From: Morinoia aosen
Taxonomy: Eukaryota > Arthropoda > Malacostraca > Amphipoda > Talitridae
Reading direction: 5' to 3'
Length of the DNA stretch: 64,000 bases
NCBI GenBank assembly: GCA_030386875.1
Contig: CM059563.1
Span: 11,984,001-12,048,000 of the forward strand
A model generated the notes under the pieces. The model was given only the letters and a program-made list of their open reading frames with translations. It was not told where the DNA came from and ran no database searches. The translations under genes were made by a program, and so were the position numbers. Below, one piece after another: positions 1-64,000 of the stretch (its first letter is position 1; each line of letters opens with the position of its first letter).

Positions 1-138
1 TACATAGAATTCTTAATGTAGGTGATAGACAACAATTGCATTCTCAGGAGAAGCTATAAGCAAATCTACTAGGCTTAAAAGAATTCTTTTACAAATGAAA
101 TAAAAATTTTGTATTTATTAGGAGATTAATTATGTTTT

Positions 139-540
139 CCAATTTTTGTTGCTGCATAATGGTAATTTGATCAAAATAAAGAACTTTTCTTCTATGAACT
201 TTCTGTTGCAAATAAGTATTCAATGAGTTATAATGGTAACCTAATATTTTTTCTTCTATAGCAATTCCTTAGTTTCTTATGTCCCAAATTGTTATGTTTT
301 TAACAGAACATTTTGAAAGGGAGACTCTGATAAATCTTTGTTCCATCAGCTCTTATGCGCTTGAATGAATGTTAGGTTAGGCTGTGTTTTGTTACATTAG
401 GTTAGATTATGTTACGTTACATAAAATACTGCTATAACTTGTCAAATACTAATTTGAAATGGAAAAAGCATAGAAGAAAACTTGTTTATTGTGATTTAAT
501 TACCAGAATTGGAGCAAAAAAATGTGAAAATCAATTATTG
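139..540. repeat. Foldback repeat copy (inverted arms)
   Basis: The left arm at about 165-240 (core ttttcttctatgaactttc) is matched in reverse complement by about 445-515 (core gcatagaagaaaactt). The same arm sequence recurs at 3587-3665 and, inverted, at 3935-4020, so this is one diverged member of a local foldback family. No coding capacity is visible. Confidence 0.6.
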
Positions 541-1099
541 TCTTCTCAACAAAACAGTGTCTTTTCCTTCTCCTTATTTTTGTCTTCTCAAAAATAATAA
601 AAGTTTGTACATGTCAGTAATAAGGCAGGAAATTAGAATTACTGTAACATAAGTGCATGAAAAATAGAAAAATGAAATATAAAAGAATTTTAAAAGAATA
701 AAAATTTCAGTTAAATCAACTGCAGATAGTTTGTTGATTTACTTATGTGCATGTTTATTAAATTGAAAGCATGCCCTTTACTGTGGTGGCATACAGGCAT
801 ATTTAGAACACACCTGTCTCAGCTTGGATTTCTTTCCAACTGACAAAAGTGAAGTGGAACACGTCCATGAATGGAAAAAATATTTTTTACTCAAGATAGA
901 GCATTAGTATTTTTAATGGACGGACTGTGCTTGTTGCAACTACAACTCTCAATAAGTGCTCAGTGCGTCGTGTAATGATAGCTACGTCATTAGTTGACTT
1001 GAGGAAAGAGCATCCATACGAAAAAAATTTTTGTTATTGAACCTAGAGCAATAAACTTTAGTCTACAAATAAAAAGTTTTTGTCATGTATAAAAAATTG

Positions 1100-1430
1100 A
1101 AATTTTTTACATACAAAACAAGATATTCATAGAATAATGATATGGTTATCATTGGACGCTGAAAGACTTAGGGATTACCAAAACCTATATGGCTTTTTTC
1201 AATTTTTATTTTGGAGTTCAAAAAAAAATCCAGAGCAAATTTTTTTTTAATTTTTCACTCGTGACATCATAACTTTTGATAGACAACAAATTAAGAATTG
1301 CCATATAGGTTATGGTAATTTCTGTCTCATTCCACAGCCAATGATATCCATATCATCATTGTAGCTCAAAAACTGTAGGAGAAGAAGCATTTAGAAAACC
1401 TAAACCAGGATTTCCCATGAAAGACAAACA
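1100..1430. repeat. Diverged repeat shared with 3.3-3.5 and 4.1-4.24 kb
   Basis: Motifs such as 'atcattggacgctgaaaga' near 1149 and 'aaaaactgtaggagaagaag' near 1369 recur in diverged form at 3376-3395 and 4170-4190, partly inverted. The two halves of this segment are themselves inverted (tatcattgg against ccaatgata). It looks like an old non-autonomous element; no protein is seen. Confidence 0.5.
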
Positions 1431-1533
1431 AACAAACAAATATGAAGAATATAAATTTTTTCCATTATTATTTGTGGGATCAGCTAAGGCCTTTCCAATC
1501 TTCATACAGTAATAAAGTGGGTCAATATTAAGT

Positions 1534-2136
1534 TTAACCCCTTTCCAACAATTTTTTAGTCAAAAACATTTTTTCAGACTAATTTTTTCATTTTGGTTCT
1601 ATTTAGTATTTTTGATGCTGATAATGAAAACAGTTTGTAATTCTTTTTTCTTCCCATTTTTGGGGTTGACTTTTTATTTTGAAAATACCTTTGTCGGCAA
1701 AAACGAGTCAAATAGTAATAGTCGGATGTCGAGAAATAGTCATTGTCTGATGGACTGGCTGAGTTATCAGAAGTATTCAAGCTTCTGACATTTGAACTAG
1801 ACATTTGGGGCGTAACACTTGAACATGATACCAAAAAAATGAATGGGAATGTGGATGCAAACAACACTTATCCAACGTCAATGGCTATCAAAGCAAGTCT
1901 AGTAACAATGTCCTTGAAATCCCACAGCTCTACCCTATCGCCTCTGCCAGGCGTACAATTTGACGAGAATACTCGTTTCACACGTAGAATGGCTTACAAA
2001 GGCTTAAAATTGACGAGTATATACGTATGGAGCTTGTTTTTGAGGGTAAAGTTTTAGACGAGTATACTCGTCAACGACTGAAAAACGAACATTTTGCGAA
2101 AACGAGTATACTCGTTTTTGCCGGGGAAGGGGTTAA
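1534..2136. mobile_element. piggyBac-like MITE or internally deleted element
   Basis: The segment is bounded by TTAA at 1534-1537 and 2133-2136. Terminal inverted repeats begin CCCCTTTCC on the left and end GGAAGGGG on the right. TTAA duplication with C-rich short termini is typical of the piggyBac superfamily. Near the right end lie four copies of a near-palindrome, ACGAGTATACTCGT type, at 1963, 2013, 2058 and 2102. A minus-strand open frame (1574-1867) is Ser/Asp-rich and could be a remnant of a transposase N-terminus, but no catalytic domain is present. The empty site survives in the opposite arm of the host palindrome at 2885-2888. Confidence 0.75.
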
Positions 2137-2886
2137 GCCTTTCACGGAAATTAAAAATTTTGTTCCAAAGAATCACCATAGGAACACATTTAAAAATGGT
2201 TTACATGAATGAAATTCTGCTTGCTGATGCGTCATTTTTGAGTTATTCAACTTTGAAGTTATAGGAACAGCACTTATGAAATGGCTTTCCCGTGCAAAAG
2301 AGGATGTTCCAACAATGCCTCAAGTGTGCAGAGGGGGGGGGAAGTTATGGTTTTCGCAATATATGGCGTAATTTATTATTTGCTGACCCTGCGGAGCCTG
2401 AACCCACTTCTAGGATGTTTTAGTTAAAATCACAATAGAGGTAATCACCCAGAAATATTAGCGGGACTGGAATAGTGAAGACTTAAATCGATAAGCACTC
2501 AACACCACTTTCAAAATGGCAGCAACTGTAGAACATTAGCAAAATCGTAGAAGTGAATACCGTAGATTTAATATCAGAATATTATATAACGTAATATTTT
2601 TGGGTGAGACCCTTTATTGTGTTATTAACTAAAACATCCTAGAAGTGGGTTCAGGCTCCGCGGGGCCGGAAAATGATAAATTACAAAGTACCCACACCCA
2701 TACGTACTCTAACAGCTTCCACTCACGCGCAAACTTACTGGAACTGCTATGGAAAACGTAAATTTGAAAGTTGAATAACTCAAAAATAACGCGTCAGTGA
2801 GCAGAATGTCATTCTTGTTAAACATTTTTAAATGTGTTCCTTTAGTGATTCTTTGGAATGGAATTCTTAATTTCCGTGAAAGGCTT
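2137..2886. repeat. Palindromic (foldback) element
   Basis: Sequence from 2137 rightward reappears inverted from 2886 leftward. Clear paired blocks are 2233-2275 with 2732-2785 (gagttattcaacttt and aaagttgaataactc) and 2380-2425 with 2628-2670 (gaacccacttctaggatg and its complement). The centre is near 2,500. The left arm continues beyond the 603-bp insertion to about 1515. Arms differ by many substitutions, so the element is old. It encodes nothing recognisable. Confidence 0.7.
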
Positions 2887-2904
2887 AAACTCAATATTGA
2901 CCAT

Positions 2905-3130
2905 AAAGAGACATAGGAGCTTACATAACCATGTCAAGTTGTGAAGTAACAGCAGAGGTGGGCTTGTAACATGATGAAATAACACCTCCTCCCTCCCCTC
3001 CCAAACTCAAACCTCCATGGCGGGTGAACGAGTGAACATACAAAGTTCATTCTTTCACAGAATTTACCAGACATCTTACAATTTTAATGGCAGCTATAAT
3101 CAAAATCGCTAAAAATTCCCCTTTCAGAAA
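2905..3130. repeat. Diverged direct repeat, copy 1
   Basis: This block (agagacataggagcttacat, then a CCTCCC-rich stretch and 'gcgggtgaacgagtgaac') is repeated in the same orientation at about 4310-4535. The pair brackets the 3.5-4.1 kb palindrome. Confidence 0.55.
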
Positions 3131-3526
3131 GGACTCTTCTCTTAAGGACAGCGACCCCCCTACGGACTTTTTCTTCATTAGTAAACCTAGAGCAATGAAA
3201 TGTGCTATACTGATAGGAAATGCAATTTGGAATTGTTTATCTTCTATAAAAAAATGTGATTTTCTCTATAAAAAAAAGAAATGTTCATAGAAAACAAGAT
3301 TTTTGGGAGGAGTTTTGCAAAATGCATCTCCTCCAACAATTTTTGATTTTTGAGTAAAAGTGATGATTTTGGTATCATTGGATGCGAAAAGATGTAAACA
3401 TTCCAGAAAGTCCTATGGCATTCCCCAAATTTCCAGTTTTATTAAAAAAAATGAAAAAAATCGAGAGCAAATTTTAGTTTTGAAATAGACGGATTCATGA
3501 CGTCATAACTTTTGAACAAAAATTGG

Positions 3527-4073
3527 TAAATCTGAAGGATATGTCAGTTATTGATTTTCCACTTTTTGGTGCCTGAACCTAATTAATTGCATCAAAATAA
3601 ACAAGTTTTCTTCTATGCACTTTCCGTCTCAAATGAGTATTTTACGATTTATAGCGGTAAGTTTAGTTTCGTCTTTGATGACGAATGCGCTCAAATAAAC
3701 AGCTACTCATCGATTTTCGAATTTTTGTTGCTTGACTCATAGTAATAACATCGAAATAAAAAACTTTTCTTCTATACACAATTTTTGTCAAATGAGTATT
3801 TAACAAGGTATAGCGGTAGGTTTGGTTTCGTCTTTGATGACGATCGCGCTGGAAGCGAGTGCGCATTGCAGTGTTGCTGTCCGACGTGCTCCTTGAATTA
3901 CTAGCCGCTTCAAACACTGGAGTCCCGGTAAGTCATTTACCGCAATAACTAATAAAATACTCATTTGAGACGGAAAGTGCATAGAAGAAAACTTGTTCAT
4001 TTCGATCTAATTAACTATGCTTAGGCATCGAAATTTACAAAATCAATAACTGACATATCCTTCAGATTTACCC
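3527..4073. repeat. Foldback element with internal direct duplication
   Basis: The left arm 3527-3665 (ctgaaggatatgtcagttat, then ttttcttctatgcactttcc) is inverted at 3935-4073. Between the arms, 3587-3692 is repeated directly at 3746-3851 (shared core tttcgtctttgatgacga). Minus-strand open frames here are by-products of the repeat. Confidence 0.65.
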
Positions 4074-4309
4074 AAAAATTAATAGCAAAGGTGCTTAACC
4101 TAGGATTTCCTGGTAAGGTCTTGGCTTTCCGCATCCAATGATACAAAAATCATCACAGAAAGCTTAAAAACTGTAGGAGGAGATGAATTTTGAAACCCCA
4201 CATTCCAAACCTTCAAAAAAGGGCAAAACAAGGAAACGCAAACATTTTTTATTGAAATTATTTTAAAAATTTTGGTTCAGGTTATACCCCTGAAATTATT
4301 GTAGAATAA

Positions 4310-4535
4310 CACAGAGACATAGGAGATGACATAGCAATGGTCTGCCATGAAGAAAGTGCCATGGGGGAGGTGTAACATTATAAAATACCACTTTCCCCTC
4401 CCCTCCATTCTTTAAGCCCCGTAGCGGGCAAACGAGTGAACGTTTGAGTCTCATTTTTTCACAGGATGTACCTGACTTTTTGCAACTCCCATTGCAGCTA
4501 AAATTTATTTTTACCCAACTTTTCCAATTTCAGGA
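4310..4535. repeat. Diverged direct repeat, copy 2
   Basis: Second copy of the 2905-3130 block: 'agagacataggagatgacat', the CCCCTCCCCTCC tract and 'gcgggcaaacgagtgaacg' occur in the same order and orientation. Confidence 0.55.
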
Positions 4536-5634
4536 GGGACTCTGTATTTAACATGAGAGAGAGGCCATCAATTTAAACAATTTATTTACCACAGGTGATA
4601 CAGAGGTAGAATGTTTCTCAAGTCTAATACAATGGTCAAATTTGAGTAGGGTAATTCATCAAATATCGAACTGAACTGATTATCGAACAACTTTGGAAAT
4701 ATGCGCGTAATAAATTTAGTAAGCATCCAAACTTGCTCAGTGCCAGTGATCTTACATTTAAAACTCCTATTTTAGTGATAAAAACTCATTTCTGTGAGCT
4801 GCAAATTGCTACCAGCGGTTGCGAACGCATTTTCTGTACGACCCTTACAAATTGGTCGAATTTTTTCACTCGAAAAATCTTACGCACCTCGGGAAAATTG
4901 CGACGGTTTAATTGTTGTTGGGTCACCGTCAACCTCCCGTCATAACTAGAGAGTAGTGTTGTCATATGATGTTCTGTTACTGTATTTTTTTCTTTTCCGC
5001 CAAAAGCTTGATAATTATTCCATGTTCGACATTCAGTTCCTTTTTCATGTCAGTATTAAATACTGAACAAAGGTGTTCGAATCAAAATTCCTTAAAAATC
5101 ATGAATTTATGCCTCGAACAAGGCTTTTCGATTCTTAATTCTTTTAAATAACTGAATCGATCTATTGAACGCCTGTTTTATTTCATTAAAATATTGTATC
5201 AACGCTTGATAATAACATTGAATAGTTGAAGATGGGAATTCTGGTGAGGGGCTATCAATCAGCTGCTGGTGTTCCAAGGCCCTCAAGATCATCAATGATT
5301 CGTCTGGCTACATTTACTGGTGATCAATCCCTTGCCAAGAAAATTCATGCAAGCATCAATAATAATTCATTGACGAGTGCTTTACACTCTACTCCAAAAA
5401 AGGTCACACAGGTTGATGATCACAATGATCGACATCGACATCATATTCAAATTTTGATAACTCTCCATTCAAATGCATCTTGAAAATAAGTAATGAGACA
5501 GTTATTTCAAACAAACAAACAAATCAAACATCGGCATCTTTGGGATGGTTTATTTCCAATCAAGCCTGATACAAATGATCTTAAGCATTGGTTTTTCAAA
5601 TGTCTTATAACTAACACTATATATAGGACACTAT

Positions 5635-5805
5635 GACGGTTCTCCCGTAAAGCCGGAACCCATTTCCGACACCTGGGTCGAGAGGGGTATTGTGCTTGAG
5701 CTTTCCCTTATACCCAACGGGGAAAATTGCAGCGCCAGCGCCGGGATATGAACCCGCAACTCCAACATACAAGTCCGTTCCCTTAACCGCTGTGCCACCG
5801 CGAGC
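5635..5805 (-). mobile_element. tRNA-derived SINE
   Basis: On the minus strand the sequence starts about 5805 with an RNA polymerase III A-box, TGGCACAGCGG (5797-5787), followed about 33 bases later by a B-box, GGTTCATATCC (5754-5744). The region between can be read as a tRNA-like head. A tRNA-unrelated body runs to about 5635. It is not a functional tRNA gene, because the acceptor stem does not close. It lies inside the TA-flanked transposon, so it inserted later or was carried by it. Confidence 0.7.
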
Positions 5806-5924
5806 ATTTCCAAGAAAATCCAGTGCACCAAAGAAAAAAAAAGAATGAAAGAAAAACGTTTATTTTCCAAGTAGCCACATGAGATACATGTCAACATACT
5901 GGGTTTTAAAAAGTTTCTTAATAT

Positions 5925-6195
5925 AGGACATCCTAAAACAAAAGTTCCATACGAGGAGTATTAATTGACAAACCATCAGAGGTGTACAAATAGAAAAGCC
6001 ATATGAGGCATAATAATTGACAAACTATACAAGGTGTACTAATAGACAAACTATCAGAGGTGTACAAATAGAAAGACCATACGAGGCATATTAATGGACA
6101 AAATATACGAGGCGTACTAATAGACAAACCATACGTGGCGTGCTAATAGTCTAACAAATGTTCCATACGAGGAGAACTAATTGACAAACCATCCT
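5925..6195. repeat. Imperfect minisatellite, about 35-40 bp unit
   Basis: Variants of 'ccatacgaggcatattaatt' plus 'gacaaaccatcagaggtgta' repeat about six times. The long minus-strand open frame here (YLYTSD repeats) only reflects the repeat. Confidence 0.6.
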
Positions 6196-6448
6196 GTTCG
6201 AATCAAAATTCTTGTTCGATTCATGTTCGATATTGATGAAATTATGTTATTTAAGAATTCGATTTTTAAAACAATAAATAAATTCCAACAATCTACGTTG
6301 TCTTTAAAGCGACATCACAGAACAAGAAAGCAACTGTTCAAGAATAATCTTGAGGCCCGCAACAGTTATTCAGAGCAAAAGTTACCGATTTATGAAGGTT
6401 GTTTCTAGACACACGTGGTTTCTGTTCGATATTTGATGAATTACCCTA

Positions 6449-7009
6449 TAGCTACCTGTGGGCCCGAACAAGTTCAGCGACTTCAGAATCATCAGAATCA
6501 TTTCCACTAGGGATCACTGATTTTTGGCTTTCACCTTCTTTCCTCCAGCACCTATCTCATATTGACTATAAAAATTCTTCTTTATCGAAAAATTTTAAAG
6601 ATTTGTAGAGCAAAAACGTCATTCCTGATGAAAATTAAGATATGAGTAGGTAGTGACATCGTCTCAAAAACACAGTTACAGAAAATCAATTTCTACTCAA
6701 ATTCAAATGCAAGGGTAACAACAGCCGATCATTCTCTTGTGCAATATACTCACATGTAATTTGGTGACATCGCTTCAAGTAATAATCAGAATAAAAGACT
6801 AAAATTACAGACATTATTCCAGGGTCGTTTACTCAACTAGTATCTCCAGCCATTCAAACGCTGCCGCTACAGTCCCGTTGACTCCCGTATGTCCTGTTGA
6901 GCATTGCGGAACGGACGGAAGTAAACATTAGAATCTACTATCTTCAGATAATAGCAAATTCATCGATGGCCCGACGCTGTCGGCCCTCAAATTCATCTGT
7001 TGGTTCTGC
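6449..7009. other. No gene or repeat recognised
   Basis: Between the TA-flanked transposon and the LINE fragment I see only short unsupported open frames and no clear repeat structure. Confidence 0.4.
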
Positions 7010-7850
7010 TGCAGGGGGGACTGCGGCCTTCGTGCGGCCTGGAATGGAAGTGATCCGGGGAGGCTGGATGTGATACAAAATAAAGTAGGACGTCTAGCAT
7101 TGGGTGCTCCAAAATGGACAGCTACAGAAACTATTAGAGGTGACCTAGGGTGGAGCCTATTTTCAGAACAAATGATGAAAGCTGTGTTCAATTATGAGGT
7201 AAGAATTGAGAAAATGAAGAATAATAGGTGGAATAAGGAAATATTTGAATGGGAGAAAATATGTCGTGGGCATGTAAGGAAACGTAAGTATGCAAAAAAT
7301 TATTTGTGTTAGAATTGAAGAACCATTTGGTTTTTACTGGTTTTTATGAATTTAGGAGGTTTTTACTGGAAAAAGACCAAATTAGGACTTAAAGAGGTGG
7401 AAAAAAAAAATTGGGAGGCAAACAAACAAGTATGGATTGAATAAATGGATGCTTAGCATGACACAAAAGCCTACACTAATCTGGTGTATGCCAAACAAAG
7501 TGCCTAAGTGTGAGATTTGGTATGATAGTTTTGGAAGTTAACTTTTGCTTGCTGTGATGTGTAAGGCATTGAGCGTAAATAGACGTAAGCCTACATGAAG
7601 GTAGAATGAGAATAATAATAAATTATGTCAGCAGTATGATAGGCCTAGGGATGTGGAAAAAACAATTGAACATTTCATGCTAGAATGTAGTAAGTATGAG
7701 CAAGCAAGAGAAAGCATTATGAATATGGTATTAGAGCAGTATGGAGAGAATAAATTTTATACCAGATATGCTGAAGATGATTGTGGAATAAGCTGTCTTG
7801 CTGAATTAGATCAAGAATGTAAATTGAGGATCATTGAAGCTTAGAAAATT
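7010..7850 (+). mobile_element. Decayed non-LTR retrotransposon 3' fragment
   Basis: Two separated peptides resemble the C-terminal part of LINE reverse-transcriptase proteins. One, from about 7060 to 7312, contains VGRLALGAPKWTATETIRGD and LGWSLFSEQMMKAVF. The other, 7653-7844, contains TIEHFMLECSKYEQAR, the usual zinc-binding-like tail. Frameshifts and stops separate them, and no RT core or endonuclease remains. It is 5'-truncated and dead. Confidence 0.6.
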
Positions 7851-9530
7851 TTTCTTGGACGTGCCTGGAGTAAGAGATAGTGACTGGAATGAGCCAGTCT
7901 TGGGGAGTAGGCTGTAATGACAACCATTCTTGGGGATGGTGTTTTGACGTTCTGGTTATCTCAGTAATGCCATCCAATGGCAGCTTGTGACAAGGATTGA
8001 TAGATCCTAAGTAGTTTATTGGACAAGTACTGTCTGGTACATAGGTGCTGAATTCTTTGATGTGAGTATTGCAAAGAAAATTGTAGGTCATTACAAAGGC
8101 CCCAATGCTCTTGACCTTCAAATTTAAATAAATAAGATAATAAAAAATTCATCAATAGATGAAACTTACTCGTTGGCTCAAAAACAGAGGTTTTATGGTG
8201 GTCGGTAGAATGTGAATGTTATTAGAGATATATGGCCTTGAAGTTTTTACTGTGCAAATCTTTCAAGATCAACTGCAATGAATTTTAGAAAAGTATGAAT
8301 GAGACTGAGGAGAAAGAAGAGTTGAAGTTTGAAATTGGTACGCCTAATTAGATATGTTTTATAAAACTTCTCAACTAGCATCTTATGTGCTCTTTGAATT
8401 AATTTCCCTACCAGCTTGTCAGCTAGCAGTAAGATTGCAATTGTGACAGGCATTAAATTGTAGGGGCAATAGATCATCTGGCACAGATAACCTGTTAATT
8501 CTTCATTACTTATACATGGGTATTAGTCAGGCTGAACAAGAGTTTGAAGTTTGCCAGACTCTGAACTCAAATTATCTCAGAGACTCCCATCTCTTAGATG
8601 GAGAAATAAGCAATTCGGACAAGTTTGGTATAGCTCTTAACCAGTTACTTAATTAAGTCAAGTGACTCTCAGACTAGAGTGGATTACTTTGATTCTACTG
8701 TAATTGTAAAGAAAGGCATAGTTGGAGCCACACAGTAAAAAATACTTTTCAAAAAATATAACCATAAAGAAAGTACTTACAGAGTAACCTTTAGCAACAG
8801 TGGAATTACTAAAATTGTAAAAAGGCTGTTGAAATAGCTTGCTCAATATAACCATGAAATACCACAATTATGCAATCTATACTATAATACGAGTCGCATC
8901 TGTCCGTCTGTTAGAAGCCAGCCAAAAGAGTGTGATAAGCGTATCTGTGATACAAGCTCCAGCCCCATCAGCTTTTGAGTGATTCAATTTTTAATTTCTT
9001 ACAGCCTTTCTCTCATATTGCCCTCTTTTTATTTCAAATAAAGGGGGAGTGGACTAGGATCATAATAATAATACAATATGTTGTCATCAAAGATTAGAAA
9101 GTAAAACCTTAACTGCTGACTTTCAGCCAACCTAACTCAATTATCATTGGTTCAGGAAGGGCCAACACCATGTATAAAGAGCTCACTGTGTCTATTTCCT
9201 CAGTTGGCCATTGTGTTGCTTGAGCTATACAACTTAAAAAATGTAAAGATTGAGTAAAAATATCTATGTTGCAGCTTTTGATCCATGCAAGGAAACCAAC
9301 TATCTTGGGGACCACTACTTTCTAGTAAAAGCAAATATAGGTAGTCACTAACTTATGATGGCATTTGATTTTGACCAGTAATTGATAAGGCAATTTGGTA
9401 AATCAGATCTGCATATGTATTACTTTTGGTATGTATACTACACTTTTATATGAGTTTGTGTCCAAATTTGTCCTTTTCTTTAGTTAATAAATTTCTTACA
9501 GTTCTTTATTCTATTTTCATTTTCTTTAGT
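7851..9530. other. Intergenic, no gene recognised
   Basis: No open frame here has a recognisable product. A short segment at 8888-8912 (gagtcgcatctgtccgtctg) resembles 52458-52480 in BLTP2 intron 38 (gagtcgcgtctgtccgcctg), suggesting a dispersed repeat end. Confidence 0.4.
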
Positions 9531-10714
9531 TTAAGGAGACCGTCTGAGTAAAAATTGGGATAAATGTTGATTTTTTTTATAAATGCATCTTATAGAGGAT
9601 TTTCTTGCGCTTCCATTGGTACTTTCCGCTTACGTCTATTCCGAATGGTACGCCCACCAGAGGGGGGAAAGCGATGGGGGTGGCGTGACCTTGACCCCTC
9701 CCTCCCTCATTATTAGGGGTCAATTGAGCGGGTTTCTTTGCGGCAATGGCAATAGAGTTTGTTCTTGGGCTACTCAAAGTGCTTTCATTATTCAAACAAA
9801 ACATTCTAACGCTGAGTAAAAATTGTTGATAATTTTTGACAATTTTAAGAATTTAGCTGTTTTGCCTTAGCTATGATACTGCAGCTTTCATTCATAGCTC
9901 AATGACAGCTGCAGTATCATAGCTACAGCTATGGCACGCACACCAATCCAAAGGGCTTGAAAAGAGCTACGAAACAGAGGACTTGAGTTGAAAAAACGTA
10001 TTTTGGTTGAAAAAAAAATGTCAAAAAGTGGCTGTTTTAAAAAATTACACGTATTGTCTTTTGATGTAGATTTTTTTCTGAGAGTCCCAGAGCTACAGCA
10101 ATGTAGATTATATCAATCGAAAGGGCTTGAAACGAGCCACAAAAGCTCAAGAGTTCATTGTAGAAAACCCGGTAGTTCAAAAGATAAGAAGAAAAATATT
10201 TTTTTTTGTAAAAAACGCATTTTTTAAGGAAACTTGATAATTGGTTTCTCAAATAAATTTCTTCCACAATTTTAGAGCTACAAGAATGGTTTATATACCA
10301 TTCGATAGAGCTTAGCAAGGTGTATCCATTCGCAATAGCATTTTTTGATACATCTATTATTTTGAAAATTACACGACATGAAAAGAAAAAAATGAAACAA
10401 AGGTCATATTTTTTTTAAAAAAATTCCCAAAATCCACAAAAAAAGTTATCAAAATTCCCTGTTGCGTATGGTTATATAGACATGTAAGCAATCTAAAAAC
10501 GAAGTACGGGTTCTGTAACTTCAAAATTGTAGAAGTAGGATTTAAAAAAAAAATATTTTATCATATTTTTTGAAAATAAAAAAATCCAATGCAGATACAA
10601 AAATTTTTGTCCAAATAACAAATGATCTTTGCATCTTTTCACACCTACTGTGAAATTTCAGAGAAATCCATCCGTAAATAATGGACTTTTTTTCTACTCA
10701 GACGGTCTCCTTAA
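9531..10714. mobile_element. TTAA-flanked non-autonomous DNA transposon
   Basis: The left end is TTAA (9531-9534) followed by GGAGACCGTCTGAGTAAAAA. The right end is the reverse complement with one difference, finishing CAGACGGTCTCC (to 10710) then TTAA (10711-10714). The 1,176-bp interior holds no transposase. A diverged internal duplication is visible (aaagggcttgaaaagagc near 9951, aaagggcttgaaacgagc near 10119). The TTAA duplication points to the piggyBac superfamily, but the termini differ from those of the 1.5-kb element, so it is a separate family. Confidence 0.75.
9868..9937. repeat. Hairpin inside the TTAA element
   Basis: tagctatgatactgcagct near 9869 is followed about 20 bases later by its near-perfect reverse complement, agctgcagtatcatagcta. 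A stable stem-loop is possible; its role is unknown. Confidence 0.6.
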
Positions 10715-12192
10715 TTAGTTGGGCTGATGATATTCATATGCATGATACATAAGTTGGTAAGATAAATTTTGTTGTCATAGATGTTTGTAAAGTTAAATTG
10801 ATGCAAGTTGTAGAAGTTATGTTGTAAGTCAGCAACTTTTTATACGGAAAAGCCTTAGGAGTGTTTAGATGCTTAAGTCATGGTCACAGCACTTAGTGCT
10901 GTGAGCTACAAGAATGTCTCAAGATGTTGCGCATGTAGTGGAAGTCATGATGAAAAAGACTGCTTTAGGATTAGATTAGATTATATGTAAATTTAGGTCT
11001 CCTTAACTGCAAAAAAAATTCTAAAGAGAGGAAAGAAAAAAGCACCATTTACTAAGTACTGGAAGGAATGCAAAATCTATTCAAAAGGTGCATAAAAATA
11101 GTAAGATGAGAAAGAAGTTCATGAAACAGGATAAAAGTTGAGAAAGACAGTAGAAGGTGCTGGAACACAGGACAGCAGTGAACAAAAAAATAGTCTTTAA
11201 CTAAACAAAAACAAAAAATTCACTTCAACAAAAAGAAGTCTTAGTTAACTCAAATTTTGGGACCTTAGTTATGTTTTGGTAGTGCTAATTTCTATAGATA
11301 CAATAGTTGTATTTCTCTGAGGGATATTGCATTATAATCTTAAATCCAATATACTGTAGCTGCTTAGGCTTTCACATTGCAAATTTTAGAGGCTGCCTCA
11401 TAAAAGAGGGAAAAAATTGACTGAAAAAACAAAATACAACAATAATTTATCATGGAAAGATTAAAGCATGTGAAAGCTTTGGCACTCCAACTTTTCCATC
11501 TGAAACAAGGTTTCATCATGGTGCACTAGTACCAATTGTGTCATAGCTTACTTTTCTGGAACTGCAACAGACACGGCTGAAAGCAGAGCCCTGAATTTGG
11601 CTTGAAATTGAAGTTTTTTGCAGCCTTAGCATGATGTCAGTGAGCTTGTAGACATGTAAACTTCTAACAGCCTCAATTCATTAGCATGTCTCAGATAAGT
11701 TTTATATTTCATTGAATTACAGTGCAAAATTCTCTCACAAAACTATAGTCAAGAAATCTCTAATTTTGCATGGATTAGACTAGTGGAAAGGCCTTGGAGA
11801 TTTAGGAATACTGTGTCCATCAAACTTCTCATTTAGAATAGAAGCACTGAATCTTCCCTTAATTTTGCTACTCTGCATGATTTGAAACCTGAGCTTCCAT
11901 AGATGGCTTGACCATAACAGAAGTTGAATCTTCTAGAGAAGGGGAGGGTCATGAAAGAAAGTAAAAGACTCCATTCATCTAACTTTAAGTATGGTACCTG
12001 ATCCATCCTGCTAGTTCTATTTCATGATCTTAGCAGTGCCTAATTCACAGTTTGGCACAAAGATTATGTTGCATAATCTGCCCTTTGCTGGTTGGGCCAA
12101 TATTTCTGAAAAGATTTGCAGAAAATAATTTTTCCCACAGATTTAAGCTTTAATTTTAATGATTGTCATTTTCAATATATTTTTCTCTTCAG
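10715..12192. other. Upstream flank of BLTP2, no gene recognised
   Basis: No coding region or repeat is recognised. It probably contains the promoter or a 5' UTR intron of BLTP2, but I cannot place a TATA box, initiator or upstream exon with confidence. Confidence 0.35.
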
Positions 12193-12308
12193 ATACAACT
12201 CTTCAATTAAAGAATATTTTTCATGAAAATACTAATGATTTCATACTTTGGTGTAACATTGCACCTCAGAACCTTCATGAGATCCAGTTTAATAAGTCCT
12301 TGATCAGC
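12193..12308 (+). other. BLTP2: Probable BLTP2 5' UTR part of exon 1
   Basis: A good acceptor, ttttctcttcag, ends at 12192. From it the sequence runs without another junction to ATG 12309. An upstream in-frame ATG at 12159 lies before this acceptor. I therefore take the first coding exon to begin as 5' UTR here and assume an unlocated upstream non-coding exon. Confidence 0.5.
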
Positions 12309-12361
12309 ATGTGGTATTTTATTCCATTAGTGATAGTTTTGTCTTACTATGCACTAACCAG
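12309..12361 (+). CDS. BLTP2: BLTP2 exon 1 (coding part)
   Basis: Encodes MWYFIPLVIVLSYYALTR, a hydrophobic start fitting the N-terminal membrane anchor of the family. The donor is AG|gtgaga, phase 2. The ATG at 12309 is preferred over 12159 because an acceptor lies between them. Confidence 0.8.
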
Positions 12362-15300
12362 GTGAGAATTTACACTTATTTTTGTTTATAATATTTCTTT
12401 ATGTTGATGAATGAGTGCTGATTTAAGCTTTTTTAATGCTCTGCGTCAATTATAGCATAATTTTTATGATAGAGACGTTTTAAATCAACAGTTTTTTAGT
12501 CAATTTGAGTCAATTTTGCTCCTAGATATTAGCGAAACTAAATGTTTGTTTTTTTAGGTGTTTTTATAAAGTTTATGCTGTTAACATTATTTATGCATAT
12601 GTTAGATAGATAAGTAATTTTAGGATATTTTTTGACTGAGATTTGTGTATCCAATATTTAACTTTCATGAAAAAATTATTTCATGTCACATATTTATTCG
12701 TGGCAATGTAACATGTATGTGAAATAAGAATGTGAATTTATTTTCCTAGGTTCATAGTGTGGATGGTGTCTTACTTTATCATGAGATGCTATGACATCAA
12801 GATACAAATCTGCAGCATCTCTCTTCTCCACTTTTGCTTCAAGGATCTCCTCATTGAAAAAGGACCGGTTTCTATTGTAAGTTGCTCATGTTTGTTTAAG
12901 AAAAAACACCTATAGTCACTAGCCTTGTTCACTCAAGTATCTTGTATAGTCATAACTTGATATACAATTGCTTTAACATATGACATAAAATTAGATCAAA
13001 TAATTGGGTCTCCACTTAGAGGAAAATCCAACACTCATCGTCAAAGTTTTTTGGTTCAGACCACTATGCGGTAACACAATGAACAGGACAGAAAGGTCCG
13101 TTCACAGTTGCATTTTGCTCTGTAAAGATATCTGGTGATCAGCTCTTACTTCCTAGTGATGATTATTTTCATTTTTTTTTATTATTTTTTGTTATTCTAT
13201 TATCATGGGTTCCAAGAAGGCTAGTGCAAGTTGGTAGTAGTGGTAAAAAAAGGAAAAAGTAATGGTTTCATTTGAAGTAAAGCAAGAAATCATAGAAAAC
13301 CATGAGCGTGATGTGTGTGAGCGATTGGGCTAAGCAATACAACCACAACATGTATACAATCTTTATGATTACACAGAAAAAGGAAGATAGGTTTTTGAGC
13401 TACAGAACAAATCAAATGATTATACATGTATTCCTAGAAGAATAATTGACCCAACATACTAATAATTCAAAGTGCAACATAGGTCCTGGAACAAATTGAA
13501 TTTGTATTTTGAGGTGTTTTGGTATTCTTATGTAAATAACTGATCCAACATTTGAATAATTCAACATGAAATGTAGGTCTTTGAACAAATTAAATTCAGA
13601 TTTTGAAGTACTACTGTATAGGTAGTACAGTTGCCATGATGATTGGCTTAATACAATCTACATCGAACATGATGCTGCGCTGGTTTCATGTAATGCTTTG
13701 ATTTGTTTTAATATCCCAATTTCTAGAGGGTTTTCTTGCATTATTATTAAACGTATTCAATCTGAAAATCAATTGAAAAATTAGCTCAGGCTCTGAAGTA
13801 TATACTAGTTGTTTTGTCTCAATTTGCTCTGTTATTAGTATTTTTCTGTTTTATTAGATCATTGAGAGGACTAGGTTGAAATTTACCTTACTCCTGCCAT
13901 GTCTAGTAATCTGATGCTATTTTTCAAGATATCTAAATGATAATCATTTTATGAGTGGTTTGGATCTTGGCATCAGTTGCTAACTGACTCAATATATGAG
14001 TTTTAGTTGAAAAATTTTACAACCTAATAAACTCTGCATGGCAATTTCCTTTGATTTGGAGGTTCAAATATAAAGCTGCGGTTAAACTCAAATTGTAATT
14101 TGAAAATATTTTTGCTCACTTGGATATAGCTGTAATCCCTTTCTTGTTGTTTAATTATTTTTGTTGTGTTTTCCAGAAAATTGACAGAGTGGGTGCTGCA
14201 AGCAGCCTCTTCAATCAGGATGAAAAGAAAATATTTGCCTTAAAGCTTTATGATGTACGCATTGAGAAAAAGGTATGCTTGTAGTACTTAAGGGTGAATG
14301 CTATGATTGAACCTAGTGGTAAATATAAGGGTAAATACTATGATTGTACTTAGTGGTAAATATTAGTGATGTAGTACATAGCAGTAGCAGTTATTTTTGT
14401 AGAATTAGTAGTAAAGGGTGTTACAAGATATTTTATTTCTTTCTTCTTAGGAGCTTTATTTAAGCAAAGTAGGGAACAGACAAAGAAATTGTGTATCAAA
14501 TCACATTTACTGGTATATAAGCAGAGGTTTAATGCTTTACCATCATGTCGATGTTATGTGAACACATTTGATGCGGTTGTATCTTTGTGTGGACCAATAT
14601 CAAGAACTGTGCTGTAGAGAACATAATTTAAAGATAGCTTAGAATAATCAGTTAATTTTTTATAATTTATTAGGCTTTTGAACAAAAACATTCAGTGGAA
14701 TTTGCCCCATGTAAGCATTTTCTCTTATCCCAAAATTAGAAAACTTGAAATGTTACAATCATGGATCATTTTCTATGTAAAATCTGAAATTGATATGTTT
14801 TATGCATTTTTTTTACCAATGGAATGGTAGATAACTTCATTCTGATTATTTTTATGATTTCTAACTCCACAATGCTATGTTTTGAACTGATAAATTTTTA
14901 TTGTACCTAATTTACTTTCAGCTCAATAGGAATGAATGAAAAAAATCAAAATTAATTTTGTCCAAACCGACTTTTTATTTGTTCATTGTTTTAAATCATT
15001 GAGGTTCGTGATGAGGAACGTCACGACTCGCCTTCAAGAAGCGTCTCCAAGACGAATCTTGATGCTGCTGCAGCCTCACCCCCTGATGAGGACGAGTGGC
15101 ATGAGGCTTTTGATGAAACTTTCCTGCCTGATTTGCCTCCTCCACGGCTCTTTAAAATCTCAGCATCTGTTGTCACTTTAGCTCAGGTCTGTTGATAATC
15201 TTAATTTAATGAAATATTCAACACTGTGAGTGTGCTCAGTCGAGTTCTGTTTTTTCTTTGGCTTCTTTTGATGTTATTGAGTTATTCAGAGTGTAGAGAT

Positions 15301-18300
15301 TATTTGCACCTTGTGCTGAAATGCTGAGAATTCTTCTACACTTGAAAGTGCCCTAGAAGGTAGAGCTTCAACCCACGGTATGTGATTTCTATTTGCAATA
15401 TTGGAGCTTCCAACCTAAAGTGTAAATACTTATATGTGAATAACCTTATGTCTGAACTTGTAATTATTTTGCTTCCTACTTTGAATGTTAGATCTTTTTT
15501 AATACCCTCAACCTTTCTAGATTATGTAGGAATAATAAAGAAGCGCGGTTGCATGTTTGGCATTTGCCTAATGTTCACGATTTGTTTTCTGCACATCAGT
15601 TTTTCGGAGTTCGGCTTCTGAACCTGAGCGTGATGTGGCTGCGTTCGGCGTGGCCAGGTTGCCTGCTCCACGCCACAGCGGAGAGGCTCGAGTTGGAGGC
15701 GGCCACTCTCAACCAGACCAACGTGGCTGTGAGTGCAATGGCCGACTTCCTTTCTTGCTTAGAAATTTTTGACTTTGGGTGAAACTGAAGTCAATAGAAA
15801 GGCAGCTAGAGAATTAAGTTTGGTGTATAGGTTTAGGGAATTACTCTGATTGTTACAAAGTTTAGTTTTAAATAAGAATAAAGTAATACGAGTTGCTGTG
15901 TGAAATGCGTGAAGATGAAATTACTTGAGTGACGGCTGAAAAACTAGGATTACCTAAAGTAATATAAGCAGTTATAAAATAGAGTTGAAGCAGGGGACTT
16001 GAATGGAAGTGAAAAAGCTCATTAAAGACAGTCAACATTTGTGATATTGAAAGAATTTAATTTCATTCTTCCAATTGGACGATTCGTAGAGAATCTTATT
16101 CGTAGAATAAAAAGAAGAACCAGAGTAAAAACGAACATTACGTTTATTGCATATGTTTCAGAATTGTTAAAATTCCATCATCAGTGCTGAAATAGGAGAA
16201 AACAGAAAAAAATTTCTTAAGATCCTAGTAAAAACAAATATATATTCCACAAAATTCTCTTAATGTAAAAACCCTAATTTGTATTCATTCATACACAAAT
16301 AGTTGCATTCTCATAATTCACACAAACACACATATACACGCTAATCCAGATACACATAGTGAACACATACTATACTTTCACACGGAGAACACACTAATGT
16401 AATTTCAATTCAAATATGTTGAGAAGCAATTAGTGTTGTCTTGCATCCTCATCACAGAGAGAGCTTATGGAGTCAGTTACAACTCAGCCATCTCTTAAAT
16501 CTAAGATGAGGTAATGGGCCTCTGAAGTTAAAAACTTTGAAAGTCACGTGAGAGAATAGATTGAATTATATGCTATGACTTTTGTTTGTTTAGCCATTGT
16601 CTAGTGTTAATAATGATACACTTGTGCAGCTAACAGTAAACGTGAAGAGTTGCCACGTGAAGATGCTGCAGCCGGCCGCTGAGAAGCTCACACAGACCTC
16701 CACCCAAGTTGCCAGTGATGGTGAAAATGTCCAATTATCGAAAGACTCCTCAACCAAAGACAAAGGAGGCAGAGGATTTGCGTCTGTGCTCGGGTCTTTC
16801 TATGGCAGCAAGAGAGACTCTGAATCCTTCTCTCACGATCCTTCACTGCTGGAGTGCTCCTTCTCATCCAAGTTTTATGCTCAAGTTGACGCAGAGCATG
16901 ATGCTTACATGGAAGTAGGTATTTTTCAAATGTCATTTTCTGATTGTCAGGGATGGGGTTTTTGATATGTCCCCAAACTCACAGAACAAGGGGAAGTGCG
17001 GACCGTTCAGCAGTCCTGGCCGTAGTTGGATCAGCTCTTGCGGCTAATTTTTGAGAACCTCTGATGGTTGCATCATCTCTCCAGCCTTGCTTCGGCTGTG
17101 ATAATTTTCAGATCACCACTAGTCAGCCGAAGGTAAGGTTTTCAATAAGATACTCGTATTGGAGCGTTAGTTTAATTATCTTCACAAGGATAAATTAATT
17201 AGTTTAATTATCTTCACAAGTTAGTTTAATTATCTTCTCTGGGAAACATTTAGAAGCGCAAATTATCAGAGATTTAATTAGAGAATTCTCTCCCTCTCTC
17301 CAGCGCGAATCACCGGACAGATAAGGCGGCTGGTATTGTGAATACCTAGTCTTTACAACACCGATTTAAATAATTTACATTCTTTGGCAAAATATAAATA
17401 TAGTACAACTATTGCATAAGTAGGTTGTTTTGCTTGCTTCACAGAAATCTATGACACACACATCACTCATATTTTATCATTCTTAAACTACTTAAAATTA
17501 GTCATCTCAAACACGGAACATCTAAGCGCTGGGTGGCACTGATGATTGTGTATTTTATGATTGTGTGACTTTATGTTTATATTTTCAACCCTAAAATGTG
17601 TTTGGTTTTTGTTCTTTTCATTATAGAGGAAGGAAATAAAGGTTTAAGTCTTCAAAGGCTCAATTTATAAATTCAAACCATGATTTCCAGTCCTCTTGAA
17701 AAATATGTATTCCAGTTTGACCATGCTACAAATCACTGCCATGTTTTCTGTTTTTTTCCTGTTTACGTTTGTTTAGTGTAGCTTAGGGTTTGTTCTAAGT
17801 AGTGCACTGTACCAATTGTTCTAGTTGGAATTAATTCATCATGGTCACCAAAAGTTCCATTGAGTGAACAGCAAGTGTTCGTACTGCTAGACACTGTCAG
17901 GAGCAACTATTAACAAATGGTGGCCACTAGCTGCTAACTGCAATTTGGTGCGATTCAGTAGAGTTTCTGGATGGAATAACTGCAGGCGCACTTGTGGCTA
18001 CTTTGCCAAAAAACTGCTGTAAAAGCGGACTTGATGTTTTTATCAAAGTATACCTCGACATGTTATTCATGCTCCACCGACGCTCCAGTAGTGACTGATG
18101 GCTTTCCTGAGATTATCAGATACTAGGTATTGTTTTTCAAGGTGTTGTTAAAGGGCTGTTATTTTGGCAACTATCTCTTCCTGTCAAATAGGCATGTGAA
18201 GTTTTGACGTACTTGAAAACTAAAAGTGTTTTTGTTTACCAAGCATTATGTTTAGTTATGCTTTCACTTGCCGTTAATTCCCATATTGTGTCCCAGACGC

Positions 18301-21300
18301 TGAGTTTGGACTTGAAGAATGTGTGTCTGGACGTGCGGGACCGCCTCTTTGTGTTCCTCCAAGTGACGTCAGCGGCGTGCAGCGCAGCGCGTGCTGCCCA
18401 GCCTGACGACTGCAGCCCACCACCGCAGGGCGCCTCCTCCACCGCCGCTGAGGACAATGGTGTCGTGCCCGCCAGTATAGCTGCTGCTCTGCCGGGCGTG
18501 TCGCGCGCTCTGTCCGAGTACTGGCATCTCGTGCCTCAGGTGCTGCTGCTGCTGCTGCTTGCTTCCAGCTCAGGCTTTCATGTAGCCATTTTATAGTGCT
18601 TGAAAGGGGTCTTTTCTGTTAGTTTCAAATATCAGTAATTAGTATACTCTTATTGATCTTGTTAACTGTTTTGGTAAAGTTAATGTTTTTCTGTTTTACT
18701 TTTTCTATTTCTGTAATGTGATGCTTATTTTGGTCTCGGTGGTGAGCATGAATTCCATATAGCGCTACAAATATTTGGCCTACATAGTTTGTTTTTATTT
18801 CAATGGGGAAGAAAATCACAGCTCTGTTGTTAAGTTATTAAAGAGAGCTGCTTTGGTGATTGGCTCATTTCTCCGCAAATTTTTTACCCATAAGAGCCGT
18901 GATGTGGTATGGTGTACTAGTATGATGTAGGTGTTGGGAGATATTCCTACTATTCTTTATTTGTATAATGGGAGAAAATAGATTGATGCACTAATTTCAT
19001 GTAGGAGTGTTTTTGTGGTGGTTATAAACGCTGTTACCAAGCTAACATTTTTCTTGGATTGGAGTCGTTGCTTGCTCATTGTTTACATTTTCCGTGTTAG
19101 TGTTGTTATAACTGTTACAACACATTGAAAAGTCAATTTTGGGTTAAGTTAGCAGAATTTTACATTACTTTCTAGAACTTGACATTATCTTCCAGAACAT
19201 GACGTTTTCTTCCAGAACTTGACATTTTCTTCTAGAACTTGACATTTTCTTCTAGAACTTGACATTTTCTTCCAGAACTTGACATTTTCTTCTAGAACTT
19301 GACATTTCTTCCAGAACTTGACATTTTCTTCTAGAACTTGACATTATCTTCCAGAACTTAACATTTTCTTCTAGAACTTGACATTTTCTTCCAGAACTTG
19401 ACATTTTCTTCCAGAACTTGACGTTTTCTTCCAGAACTTGACATTATCTTACAGAACTTGACATTACCTTTCAGAACTTGACATAATCTTCCAGAACTTG
19501 ACATTATCTTCCAGAACTTGACGTTTTCTTCCAGAACTTGACGTTTTCTTCCAGAACTTGACGTTTTCTTCCAGAACTTGACGTTTTCTTCCAGAACTTG
19601 ACATTTTCTTCTAGAACTTGACATTTTCTTTCAAAACTTGACGTTTTCTTCCAGAACTTGACGTTTTCTTCCAGAACTTGACATTTTCTTCTAGAACTTG
19701 ACATTATCTTCCAGAACTTGACATTACCTTCCAAAACGTGACATAATCTTCCAGAACTTTACATTATATTGGTTGCCCTTGGCAACTAGATAATTTGAAA
19801 TCATAGAAAACCTTTCCTTGTGCAGAACGTGAACCTGAGTATAGAGGATGTGGCCATGAATGTGACGTCTCACCCCACACACAGCAACGTCCTGGCGCAG
19901 CTCGCCTCCTTGCTGTTCACGCTGCGCATCCCTCGTGCTCCTCCCACTTTTCGTGAGGCTGATAATTTGAGAGCAATCGCATTACTTGCTTTTCAAAGCT
20001 TCGGCTTTGTGTATCTGGGTTAGATTGCTAAATTATTTGAACTTTGCTTCTGTAAATTAGAAACTGATTGCGTCGCCCAAGTGTGTAATAATGCTAAATG
20101 TCTTGCGCATGGTATTTTGACTTTGTTGTGCTCTACTCAAGGTAGTGATGGGTTAGTAGCTGAGAAACTCGGGCCAGGTTGAATTCAGGGGAGATATCTG
20201 TGGGTTTCTCTGGGAAACATATATTCGATGTAATCTAATATCGTGTGAGTTTGTAAACTACAAAATACGTTGTTTATTTATAGCTAAAACATTACCAAAT
20301 TTTTCTAAAATGGTACTTGAAAAATAATTTGATACCGTGCTTCACTGTGGGGATTGCTTGTTGGTGGTAACGCGAGTGGTGTGAGAGGTTGAAGGTTATT
20401 CTGATTGTATTTCCTTGTTGAGCTCATTAGCTGCTTCTAGTTGCAAAAACAACAGTTTATTTGTGTAATGGCCTTTGTTGAAATAACCATAACTCAAGTG
20501 TGTATTGGCCCATGTCACTACAAAAACAGCTTTAATGTAATTGATTTGTGCTGAGATAAAAATGTTAATGTATTAGAGCCCATGCTGCGATAACTTGGAC
20601 GTTTATGTGTTTAAGCCCATGTTGTAACTTTGATGTAAATGTGTTTAAACCCATGTTGCGATAACTTTGATGTAAATGTGTTTCAACCCATGTTGCGATA
20701 ACTTTGATGTAAATGTGTTTATATCCATGTTGTGGTAACGTTGATATAAATGTGTTTCAGCCCATGTTGCAATAACAATGACTGACATCGCTGTGTTTGG
20801 TAACCAGGTCGGTAACAGGTTTGGATCCCTGCTTACAGAATCTGTCCCGGCACAGCTGCCCGAGCTGTACAGCAGCTTCTGCGTGGACGACGTCAGGCTC
20901 AATTCCTCCCATCACTCATTCCTTGCGCTGCGGACCCTCAGATCCGACTCTTCGGTGGGTCTATCTTCATTCTTGCGTTTTTCCTTGACCTTTGTTCAGG
21001 TACTGTATTCAGATGGATCATTAGAATTTCCTCCTTGTTTGAACGAGATTGGGCTCAGCTGATGTGAATTTTTTATTTCATGTGAATAGAAAAATGTTCA
21101 ACATTATATTTATTCATTTTTATGGCATTAACAAACTAGTGATAACTGTGGTGCATATAATTATGAGAGACCTTCATAATGGACAAAATCATTTAATGCT
21201 TGGCTAGAAGTACTTTCAGCTGATGATTTCAATTCACAGATCGAACAGATAAAGTACGTAAATGCCGCACACATTACCTGCCCGATTCCACGTGTCCGTC

Positions 21301-24300
21301 GTATGACGTACTTGATGATGGCAATGCTTGACACTTTGACTGCAACGTGCACCACCTGTGGCCACAGAAGAAATTTTCATAATGCTGATAACCGATCACC
21401 AGTCGCAAACTTAATTTTCATATATACTTAATTGAAACTAAATGAAGGAATGATCCAGTGAATGTTTGATATTTTTAAAATTGCTCACAACAATTGACTT
21501 CAAATTTGAGTTGAATATTGGACTTCATTTCAAGCGATTGCGGCCAAAGTGTCAAGTTCCCTCGTGACTGCCACCCCCTTCAGGGGGATACAACTATTGT
21601 CTCCATGGGAATTAGCGCTCCCAGGGGTAAACTGTGAGGGTCCAGGCTCAGAGTTAGGTAGGCCTTCTTTTTGTTGATATAAACTGATTTTGTTATGTTA
21701 AGGACCATCTTTTTCTGGTTCACTGCTGTCCTGTTTTTCAGCACCTGCTACTTTCTTCTTCCACTTTGATCTTATTTCATAATCTTCTCCTTAACTTACT
21801 GTTTCCCTTTCTTCATAGATTCCGCGTTCCTTTAACTCCATGCTAAATTGTGCCTTCCTCCTTCTTCTCTTTGGATCGCCATTGTGTCGGAGAAGGAGGC
21901 TTAAACTAACTATTAATTTAATCTCGTGAATGCCACAGCACCTGAGCCGCCGTGTGGTGTGTGGCGCAGAGCTGCACTCCATCCTCTATTGGTTCGACCA
22001 CAGGGACCTGGCCGTCTTCCTGCCCTACCTCAGCTGCCTGCAGCAGGCTGCTCGCTCTGCCAGACCTGTGAGTTGCCCGACTGGCCATTCCTTGGCCAAA
22101 GTTATCAAATTTTGTTCTTTTTCAAATAAAATCTAGCGAGGAAGAGCGCTCAGATCCTAATGACCATGTTTTTTTCTATAAAGTGTGGAATTTGAGAACC
22201 TAAGCTAGGTAGTTGTGGCTAATTCTTGTGAGTTAATAATTGGAATTAGTTATCGGTGCCTGATATTTTTAGATAAAAAATTTCGTCAAGTTATTTTTAG
22301 ATAGCCGTCTGTAAAAGATCTGTTCACCATTTCAGTTACCAAGTTTCACTTTTTGAAATATGAAGATTAGCTTGATTTTTTCTGTGGTTTAATGGGCATT
22401 GTGTGGCCAGTGAATGAGTTGCTCTAGATTGATGAATCTAGAATAAATTTTTCAATCAGTCCGTTTTATTGCAGACTGTAGAGAGCAAAAGAAAGAAGAA
22501 GAAGAAGCTTGCCCCCCTGTTGCGAGCTTTCTGTGACAGCTCACACGTGGTGGTGGAGCTGTGGGACGTTGGTGTGGGAGTCAAGCTTCCCACTGGCCCT
22601 TCCTTACTGCTCTCCCTTTTTCACGCGTCCTTAGACACGGGAACTGGCGACTTTTTGGTCGAGGCCTTCACTTCCCTGCTGGGCAAGGAGTGCTGCTGTG
22701 TGCGCCCGCTCCGCATTGCCGACTGCTACTGTGAGGCACCGTCTTCCTGCACCACAGGCCGCTGTCGCGTCCGGCGTCGCTCTGGTGGAGATCTCAGGCA
22801 CTCCCCTGAGCCCTGTCTTGACACGAGACACCGCCGTAGTGTAGGGCACGAGGCTAATGAAAAAGTCACGTCGTCATTCTTGGGTCAGTACGGCACGCAG
22901 AACTACTACTTGAGCTTGGCTGATCTTAAAGAGCACAAAATTGGGCTATCTCGAAGTCCTTGCGATGAGCTGGACTTGCTGGCGGAGCAGCGAGGGGACG
23001 GTTACCAGCAGAGACATCTGTGGGGCAGTCCCATGTCCCTGGGCCTGTTGTCTGTGCACTTCAGCTCTGGGTCTGTGTTACACGAAGCTTTTGTTGAAAA
23101 ACCTACAAGTCCTGTGGAGGGAAATTTGAAGTTTGGCGATGTTGGTGACAGAAATTATGAAGGCTGCCGTCAGCGGTACTTCAGCAAAGGAGATACGGCG
23201 AGCACGAGCGGGCTCACTGGAACTTTCCAAAGGCAACGCAAGAGTTCTGCACCTCCGAGCGAACCCCCAAAATCTGAGAGCCATAGCGACTTAACAGGCG
23301 TTCGCTTGGATCATCTTCAACTGGAGTGGAGTCCTTCTCTTGCCAGCTTTGTGAACGCTTGCGTGAGGTGAGGACGTGGGTCTCAAGCTGTGGGTTGGGT
23401 TGTAACAAATTTAACTTCATTATTGCTGTTCTGTCTGGAATGATCGTTGTTGTTCATGTAGGGCAGCTGTTCTCATGGCAGCTACGTAACAGAAGCTACC
23501 TCGTTATCTGGTGATGCGCACATTGTGTTATCTGTGCAGTTCTCCATGCATTGTATGAAAGTCTTACAAAATTATCAGGTCGTACCATAACTCTTGTTCT
23601 TTTTTTTTTACTAGTGTGATGAGGAGAGTAAAAATGTATCAAGCAACATTTATTCATTGAACAACATTATCTCGATCGTTGGTAGCGACTTTTGCTCATT
23701 TGCTTATCAATTTTTTAATGCCTCGTTCATAAAAATTTGTTTTTGTTAGTTCATTTTCGTTTTTGTTTTTCATAGTTTTCCCCTTAAATGAATATCCAGA
23801 CTCCTAAAGAGATGGAAGCCTGAAAGAGCAATATCTGGAGAATAGGGCGAATGTAACGTTTTTCATCTCAGAGTTTGAATTGTGTTAATATTATGAGTGC
23901 ATTTTGGAACTAGAATGTTGATACTAGAATGTTGTGAATGGTAATACTGGAGCTCAGGAGCAAGTAAGCACCTTAATTAGTTGTGTGTTTGTACTCTCTC
24001 TAAGCAAGTCTTGTTATGTCAAAAACTATTCATGGAATTTTATGCAATATATTTATATGCCACTGTGTTTTAATTATCTAACACGATTTCCTTGAAGTAA
24101 TGTTTCGTTTTTGTTAGCTGCGGGAAGTTATGATTTCTAGATGCACTAAATTTGAGGTTGCTGTGCTGTTATTTTGATTACTGAAAAAATTCATTGCTGT
24201 TGGCCAGCGAGGGTATTGCCTTACTGCTCACCTGTTGAGCAGGGGCATTGTAACTATTTCTAAAATTCTGTGTATAGATCTCAAAGTTCAGCCATTTTTG

Positions 24301-27300
24301 AACATTTCAAGCGCACACGCAATAGTTTTCTGGGCCTCACACTTGTATTGCAGCTACGCTCAGGAGATCCAGCAGACAGTTGCCTAATGCCTCACATTTG
24401 TGTTGCAGCTACGCTCAGGAGATGCAGCAGACAGTTGCCTAGTGCCTCACATTTGTGTTGCAGCTACGCTCAGGAGATCCAGCAGACAGTTGCCTAGTGC
24501 CTCACATTTGTGTTGCAGCTACGCTCAGGAGATGCAGCTGACAGTTGCCTAGTGCCTCACATTTGTGTTGCAGCTACGCTCAGGAGATCCAGCAGACAGT
24601 TGCCTAGTGCTTCACATTTGTGTTGCAGCTACGCTCAGAAAATCCAGCAGACAGTTGCCTAGTGCTTCACATTTGTGTTGCAGCTACGCTCAGGCGATGC
24701 AGCAGACAGTTGCCTAGTGCCTCACATTTGTGTTGCAGCTACGCTCAGGAGATCCAGCAGACAGTTGCCTAGTGCCTCACATTTGTGTTGCAGCTACGCT
24801 CAGGAGATCCAGCTGACAGTTGCCTAGTGCCTCACATTTGTGTTGCAGCTACGCTCAGGAAATCCAGCAGACAGTTGCCTAGTGCCTCACATTTGTGTTG
24901 CAGCTACGCTCAGGAGATGCAGCAGACAGTTGCCTAGTGCCTCACATTTGTGTTGCAGCTACGCTCAGGAGATCCAGCAGACAGTTGCCTAATGCCTCAC
25001 ACTTGTGTTGCAGCTACGCTCAGGCGATTCAGCAAATTGTTGGCTGGAAAGGCCGCCAGAGCTCCACACCGCGGCCTCGACGTCAGGGCGAGACTTCTTC
25101 TGTCGGAGAGACGCTCAAGCGAGTCAACCTCGATTGCTCTAACATCAACATTTTTGCGCACACCAAATACGACCGTTAGTCTATTTTTTATTGTCTTGTG
25201 GTGTAAGCTAACGTTCCTGAACTTGTTAGCGTATAGTACTGGTGGGCTGTCTTAGAGTAGAGTTCTAGATTGCTTTATAATTCAGTGAAGAATGGGTAAT
25301 GTTCTCCTTTACATATTTTCTGTTGTTCTAATTTCTTTGAGCCTGAATTTCACTGTTCGAGAAAACTGTGCTAAATTAATCTCTTGGGGGTATAAAAGAA
25401 CCCATATTGCTTTCTGTGGTAAATATGTTGGCCTGTTTTGTATATTTTTTTATTGCATGTTAATCTTATGCTAAATGAAGGGCTGGGAAATGCCTGATTT
25501 GTCAGCAAATGCTACGCCTGAATATGCTTTCACGCAGTGATTATCCATTAGAAAAACGTCCCAGGCTCATAACTTCCAGCCGTAAATGCTAGTCGACTTG
25601 GTTGTAAAAACTAAATGATATGGAATTGAGATAAGAAGGAAGAATGAAGAATTTAAAATTAAAATGAGGAATATGATATAATGAAAAAGAATTTATAATA
25701 AAGAACAAAGATAAAGACGTAATTAATAAATTATGGTTTAAAATAAAAAATGAAGACTTGATGATAATTAGTTAATAAAAAATGTAACTAAAGATGCGGT
25801 AATTAATAATAAACTATAGATAAAAAGCACAGTGTCATAAAAATAAATGAATAGGGGTAATGACAATATATATTGAAAAATTAGTTTTAAAGAATTAAAA
25901 TGAACACGTGATGATAAAGGTCAATAGTGAAGATAAATGGAGGTGATAAGGAATCAATTATGAAAAATAAAGACAAAGACTTATTTATAAAGAATTCTTT
26001 TGTGGTGCAGAGTCTGTGATGCTGCGCTGCGACAGCGTGCGATCTGTGCGCCCCTGCACAGCACTGTTCCACGGCACCAAACTTGTGCTGCTGGTGCCTG
26101 AGAGGCTGCCTTATGACTGCCTACCTGCTTCCCAAATCCAGGTCTGTTGCTTCTGGTTGATGCGCTCTTTTCTTCATAGAAAGTTTGACGCATAAAGGAC
26201 TGGTCAGAAGTATAGTGGCTCATCTTCACTGAATGCTTAATCGTTTTGTGGTAATGGGATTTTAGCGTTGAAACATTAAAGGATGGAGTGAGTGGAGTGA
26301 ATACTCAATGAGCTAAGGAGTGTTACCACTAACTTGTACTGACCTGCTAGTGTTCAATTATGAGCAGGTTTATTATTGGGATTTGATATCTTTTTTCACA
26401 TACGTAGCATTGAGCTGGCTTGGTTACAGAACTCTTTTATTGGTTTTCAACCGCATAAATAGCCGAGCCAGTATGGCTTAGTTCTCAATTAATTTCTATT
26501 AACTGCTAGCTTAATACTATTTGAATTTTATTTGATTAGTGTTGAAATTTTAGTCATGTTTTTAGTTTTTTCTGACGTGCTACAAATTTTCTGTCCCTTC
26601 CCTCTTGACTTGAGTGTCTTTGTTAGCGTCCGCCAAAAGCAGTGCTGGGATGGTGTGTTGAAATACCTCAGCTCTCTCTGGATGGTATTTGACTTATTGA
26701 ATTTATTGAGTGATTGCTTTTCATTCATTTCTCTTCAAAATTATGTGTGCAACTATTTTCTTTAAATTTTGGGCAAAATACTAAAAAAATTGCATCACTA
26801 ATACGAAATAGATTCGCAAGTTGGTCGTCCCTCTTTTTAACAGCCCACGTCCTTATGGAATAAATGCTTCCATGATTCGGCCTGTGTTCCGTCTCATAAG
26901 GGGCGCTCGAATACATTGCAGTGAATTTTTGATGTAAATGAAACCTTTGTGGGACAGAGTTGTTGCACTGTGGCGGATATCGGTGTAGTGAGCGTGATGC
27001 TGAGCGGTGCGGACACTCTGCTCGAGGTGCAGGAGCAGTGCATGCTGCACTGGCAGGCCTCCGTGCATCTGACCGTCTTGGCCATCGTGCTGGACCTGCA
27101 CGAGCTCTGCAACTCGCTGCGTACCAGCCAGGCTTGGCCTACACCTCCCAAGCACCAAGGTTTGTCCCCTTGCTTTTGAAAGTTGATGTATGGAACAGAC
27201 CACAAATGCCCAAACTCTGGTATTAAATCGCTATAACGCATTTGTCAGTGTACCACTAGTACACTCCTCTATCTAATGATAAACCTCATGAAAATGATTT

Positions 27301-30300
27301 ATTTCATTGCCGAGTTACTCCCATTTAGTTCAAAGTTTGAGCTTCTGTAGCTCACGCCGCCTCATTTTTTTCTAGATTAGGAGGATAGCTTGTTGAATGA
27401 AAGTTGCTTGTGTTTGAGGGGACTGACTCACTTTCGGACCAACTTTTTTCCTACTTGGCAGGTTTTTCTGATCATTGCATCGAATGTATAAATTATTATT
27501 TTAAGACGTTTTGCTTGTACACATATTTGTTGAATTTTTGCATAGAAAACTATTTATTCTGAAAAGAAAGCCTCTAAGCACTTTTCAAGGCAAAATAAAA
27601 GACAGGCCATTTGATTTTAAACCTTGCTTTAAGTGTCATTGCACTAAGAAAATGATATTCTACGATTGCTGTTTAGTCAAAATTCAAATTTATTGTTAGT
27701 GACATTTTAGATTTTAGAAATTAAATAACGTGTTTTACAGTATAAAAATTATAAAAAGGTTAACCCTAAATTGAAAATTTTTTCAATGAAGTTTGTAGTA
27801 TTTTTAATTACAATTAAAATCAGCCTTGAACTAAGTCACTACGTTTTTACAAATACGAGAGGTATAATTCATAGAAAAGTGAACAAGATTTCAACAGAAG
27901 CGCCCGGTGACGCAACATCCATCTACGACAGCTGGAGCGTAACTAACTTGTCTTCTCGAGTCATGATCTCTGATTGGCTAATTGCTAAATAGTTTTAACC
28001 AGTAATAACTCCGCTTTCATCAGCGATTTTTCAAAGCAAAGAAAGCACTAGGATGCTTCCTAGCCAATAAGGTAGCTCTCTACCGCAACGCAACTTGTAA
28101 ATACGCAACTTCGACGATCGATATTTCCCAAACCATTTTGTCTAGAGGCATGAAATATAAAGTGAAGCACAACAAAGCCTTTGTACACACGTATTAGAAC
28201 AAAAAAAAAAATTCTTGTAAAAATGGAAGTCAGTCCCCGCAATGTTTTGTGATTTCCATGTTCCAGCCCTGCTTATTTCGTTTTGCTTTAATCAAATGAA
28301 GGGGATTATGTGAACATCTGCCGTATTACCGCTAGATTAGCATGACTCGATCCTTTGAACTACGAACATGCAGTTCATTTCTCATACTTTCTGATGACAA
28401 GTTCACCCGTATAAGCTGAAGTGTATTATATTGTTTTCATATTTATAAATAGCAAGATTATTTATTATGGCTCACTTTTAGCATAGCATTTCAAAAGTCA
28501 GTTCAATTTAATCAGTGTGTGCATTGAATTTTTTTTACAGGTGAAGCTGGGTCGCCACCACCAAAAAAAGACCTTCGCTTGCAGCTGGTGGCGAAAGGTA
28601 GCGTAGACGTCCTGCTGACGCTGTCAGAGCGGCACGAGGCGCTCGTGAAAGTGGAGGGGGTCACGTTCCTCACCGCTCGAGGCCTCACCTGCATCGAGGC
28701 TGCGCGTGTGGACGTGCATCTCGACCAATACAAGCTGATGACCGTCGCTGAGTGTAAACTTGCGTCTTCGTTCAAGTCCTTGGAGCTGCAGAGGGAAAGG
28801 GAAGCGTTCCCTGAACTGGAGAAGACACTCAACAAAGCTTGGCGGATCACCTTCTCTCAGTGGAATATAACATTTCCGTATGCGTTTGACTTTGCTGAGG
28901 CTTTCCATGAAGACTCACTATCTCTTGTTAAGTGGCTGAAGACGATTCATCGTGACGCCAAGAAGGCCGGTAACCATGACAAATCTGGCTTCAACAGCCC
29001 TCCGTGTGAGCGTAAAGAGGAAGTGAACCCCGCAAATGACTTGCCTCCTGATATTATAGTTAAAGTGAGCAAGTGGGTGGTCAGTGTGGAGGACGATCCT
29101 TTTGAAGTGAAGTTGCGCTATAACTATGAGCTCATGGAAGATGAATATCAGGAAAGCTGCAAGCGTAAAAAGGCTTTCAATTCTCGAATAAATGAGCTGC
29201 AGCGTGCTGGAGCATTCCTCACGACAAGCAAGATGGAAGAACTTCGTAAAAGTCTCAAGGAGAAGGATTCAGAGACCTACATTAAGCGATCAAAGCAAAT
29301 GTACGAATCAACTCCCGTTCACAGCCCGCTCTTTACCTGGGTTGTGGAGGATCTTGTTGGGTTTGCCATGGCTGATCCCACATTGCATGGCAAGTCGAAC
29401 GTCCTCCAAAATTTGAAAGACATCGATCCATATCCGTAAGTTGTCTCTTTAGTGCAGCCCTTTTTGGCAAACTAAGTGTGCTCATATTTTTTTTTTGAGT
29501 TGAGTCTGAGGACGTAATGTGACTTTTCGTTGTGTAAATGGAGCAAAAATTGTTCATTTTCCCAAATAAACTGGCATACTAGATACAATCTTTGACTTCA
29601 AGTTTTTCAATCTGTTAGATTAGCAATAAAAGCAACGAAATGACAAATCCATATCATCTGATATTATACCATTATTCCATTCACATGAGCGTTTAAATAA
29701 AGGCTAAACACACTCATATATTTCATTGTGATACTATTAATGGTAAAAGCCAATGCATTATTGAAAGGTACTGTTGCGTGTGACGACAGGTTTGGGGACG
29801 AGGAGTTCAGTACATTGTGGTGCCGCGTGCTGAGCGTGTCAGTGGGCCAGTGGACGCTGGTGCTGCGCGACTACCCCCAACCGCTGCTGGACGTCACCGC
29901 ACTCGAGATGTGGGGCAGGCTGGTGTGTGCTGAGCAGTGTGCTCCCCACAAGAGAGGTGCGGTCCTTGCTGGCCAAAGTGTTCTCATTCTTAGTTCAATA
30001 AGATTGACATCCATTAAGCATTTTATATTTTGTTGTTTTGTATAGTACGAACAATAGTTATCTAATATATGAATTATACATAGTCGTGCTTGTCTTCATT
30101 CTTACGTGAATAAACTGCGTGAGGAATGTCTGTTTTTATATGAGCCTTATGAGAGAGTATTGCTGTGATGTTTTCTCCAATTTCATTTTTATGTTTCTGT
30201 GCACTTTTGCATTGATCTTTTTTATGAAAATTACTCAAATTGCTTCTGGGCCTGGAGAGAGAGCCTCCATATAGCAAAAAAACGCCCAAATATATCTTTA

Positions 30301-33300
30301 CCTTTAATTCTAACATAAATTTCGTTCGTTCAGTCGTTATAATATAACCAATTTTATTAGAGTTGTTTTTAGCGTGCCAGTATTGCTTGTTATAATTACA
30401 AACTTACTGTTTATTAGCAACAATATAGCATAAAAACAACATCCCTGCTAACATGGCATCAACATTGTACTATTGGACAGTGAAATTGTGTTTTTTATTG
30501 CAAACCTAACCTCTTAATGCACATGTTATTCATTGGTGCTTCAGTTCGAGCATGCGTGACTTTCTCCAGGCGAGCGGACGGTGCTGCTGCCGCTTCCGCT
30601 ACCCTGGCACGACGGTAAAGTGGTGCGCTGCCTCGCCCCACGCAAGTTTTACCACGACTTCACATGGGAGGCTGCGACCTTCACCCTCGCTTATGGGCCC
30701 TGCTGGGAGCCGGCTATGTCGCAGTTCAACTTGGGTGGGTGTGTGGGCAGTTGTGTCATGCTTCAACTTGGGTGTGTGTAGCAATGCCATAGTTAAACTG
30801 GCGTGAATTAAGCTGTGCTCCAGTTTAACTTTGGTGGTTATATGGAGCTCTGTAACAGTTGACTCTAAGTATGTTTAAAAGCATTGTAATGTAACAGTTC
30901 ATCAACTTTTTTTACGTTTAAAACCTGTTTTTTACATGGCACAGAAAAAAATGGTTGCTCAGAAAAATTTATCTTACATTTTTTGTACTCACATTTTGTG
31001 CTTCTATAAATTCCGTAATTCAAAATATTCTTTCATAATGATATTATTTCCCAATTTTCAGAAAAATAGTCAAATTAAAATCTATTTGAGGTAATAATTT
31101 TATATCTCTATTCATAATTCCCTAACTACGGCAATGTAAGATTATTTTAAAATAAAATATTCAGTAATTGGACTGATGTAATTATTAGCTTTTATTTCCT
31201 ATAATTTTAATATTACGCTTTCAAAATTTGAGATGTATGTTCTTTATCTTCACATTCAAAGTCACAAATGAAGCTGCAAAAACAGTCGCATGAAACGATC
31301 AATGTCGATTGCAAACAACGATAGTACCTTGGAGTGCTTTTTGGGTGTTGCAGCCCTGTCCAAAATCAACAGCCGGCCTGTGGACCCGTCGCTTCCGCTG
31401 CCCTGGTGGGACAAAGTGCGGCTGCTGCTGCACGGTCGCTTGCTGCTGCTCGCCCAAAAATTCACCCTTAAGCTACACGCCTCCTTGGACCCCTACAACA
31501 CCACTGAGGAGATGGAGCTCACTTGGACTGACCTCACCCTAGACTGGGTCAATGCCAAGCTCGATTTTGCTGGAGACCTCAATGTCTTTGTGCGCACTGC
31601 ATCCAAGTACGACGATGCCAGGCTGCTGCGGCTGCCCAATCTCAGAGTGAGTGCTGCTCATAGTGTTGCCATGCAATCTGGTTGCATCTTTCTAAACTCA
31701 CCAGTGGATGAACACTGTATTGCGGCATTTTGTCCTACAGAAGAGCATAAGAACACACTATTTCGCACAGTAACATCTTGTTTTTCTTCCTTCCGACATT
31801 GGGCTCTTGATTATGTACAGCTAATGCGTAATGCGTCTGACCGCACTGGCTGTCTAAACTTGAACTTTTCTATGTCATGTATCTGCAAATTTTTTCATTC
31901 TCAAAAGTCAGTGTTTTTCTCATTGCTAGTGTACAGCCCCACTGGCGGAAATGAGATGTAATGATGAAAATTACCTCGTAGCAAATTTTGTAAAATTGGC
32001 GTTTTTCTGAGGAAACTGTAAATGTGATTTGTTAGCTTCACTCAGAGACGTATGCTGTGTACATCTGTCCAATCAGTATGCCTTGAGGATTTTTTGATTG
32101 TTCTGAGAAATTCCTGTATTTCTTTTGGATCCTTAATATTTTTAGAGTAGTATAGTTTGTGTGTTTACTTGGAATGCTTTGATTAGCTGGTTGACGTACT
32201 GTGCTCATACCTAGAGTCTTGATGCTCGACGAGTTTCCTAAGTGTTCACTCCAAATGCATATGACAGCTAAAAAAGAGGCTACTATTTTTTCATTTTTCA
32301 GGATATTTTAAATTTCCAACTTACATCTAACACGAAAGTGGTTCGTATGTTTTTTATGATCATTATTTCATTTCTATTTGCATGCAATTAGTTATTCCTG
32401 AAATATGAGTGAAGGAAATGAAGTAAGATTAGGACAACAGTGCCTGTTGTTGCAGCTGGAGATCAAGTTGCACTGGGTGTGCTACGGAGACTCAAACGAC
32501 CACCACGCTGTGATGCTGTGCGCTCCAGACAAGCTGCCGGAATACTCCAGTAATCAGGTCAGGGTTGTGTGCAGACTGGGCACCCACACATAGGTACATT
32601 GGTAGGTAGCATGTATTGTTATTGGTGATTTGAAAAATACCTCGCGATGTGGGGAAATAAAATGGAAAATATGGAAGTGAGTGTCGAGCATCTATTGTTT
32701 TTGGCCATTTAGGAAATATCTGGTAATGTGGTGAAATAAATCAGAATATAGATGAGTTTATTAAAGCTCAGAACTAAAGCTACTGCTGGTTGCAAACTTT
32801 TTGTTTTGTGTCATGTTTGCAGATAAAAATCACTTCTGTAAATTTGTAACATTGACAGTCATTTGAAGACATAACTTTTCATTACCAAAACATGATTGCT
32901 ATTTTTTGGCACCTCAGAAGAATTCTCCGCAACACACTGTGTGTTAGACTTATGAGGACAATTTACGTGCAGGAACACGACTCCTACCGCTCATTTCGCA
33001 GTCGCAACCTGGACATGAACATCAACCTGGAGACTCGGTCGCTGATGCGGGACGGAGTGCTGGTGAACCCTGTCATTGAGATGCTCTTCTACGGCAGCAC
33101 CCTCAGGTGGGGATGTTGTAGAGGTCACAGTGGGCCCTGTTCCAATGGTAGCACCCTCAGGTAGTGGGCCGTGTTCCAATGGTAGCACCCTCAGGTAGGA
33201 ATGCAGTCAAAATGTTAACATTTTGACTGGGACATTTGCTGCAGGGAGGCTCGCAGGGGATTTTCATAATGCTGCTGACTGACCAGTAGTCACCAATTCA

Positions 33301-36300
33301 ATTTTCATGAATGCTTGATCGAAAGTAAATAAAAACTCAAGCTCGTCAATGTTTGCTGTTTTCAAAATTGCTCATTGCAATTAACTTTAAATATGAGTTG
33401 AAAATTGAAGGTCAGTTTAAAACCCATTGCAGTCAATATGTAAACGTGAAAAGCACGACTCGAGAACCTCAAATTACGTTAACATGACACAGGGGCAAGA
33501 ATCTGAAGTTACAGTACTGTGACATGGGTGTTCCAAGAACCTGAATTTACAGTCCTGTGACACGGGTGGTCCAGAACCTGAAATTACAGTTTTGTTTCAC
33601 AGATGGTTCGAGAACTTGAAGTTCATCCTTAGCGGCGTGACGCGTCCTATTAGACGGGGCCGGGTGTTCGGCAACACAGCGCCTCGCAAGCCGCAGCTCT
33701 CGCGCCACTACCGCACCATACACCTCGCCCTCGCTCTCCAGGTGCTGCTGTTGCTCGTGCATGCTTGCGCTGCGGCAATTTTGCCTCATAGCTAGAAATA
33801 AGCTTGATGAAATTAGGCTCCTGAGGGCTATGAAATAGACATTTGGTTTTGTTTAGTTAGATTTATATATTCTATGTATCTTACGGCGATTGACGTCCCC
33901 GGGGAAGATACTGTTGAAATTCTTCAGATATAGGTAGATTTTTGTGACTTCCATCTTTTGTACCACTTTACTTCCTTCAGTTTCCATGCCTTATTGCTAT
34001 CTTCTTTGTTTTTCCTCTTCTTAACTTGATGTTTCTATGCGCAGGGTATCCTGTGTAGGAGTACACCTTGTGCTTAGATTCCGTGTTTTCCTTAGTCCAT
34101 ACTAAATGATCCTTTCTTTTTCCTCTGTGAAAATATGCAATGGAAACGGAGCCTGTCACTAACTACTATACTACTTGAAGAAAAACCATACGTGGTGCTT
34201 ACCTTCATAATTTTTATTTACAGGAGGATTATTCAGGTATCTGCTTTACTACTTGATGCAACCATAAGTGGTGCATACCTATATCATTTTCTTTTACAAG
34301 AAGATTATTCAGGTGTTTCATTTCTCACAATTCTTGAGAAGTACCTTTTACACTTGATGACCTTTTATTTACTGTGGCTAACTCCCGTGCAGAGATTTGA
34401 TGTGCGGTACTGGTTGTCTGTGGGGGTCAAGAAAGGCTTCCACTTGAGCGGCGAGCGACTCTCCCTTAGCTCAGGTGAGGGAATTATGTGTAGTGTCATC
34501 TCAAGAGGTTCTTTAAGCAGCGTTTTCTGCTATGTGTCTTGTTTGCTCAAAAGTAAAATTACATCAGTGCAGCCCGATGATTTGCAATATTGTATTTTTC
34601 TCCTAAATTCACAAGTAGCTCATTGAATACTTGGAAATTGTACAGCAATAAAAATACTGTGTCCGTGTTCATTATGATAAGCTTGCTGTTGCGTAAGCCT
34701 AAGTCATTCAATTAGGTGGATTGCTCAAAATCCTTTACCCTATATCTTATTGTTCTTTCCAGTTTTGGTTGTTCCAGAATATTATTGGCATTTGTAGAAA
34801 TCATTATTTACTCTTTTACAAAATGACTGAAAATTCAGTTTTTTAAAACTCTTGATGATCATAGCGGAAAACTGCAGTTTCACTGCAATCGTTTTATACT
34901 ATTAAAATTCTTAGAGTTGTTACTACATTATTCAACATCACATCTTTATGTATAGCTGTGCAAACTTGTTACGCTGGCATCTCTGTTACATTGTACCTGT
35001 CTAAGCGTACCTGTTCTATTGTGATATATTTTTTCCTGTATTTTGGGACATGGGCTGCAGAGCACAGTCTAGTGCTGACGCCCCGCAATTCTGGCCTTCG
35101 CCAGAGGTCCCTGTCACGCTGGTCTGTTGTCTACCTCAACACAGAGCTGCTGCAGGCACAGGTGAGCAAACATCCTTTATGCATAACGGGTGTTTTTCCG
35201 TCCACTCACTGGCCGTGTGCTTATTTTTGTAGCTTACACAGGACTCCAGGTTGTTCAGTTTAAAAACTACGGGTGACGAGCAATGAGGTTACTGGATACC
35301 AGTGTAATCATCGAATAATTCTCTATTTTTGTGTACTCTAACCTGATAGTGAATTATTTATTCAAGTGCGATTTTTGAAATATTTTCTATGGTAATAATT
35401 TCTAACTTGTGAATTACAGCGCGAAAAATTTTAAATTTATACTTTTTGTGACTTACGGTAACCTACCACAACTTTTCAACTAAGCAGGATCTACTTTGAT
35501 TTTTGCCTATGGTGATGGCTCTGTTCCAGGTTTGGCTACAGAGTGTTTTGACAGGAGAAGAATCTGTGGTCAGTTCCGAAGAAGAAGAGGAGGGCGGCCA
35601 AAAAGCTGATGCCAAGAAAACCACTTCAGAGCATCAGGACAGCGCTGCTAGCGCCCATAAAACGCGGCCTGATAGCAAAGGTTCAGGCAAACGGGAAGAC
35701 AAACCTCCTGATTTCCCTGATGCTGGCCCGCCCAAAGGAGAGGCAGACCAGGACAGCTGCCGACGGAAGGTAAGTCCGGGATTCTGGACTCTATACCAGC
35801 TTCTCATGTTGTGCTGAATTCTTGGCTACTCTTAATTTTAATCCATGGAATAAGTTCTTTGAGGTTACTTTTTTAATTAAATTTTTCTTCAATTGACAAT
35901 TAGGCTTTGCAAAATGGAATTTCCTGCTGAAATGTTTTTGATCCATTTGTAGCTAACGCACGTGAAACGATACTAATAAAAACCTTCAGCGTTCCCTTAT
36001 CTTACTTGCTTTTGTTTCTTCATGGGGTTGTCAAAGGAGCAAATTTTAGTGTTCTCTTATTGCACCAAATAGTGAGAACTGAGAAACTCTGAAATTTTTG
36101 TTACCGATCTTAGGTTTTCCTGTATTATTTGTTAACTAATGTGCATGGCCCATCAAAAATGACGGGATTAAATACCTTTCTTGAATAAACTTCCAGACGT
36201 GGATGACTAACAAATATATCCATCCTAACAGTACTAGTGATAAAAAATATTATTGTACTTGCGCAGTGGTGAAACTCGTATAACAGGTGCGGCCATTATA

Positions 36301-39300
36301 ACTGTCCTTATGAGCATGAAATAGAAATGGAAGAAGCAGACTCCAAACAAATAAACCAAGGGTATTGTTAGGTAGTAGCAGGATCCGTGGAAATTTCTTG
36401 GACAATATCATCGTTAAGCTAAGTGGACCCGTGAAAAAATTGTCAGTATTATCTAACCTATGCTAACCTATCCTATCCTAATCTGACCAAATCTCTCTTA
36501 AACGATCCTATCCTGATAACATGTCGAACATATCAATGCATGTAAAGGCCATCTTTTATTGTTACACTGAGGAATTCGGTAACCATAATACCGCAAACTC
36601 AGACATCCTATGTTTCATAAGAAGTTTACACGAAACAAATATATAAATAAATATATAAATAAACACACAACGGGTATTACATATTAGGTTAGATGCAAAC
36701 ATGCTCTTTTCATGCTTCAACATCATTATTGATGTGACGATGCTAGCATCATCGTATCATCTGTTTGCTTAAAGACATAAATACTATATTCGCCCTTTTT
36801 CCAAATTTTTATTTCTGTCTCGTCTCTCTCATTACTTCATTACTGTCTTCAAATATTTATATCAACCAACGTACGACCTCTTGTACTTTTAGCCATTGTT
36901 GCCTGGACCTTATCTGTGTGTCGTTCACTCTCAAAATTCGACTAAAATGCGTCACAATATGTTCATTATGTGCTCGTACTACGAGTATGCGTATAATTAA
37001 TAAAACACAGGTTTGACGTTATATCTAACCCAGAATTTTATTTGTTTCTTAAGGTCAATTTGCTCTCATTCTAAGGGACAATCAGCTGGTCGGGACCAAG
37101 CTGTCGTTTATCGGATCGGTTTTGCACCTGTACAAAACATTTTTTCCTTTTGATATTTCGTCTAGTTACTTCCATTGTGTATCTCAACAACATTTTTTCC
37201 AAAGCGTAGTGTACCTATCGTCCAATCATCGTCTCTAGCCTGCCCATGTTTGCAAGTTGTTCATAGTAGATTTCTACCACAGAATAAATTTTCGCGCTAA
37301 GTTTCTAATCATTGCCCTCTAGCTAGCAATGTTGACTTGAACCGTCAAAGTGTTTTCTAGCAATATTATTAGTAAAGCATTCCCTGTTGTTAATACTGCT
37401 GACTTCAGATGTCTGGCCAAGCCATTATCCAGTTATAACCTATAACAAGTATTACCCTCATCAGTGTTATGAGACTGCCATCAACTGTGGCTGTGTCCTC
37501 AGATGCAGCCACCACAGCCCCCGCAGGTCGAGAAGTTCTACTTCTTGCACGTAACGAAAGTGGCGTACATGCGAGAGACCCTGTCTGCCGACCCCCTCTA
37601 CATGAGCAGCGGACCTCCTGCTGAGACGCCCCAGCACCGCCTCGTCGTACACCACCTCAAGGTGCGCACACTCTTGTCACTCATACGGTTACTCTTTTGG
37701 TCGTTTATGAAGAGCTGGAAATATTGTTGGTACGGTTTTCATTCCTGCATTTATCATCAATATCGTTCCTTTGTGACCATCGTGTTAAAGAAATTTTTCA
37801 GTTGCTTTACCTCTGAAGGAGGAAGGGGGTTAGTGTGTTTAGTGATACTCATTGAGTAGAAGAGTTTTCTCTCTAACCTCTTTTTCTCGTCTTATTCATG
37901 TTCTGTAGATACTAGAGGAGCCAGTATTTTGTCTATGGTAAAAATACCGCGTATAAGGATTGAAGCTAGGGCTTTCTTACCCAAATGTAATGATTAACCT
38001 TATATCGTCACGATGAAGACACTTTTAAGCACATCATTAAATCTTGAATTTATTTAGAGTGATTTTAATATCATTTCTTATTTAACCTTTTTCTATGCCG
38101 CCCTGTGTCCAGGGCGCGTGGACGACCCACAATCGGGACATCGTGCTTGCCCTCTATGACTCCTGGGCCAAAAGCCGACAGCTCAAGCACAATTTGCGGC
38201 CTGACGTCTTGCAGAGCTTCTCTGGCGCGACTCGCAACGCCCTCAGCACTGCCGGGCGGCCACAGCCTGTGCTCAACGCCACCTCCCCTGCTGCAGCCTT
38301 GCATGTCAGTTCGCGTGTGTGTTGGTTCAGACTTAGCTTCCTTTTTTTTTGCTTTTACGTGCTTGTGGAATTGGGAATGGATGTGTTAACGTCTCTTTAC
38401 TTTTGCTTTCTCTACTTTCTACTCATATTCTGGTCAACCTGTCTAGTGTCATGCAGTAAACCTTTAATTCTGCTACTGCTAGAAATAACTCAGTAATTCC
38501 GTTATTGCGTTTTTTTTAACTGTTCTCAGTTGAAAATAGGACTTACTCTGCAGTGACCAACCGGTTGAGATTAATGTGTTTCAAACATGTTTGTATTCCT
38601 ATAAGGTAAAATTTTTACGAAGTGATAAAGAGTTGTCTGTCATAAAGGTACGTCAAAAAGGTAAAGTGACAGAGAGGCACGAACTCAAGCATTTAATCCA
38701 TGCATTTTTGTACCAGTTCTCAAGGGTTTGCAGTTTGCTTGTCTTACGACCTTGGTAGTGTTTATTTCTGTGAGTTAATGAAAATGATTGGGTACAAAGA
38801 TAATTTTAGTTTCTTCAACATGCAATAATTTACGCTCTGTTTTACATTCAGCTTTTGCCATTTACCCCATTTTCATTCAACGTTAATCATTTGCCACATA
38901 TGTACTCAACATCTGTTTCACATTTACATTTGCACATTTACATTCTGTACTATCGATTCGCCACATTTCTATTCATAATTGACTATTTACCCCGCTCACC
39001 ATTCACTGCTGACCATTATTTTCAGACTCCTGGTGGCCTAGAAGCGACTCCCTCGCCGCTGTCGCGGCTCCATTCGGGCGGAGGAGCAGAGCTGCTGCAC
39101 CAGCTCATCAAGGAGGCCGACAACAACAAGGTGGCGTACTCTGAGGACTGCAGCAACACCTCAGAGCAACCCCGCGACTCTCACAGCCTGCACGGCGTCG
39201 CAGACTGCACCATGGACGACGTCGTATGCAAACGCTGGCTCAGTTAGTTACTCAGATTTGAAAACCAACGTAATGGTGCTGCTGCTACTGTGGTAATTTG

Positions 39301-42300
39301 TGACTCTGATTGTGATTGATATTATTTTTTTGGTCCGGTTTGACTAGGCTAGTGTATCATATTGCACTTACTGGTACTGCTGCTGCTTGGTAATTTCTGA
39401 CTGTGATTGTGATTAATATTATTTTTACGGTTTGGTTTGACTATGCAGTGTATCGAACTGTACTTACTGGTGGTGCTACTGCTGCGTGAAGAGTTCTGAG
39501 TGTTATGGAAATTATTCTTACATACCGCTTTGACTAGGCTAGTGTGTCAAACTGTACTTACTGGTGCTGCTGCCTGAAGATTTCTGGCTGCAAAAGTGTC
39601 TGTTGTTATTCCTATGGTCCGGTTCAACTGGCCTGTTGTCTGGACCTGTGTCATCACGGTTCAAGTGCATGCGCGAGTGGCGCTTTGCATGGTCCGGTTC
39701 AACTGGCCTGTTGTCTGGACCTGTGTCATCACGGTTCAAGTGCATGCGCGAGTGGCGCTTTGCGCTTTGACCTAGTTCAATGTTATTATTTCTTTTCAAC
39801 TCCTACTCTAGTCCTTGTACATGATTGGTGTATGACAGCTTGAGACCCTGGTATCGACCTGAGAATGGATCACTCGTTGGACATGTTGTCATATTCAATG
39901 CAATTCAATATTCTGTGCTAACGTTTATTTTCAAACTACATTATGTGGAACAACACAACCAGATTTACAGTGGGAGTTGAGATCACATACGAGTTTAAGT
40001 TTTGATTAAATATTTGTTTCTGGAGAGTCAACAAATAAGTATAAATAATTCTTCAAATTACTGCTTAATAACTTTCATTTCAGTTTTCTTAATGTACTGA
40101 AATTCGTAACAAGTGTTGATGTCACAAACCGGGTCTATGCAATGACTTCTGTAGCATGAAAGTAAGGGCAGACCATTGGAGAGTGCTGATGCGAGGGATT
40201 GTGAGCCGCCTGCAAATGCTGTGTATCAGTTTTAGCTTTGAAAAATAGAGAGTACTAACTTAACATTTAGATGAAATAATTGAATTATTTATTTGTCTGA
40301 TTTAAAGAAGTTATGTATGTTCTTGTTTTCTTAATCAGTCTAATTGCTCACGACAGATGCTCTGTTTCTCATTTACAAGAACGATTCATTTTTGTGACAC
40401 ACATTCTAAATTAAGCTATACATATAATGAAGCTAACTATACACCCAGCTCCCCTTCGATTCAGTGAGCGTACCCAAAAACGCAATTCTCAAGACCTTAA
40501 CCATTAACACCTGGGCACGTTGCAGTTGAGCTCGTGAACTCGCAAGTGCTGCTGAAGGGCTGCGAGACTCAAGGCTACGTGATCTTGAGCGCTGCCAAGA
40601 GTCAGGTGATCCAGCGCATCCATCGGCCTGCCTGGCGCCAGCAGACCCTCAATAGCAAGACCACGTGGTATGGCTCGCTGGGGTGCATGCAGTACTACGC
40701 CACTGTCAGTCCCAGCCACTCCCAGTCCCAGATGGGTGAGTGGGATGACCTCAGTCCCTGATGGGACAGTGAGCTGACCTTGGTCCCAGAAAAGGGAGTG
40801 AACTGATTTCAGTCCCAAAAAAGGGCGGTTGGCTGACAGTCCCAGATGAGGAGTAGTCTGATCTGTCCCAAAAGGGGGGAGTAGGCTGGCCTCAGTCCAG
40901 TCCCAGGTGGGGGAGTGGGCTAACCTCAGTCCTAGATGGGTGAGGGGGCTGACAGTCCCAAAAAAGGGCGGTAGGCTGACAGTCCCAGATGGATGAGGGG
41001 CTGACTCCAGTCCCAGATGGGCTAGTAGGCTGCAAATAGTCACAGAAAGGTGAGGCTGTTGGCTACTTGTTTCCATGTGATGATTTTCAACGCTCAAGAT
41101 GGGAAACGGAACAATTTCTGTTGAATATGAAGGCCAGATGCTTATAGCTACAGATAGACAAATGCAAGGACCAAAGCAAAGGTTTTTTGATGATTTTCAA
41201 AATTGCACGGAAAGAATAAACATTTTTGCCTTCACAAAGTTAATTCAATGTACTATAATAAATTACATACAATATTACATACATACTACATACATACTAC
41301 AATAAATTACAATTTTGTCGGCACATTGGAAAATGTCTCTAATAACTATGTTATTGGTAGGAGTCTGGAAAAATTAATGAAAATCTCTTTGAATTTTGTT
41401 TATTTAAATTATGCATAAAAATTGAGTATGCCATTGACCTGTTAATAACTTCATTTTCTTACCCATTTAGGATACCATAATTGTGCGTCGTTTTCAGTTG
41501 ACCGATTCTTGTTGCTTGCATACAGAACTCTTACCATTTCTCATTGAAAACATGCGAATGTGAAATTCCTTAGTTGCCAACTGACCAAATCCTTCTCACG
41601 TAAGGCTGTTATGTGGTACATATAATATTCGGTAACATCCCACTGAAGTTGAGCATTGACTACAGCGGACAACATCCTGTGGCTCAGCGTGGCTAACATC
41701 GAGGAGCGAGGAGACGCTCAGGAGCCGCTGGATCTGACGGACATCGTGGGCAGCAACCAATGCGCTGGCGGGGTCGTCACCGACACTGTGGGAGGGGCGC
41801 AGCTCGACAAGTCCGGGCAGTGTCACGACATGCAGGTGGGCTTCTAATTGTAATGTCTGACTTTCTTGGGAGGTTTTTGCTCATAGAAAGAGAGATAAAG
41901 TAACCAAATTTGTTGAAAAATCCGTGCTTGAATGTATGTACTCTCAAAATAAAACCAGGATCTTCTGCTGTAGGACCAGTTGGTACCTTGTTCACTTGTT
42001 TATTAGGACGTTCATCGAGTGCTCGTTTGGATGATGTCGCACGTGATACAGTGATACGATGCAAGTGGTGGGTAGTTTTGGGTGCAATTTCCTCCGCAAT
42101 TACGTCGTGAGAAATGAATGTGTTTGAGGAATGTCATATCACGTGTTTCCATCAGGGCTGCTATCGTCGCAGCGTCTTTAGATTTTACAATGTTCCTAAA
42201 GCATCATTAGTTGGTTGCTGGTTGCTTTGCATGTGCTAGGAAAATTGATAATCATTCTCACAGCAAAAAATTTTATTAGATTTGTGCTAGTTTCTTACTT

Positions 42301-45300
42301 TATTGCTATTATCTCACAATGAATGAAGTAATCCTACTATACTTTTGCATATCAAATGTAACTGATTTCCAATAATTTCATTTTCAGCTGCAACGGATAG
42401 TGTCGCGGTGCCGGTGTGAGTTCTACTACGTGGGCTACGGAGAGCTGGGGGTTGAGCCAGAGCTGCTGGGGGAGGTGCAGCCTCCGCCTCCTAACACAGA
42501 CGAACTCTGGGGGGACCACAGAGATCCCACTGACACCTTCACGCTCATGCATCACGACCTTTGCATAAGCACCAACTCGCTCCAGGTTAGGACTCTCCAC
42601 CAGTACATCTTATCTGCAGGTTGGGACTCTCGACCAGTACATCTTATCTGCGGGTAGGACTCTACATCATTTCCTTCTATCTGCAGGTTAGAACTCTCCA
42701 CTCGTACTTTTCTGTAAGTTATAAGGTATAACCCTCTTAAAGTTCCTTCTCTGGGTTAGAGCTTTCCATCACCACCTTTTGTCTACAGGTGATAACTTTC
42801 TACCAATCCCAGCTCTCTGATAATAAGAACACCGCATTAGAGTTCATATCTTAAGTATAATTAAGGGGATTGTTAATGTGTTCTCACTCACCAGTTACCT
42901 CTTTCATTATTATATCATTCGCAATTGAGATACGGAAGTGGATCAGATTTTTGCCTTTCTCGCAGTGTCATGTGCTAGCACACTGTTCTGGCTGACATCC
43001 TCAACAAGCTGCTGTGTCAAATATATGCGCATCTAGTACATTTTACTGTGCTTGCAGTACAACATGGTGGTTGACATCCTCAACAAGCTGCTGTGTCAAA
43101 TATATGCGCATCTAGTACATTTTACTGTGCTTGCAGTACAACATGGTGGTTGACATCCTCAACAAGCTGCTGTGTCAAATATATGCGCATCTAGTACATT
43201 TTACTGTGCTTGCAGTACAACATGGTGGTTGACATCCTCAACAAGCTGCTGTGTCAAATATATGCGCATCTAGTACATTTTACTGTGCTTGCAGTACAAC
43301 ATGGTGGTCGACATCCTCAACAAGCTGCTGTGTCAAATATATTCGCATCTAGTACATTTTACTGTGCTTGCAGTACAACATGGTGGTTGACATCCTCAAC
43401 AAGCTGCTGCTCTTCGTGGACCCAGTGAAGAAAGCAGCGAGTTCAGCGCTCGCTAGGATGCGATTCCAGCTGCAGCTCAGCTCTGGAGAAGACCAGAAGA
43501 AGCCAATTGTCAAGCTGCAAAATCAGCTCAGGTTTGTACAGTTTCATACCTAAATGCTAGTTGTCAATGTCAAACTTTCAAGTTATGGAATGTCTTTAGA
43601 TTTTTCTGATTTTACAAAAATTTTAAGCACTGGTTTTCAAGTTGGTATTTGTTCGAAGATTAGAAACAGAATTTTTCAACTTATTTATAGTCTGTACATA
43701 AAATTGTTCAGTAGAATCGCTCGCCAGAATTTCTAAATGGGTTGAAGATCTCTACTTTATGTCAATTCAGTTCAGAAGTGGGATACCAACGAAGTCATAA
43801 GCGCATCCAGCTATTAGATGCCTTGTCAATATTTTTTGTTGGGCAGAATCAAACTTCATGATATGAACAAGTCTAGCGATTCATTTTACATTATTGACAG
43901 ATTATTTCTGACGTGGATGTAATCTAACCATAACGTGTTGCTTAAAAATTTTATTCGGCAATATAAAAATCTTTACTTAAGTCACTACACCAGTTTACCG
44001 AAGATTTATGACTACGTATGTGAAGTCATCATTCTAAATAGACATCACAGTATGGTAATTTTTTCCTTTTCTTGCCGTCATCATCGGCCCTTTGTGCAGG
44101 AACCAAATGTCACAGCTGCGGGCACTGGAAAAGGACGTGTACCTTGTGCAGCGCGCCCTGGATCGAGAGCCTCATCGGGAAGTGCTCTCAAGGGACATGA
44201 CAGCTCTCACCAAACGGGTCAGTGTTGTGTCTGCTGGCGTGTCTGGGTTACGGTTGTGCAAACGATGGACTTCTGACGTTGGGGTGGCTCCAAACGTTAG
44301 AGGGATTTTCAGTCATGAGCATGATTTAGATATTTTAATAGAATGACAGTTTTGCTGAAAAAACCGCCACCTCCTGTGGAAGCTGCTAGAAGGAGACATA
44401 GGCTTCATAAGAAAAGTTGGAGAACCAAACTTTCTAGGCAAAGTTTAAAGTGCTAAATATTGTATGACTAAATGAAATATCAAGAAGGATTTTTCCATGA
44501 GCCAGTAAAGCCATTCACGAATTCAAATGCTTTCATTGATAGCGTGGTTTATGAGAATTTTTTTCGTTTACAAAAATATCCGGAGCTTAATGCAAAAGCG
44601 GGATATTTTATAATTGCAGAATTGTCTGTAACTACCTTCAGAACCATCGCAACGTGGGTCATCTAAGAATAGGGTGTAGCTGCCATGCTTCTCCTACTGC
44701 ATTGTTTTTTATATTCACTGCTGGTGTTAATTTCTGAAATGTTAAAATGTTCTATATTTTTTAATGTAAGGTATAAAAAGTAATTATTTCTTTTAATTAA
44801 TGAATGTTTCAGTTATTCAGTAAAAATGTAATGTTCATTTTCTTCTAAATCACTGCATTCAAATAGTGTATGTTTTATTTAGCAAAAAGGGAAACCAGTA
44901 ATCAATTACCTATTTCAGCTTTTGTTCTACACCTTAGTTCACCACATTGTTTTCCCCCCGAATCATCCAGTTACTACATGCACTACTTGACGAAAACTAC
45001 ACTACACATGCAAATTCCTACATAAACTCCACACACACTACTTAAAGCTAGGAAATGCAGGTGTTGAGATGGGCGTGTGGAGCTAAGGAGTTGTGGCCCG
45101 TGCAGGTGGTGTCGTGCAAGGAGCGCCTGGCCGCCCTCAGCCAGGAGCTCGCCATCAGGATACACTGCTACAACGAGTCGCTGCTGCGCGCCAACCACAA
45201 GATGTCCATGGCCCAGGGCGACAAGGTGCTGCCTGTCTCCTCTTTTGTGTTCTGTCTTGTGTTCTTTCTTCTGTTTTGTACTCTGTCTCCAGTTTTGTTG

Positions 45301-48300
45301 CTCTGTCTCCAGTTTTGTTGCTGTCTCCAGTTTTGTTGCTCTGTCTCCAGTTTTGTTGCTCTGTCTCCAGTTTTGTTGCTGTCTCCAGTTTTGTTGCTCT
45401 GTCTCCAGTTTTGTTGCTCTGTCTCTAGTTTTGTTGCTGTCTCCAGTTTTGTTGCTCTGTCTCCAGTTTTGTTGCTCTGTCTCCAGTTTTGTTGCTCTGT
45501 CTCCAGTTTTGTTGCTGTCTCCAGTTTTGTTGCTCTGTCTCCAGTTTTGTTGCTCTGTCTCCAGTTTTGTTGCTGTCTCCAGTTTTGTTGCTCTGTCTCC
45601 AGTTTTGTTGCTCTGTCTCCAGTTTTGTTGCTGTCTCCAGTTTTGTTGCTGTCTCCAGTTTTGTTGCTCTGTCTCCAGTTTTGTTGCTCTGTCTCCAGTT
45701 TTGTTGCTGTCTCCAGTTTTGTTGCTCTGTCTCCAGTTTTGTTGCTGTCTCCAGTTTTGTTGCTGTCTCCAGTTTTGTTGCTCTGTCTCCAGTTTTGTTG
45801 CTGTCTCCAGTTTTGTTGCTGTCTCCAGTTTTGTTGCTCTGTCTCCAGTTTTGTTGCTCTGTCTCCAGTTTTGTTGCTGTCTCCAGTTTTGTTGCTGTCT
45901 CCAGTTTTGTTGCTCTGTCTCCAGTTTTGTTGCTCTGTCTCCAGTTTTGTTGCTGTCTCCAGTTTTGTTGCTCTGTCTCCAGTTTTGTTGCTCTGTCTCC
46001 AGTTTTGTTGCTCTGTCTCCAGTTTTGTTGCTGTCTCCAGTTTTGTTGCTGTCTCCAGTTTTGTTGCTCTGTCTCCAGTTTTGTTGCTCTGTCTCCAGTT
46101 TTGTTGCTGTCTCCAGTTTTGTTGCTCTGTCTCCAGTTTTGTTGCTCTGTCTCCAGTTTTGTTGCTCTGTCTCCAGTTTTGTTGCTGTCTCCAGTTTTGT
46201 TGCTGTCTCCAGTTTTGTTGCTCTGTCTCCAGTTTTGTTGCTCTGTCTCCAGTTTTGTTGCTCTGTCTCCAGTTTTGTTGCTGTCTCCAGTTTTGTTGCT
46301 CTGTCTCCAGTTTTGTTGCTCTGTCTCCAGTTTTGTTGCTGTCTCCAGTTTTGTTGCTCTGTCTCCAGTTTTGTTGCTGTCTCCAGTTTTGTTGCTCTGT
46401 CTCCAGTTTTGTTGCTCTGTCTCTAGTTTTGTTGCTGTCTCCAGTTTTGTTGCTCTGTCTCCAGTTTTGTTGCTCTGTCTCCAGTTTTGTTGCTCTGTCT
46501 CCAGTTTTGTTGCTGTCTCCAGTTTTGTTGCTCTGTCTCCAGTTTTGTTGCTGTCTCCAGTTTTGTTGCTCTGTCTCCAGTTTTGTTGCTCTGTCTCTAG
46601 TTTTGTTGCTGTCTCCAGTTTTGTTGCTCTGTCTCCAGTTTTGTTGCTCTGTCTCCAGTTTTGTTGCTCTGTCTCCAGTTTTGTTGCTGTCTCCAGTTTT
46701 GTTGCTCTGTCTCCAGTTTTGTTGCTCTGTCTCCAGTTTTGTTGCTGTCTCCAGTTTTGTTGCTCTGTCTCCAGTTTTGTTGCTCTGTCTCCAGTTTTGT
46801 TGCTCTGTCTCCAGTTTTGTTGCTGTCTCCAGTTTTGTTGCTCTGTCTCCAGTTTTGTTTCTGTCTCCAGTTTTGTTGCTCTGTCTCCAGTTTTGTTGCT
46901 CTGTCTCTAGTTTTGTTGCTGTCTCCAGTTTTGTTGCTCTGTCTCCAGTTTTGTTGCTCTGTCTCCAGTTTTGTTGCTCTGTCTCCAGTTTTGTTGCTGT
47001 CTCCAGTTTTGTTGCTCTGTCTCCAGTTTTGTTGCTCTGTCTCCAGTTTTGTTGCTGTCTCCAGTTTTGTTGCTGTCTCCAGTTTTGTTGCTCTGTCTCC
47101 AGTTTTGTTGCTGTCTCCAGTTTTGTTGCTGTCTCTAGTTTTGTTGCTCTGTCTCTAGTTTTGTTGCTGTCTCCAGTTTTGTTGCTGTCTCCAGTTTTGT
47201 TGCTCTGTCTCCAGTTTTGTTGCTGTCTCCAGTTTTGTTGCTCTGTCTCCAGTTTTGTTGCTGTCTCTAGTTTTGTTGCTGTCTCCAGTTTTGTTGCTGT
47301 CTCCAGTTTTGTTGCTGTCTCCAGTTTTGTTGCTGTCTCCAGTTTTGTTGCTCTGTCTCCAGTTTTGTTGCTCTGTCTCCAGTTTTGTTGCTGTCTCTAG
47401 TTTTGTTGCTGTCTCCAGTTTTGTTGCTCTGTCTCCAGTTTTGTTGCTCTGTCTCCAGTTTTGTTGCTGTCTCTAGTTTTGTTGCTGTCTCCAGTTTTGT
47501 TGCTCTGTCTCCAGTTTTGTTGCTCTGTCTCCAGTTTTGTTGCTGTCTCCAGTTTTGTTGCTCTGTCTCTAGTTTTGTTGCTGTCTCCAGTTGTGTTGCT
47601 GTCTCTAGTTTTGTTGCTGTCTCCAGTTTTGTTGCTCTGTCTCTAGTTTTGTTGCTGTCTCCAGTTTTGTTGCTCTGTCTCCAGTTTTGTTGCTCTGTCT
47701 CCAGTTTTGTTGCTCTGTCTCCAGTTTTGTTGCTGTCTCCAGTTTTGTTGCTCTGTCTCCAGTTTTGTTGCTCTGTCTCCATTTTTGTTGCTGTCTCCAG
47801 TTTTGTTGCTCTGTCTCCAGTTTTGTTGCTCTGTCTCCAGTTTTGTTGCTCTGTCTCCAGTTTTGTTGCTGTCTCCAGTTTTGTTGCTCTGTCTCCAGTT
47901 TTGTTGCTCTGTCTCCAGTTTTGTTGCCGTCTCCAGTTTTGTTGCTGTCTCCAGTTTTGTTGTTGTCTCCAGTTTTGTTGCTCTGTCTCCAGTTTTGTTG
48001 CTGTCTCCAGTTTTGTTGCTCTGTCTCCAGTTTTGTTGCTGTCTCCAGTTTTGTTGCTGTCTCCAGTTTTGTTGCTCTGTCTCCAGTTTTGTTGCTCTGT
48101 CTCCAGTTTTGTTGCTCTGTCTCCAGTTTTGTTGCTCTGTCTCCAGTTTTGTTGCTGTCTCCAGTTTTGTTGCTCTGTCTCCAGTTTTGTTGCTCTGTCT
48201 CCAGTTTTGTTGCTGTCTCCAGTTTTGTTGCTGTCTCCAGTTTTGTTGCTGTCTCCAGTTTTGTTGCTCTGTCTCCAGTTTTGTTGCTCTGTCTCCAGTT

Positions 48301-51300
48301 TTGTTGCTGTCTCCAGTTTTGTTGCTCTGTCTCCAGTTTTGTTGCTCTGTCTCCAGTTTTGTTGCTCTGTCTCCAGTTTTGTTGCTGTCTCCAGTTTTGT
48401 TGCTCTGTCTCCAGTTTTGTTGCTGTCTCCAGTTTTGTTGCTGTCTCCAGTTTTGTTGCTCTGTCTCTAGTTTTGTTGCTCTGTCTCCAGTTTTGTGTTT
48501 TGTCTCCTCTTCTGTGTTCTGTCTCCTCTTCTGTGTTCTGTCTCCTCTTCTGTGTTCTGTCTCCTCTTCTGTGTTCTGTCTCCTCTTCTGTGTTCTGTCT
48601 CCTCTTATGTGTTCTGTCTCCTCTTCTGTGTTCTGTCTCCTCTTCAGTGTTCTGTCTCCTCTTCAGTGTTCTGTCTCCTCTTCTCTGTTCTGTCTCCTCT
48701 TCTGTGTTCTGTCTCCTCTTCTGTGTTCTGTCTCCTCTTCTGTGTTCTGTCTCCTCTTCAGTGTTCTGTCTCCTCTTCTGTGTTCTGTCTCCTCTTATGT
48801 GTTCTGTCTCCTCTTCTGTGTTCTGTCTCCTCTTCAGTGTTCTGTCTCCTCTTCTCTGTTCTGTCTCCTCTTCTGTGTTCTGTCTCCTCTTCTGGGTTCT
48901 GTCTCCTCTTCTGGGTTCTGTCTCCTCTTCTGGGTTCTGTCTCCTCTTCTGTGTTCTGTCTCCTCTTCTGTGTTCTGTCTCCTCTTTGATGTTTTGTCTC
49001 ATGTTTTGAGTGCTCCCTTTCCTGTGACATCAGGCCTTTTTGGCTTCAGTTATGAGAGTAAGTTCCGATGTTTTTTCAAAGAAAAATTAGTTATTTTCAC
49101 CCTAGCACATGCAAATTTCCGGCTGTGTGAAACCTCATAAATTTTTGTTTCCATAAAGGCACAGGAATTTTCGGTCAATTATTTGTATTATTTTGCGAAA
49201 TTTTATCGGTGACTTAAGTTTTTGAATTCACATTTACTTACGAGAAGTTCAGTGAACCTAAGTTATCATCTTGTCTGCAAATTTTATTTTTTATGATTCT
49301 GTTAGGTAAAATAGTTTGTAGAATAGGTGCAGTGATAAGCGTATTCATTTTGCAAACGGTTGTTGATAAAATAACATTCTCAGTCTGTGAAGACGTGTGC
49401 ATTGTGCGCTCAAGAACTCTTGTAAAGATTGTCATGTGCAAAATTACTTAGGTAAAATGTTAATATGATTCAAAAACATTCGGAAAAAAATTTCGTGCTG
49501 CTGGTTCTCGCCTTTTATGAAAAGTTTCATTGCTTAATTTGACATTATTAGCCTAAATGTGCAAAAATATCAATTGCACCTGTTGATAAAATTCAGGAAT
49601 TTATAAAACAATTTGCTCAAGGCTTCTGTTGCTAAGGCACCTATCGTCTCTTTTACAATTATGATGACTGAAATTCATTTTATTCATGGCCAGTGTTGAT
49701 ATTAATTTTTCGATATTGAGTTTTAAGGTTTTAATATTCTCAAAACCCCATTTTGGGCTTCACTTTCTCAATGCATTTTGTTTTGTCAGCATTTAAACTC
49801 GTTCTGCTCCAGATCACAACCATCAGGATGAACGAAGTCTTCTTCAGAAAAGCTCAGTGGCGCCTCACTGAAGATGATGGCCAGCTCGGCATTGCAGAAG
49901 TGGCCCTCTCTAATTTTCTGTGAGTTATTTACCTATTGAAATACAGTATTTGCATGTTCTCTGAAGGAATTTGATTTTCATTTTGATAACAGCATTGTGA
50001 TGAAAAGCAAAGTAGGGAATTCTTATCTTGATATCATCACTGTGATGGAGAGCAGCGAAAGGCATTTTTATCTTGATTTGTATCAGCATTGTGATGGAGC
50101 CAGGCTTCACACGTGGTCTTTGTGGAGTGGAGTTAGATTTCCTCACGCTCTAGCAGACTTTGAGCTACGCTCACAAACCTGGCGTTACCTTCACAAACGG
50201 AAGAGTTAACACACTAATCATTCCTCACACAACAAAATTATAAAATTTGTGCATTGTCCTCTATTTCACATTATTTGACCCTATAAAGTGCCTAACATAT
50301 GAAGTACCAAATTTTATTCAATGGTTCCACGAGCCATGTAGTTTTATGCAGGTGGCTAATCATTTTATTTTTTTTGCTAGTGTTTAGCAGACATTATTTT
50401 CTTCTTTAAAAAGATAACATAAAGCTTGAAACTAGACCTCTATGAAATCTCATTCGTAATTTTTGTTTCTTAACCTGTTGCTCTGTCACAAAATACATTT
50501 TAGTTCAACCTTGATCTGTTCTCCGCACGCTTTTTTGCTAAATGGAAAGTCATTTTCTCTTTTCTAAACAAGGTACACCAAAAAGAATAACTCGGATGAC
50601 AGTGGCGAACACTTGATGGAGCTCGGTTACGTGAACATGAAAAACTTGCTCCCTAACCAGGCGTACAGCGACGTACTCGCCCCCACCACCCTCACCAGCA
50701 CTTGCCCCCTCGACCGGCAGGTGGTGTGGTGTGCTTGTGCGCTCGTATGGCTGTGATTGTGTTGAAGCATATTAAATTACCTATGATTTTTCAATAATAT
50801 GATGTAAATGGAATATTAACTACGAGTATATAAGTATTTGAGGTTACATTGCAATTCGTGCAGAGAATTCTTGTATTTTACGTGTTAAAATAAATCGCTA
50901 TTTGGTTGCAAATCGCTCCTAGAGTTCTAAACTTTACATAACCTGACTTGTCATTATACTGGAAACTTATGGTGTGCGCTCATGCTCATCGTTATTTACG
51001 GTATTATTTTCATGCCATCTTCCCCCAGAAAACTTTGAGAATATTTTGCCGAGAGAAGCCTCCATGCGGTGGCATCTCTGTCATCGACCACTTCGAGATT
51101 AACGTTGTGCCTCTGGATATCTGTGAGTTATCTGCCGGCCTCGCATTAACGTCAATTCTTAATTTTCTGTTTGACCTCGTCAGTTTAGTGAGCTGCACCA
51201 AAACTTTGCTTAGAGCAATGAGCTGCCAAAAAAATAGTTTGGTTATGTTAGTTACAGAACTGGAAAAGTCATTTTTAAACCCAGATATCTTATGTGAGGA

Positions 51301-54300
51301 AGTACACTGCAACATTTTGTTTCAGTAGGAGATTTTTGTGGGTGGTATTCCGCTCCTGTATGCTGAAACCGTTTTTTCCTTGCTCTTATTATTTATTGTT
51401 TTCACGTCAAGTGCCGATATGATTTCTTTCTTGGTCTTCTGCATAATGTCATAGCTCCCCCTGAATTGTATAGTTCTGACTTGTGCAAACTGTGAGATCA
51501 TTTCATGTACTGTTCTACTGCCTGTTCTTCGAAGCAATGTTTTTTCCAATATCTTGTTCAATTGACCTAATACTGTTGTGAACGGTCTCTTCAGCGCTGA
51601 CGTATCAGTTCTACAAGACCATCCTGAAGTTCTGCTTCCCTGACAACGCCGTGGTGGTCGAGGAGTCGGACAGTCGGAGGCGGCCGCCTGTTCGCCGCAC
51701 CGCCAGACCCAACAAAGACTCGCACTTCTACGTGCAGCTGCAAAAAGACGACGTGGAAATTATGAAGGTAATCAATGCCAGCTGAAAACGCATTTCATTT
51801 TAGTTTATTTCAAGCCGAGCTTATGCGAGCAAATTGTCAATTGGTCAAACCAATTGTTACCAATTGACAATTGCCCAATTTTGGTAACAATTGTTTTGGT
51901 AACCAATTGTTACCAAAACCATGTTACCAATTGTTCAATAATTAACTAAAATGACAAAAAAAGTGAAGGAAATAATTTTTCTTCATTTTATAGCCGTCGG
52001 GCTCTCACATAGTTTAAATCAATGCCCTTCAATTCCTATATTTTCACTAGTTATAGAAATTGATATTCTAAAAAGGTGTTCTGGAATATGACGCTACTAC
52101 ACTACGAACCTATCTTCTTTGCACAGCAACGAGCGGAACAGAACAAAATGTTCGTGTACATCAAAATCCCCGAGCTTAAAATTCGTCTGAGCTACAAAGG
52201 CATGAAGGAAAAGAACCTGACGGACGTGACCAACTTCCGGCTGGTGGTGCCGTCACTGGAGTACCACAACGTCACCTGGACCTGGCTCGACTTCCTCAAC
52301 GGCCTCAAGGAGCACTGCAAGAGCGCCCTCGTCCCTCAGGTGCGTCGGGCGTGTGCTCTGCTGCTTTGTAGTGCAAATATTGACGCTTTCTATAAAGCTG
52401 CTGTCGAAATCAGCTTGTTTATGAACGTAGGTTAGAATCTACGCTCTTAAGAGTCGCGTCTGTCCGCCTGTCAACTCTTCAAAGGGATAAGAGAAGGACC
52501 GTGGCACAGATACTGTTCCATGTTTCAATTACGTTGCGCCCGTGCTCGTGCTCCAAGATACGTGATGTGAGGCTTATTTCCCCTGTTTATTTTTCAAAAG
52601 TTTAGTGGTATGGATTGTATCTAACTCGAAGGTAACGCGGTCACTTTTGACTCATCTGACTGGTAGGGTTTGCTAGTAATAAAACTTTTGAACAATTAAT
52701 AAAATTTCGTTTTACTCTTGAAACACCAGTCGCCTGTTAACCAGCCTCTGATGCTTAGGAGTTTAAGATTGTGTGATTTAATTTTTAGGTCTTCTTGGAT
52801 TGAAACTTTTACTTCTTACTTGTTTGTGGGCGTCATTGTCAAATGTTTACGGAAATATAATATTCACCATTCTATGCCACGTATCTTCCACGCTATTGGT
52901 ATTCAATTATACACTTGACAACCCAATGCTTTTCAACTTTATTCGCGTGTTATATTGGTAAGTTTCTGTACAAAATTTTGCTTTGTCGTTAGTAGAATTT
53001 ATCTTCGATCACTTGGGCAAAAGCGCTACTCTGTTTTTTTTTTTTACATTGACTCAGGACATATTCTAAAGTGAATTCTTAATTTTTGGTATCTGTGATG
53101 CAATGTGAACATCCTCTGGCTTTTTACTTAGATGAGACATCTATCACAGAAATTAAACTCATTGATAGAGCTTATGAAGTATTTATGGTTATTAGCTTTG
53201 CCTTCATTAATTCTTCGTTTAGATTGAAAAGTTCTAAGTGTTCAATTTAATCAACTGATTCTTAATTTCATTGATTTGCGTCGCGTAAATGCAATGTCCT
53301 TTTTTGTAGTTTCATTCATCGTTACCAACGCATGAATCCAGGGTTATAAAGGGAAATTTTTGTTCTCTTTGATGGCAGGTGATCAAAATTAAACTGAACG
53401 TGTTGAACAAGGGCTCTGATGCCACGGCTCAGCTCGACGAAGAGGCCAAAGCCCGACTGCTGCTCGGTGACCGGCGCTTGGTGAGTGTTTCATTTGGAAA
53501 TCTACGTTCTTTTCATAAGTTTGGACTTTTGTGAATGCTAATTATACACATATTTCTGTTGGCTTGGTGGGTGTTACATTACGAAATCTACATACTTCTC
53601 ATAACTTCGGTTTTTTATGAATGCTAATTATACAGATATTTTTGTTGGCTTGGTGGCGATTATGAGAGAGACTTGCTTTCCCAAGAAATATTGGATGTCT
53701 GTAGCGATCAAAATAATAAGTGCCCTGACACAACTCTTTGCAAATATTATCGCTGTGGAATTATTGTACTGAAGCGATTACAAGCCTGTAGAAAATCATC
53801 TAATAAATTTACAAAAAAGACAAGAATCCTGATTAGCATTGTAATAGGGATACACCAAAGAGATGAACGCTCTTAGAAATGACCGAAAATTTAACTGTGG
53901 TTCACGAGACCTTCACTCCGTAAGTCCGTCAAAGAAGAAGTTAATTCTGAGTTTTAATGCGTGATCGTTTTCTTAGTATTTACTTGCTATGAAACTAACT
54001 TTCTATTCGGACATCCATTTTTTTGGCCAATTTTATTCGTTTGTTGTGGCTCACAAAATTGTTTAAAAGGGACATGCATGCTTTAATGCGGGCTCCTACT
54101 ATCTGTACACAAGCTGAGGCTGCACGAGGTGCGCTATTCCTATTTGAATGGTAATTTTGGGATAGATATTTTTAGGCTCTTATAGAATAGAGCTGCTAGT
54201 ACTTCTTAAGTCGAAAGCATAGCTTCTTTCAGCCAATATGTTTGCTTCTTGATAAAAAGTGTTCCGTATGTTAATATTTGTTTCTTACTCTATAATTGAA

Positions 54301-54491
54301 TTGGCTACTGTTGCTTTATCGGTATCTCGCTTTGAAGCTGTGAGCTTGGGGTAGAGTGTACTTTCTCGGTATTTAAAGATATGTGCTAAACTTTTGGCAT
54401 GATACTCTACTCTCAATAATAACCGCTCTTTTTCGTGCAGCCCCAGAGTGCACGCACATCGAAGAAAACCTTGTTCAAGTTCAAGAAATAG
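12309..54491 (+). CDS. BLTP2: BLTP2/hobbit, bridge-like lipid-transfer protein (whole gene, 40 coding exons)
   Basis: The conceptual protein is 2,540 residues (human, as recalled, about 2,235). The family is known as repeating-beta-groove rods, anchored in the ER by an N-terminal membrane helix, that carry phospholipid between ER and plasma membrane. Visible here are a hydrophobic N-terminus (residues 2-28), the FMP27/GFWDK region (about 1,130-1,500, including GPCWEP, PWWDK, DPYNTTE and RTASKYDD), a helical segment (about 2,150-2,245) and the FMP27/Apt1-like C-terminus (about 2,246-2,500, including LTEDDGQLGIAE and LEYHNVTWTWLDF). It ends in a basic tail, KKTLFKFKK. Identification rests on order and similarity to recalled human KIAA0100; no search was run. 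All 39 introns are GT-AG and all phases agree. It is larger than the human protein mainly through exons 11 and 24. Confidence 0.95.
12750..12876 (+). CDS. BLTP2: BLTP2 exon 2
   Basis: Acceptor ttttcctag, donor gtaagt. Continues the membrane anchor (FIVWMVSYFIMRCYDIKI) and then a chorein-like beginning (FCFKDLLIEKGPVSI). Ends in phase 0. Confidence 0.88.
13205..13400 (+). mobile_element. Decayed Tigger/pogo-like transposase fragment (intron 2)
   Basis: Joined across frameshifts and stops, the sequence reads MGSKKASAS, then VMVSFEVKQEIIENHERD, then DWAKQYNHNMYTIF. This is the start and helix-turn-helix region of Tigger/pogo transposases. No DDE domain follows. A diverged direct repeat of about 115 bp follows at 13440-13620. 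Confidence 0.6.
14177..14272 (+). CDS. BLTP2: BLTP2 exon 3
   Basis: Acceptor gttttccag, donor gtatgc. The product includes KIDRVGAASSLFNQ and FALKLYDVRIEKK, matching the first beta-strands of the groove. 32 codons, phase 0 at both ends. Confidence 0.88.
14288..14370. repeat. Tandem duplication just after the exon 3 donor
   Basis: Two diverged copies of about 40 bp (aagggtgaatgctatgattg and aagggtaaatactatgattg) begin about 15 bases after the donor. Confidence 0.6.
15004..15186 (+). CDS. BLTP2: BLTP2 exon 4
   Basis: Acceptor ...aaatcattgag, donor gtctgt. Begins VRDEERHDSPSRSVSKT, a polar insert, and returns to family-like PRLFKISASVVTLAQ. 61 codons, phase 0 at both ends. The acceptor tract is weak, but phase and similarity support it. 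Confidence 0.8.
15600..15728 (+). CDS. BLTP2: BLTP2 exon 5
   Basis: Acceptor tctgcacatcag, donor gtgagt. Encodes FFGVRLLNLSVMWLRSAW and ATAERLELEAATLNQTNVA, beta-groove strands. 43 codons, phase 0. Confidence 0.88.
16060..16260. other. Possible retroelement end in intron 5 (Penelope-like?)
   Basis: The sequence contains 'catatgtttcagaattg' followed by 'ccatcatcagtgctgaaa'. This resembles the 'gtttc...catcatcagtgctga' strings I associate with ends of Penelope-like elements. No RT or GIY-YIG domain is seen, so the call is weak. Confidence 0.25.
16630..16914 (+). CDS. BLTP2: BLTP2 exon 6
   Basis: Acceptor cttgtgcag, donor gtaggt. Encodes LTVNVKSCHVKMLQPAAEKL and a Ser-rich loop, ending LECSFSSKFYAQVDAEHDAY. 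95 codons, phase 0. Confidence 0.85.
17145..17240. repeat. Short tandem repeat in intron 6
   Basis: Three copies of 'ttagtttaattatcttcacaa' variants, about 22 bp apart with one longer spacing. Confidence 0.6.
18297..18539 (+). CDS. BLTP2: BLTP2 exon 7
   Basis: Acceptor attgtgtcccag, donor gtgctg. Encodes TLSLDLKNVCLDVRDRLFVF, then an Ala/Pro-rich loop, ending ALSEYWHLVPQ. 81 codons, phase 0. Confidence 0.88.
19162..19770. repeat. 20-bp minisatellite in intron 7
   Basis: About 30 copies of ttttcttccagaacttgaca and variants end about 55 bp before exon 8. Each unit on the + strand holds a pyrimidine tract, CAG or TAG, and AAC, which is the layout of an acceptor. The real exon 8 junction is cttgtgcag|AACGTGAACC. 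Minus-strand open frames across it (VLEENVKFWKK repeats) are not genes. Confidence 0.9.
19826..19952 (+). CDS. BLTP2: BLTP2 exon 8
   Basis: Acceptor ccttgtgcag, donor gtgagg. Encodes NVNLSIEDVAMNVTSHPTHS and VLAQLASLLFTLRIPRAPPT. Ends in phase 1. Confidence 0.88.
20500..20785. repeat. About 37-bp tandem repeat before exon 9
   Basis: Five to six diverged copies of 'cccatgttgcgataactttg' plus 'atgtaaatgtgttt' lie in the last part of intron 8. Some copies end gtgtttcag. The array stops about 55 bp upstream of the chosen acceptor at 20838. Confidence 0.75.
20839..20954 (+). CDS. BLTP2: BLTP2 exon 9
   Basis: Acceptor ctgcttacag, donor gtgggt. Encodes SVPAQLPELYSSFCVDDVRL and HSFLALRTLRSDSS. It starts with two bases that complete the phase-1 codon of exon 8. 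The acceptor was chosen by phase. Confidence 0.75.
21370..21560. repeat. Dispersed repeat, copy 1 (intron 9)
   Basis: The block 'attttcataatgctgataac ... aaaattgctcacaacaattg' is shared, diverged, with 33256-33440 in intron 20 in the same orientation. No ends or coding capacity are recognised. Confidence 0.6.
21939..22067 (+). CDS. BLTP2: BLTP2 exon 10
   Basis: Acceptor gaatgccacag, donor gtgagt. Encodes HLSRRVVCGAELHSILYWFD and HRDLAVFLPYLSCLQQAAR. 43 codons, phase 0. Confidence 0.88.
22475..23367 (+). CDS. BLTP2: BLTP2 exon 11 (large)
   Basis: Acceptor ttattgcag, donor AG|gtgagg. 893 nt. It starts with a Lys cluster (SKRKKKKKLAPLLRAF, resembling KQRKKR in human), then VVVELWDVGVGVKLPTGPSL. 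A long low-similarity middle is rich in Ser, Arg and Gly, and it ends DHLQLEWSPSLASFVNACVR. Much of the extra length over the human protein is here. Ends in phase 2. Confidence 0.9.
24354..25013 (+). repeat. 12 x 55-bp array of exon 12 splice acceptors
   Basis: Twelve consecutive 55-bp units each start CTACGCTCAGGAGATCCAGC, a copy of the first bases of exon 12, and end tttgtgttgcag, a copy of its acceptor. The first acceptor ends at 24353 and the genuine one at 25013; the 660-bp difference is exactly 12 units. In the exon 12 frame each upstream copy reaches TAG or TAA at codon 11, so only the last copy is coding. Confidence 0.95.
25014..25174 (+). CDS. BLTP2: BLTP2 exon 12
   Basis: Acceptor cttgtgttgcag, donor gttagt. 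Encodes YAQAIQQIVGWKGRQSS and RVNLDCSNINIFAHTKYD, which aligns with the VDLKVEDMNLFTLS region of human. This is the only copy of the tandem acceptor whose reading frame stays open. Phase 2 in, phase 1 out. Confidence 0.88.
25610..25985. repeat. A-rich low-complexity tract in intron 12
   Basis: Purine-rich, strongly AT sequence with imperfect 'aaataaagacaaagact'-like repeats. It runs to within about 25 bp of exon 13. Confidence 0.55.
26011..26141 (+). CDS. BLTP2: BLTP2 exon 13
   Basis: Acceptor ttttgtggtgcag, donor gtctgt. Encodes SVMLRCDSVRSVRPCTALF and KLVLLVPERLPYDCLPAS. Phase 1 in, phase 0 out. Confidence 0.85.
26958..27159 (+). CDS. BLTP2: BLTP2 exon 14
   Basis: Acceptor ttgtgggacag, donor gtttgt. 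Encodes DIGVVSVMLSGADTLLEVQE and LTVLAIVLDLHELCNSLRTS, aligning with human YLYQHVLATLQCRDLLRAT. Ends in phase 1. Confidence 0.87.
27416..28238. mobile_element. Possible MITE in intron 14
   Basis: GGGGACTGACT near 27418 and its exact complement AGTCAGTCCCC near 28228 face each other about 0.8 kb apart, with T-rich and A-rich sequence inside. No clear target duplication is visible and only 11 bp match perfectly, so chance is possible. Confidence 0.3.
28541..29435 (+). CDS. BLTP2: BLTP2 exon 15 (large)
   Basis: Acceptor ttttttttacag, donor CC|gtaagt. 895 nt. Encodes GSVDVLLTLSERHEALVKVE, WRITFSQWNITFPYAFDF, DPFEVKLRYNYELMEDEYQE and YIKRSKQMYESTPVHSPLFT. The last two correspond to VFEVKLHDNYELMKDE and YIQRSRRLYGNTP of human. 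This is among the best conserved parts of the family. Phase 1 in, phase 2 out. Confidence 0.95.
29790..29956 (+). CDS. BLTP2: BLTP2 exon 16
   Basis: Acceptor gtgtgacgacag, donor gtgcgg. Encodes FGDEEFSTLWCRVLSVSVGQ and VLRDYPQPLLDVTALEMWGR, the start of the FMP27 core (human [20 protein letters not shown]). Phase 2 in, phase 1 out. Confidence 0.92.
30570..30734 (+). CDS. BLTP2: BLTP2 exon 17
   Basis: Acceptor actttctccag, donor gtgggt. Encodes ERTVLLPLPLPWHDGKVVRC, KFYHDFTWEAATFTLAYGPC and WEPAMSQFNL. The GPCWEP motif belongs to the GFWDK region. Phase 1 at both ends. Confidence 0.92.
30725..30860 (+). repeat. Duplicated exon 17 donor region
   Basis: The exon end and donor, TTCAACTTGG|gtgggt (30725-30740), are repeated 37 bp downstream as ttcaacttgggtgtgt. 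A third, diverged version, tttaactttggtggtt, lies near 30824. Confidence 0.7.
31354..31646 (+). CDS. BLTP2: BLTP2 exon 18 (GFWDK region)
   Basis: Acceptor gggtgttgcag, donor gtgagt. Encodes DPSLPLPWWDKVRLLLHGR, LDPYNTTEEMELTWTDLTL and LNVFVRTASKYDDARLLRLP, nearly the human pattern. The PWWDK signature defines the domain. Phase 1 in, phase 0 out. Confidence 0.95.
32456..32557 (+). CDS. BLTP2: BLTP2 exon 19
   Basis: Acceptor ctgttgttgcag, donor gtcagg. Encodes EIKLHWVCYGDSNDHHAVML and CAPDKLPEY. 34 codons, phase 0. Confidence 0.92.
32973..33106 (+). CDS. BLTP2: BLTP2 exon 20
   Basis: Acceptor tttacgtgcag, donor AG|gtgggg. Encodes EHDSYRSFRSRNLDMNINLE and VIEMLFYGSTLR. A second donor at 33161, in a copy of the exon end, would keep frame and add 18 residues. 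Phase 0 in, phase 2 out. Confidence 0.9.
33087..33205 (+). repeat. Triplicated exon 20 donor
   Basis: The exon end with donor (GGCAGCACCCTCAG|gtgggg, donor at 33107) recurs as ggtagcaccctcag|gtagtg (donor 33161) and ggtagcaccctcag|gtagga (donor 33195). Spacings are 54 and 34 bp. Confidence 0.85.
33256..33440. repeat. Dispersed repeat, copy 2 (intron 20)
   Basis: Diverged copy of the 21370-21560 block: 'attttcataatgctgctgac' and 'caaaattgctcattgcaatt' occur in the same order. Confidence 0.6.
33462..33625 (+). repeat. Tandem copies of the exon 21 start
   Basis: GAACCTGAAATTAC-like units begin at 33464, 33499, 33537 and 33574, spaced 35-38 bp. The fifth member, GAACTTGAAG at 33612, lies inside exon 21. 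The sequence before each (ggtgttcca, ggtggtcca) matches exonic GGTTCGA. The array therefore shares ancestry with the first bases of the exon. Confidence 0.8.
33603..33741 (+). CDS. BLTP2: BLTP2 exon 21
   Basis: Acceptor tttgtttcacag, donor gtgctg. Encodes WFENLKFILSGVTRPIRRGR and QLSRHYRTIHLALALQ (human SVTRPICRGKLFNN, GQHYKQLSYTALFPQ). Phase 2 in, phase 0 out. Confidence 0.92.
34168..34323. repeat. 78-bp tandem duplication before exon 22
   Basis: Two diverged 78-bp copies (ctacttga at 34171 and 34249; gattattcaggt in both). They end about 70 bp upstream of the exon 22 acceptor. Confidence 0.65.
34393..34474 (+). CDS. BLTP2: BLTP2 exon 22
   Basis: Acceptor actcccgtgcag, donor gtgagg. Encodes RFDVRYWLSVGVKKGFHLSG and ERLSLSS, aligning with LQVHYWASFAQQRGIQI of human. 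Phase 0 in, phase 1 out. Confidence 0.87.
35061..35161 (+). CDS. BLTP2: BLTP2 exon 23
   Basis: Acceptor catgggctgcag, donor gtgagc. Encodes HSLVLTPRNSGLRQRSLSRW and SVVYLNTELLQAQ. Phase 1 in, phase 0 out. Confidence 0.85.
35530..35769 (+). CDS. BLTP2: BLTP2 exon 24 (acidic/polar loop)
   Basis: Acceptor ctctgttccag, donor gtaagt. Begins VWLQSVLTGEESVVSSEEEE and continues as charged low-complexity sequence (KREDKPPDFPDAGPPKGEAD). It corresponds to a variable loop in the family (human TEENADHCLDP region) and is longer here. 80 codons, phase 0. The start is supported by phase and by VWLQSVLTG replacing VTVHLMAS. Confidence 0.8.
35770..37502. other. Intron 24, no repeat family recognised
   Basis: 1.7 kb of AT-rich sequence. 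Only a loose 'ctaacctatcctatcc' run near 36460 stands out. No exon is missing from the protein here. Confidence 0.4.
37503..37661 (+). CDS. BLTP2: BLTP2 exon 25
   Basis: Acceptor ctgtgtcctcag, donor gtgcgc. Encodes VEKFYFLHVTKVAYMRETLS and TPQHRLVVHHLK, corresponding to human THLLSLSSLTYQR and TFHTHQLHLVDLR. 53 codons, phase 0. Confidence 0.88.
38113..38304 (+). CDS. BLTP2: BLTP2 exon 26
   Basis: Acceptor cctgtgtccag, donor gtcagt. Encodes GAWTTHNRDIVLALYDSWAK and KHNLRPDVLQSFSG, matching [20 protein letters not shown] and KRNLSTEALKG of human. 64 codons, phase 0. Confidence 0.94.
39026..39242 (+). CDS. BLTP2: BLTP2 exon 27
   Basis: Acceptor accattattttcag, donor CTCA|gttagt. Encodes GGGAELLHQLIKEADNNKVA and ADCTMDDVVCKRWL. 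An earlier gtatgc at 39224 looks like a donor, but only the 39243 donor gives phase 1 and the family string DD-x6-LIELVN across the junction. Confidence 0.88.
39265..39600. repeat. About 115-bp imperfect triplication in intron 27
   Basis: Three diverged copies with core 'ctgattgtgattgatattat' and 'tttgactaggctagtgt' start about 20 bases after the exon 27 donor. Confidence 0.7.
39615..39763. repeat. 75-bp perfect tandem duplication in intron 27
   Basis: The unit starting tggtccggttcaactggcct at 39615 is repeated at 39690 with no difference seen. It abuts the 115-bp repeats, which contain a related 'ggtccggtttgact'. Confidence 0.9.
40526..40735 (+). CDS. BLTP2: BLTP2 exon 28
   Basis: Acceptor gggcacgttgcag, donor G|gtgagt. 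Encodes ELVNSQVLLKGCETQGYVIL, SAAKSQVIQRIHRPAW and LGCMQYYATVSPS, corresponding to [20 protein letters not shown] and LDGMQYFAT of human. Phase 1 at both ends. Confidence 0.93.
40715..41060 (+). repeat. Tandem copies of the exon 28 donor region
   Basis: The exon end CAGTCCCAGATGG|gtgag is followed by about nine diverged copies of 35-40 bp (cagtcccagatgg, cagtcccaaaaaaggg and similar, then g-t-g-a-g and ggctgac). One copy near 40931-40945 again reads agatgg|gtgagg. Every extension hits a stop soon after 40755. Confidence 0.85.
41666..41835 (+). CDS. BLTP2: BLTP2 exon 29
   Basis: Acceptor attgactacag, donor gtgggc. Encodes DNILWLSVANIEERGDAQEP and CAGGVVTDTVGGAQLD, matching RQLWLEVKNIEEHRQRS and AVGGMVTTTTDW of human. 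Phase 1 in, phase 0 out. Confidence 0.92.
42388..42585 (+). CDS. BLTP2: BLTP2 exon 30
   Basis: Acceptor ttcattttcag, donor gttagg. Encodes LQRIVSRCRCEFYYVGYGEL and DPTDTFTLMHHDLCISTNSL, matching QRIISRCNCRMYYISY and VDTFTLIHHELEISTN of human. 66 codons, phase 0. Confidence 0.94.
42580..42800 (+). repeat. About 34-bp repeats carrying the exon 30 donor
   Basis: After CTCCAG|gttagg the sequence repeats 'gttgggactctcgaccagta' plus 'catcttatctgcag' in five to six diverged copies. Several again read ctgcag|gttggg, ctgcag|gttaga or ctacag|gtgata. Confidence 0.8.
42979..43373 (+). repeat. 5 x 79-bp array of exon 31 acceptor and exon start
   Basis: Units begin at 42979 (degenerate start), 43058, 43137, 43216 and 43295. 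Each carries TACAACATGGTGGTTGACAT, which is the start of exon 31, and ends actgtgcttgcag, its acceptor. The genuine exon starts at 43374, so the total is exactly 5 x 79 bp. Since 79 is not a multiple of 3, reading through upstream copies changes frame. Confidence 0.95.
43374..43531 (+). CDS. BLTP2: BLTP2 exon 31
   Basis: Acceptor ctgtgcttgcag, donor AG|gtttgt. Encodes YNMVVDILNKLLLFVDPVKK, MRFQLQLSSGEDQKKPI and LQNQLR, matching [20 protein letters not shown] and RVRFQLEISSNPEEQ of human. Phase 0 in, phase 2 out. Confidence 0.94.
44100..44217 (+). CDS. BLTP2: BLTP2 exon 32 (coiled-coil start)
   Basis: Acceptor cctttgtgcag, donor gtcagt. Encodes NQMSQLRALEKDVYLVQRAL and HREVLSRDMTALTKR, a predicted helix matching AQIRQLEKQMYSIMKSL of human. 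Phase 2 in, phase 0 out. Confidence 0.92.
45106..45225 (+). CDS. BLTP2: BLTP2 exon 33 (helical)
   Basis: Acceptor tggcccgtgcag, donor gtgctg. Encodes CKERLAALSQELAIRIHCYN and SLLRANHKMSMAQGDK. The very long open frames that run from it into the following minisatellite are not coding. 40 codons, phase 0. Confidence 0.9.
45226..48493. repeat. Giant 18/20-bp minisatellite (intron 33, part A)
   Basis: About 170 units of ttttgttgctctgtctccag (20 bp) and ttttgttgctgtctccag (18 bp), irregularly interspersed, with rare variants (tctctag, ttgtgttg, ccatttttg). It starts at the exon 33 donor, where intronic gtgctgcctgtctcctcttt resembles the unit. No frame of the + strand contains a stop in the unit, which explains the 400-780 codon open frames on + and the long (ETEQQNWRQ)n frames on -. 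I do not regard these as proteins. Confidence 0.95.
48494..48998. repeat. 19-bp minisatellite (intron 33, part B)
   Basis: About 26 units of tctgtctcctcttctgtgt and variants follow part A directly. They look derived from the same seed as the first intron bases (cctgtctcctcttttgtgtt at 45232). The minus-strand frame (EETEHRRGDRTQKRRQN repeats) is a by-product. Confidence 0.93.
49813..49919 (+). CDS. BLTP2: BLTP2 exon 34 (FMP27 C-terminal/Apt1 start)
   Basis: Acceptor gttctgctccag, donor CT|gtgagt. Encodes MNEVFFRKAQWRLTEDDGQL and GIAEVALSNF, matching [21 protein letters not shown] of human. Phase 0 in, phase 2 out. Confidence 0.95.
49990..50105. repeat. About 48-bp imperfect repeat after exon 34
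   Basis: Two to three diverged copies of 'cagcattgtgatg...ttatcttgat' start about 70 bp after the donor. Open frames on both strands here are repeat by-products. Confidence 0.6.
50573..50720 (+). CDS. BLTP2: BLTP2 exon 35
   Basis: Acceptor tttctaaacaag, donor gtggtg. Encodes YTKKNNSDDSGEHLMELGYV and NMKNLLPNQAYSDVL, matching [20 protein letters not shown] and MNNLLPNAVYKVVL of human. Phase 2 in, phase 0 out. Confidence 0.94.
51029..51122 (+). CDS. BLTP2: BLTP2 exon 36
   Basis: Acceptor catcttcccccag, donor T|gtgagt. Encodes FCREKPPCGGISVIDHFEIN and VVPLDI, matching [21 protein letters not shown] of human. Phase 0 in, phase 1 out. Confidence 0.95.
51595..51767 (+). CDS. BLTP2: BLTP2 exon 37
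   Basis: Acceptor ggtctcttcag, donor gtaatc. Encodes SLTYQFYKTILKFCFPDNAV (human QLTHQFFHRMMGFFFPG), then a basic variable segment (SRRRPPVRRTARPN). Phase 1 in, phase 0 out. Confidence 0.92.
51834..51945. repeat. CAATTG palindrome cluster in intron 37
   Basis: About eight overlapping copies of caattg/ggtaaccaattgttacc-type palindromes in 110 bp, starting about 65 bp after the exon 37 donor. Foldback structures are possible. Confidence 0.7.
52127..52339 (+). CDS. BLTP2: BLTP2 exon 38
   Basis: Acceptor cttctttgcacag, donor gtgcgt. Encodes NKMFVYIKIPELKIRLSYKG and VVPSLEYHNVTWTWLDFLNG, matching NSFIYIKIPQVPLCVSYKG and LPCLEYHNNTWTWLDFAMA of human. 71 codons, phase 0. Confidence 0.96.
53379..53480 (+). 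CDS. BLTP2: BLTP2 exon 39
   Basis: Acceptor ctttgatggcag, donor gtgagt. Encodes VIKIKLNVLNKGSDATAQLD and EEAKARLLLGDRRL, matching EEEKARLLIGL of human. 34 codons, phase 0. Confidence 0.93.
53470..53665 (+). repeat. 86-bp repeats carrying the exon 39 donor
   Basis: GGCGCTTG|gtgagtgtttcattt is followed 86 bp later by ggcttg|gtgggtgttacatt and again 86 bp later by ggcttg|gtggcga. Intervening sequence matches (aaatctac..., tgaatgctaattataca). The array overlaps the exon end. Confidence 0.85.
54441..54491 (+). CDS. BLTP2: BLTP2 exon 40 (terminal coding exon)
   Basis: Acceptor ctctttttcgtgcag. Encodes PQSARTSKKTLFKFKK then TAG (54489-54491). The family ends with a short basic tail (KKSIFGRRK in human), which supports this small exon. 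A longer open frame overlapping it in another phase is not used. Confidence 0.88.
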   Translation, partial: PQSARTSKKTLFKFKK

Positions 54492-55132
54492 ATCAAGATT
54501 ACAGCTCCGCTTCTACCCCATTTGAGCTGCTTCTCTGGAAGGAAGCTGCTATCCACCTTACCATTCCATTGAATGCTGTATGTGTCATTCATAGCGTTTT
54601 AACCCTCTGGCTACTTACGCTGGTGACGCTGTGATGCAAGATTCTCCTAATATCCATCTAGAAAATCTTCTGATTCTCTTCATATTAAACGAATGAAAAG
54701 CTTACTACGATCTTCTTTCATACGGTGTGCTTTATTTAGCAGATTTATACGTGTTGGGATTTCTAGGTCTTAAACCTGCAGAGAGTAAAGACAAACCGTA
54801 GTCCGAGAGTTGGGAGTTTACCCACTTGCATTTAAAATTTAGTAATTTTCCTTATACCAAAGCTTACGTATTTAACGGTAGCACTTCTCAAAGCACCTGG
54901 GTACATTCTTGAGTGTTTTTAGTTTCACTGCCCTACTGGCCTTCGATATTTTAACCAAAAGTTAGGTATATTTTAGTATGTTTTTTATTAAGTTTGCATG
55001 GAATTTACGTTGGCACTGTATGAAAACCATGGCAGCTAATTTTACATTGTCGCATTTTACGTTTGTGTGACGTTGCTCTCTAGTTAGAATTGTGTGTGAA
55101 AATTGTGGGTACGACTTATTTAGTGTGATTGC
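54492..55132 (+). other. Probable BLTP2 3' UTR and downstream flank
   Basis: No further coding is seen. The nearest polyadenylation-like hexamer is ATTAAA at 54684-54689; no AATAAA was found before the LINE. The true 3' end is not determined. Confidence 0.4.
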
Positions 55133-56798
55133 TAGTGCTTTATCTTCTTGATGTCAACCTCTTGTGTTTATCATCTTGTAACTTTGAACTCTAGTTGTAG
55201 TTGGTGAATGATTTCAGATAGGCCGTTTGGTTAGATTTATCAGTGAACCATTCCGTTTTTAGTTACGTCTTGAGCTGTTGTCTATTATTTGTTAAATTCC
55301 GTGAAAAAATGAATTCTCGAAAATCTGGTGGTGGATATAATAGGACAATATTATTTCACTTTGCTAAAGTTCATTTTGTTACTCGAAACCTAGAATACTA
55401 AAAGAACAATGGTCTCTGTGCTTACCATTGTTGAATGTGATTGGATTTGAACTCTTAAGTCTATGCATGACGTGTCAATTATTATAAACTGACGCTTTTA
55501 TAGTAGAGTCAATGCAGAAGTTTGAGTTTGTCACAAGTTTTCTTGCCACTCGTGAGAGCAGTCGTTCGATGAGCATCGCTTTATCCCTGCAGTGAAAGTG
55601 TAATAATAACAGCAGTCACAAGAGCTGTTCTCGTATTCTGTCTAGTAGTTGCTGGTACTTTCATCGGTTTGAGATCTTTCTTCCCCAGGATTGGATCGCT
55701 TTGAGCTGAGAACGGACGGCTAGGAACACTCTAATTACACTCTGGGTGTGCGTGCGTGTGGGGTTATTCCGTATCAGAAATTACCCTCAAAAACGGTTCT
55801 GAACACTGCCAAGTTGTACGCTTCGGTCGGTGCCGTTATCGACAGTAATTTCTGACTGGGTTTTGCCTAAGTTTGGGTACAGAAAAAATAGTTTGGAACC
55901 GTTTCATCAGCAGCATCAAAGCTCATTACCAGTAGCCTCCTCACTCCAGAAGTCGTCCTCGGTTTTTGTTCGATAATTCTCATTGTACACCCGTTCAGTC
56001 TGGTCAAGTAACACGTGCGTTTTTTATTAAGGTGCATTTCTTATGAAAATGTATGGTGTGCTTCTGTTTTTCTCTTTGCATTACCTTGGACGTTGTTAGA
56101 AATCAGTCCTTGCAATCTTCTCTTGCTGTTCAATTTTGGTGGTAAGCAGCGCTCTGTACAAATTCCCCTCTCGTGTCGAACACCAGAAGACCTGAGAAAT
56201 TTTTTAGCAAATAAGAGTTATATATGTGAGAGCAATAAGACAATGTTACAGTATATTTAGTTTCAACACAATTAAGTGTTATCCAATAAAAAGGAAATTT
56301 TGCGTGTTCCCTTTACCACGTTTACTGGTACCAAATTATTGAATTATTGAGCTTGGTGAAGGGAAAGAAGTCGTAGACAAGGATTGATACAGGAATACCT
56401 ACTCACGAGCAGGTATCCAGCTGACCCGGCACCTTCTCGTGGTGGTACCGTTGAAATACCCAACTGCTCTTTCCTCTATCTTTTGAGTTTTCTTTCGAGG
56501 GATTAAGTTTTTAGTTTTTTTTTCCAATTCCCCGTTGTTGGGTAGAACAAAGTCGGGCGGCGGCCCGAGCTCTTCGGAGCTTGGGTCTCTTTTGCGTAGT
56601 TATTTTCTCTTTAATTTGCCCTATATTCCAGGGCCCTTAAATAGCCTATAAGAATAGACTTAAGTTACGCAGACCAATAGTCCATTTTGGATTACTACTT
56701 TGGATCCCAAAGTAAAACTTTAAGCACTTCTGGCAACAATCAGCGAATACCTCAAACCCCGACTTCGAGGCGGGGAAACCCCCTCTGAAGCCGGGAGT
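55133..56798 (+). promoter_or_regulatory. LINE 5' untranslated region (putative)
   Basis: 1.67 kb without a recognised protein. LINEs of this type carry internal promoters at the 5' end; none can be pinpointed here. Its first 719 bp are repeated at the window end with one difference. Confidence 0.5.
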
Positions 56799-59345
56799 AT
56801 GTACGCCAAAAATAAAAACAAATTCAAACAACGAATAAACCCCAACAAAAACAACCTAAGCACTGCTACCAACGTAGGTGCAACAAACCCCAAAACTAAC
56901 ACCATCACCAGGAAGATAAGCGAAAACAATGAAACATCTGACCAAACAACCGAAAAAACTCTACCGGAACCAAACGGTGCTACCTGTAATGTGGACCAAT
57001 TGGAGGCTAAATTAAATGAAGTGCTGAATAGACTTGCGGCAGGTGATGCAACCAAATGCATCAACCCCGATAAACATGAAGTTGAAAAAGAAGCACAAAA
57101 TGTAGACGATCGAATAAGGCAAATCGAAAATACACTCGAAAAAATCCTAGAAATGACGAAAGCGCAGAACATAGGGAAAAACAGTAAAATCGTGGGCTGC
57201 GAGAAAGAAAATGTGAGAAAACAAAGCAAAGCTAACAAATACACACCCATATCGTTGAACCAAGAAATGACGAAGAACGACCATTATACAAAGTTCTTCT
57301 CGGTCAAATTCAAAATCGAAGAGAGAAACCAAATAAATCCATTTTGCCTCCAAGAAGTAATAGTCAAAATAACTGGTTTGAAGGCGAAAAGAATAACTTA
57401 TTCAGGTAAAGATAGCTTTATCATAGAAACTCGAAACAAACCCCAATCTGAGCGCATCACCAGACTTAATAACGTCGACGGCATTAATTGCCAGATCAGC
57501 GAACACCCATACTACAATCAATCCAAAGGACTAATATATATTCAAGAATACGATGTAGATAATATGGAAGATTTTGTGGAAGGCCTAAAGAGCCAGAACA
57601 ATATCAGTGACGCTGTCCGTGCCAGCTTCATTAAAACTCGATTCTCCCAAACCACCCCACTCCTACTAACCTTTAATAGCTACACTACACCAGACTCTAT
57701 ATATATCCCAGGCGAAAAATCAGATACGATAGTATACCCATTTATTAATAGACCAATGATCTGCCACAAATGTCAAAACTACGGCCACACAGCCAAACAC
57801 TGCCATAACGAAGCAAACTGTAAACGCTGCGGAGAAACAGGCCATGACAGCGAACACTGTGGCAGCGCCCTCTCCTGCATGCATTGCAAGCGTCAACATG
57901 AAACTGGCCACAGAGAATGCCCGAAACATATCATGGAAACAGAAATATGCAAAGTCCAACAAGAACAACGAGTTAATAGGCGTCGTGCTGTACAGATAGT
58001 CACAGGACACTCCGAGATACCAATATCAGATACGAACACCCCCACAACTCATTTCAATATAACAATGCAGGAAAACGAAAAGCGGAAAATTACTCCATGG
58101 CTCCTAGAAAAATGTATTGCAAACCAAATCCAAGGAAAACCCAAATCTATTCGATCGGGTGGCAAAAACACATTTATTGTAGAATTAGATCACACACGAC
58201 AAAAAGATGAAATACAGAAAATCAAAGACATAAACAACATCCCTGTGCAAGTAACAGAAAATAACTATGTAAATCTTTCAAAAGGACTCGCCTACATCTA
58301 TAATTACGACCTCACCAACTTCGAGAAATTCAAACAAGGTTTAATGGAAAACCATATAATCAAAAATGTCGAACCAGCAAATTGGATAAAAAGCCGTAAC
58401 ACAAATGCAAAAGCAATACTTCTAACTTTCAGAGGCTCAACCCCCCCTGAGTATATCGACATCCTTGGCCAAGACTGCAAGAGTAGGATATATGAATACT
58501 TCGACCGCCCTATGATGTGTAAAAAGTGCTTGGAATACAACCATACTGCTAAAAGATGTACCAGTGAAGAGTTCGTGTGTGGAAAATGCGCAACAAAAGG
58601 CCATGAAGCAACAAATTGCACGGAAAACAACTTGACATGCTACCACTGCGGAAACAATCACAAAACTGGAGACCGGACTTGCCCGGAACAACGCAAGCAA
58701 CAAGAACTAATTTCTATCCGTACTAAACAAAACGTATCAAGAGAACAAGCCCTTATAATATACCACAAACGATCCCCACAACTCGACCAAAGCTACGCAC
58801 AAATAACCAGAAATCGAACGGATCAAATACCCAAAGTACCAACCCCCCAACCCTCTATGGCGGCTCCCAAAAACCAAACGATCACCGAACAAAATATGGC
58901 TCCCCCACTTTGTAACGAACCAGGTACAACTGATAACACAACCGATACACCAGAAACCAAACCACCGCAAACTTCACAACGCGACCACGAAACATGCGAA
59001 AAAGAGATACTCCGCATTAAACCCAACCCAACACAATTGCTCAAATCCACAATTAATATTGAAACTACAGCCGAAGGATCTGAAAATGAGGAAGATGGCA
59101 CGAGCGAATGCAACCCTATTATGAGACAAGAAGCCAGACGAATATTCAACGAATTCAAACCCCCAAAGCAGCACAAACCTTCCAAAACCCAAAACAAGAA
59201 GCGACCAAGATCACGATCAAAATCACGATCCCCACCTACAGCCGCAACAGACATGATAAACGACAAATTTACTCAGATGAGGAACAATCACACTACTCTC
59301 GTGACTCTAGGATTAGAGATAGATCACCCAAAAGAAAGTAACTAA
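56799..59345 (+). CDS. LINE ORF1, nucleic-acid-binding protein with duplicated zinc-knuckle module
   Basis: 848 residues, intact. The N-terminus is Asn/Lys-rich. Module A (about residues 165-390) has a folded part with SGKDSFIIETRN and SKGLIYIQEYDV, then three knuckles starting CHKCQNYGHTAKHC (from about residue 322), CKRCGETGHDSEHC and CMHCKRQHETGHREC. Module B (about 420-650) repeats the plan: GGKNTFIVELDH, SKGLAYIYNYDL, then CKKCLEYNHTAKRC (from about 573), CGKCATKGHEATNC and CYHCGNNHKTGDRTC. The C-terminus is basic and Ser/Arg-rich (KKRPRSRSKSRSPP). By analogy with LINE ORF1/gag-like proteins it should coat element RNA. Single-module ORF1s are the usual form. Confidence 0.85.
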   Translation: MYAKNKNKFKQRINPNKNNLSTATNVGATNPKTNTITRKISENNETSDQTTEKTLPEPNGATCNVDQLEAKLNEVLNRLAAGDATKCINPDKHEVEKEAQNVDDRIRQIENTLEKILEMTKAQNIGKNSKIVGCEKENVRKQSKANKYTPISLNQEMTKNDHYTKFFSVKFKIEERNQINPFCLQEVIVKITGLKAKRITYSGKDSFIIETRNKPQSERITRLNNVDGINCQISEHPYYNQSKGLIYIQEYDVDNMEDFVEGLKSQNNISDAVRASFIKTRFSQTTPLLLTFNSYTTPDSIYIPGEKSDTIVYPFINRPMICHKCQNYGHTAKHCHNEANCKRCGETGHDSEHCGSALSCMHCKRQHETGHRECPKHIMETEICKVQQEQRVNRRRAVQIVTGHSEIPISDTNTPTTHFNITMQENEKRKITPWLLEKCIANQIQGKPKSIRSGGKNTFIVELDHTRQKDEIQKIKDINNIPVQVTENNYVNLSKGLAYIYNYDLTNFEKFKQGLMENHIIKNVEPANWIKSRNTNAKAILLTFRGSTPPEYIDILGQDCKSRIYEYFDRPMMCKKCLEYNHTAKRCTSEEFVCGKCATKGHEATNCTENNLTCYHCGNNHKTGDRTCPEQRKQQELISIRTKQNVSREQALIIYHKRSPQLDQSYAQITRNRTDQIPKVPTPQPSMAAPKNQTITEQNMAPPLCNEPGTTDNTTDTPETKPPQTSQRDHETCEKEILRIKPNPTQLLKSTINIETTAEGSENEEDGTSECNPIMRQEARRIFNEFKPPKQHKPSKTQNKKRPRSRSKSRSPPTAATDMINDKFTQMRNNHTTLVTLGLEIDHPKESN

Positions 59346-59384
59346 TTGAACGATTGAATAACAAAATCAAATCAAACACACCCC

Positions 59385-62300
59385 ATGGCTAACGTAGGAA
59401 TCCTGCAGTGGAACTGCCAAGGCATCAGGGGAAAGAAAGATGAACTAATGGAAACAATAAACAACCACCAACCCAGTATAATAGCACTTCAAGAAACAAA
59501 GCTATGGGATAACTGCCAGTTTAGAATAAACGGCTACAGTAATGTGCTACGACACGGTCATTACAACAGAACCCCCCATGGAGGTGTTGGAATATATGTC
59601 CATAGCTCAATACCTTTTTGTGAACTGAATCTACAGACTGAACTACAAAGCGTGGCCATTCAAGTAAACATAGGACAGCTGATAACCATCTGCAGCATCA
59701 TACCATCATACCCGGTAGACAAACAGTCACAAACGAAAAACTAAATAACCTAATCCACCAACTACCGAATCCTTTCATCCTAGCCGGCGACTTCAACGGA
59801 CACAGCACCATATGGGGCTGCAAAAATACAGATAATAGGGGGAAGCTGATAGAAACTGTTATTACAAACAATAACCTTTGCCTATTAAATACTGGTTCAC
59901 CCACTAGAATAGGATACAATTCAGAATCAGCTATCGATCTGACAATTTGCTCACCTACATTGGCCGTGCTATTAGACTGAGTTGCTTTCGACTCGCCGGG
60001 TGATAGCGATCATTGCCCAATTTTGATCACCTACCTTAACGAAAATCGTCCCAACCAACCCCCATCAACTATCTGGAACTACTCAAAAGCTAACTGGGAT
60101 CTATATTCCAATAACAATGCATGGAACAAGCCGATGTTGAACACAACAACTAATAACGAACAACTACTCACCGACTTATACCAGCGGTTCTACTCAGCAG
60201 CTGAAAAAGCCATCCCAACTTATATACCAGGAAAATACTACCCCAAACCATGGTGGACAAAAGAACTCCAAGAATCAAAAGAAGAAAGAGAAAAACTTTA
60301 CAAGAAATACCACCGCAATAAAAATCTTACTAACTTAATTAACTGGAAACGAGCAAGGGCAAATCATAAATACAAAATTCGAGCAAGCAAACAGGAAACG
60401 TGGAAGAATTTCGTAAACCAACTTAATAAATATACACCAATGGCCAGAGTATACGAAACAATAAGGAAAATAAAAGGTCGAGTACAAAGAAAAGTCCATA
60501 TATTGATCGAAAACAATATACACTACAGCACAATCCCTGATATTGTGAATAAACTGGCTGAAAATTTCAGCGAAGTGTCAAGCGATCAAAGCTATTCCCC
60601 TGAATTTCAACAAATCAAAACCGCAAATGAAACTATACCGATCCATTTCAGTTCGCCAAACGTAGAAATCTATAACCAAACTTTCCATATGCATGAATTT
60701 GAATCCGCCCTAAGAAAAACTAAAAACACATCACCAGGAAACGACAAAATAACATACGACATGATCAAACACCTAAAACTACCAGCTAAACAATACATCT
60801 TGAACACTTTTAACAAATTCTGGACAACGGGCTACTTCCCACCACAATGGCAGCACTCGATAATAATACCAATCCCAAAACCCGGGAAAGACCATAGTAA
60901 ACCAAATAACTACAGACCCATCGCACTCACGAGCTGTCTGTGCAAATTAATGGAACGAATGATCAATAATCGACTGATCGAATACTTAGATATGCACAAT
61001 ATAATTAGTAAAGAGCAGTGTGGATGCAGAAAGGGGCGTAGCACTACAGATCATTTGGTCAGACTAGACTCAACCATAAGATTAGCATTCGCAAACAGAG
61101 AACACTTCATCTCAGTGTTCTTCGACCTTGAAAAAGCTTACGACAGAACATGGAGATATGGGATCATACGGGATTTATTCGATATCGGACTCAGGGGCAG
61201 ATTACCAACTTTTGTCGCCAAATTCCTAGAACGTAGAACACTAAGTGTCCGAATAGACAACTATAGCTCAAATATTTACGAACAGCGAAACGGAGTCCCT
61301 CAAGGCAGTGTCCTCTCGGTCACGTTATTCGCCCTCAAAATAAACGACATAGCCAAGCAGATCCCACCGGACAACAAATTCCACCACTCACTATACGTTG
61401 ACGACTTACAAGTTGGATACCACCACCAAGACCTCAAGGTTATCCAAGACAAAATGCAATCCTGTATCAATAAAATATTTAAGTGGTCCCAAAATCATGG
61501 CTTCAAATTCTCATCCAGTAAAAGCAAAGCAATACATTTCAATACCATACCCGGACTCTTCCTCAGCCCAATACTTAAACTCAATGATGAAAACATTCAA
61601 TACACAAACTCACATAAATTCCTCGGCCTGATCTTCGATGAAAAATTGAACTGGCAACAACACATCACTGCTTTGAAGAAAAAAGGGAATGATAGCCTGA
61701 ACTTATTAAAATCAATAACAGCTCAAAGCTGGGGAGCAGACCAAACCACGATCCTCAAAATCTATCGAAGCATTACAAGATCAATCCTCGATTATGGATC
61801 AATAATCTATAACTCTGCCAGCCAAACAACTCTAAAGCCCATCGAGTCTATTACATCCGAAGCACTACGAATCGCTACAGGAGCATTCAAATCCAGCCCA
61901 ACAAATAGTCTACACATAATTTGCAATGAAATGCCTCCCGATATTAGGCGAAACTATCTATCCCTCTGTTATTACTACAAAATCCGAAGTCAACATGGAA
62001 ACCCCGCCTTCAATTACACTGTGACGCCGAGTAACCGACTACTCTTCCAAAATAGGAAAATAACTCCAACATTCGCTATTAAAATGCAAATACTGATAGA
62101 AAAATTTGGCCTCCGGAAAAATCGAGTTAAACCAGACTTTTCATACCGACTACTAAACATTAATACTCCCACATGGGCACTAACAAAACCAACAATAAAT
62201 ACCGACCTCACCGAACTACCAAAAAACGAAACCCCTGACTACATAATCCGTCAAGAGTTTAAAAGAATGACAAAAGAAAAATATGACGGATATGTAACTA

Positions 62301-63115
62301 TATACACAGACGGCTCAAGAGGAGAAAATGGCACAGGAGCGGCAGCAGTATGTGGCACCATTGTTCGCTCTGCAACGCTACCGAAAGAGGCCTCAATGTA
62401 CTCAGCCGAAATACACGCCATCCACTTGGCCCTTGGCATCATTAATGAAAAAAGAGATAAAAAATTCGTAATATACTGCGACTCCTTGAGTGTCGTTAAC
62501 AGCCTAAAGTACGAGACATACCATCCAGTACTACGCCGAATACAACACGACATACACGAAAAACAAAAAGGCGGCAAAGCCATCAACATATGCTGGATCC
62601 CCTCCCATGTCGGAATAGGCGATAACGATGCTGCAGATACTGCAGCCAAGAACGCAACCCAAAAAAACGAAGAATTTATCCTAATTTGCTACACAGATTG
62701 GAAACCATTAATTCGACAAGCCGTGATTAACCAGTGGAAAACTAGGTGGGAAAATTGCAAAGACAAATTAAGGGAAATACAACCATCACCAGGAATAGAG
62801 TTGGACTTCGGTAAAATATCACGTAAAGAGGAAATAATAGTTAACAGACTCAGAATAGGACACACATTCTTAACGCATGGCTACCTGATGAACAACGAGA
62901 TACCTGATATTGCACCAGTATGCGAGTTTTGCAACAACTCAACACTAACTGTCAAACACCTAATCATAGAATGTGAAAGTCTAACAATTAGTAGAAATTG
63001 TATAAAGGCTTGCCAAACGCTACAACCTACCGTCGAGACGGTATTGGGACGCCATTTAGACGTCAAGGAATTAATGAACTATCTTCGTGTGATAGATGTC
63101 TACGACCTAATTTAA
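59385..63115 (+). pseudogene. LINE ORF2, endonuclease-RT-RNase H, disrupted
   Basis: The first frame (59385-59744) begins NVGILQWNCQGIRGKKDEL and has ALQETKLWD and GGVGIYVH (APE endonuclease). The reading then moves to another frame near 59700-59730, consistent with loss of one base, where LAGDFNGHSTIWGC and DSPGDSDHCPI follow. TGA at 59978-59980 interrupts that frame at a position where Trp would fit. From 60023 it is open to 63115: NYRPIALTSCLCKLMERM, FFDLEKAYDRTW, GVPQGSVLS and YVDD at 61394-61405 (RT); YTDGSRGENGTGAA from 62303, CDSLSVVNS and WIPSHVGIGDNDAAD (RNase H); and a C-terminal CEFCNNSTLTVKHLIIEC. The domains are otherwise complete. Sequencing error for either lesion cannot be excluded. 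Confidence 0.9.
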
Positions 63116-63281
63116 ATGTTTCAGTAACTTTGCATTGCAATTGACTTACCTTTAATGATGAGTTTCTAAATTGACCTTGCGATCGCAGATGACATGCATA
63201 AAGGGGAGCAGTAAAGGACCCGTGTCCGTGCTTTAATGTTGATTGTATCAACACCCCTCATTATTATTATTATTATTATTA
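63116..63281 (+). other. LINE 3' UTR and (ATT)n tail
   Basis: Short 3' region ending in seven to eight ATT repeats (63259-63281) instead of poly(A). I-type elements commonly end in such triplet repeats. Confidence 0.75.
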
Positions 63282-64000
63282 TAGTGCTTTATCTTCTTGA
63301 TGTCAACCTCTTGTGTTTATCATCTTGTAACTTTGAACTCTAGTTGTAGTTGGTGAATGATTTCAGATAGGCCGTTTGGTTAGATTTATCAGTGAACCAT
63401 TCCGTTTTTAGTTACGTCTTGAGCTGTTGTCTATTATTTGTTAAATTCCGTGAAAAAATGAATTCTCGAAAATCTGGTGGTGGATATAATAGGACAATAT
63501 TATTTCACTTTGCTAAAGTTCATTTTGTTACTCGAAACCTAGAATACTAAAAGAACAATGGTCTCTGTGCTTACCATTGTTGAATGTGATTGGATTTGAA
63601 CTCTTAAGTCTATGCATGACGTGTCAATTATTATAAACTGACGCTTTTATAGTAGAGTCAATGCAGAAGTTTGAGTTTGTCACAAGTTTTCTTGCCACTC
63701 GTGAGAGCAGTCGTTCGATGAGCATCGCTTTATCCCTGCTGTGAAAGTGTAATAATAACAGCAGTCACAAGAGCTGTTCTCGTATTCTGTCTAGTAGTTG
63801 CTGGTACTTTCATCGGTTTGAGATCTTTCTTCCCCAGGATTGGATCGCTTTGAGCTGAGAACGGACGGCTAGGAACACTCTAATTACACTCTGGGTGTGC
63901 GTGCGTGTGGGGTTATTCCGTATCAGAAATTACCCTCAAAAACGGTTCTGAACACTGCCAAGTTGTACGCTTCGGTCGGTGCCGTTATCGACAGTAATTT
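63282..64000 (+). repeat. Direct copy of 55133-55851 following the LINE tail
   Basis: The 719 bp to the window end match 55133-55851 at a constant offset of 8,149. One difference was found by eye (A at 55591, T at 63740). The copy starts immediately after the (ATT)n tail, as expected if a second element of the same family begins here head-to-tail. It is cut by the window edge. Confidence 0.9.

Follow-up and report, generated by a model that had tools for sequence, protein, structure and literature searches.

The 64,000-nucleotide window analysed here, i.e., the whole stretch from 11,984,001 to 12,048,000 of Morinoia aosen contig CM059563.1, contains a gene in which tandem repeats lie at or beside many splice junctions, and the question raised by this locus is whether the arrays share a local cause. 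The gene (14177..54491, forward strand, as for all features below; 39 exons in our model) is, judged by its predicted protein, Hobbit/BLTP2/FMP27. In a profile search, PF10344 was matched in two of three long frames tested from the gene, and the predicted protein up to exon 21 (1583 residues) scores 508.7 bits, with the best stretch at profile positions 733–1443. Beyond exon 21, the protein is backed by a gene finder, by one exon with a PF10344 match, and by a presumed resemblance to human BLTP2. The model starts at 14177 and has 38 introns; exon numbers follow the first-pass annotation, with exon 2 at 14177–14272. No N-terminal exon of the gene model was found with confidence, and a first exon at 13672 was unsupported and dropped. 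A gene-finder exon at 40875–40970 was rejected because it falls inside the exon 28 array. Exon 9 starts at either 20761 or 20839, with coding and acceptor scores slightly in favour of the latter, and neither variant was scored by Pfam; the 20761 start was used in the ten-locus and short-intron counts, and the conservative 20839 start in the BLTP2 (14-array), all-locus, and terminal/interior tests.

An array or duplicate is found within 62 bp of a junction in 11 of the 38 introns (2, 7, 8, 11, 17, 20, 28, 30, 33, 34, and 39), in keeping with the first-pass claim of at least ten. Both donors and acceptors are duplicated, and in the clearest cases the unit joins the end of an intron to the start of an exon, or the end of an exon to its donor. 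The exon 12 acceptor (25014) is spanned by 12.7 copies of a 55-bp unit (24334..25034) consisting of the last 20 intron bases and about 35 exon-like bases, and the exon 31 acceptor (43374) by 5.3 copies of a 79-bp unit (42989..43409; 98% matches) in an array that includes 36 exon 31 bases. At the exon 17 donor, an edge duplicate absent from the TRF list is present in two copies (TTCAACTTGG/gtg; 30719..30785) with a weak third copy near 30820. The exon 20 donor (33106) lies within repeats at 33093..33198 (TRF array 33129–33198), where CACCCTCAG/GT occurs twice more in the intron in a 34-bp unit. A degenerate array of about 29-bp units crosses the exon 28 donor (40735; array 40699..41063), and a 34-bp array crosses the exon 30 donor (42585; array 42583..42836), repeating CAG/GTTAGGACTCTCC with decayed copies past the TRF end at 42701.

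These junctions account for the clear cases among eight places where the unit was claimed to include exon-edge sequence together with the splice site. The remaining places, the exon 21 acceptor (33603) and the exon 39 donor (53480), are weak, and both fail the own-flank test described below. The first adjoins 2.5 copies of a 38-bp unit (33496..33617; TRF 33496–33590, which stops 12 bp before the acceptor) with a decayed resemblance to the exon 21 start (21/32 bases), and the second is crossed by 2.1 copies of an 86-bp unit (53476..53656) that takes in the last 5 exon bases and matches at 18/28 bases. Introns 20 and 30 carry arrays or duplicates at both ends, as had been noted, albeit weakly at the exon 21 acceptor.

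Other arrays lie close to junctions in a looser relation. Before exon 9, 5.4 copies of a 37-bp unit (20579..20776) span the acceptor if the exon begins at 20761, and are 62 bp away if it begins at 20839. A 20-bp unit repeated 29.9 times (19170..19765, TRF) stops 60 bp short of the exon 8 acceptor and resembles a 3′ splice site (cttccagAAC), and no aligned copy of the real exon 8 junction was found in this array. Most of intron 33, from 32 bp past the exon 33 donor, is occupied by about 186 copies of a 20-bp family (45258..49000), the commonest unit of which contains a ctctgtctccag-like 3′ splice motif. No junction copy was found within the arrays located 16 bp into intron 2 from the exon 2 donor (14289..14363; 37 bp, 2.0 copies, TRF) and 62 bp past the exon 34 donor (49982..50099; 45 bp, 2.5 copies). 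The sole intron array of the gene with a TRF score of at least 80 that is away from a junction is a 75-bp unit in 2.0 copies (39614..39763; 100% matches), situated mid-intron 27, 371 bp from the donor. An array wholly within exon 15 (28668–28700) was left out of the junction-distance count.

Since tandem repeats arise where exon and intron meet, some introns hold many spare copies of a splice site, and their state bears on whether the copies are maintained. The AG dinucleotide is kept in all 12 upstream copies at exon 12 and in all four full upstream copies at exon 31, each of the latter matching the junction word at 32/32 bases. Boundary-spanning units are also seen in two loci outside the window, L022 and the myosin locus L025; in L025, 10 further copies of the donor are present, GT being intact in 10/10, at a step that in most copies is 42 bp, a multiple of three. 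Such preservation, together with a first inner exon 20 donor whose use would lengthen the protein by 18 residues, the part read being free of stops, is what might be expected if spare sites or intronic signals aid splicing, or give regulated isoforms or decoys. We nevertheless regard selection of this kind as quite unlikely, because uniform arrays may seem intact merely through youth, and the more diverged arrays have lost inner sites, with GT kept in 2/8 inner copies at exon 28, and AG in 2/7 copies at exon 9 and in neither of the two upstream copies at exon 21. The earlier suggestion that selection keeps redundant sites is thus not borne out. Moreover, predicted stops follow from the inner sites read out at exons 12 (two sites), 30 (three), 31 (two), and 39 (one), and from the second inner donor at exon 20. 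The exon-proximal splice site is probably the one used.

The arrays are mutually unrelated, as had been supposed from their unit lengths, with no cross-match among those of the window at E<1e-3. When each junction word was compared with its own flank and with the flanks of other junctions, the best match was in the own flank for 12 of 183 junctions, where 2.4 were expected; these 12 include the exon 12 and 31 acceptors and the exon 17, 20, 28, and 30 donors, and also the 20761 start, which was set after the array had been seen, and a junction at 7588 of locus L026 in a doubtful exon. The 79-bp array, the one array of the window's 14 that was searched genome-wide, has no second place in the 1.99-Gb assembly (very common words skipped), which indicates a local origin; a transposon source for it was rejected on the same ground. 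That the copies were introduced by misassembly is hardly credible, given that they differ by substitutions in several arrays and that unrelated units occur in several loci, even if one of the comparable arrays of lancelets, termed mirages, was aberrantly assembled in a draft according to PMC3087553.

The position of the arrays was evaluated by random placement in the same introns, conditioned on array and intron length and with arrays treated as independent. The cut-off of 100 bp is that of the first-pass annotation, while those of 10 and 50 bp were not prespecified. In the BLTP2 introns, 12 of 13 arrays with a TRF score of at least 80 are within 62 bp of a splice junction. At a score of at least 60, 12 of 14 are within 100 bp (5.4 expected, P=2.9e-4) and 9 of 14 within 50 bp (3.5 expected, P=0.0017). 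The enrichment within 100 bp that had been proposed as a check in other genes is present in a sample of ten other loci, comprising two protein families (seven myosin and three SNF2 loci), where 20 of 31 arrays are within this distance (9.2 expected, P=1.3e-5). For this sample, an exon was taken as valid if it matched a Pfam profile or, by BLASTP, another locus, which held for 60 of the 92 exons predicted. The choice of two loci, L022 and L023, rested partly on long open frames around their exons, a criterion that favours repeats but not their position; with these two loci and BLTP2 removed, 13 of 21 arrays are within 100 bp (6.4 expected, P=6.7e-4). In L025, the donor was set at 3088 and a false exon at 3299–3538 dropped, both after the array had been seen. 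Four loci (L027, L028, L030, and L031) have no array in their counted introns, and genes differ in this respect.

With all loci combined, 32 of 45 arrays are within 100 bp (14.7 expected, P=1.4e-8). Arrays that are wholly intronic show the bias as well (22/35, 9.0 expected, P=7e-7), and those overlapping exons show, taken alone, a mild excess (10/45, 5.0 expected, P=0.017). If the genome were simply rich in repeats, and the junction arrays had been noticed by a reader following exons, arrays should lie everywhere, and 20 sampled 10-kb stretches do contain 51 arrays in 200 kb (2.55 per 10 kb), very unevenly distributed. This reading is disfavoured in the sample at hand and appears very unlikely, considering the length-conditioned placement across all loci and the recurrence of the bias in loci outside the first-pass annotation. 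What speaks for it is occupancy, which is not raised near junctions: 28 of 132 terminal blocks touch an array as compared with 97 of 420 interior blocks, because a few long arrays fill the interiors. Array edges behave differently, at 2.05 per kb in the terminal 100 bp versus 0.79 per kb in the interior, so that the possibility of equal frequency in mid-intron DNA, raised at the outset, fails for edges and holds for occupancy. Base coverage near junctions is mildly raised, both in BLTP2 (14–15% at 50–100 bp versus 7–11% at 150–400 bp) and in other loci (13–16% at 50–150 bp versus 9–11% at 150–600 bp), and is higher again far inside introns. The corresponding comparison with intergenic DNA is likewise divided. 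The counted introns (45 arrays in 88 kb, 5.1 per 10 kb) are denser overall than the sampled stretches, the latter being hand-chosen and not random, with two adjoining the window and some containing genes, but stretches without a clear predicted gene can exceed BLTP2, as in L020 with 8 arrays of score at least 80 in 10 kb.

A different account of the bias is that minisatellites are spread evenly in old single-copy DNA, and that younger transposons fill the middle of introns, which creates a seeming crowding at the ends. Interspersed-repeat cover is indeed lower near junctions, at 1–3% within 75 bp compared with 4–14% in 11 of 12 bins beyond 150 bp, values that were obtained by cross-matching fetched sequence and are lower bounds because the sample is tiny. 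Four stretches of BLTP2 were searched, of which two hold at least one element each, including transposon copies that sit mid-intron at about 27414–28248 and 36120–36699; here the best 40 of 444 and the best 40 of 9578 candidates were scored, and more elements may hide. The other two stretches, 28544–33100 and 49920–54440, match nothing elsewhere in the 1.99-Gb assembly (very common words skipped), the sole extra match being a 50-bp inverted match of the latter to itself. Furthermore, the excess persists in introns of at most 1000 bp, where 15 of 27 arrays are within 50 bp of a junction (7.2 expected, exon 9 at 20761). Outside BLTP2, such introns have 12 of 17 arrays within 100 bp (6.8 expected, P=0.0055), though no clear excess within 10 bp (3/17 versus 2.6) or 50 bp (7/17 versus 4.4). 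An explanation in terms of age and transposons also leaves the repeated exon edges unaccounted for, and we consider it rather unlikely; mid-intron transposons seem to explain little of the bias in BLTP2.

Boundary anatomy, unrelated units, and a junction bias of array edges are found here and in other loci, and the common local process proposed in the first-pass annotation gains support from arrays that are mutually unrelated and junction-biased, with a bias that recurs elsewhere. The reading that we favour, with moderate confidence, is that these are mirage-type minisatellites, produced when DNA at an exon edge is duplicated locally in tandem, with arrays that extend into the intron and are tolerated. 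Slippage or unequal exchange would make a tandem duplicate of a stretch of about 20–90 bp at or beside a junction, and further copies would then extend the array into the intron. A duplication that carries the splice site and exon edge would be nearly silent, and hence kept, because the spliceosome would still select the copy that adjoins the exon body, while a duplication confined to an exon would change the protein and be lost. The inner copies may then stay uniform, as in the 55- and 79-bp arrays, or decay, as in the 37-, 38-, and 29-bp arrays. We infer that arrays begin at the junction edge and extend inwards, and that duplications are born, or survive, more often in the first ~100 bp of the intron. 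A broader proposal, which we put forward as a tentative possibility, is that, throughout the genome of this lineage, exon-intron junctions act as a hotspot where tandem duplications are born, perhaps in connection with transcription, splicing, or nucleosome position; introns would then grow outward from their splice sites, and the steady supply of spare sites could give rise to shifted junctions, isoforms, or new introns.

Splice-site duplication in tandem has been proposed as one way for introns to arise and to move, and to our knowledge natural series of fresh and decayed splice-site duplications are rare. A genome that makes such duplications often would let the steps be watched, and would be a test of how the spliceosome selects a single acceptor when a dozen are nearly identical.

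The closest known counterparts are the mirages, so far reported from cephalochordates, a matter of distribution rather than structure. In the Branchiostoma Adh3, globin, troponin C, and PGBD5 genes, they are described as minisatellite-like tandem duplicates of the exon-intron boundary at either intron end, with units of 10 to about 160 bp and with AG or GT in many, but not all, copies (PMC3087553, PMC3902484). As for mirages, the BLTP2 units span the boundary, either intron end is duplicated, and AG or GT survives in many but not all copies. Unlike for mirages, the host is an arthropod, 11 of 38 introns of a single gene are affected, and the junction bias is measured across several loci. Among the sequences compared, the muscle myosin of this genome scores best against 5w1a, 8u95, 7kog, and 3jbh, which are from fruit fly (the first two), water bug, and tarantula, respectively. 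In the study of the globin mirage, RT-PCR suggested that splicing is undisturbed; the BLTP2 arrays were analysed in genomic DNA. Variation of copy number between haplotypes, in germline or soma, is a further feature expected of mirages, and the present analysis covers one assembly. Among the literature matches listed, the titles and abstract openings contain no junction arrays outside lancelets, and passages of a study on lancelet huntingtin mention tandem repeats with nothing on junctions (PMC2206037). A related route to new introns is the tandem duplication of AGGT-type sites, as described for potato RdRp (PMC4974935) and as in the Rogers model named in PMC3087553; in that case, too, the duplication carries the splice site, but a new intron results, whereas in BLTP2 existing introns bear arrays. 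Intronic minisatellites in general resemble the present ones in unit size and in the unevenness of their density. In the genome of Daphnia pulex, repeats whose unit exceeds 8 bp are reported to be far less common in introns than elsewhere (PMC3152781), opposite to the counted introns here, which are richer than the sampled stretches. Arrays derived from transposons have their unit at many places in a genome, a pattern that the 79-bp array does not fit. The phenomenon is known as a kind, since lancelet mirages share its anatomy, and its occurrence in BLTP2 suggests that mirages are not a quirk of one phylum.

The 64-kb window, part of a 69-Mb contig in an assembly of 1.99 Gb and 29 contigs, carries on its + strand a gene (14177..54491) that, judged from its conceptual translation, is a Hobbit/BLTP2 gene: in a Pfam search, PF10344 was matched by two of the three long frames tested and by the protein predicted up to exon 21. 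The best-scoring structures for myosin encoded in this genome come from insects and a spider, which makes an arthropod source probable. The gene was modelled with a purpose-written splice-aware gene finder, trained on obvious exons and applied to the whole region; an unsupported first exon was removed, as was one predicted exon inside a repeat, which was considered false. The final model has 39 exons and 38 introns (median intron length 726 bp), and its numbering agrees with that of the first-pass annotation when exon 2 is taken as 14177–14272.

After exclusion of one array lying entirely within an exon, BLTP2 contains 17 merged tandem arrays with a TRF score of at least 50, and 12 of these are located within 65 bp of an exon–intron junction, where 4.4 are expected. 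At a score of at least 80, 13 arrays are found, and the sole one far from a junction is a perfect 75-bp pair at 39614. Junction-associated arrays or duplicates affect 11 of the 38 introns, counting the exon 17 donor duplicate missed by TRF, which bears out the earlier proposal that at least ten introns have repeats at or near splice junctions. Upstream of the gene, at 5947–6149, there is also a tandem array of 26 bp × 7.8, present in part as a 78-bp unit.

For a placement test, each array was moved through every position of its own intron and was allowed to extend into the exon by at most one unit. With the conservative start of exon 9 (20839), 5 of 14 BLTP2 arrays are found within 10 bp of a junction (1.9 expected, P=0.03), 9 within 50 bp (3.5 expected, P=0.0017) and 12 within 100 bp (5.4 expected, P=2.9e-4), where arrays are assumed to be independent and the 10- and 50-bp cut-offs were not set in advance. 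A check in other genes had been proposed, and the bias recurs in ten stretches of the same genome with myosin or SNF2 exons (70 introns, 31 arrays), with 7 arrays within 10 bp (3.4 expected, P=0.04), 14 within 50 bp (6.0 expected, P=4.5e-4) and 20 within 100 bp (9.2 expected, P=1.3e-5). One of these stretches (L025) has a donor and exon end in ten further copies, an acceptor array, and a donor carrying an 82-bp array. Four of the ten loci lack arrays in the counted introns, and genes therefore differ. Across all loci, 22 of 35 wholly intronic arrays are within 100 bp of a junction (9.0 expected); exon-overlapping arrays are in mild excess only (10/45 vs 5.0 expected), and introns of up to 1000 bp outside BLTP2 have no clear excess of arrays within 10 or 50 bp.

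Further observations concern myosin and SNF2 genes. Several consecutive versions of one muscle myosin exon, resembling mutually exclusive exon clusters, occur in stretch L024 and at C1:35644596-35648320. On contig C27, at 58.9–72.9 Mb, eight matches lie in long SNF2-type frames (449–1275 aa, one with internal stops), whereas many other SNF2 genes in the genome are divided into exons. Contig C26 has four near-identical SNF2-like frames about 35 kb apart, at 20.56–20.67 Mb.

It would be incorrect to say simply that introns are richer in repeats close to junctions. The first-pass annotation held that arrays equally frequent in mid-intron would count against a junction effect, and for occupancy this equality is what we find, 100-bp blocks touched by an array being about as common at intron ends (28/132) as in interiors (97/420); it does not extend to array edges, which are 2.6 times denser at intron ends (P=2.8e-4). 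Base coverage by arrays rises mildly at 50–150 bp from the junction and again deep inside long introns. This pattern is compatible with arrays that start near junctions and extend inward.

That repeat units include the exon edge together with the splice site was confirmed at the acceptors of exons 12 and 31 and at the donors of exons 17, 20, 28 and 30, which are repeated together with the exon ends. The exon 12 unit comprises the final 20 intron bases and about 35 exon-like bases, and the AG is intact in all 12 further copies upstream, with acceptor scores slightly above that of the true site. We infer that the sequence near the AG is therefore not what directs the spliceosome's choice among these acceptors, which is presumably set by the downstream exon and its donor. 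The exon 31 array includes 36 exon bases, and four upstream copies are identical to the true junction word over 32/32 bases. Read-through from the tested inner sites of exons 12, 30, 31 and 39 reaches a stop, as it does from the second inner donor of exon 20; the first gives no stop in the part read, nor does the inner donor of exon 17 within a short part read. Sites are lost in more diverged arrays, such as that of exon 28, where GT is retained in only two of eight inner copies. Most of intron 33 is occupied by a 3.7-kb array (45258–49000) of about 186 pyrimidine-rich 20-bp units; since the most frequent unit looks like a 3' splice site, this intron may contain very many potential acceptors.

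To test whether transposons account for the junction bias, four parts of BLTP2 were searched. At least one mid-intron element was found in each of two parts, among 40 candidates scored per search; the other two parts, 28544–33100 and 49920–54440, have no match elsewhere in the assembly. On this map, which is incomplete and covers BLTP2 only, the transposon DNA found is insufficient to create the bias in this gene. The two mid-intron elements are interspersed repeats at about 27414–28248 and 36120–36699; for the second, a first look across the genome gave thousands of candidates. The + strand at 56724–63115 has a non-LTR retrotransposon-like frame pair, the first frame (873 aa) zinc-knuckle-like and without a Pfam match, the second (1044 aa) carrying both a reverse transcriptase and an RNase H domain. 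Exon ends have a GC content of 0.55, and by 60–100 bp into introns it has dropped to 0.36, a change that may or may not be relevant. Purifying selection on the exonic copy could keep exon-edge duplicates recognisable for longer.

Tandem duplicates of intron–exon boundaries have been described in lancelets as 'mirages', in the Adh3, globin, troponin C and PGBD5 genes; mirages are reported to leave splicing undisturbed, and those of Adh3 and one globin gene to change in copy number (PMC3087553, PMC3902484). Among the matches listed from open-licence literature, no case outside lancelets was found. The BLTP2 arrays match the lancelet mirages in structure, and hence the type is already known; what the present case adds is that arrays are denser within a single gene and that their positional bias has been measured.
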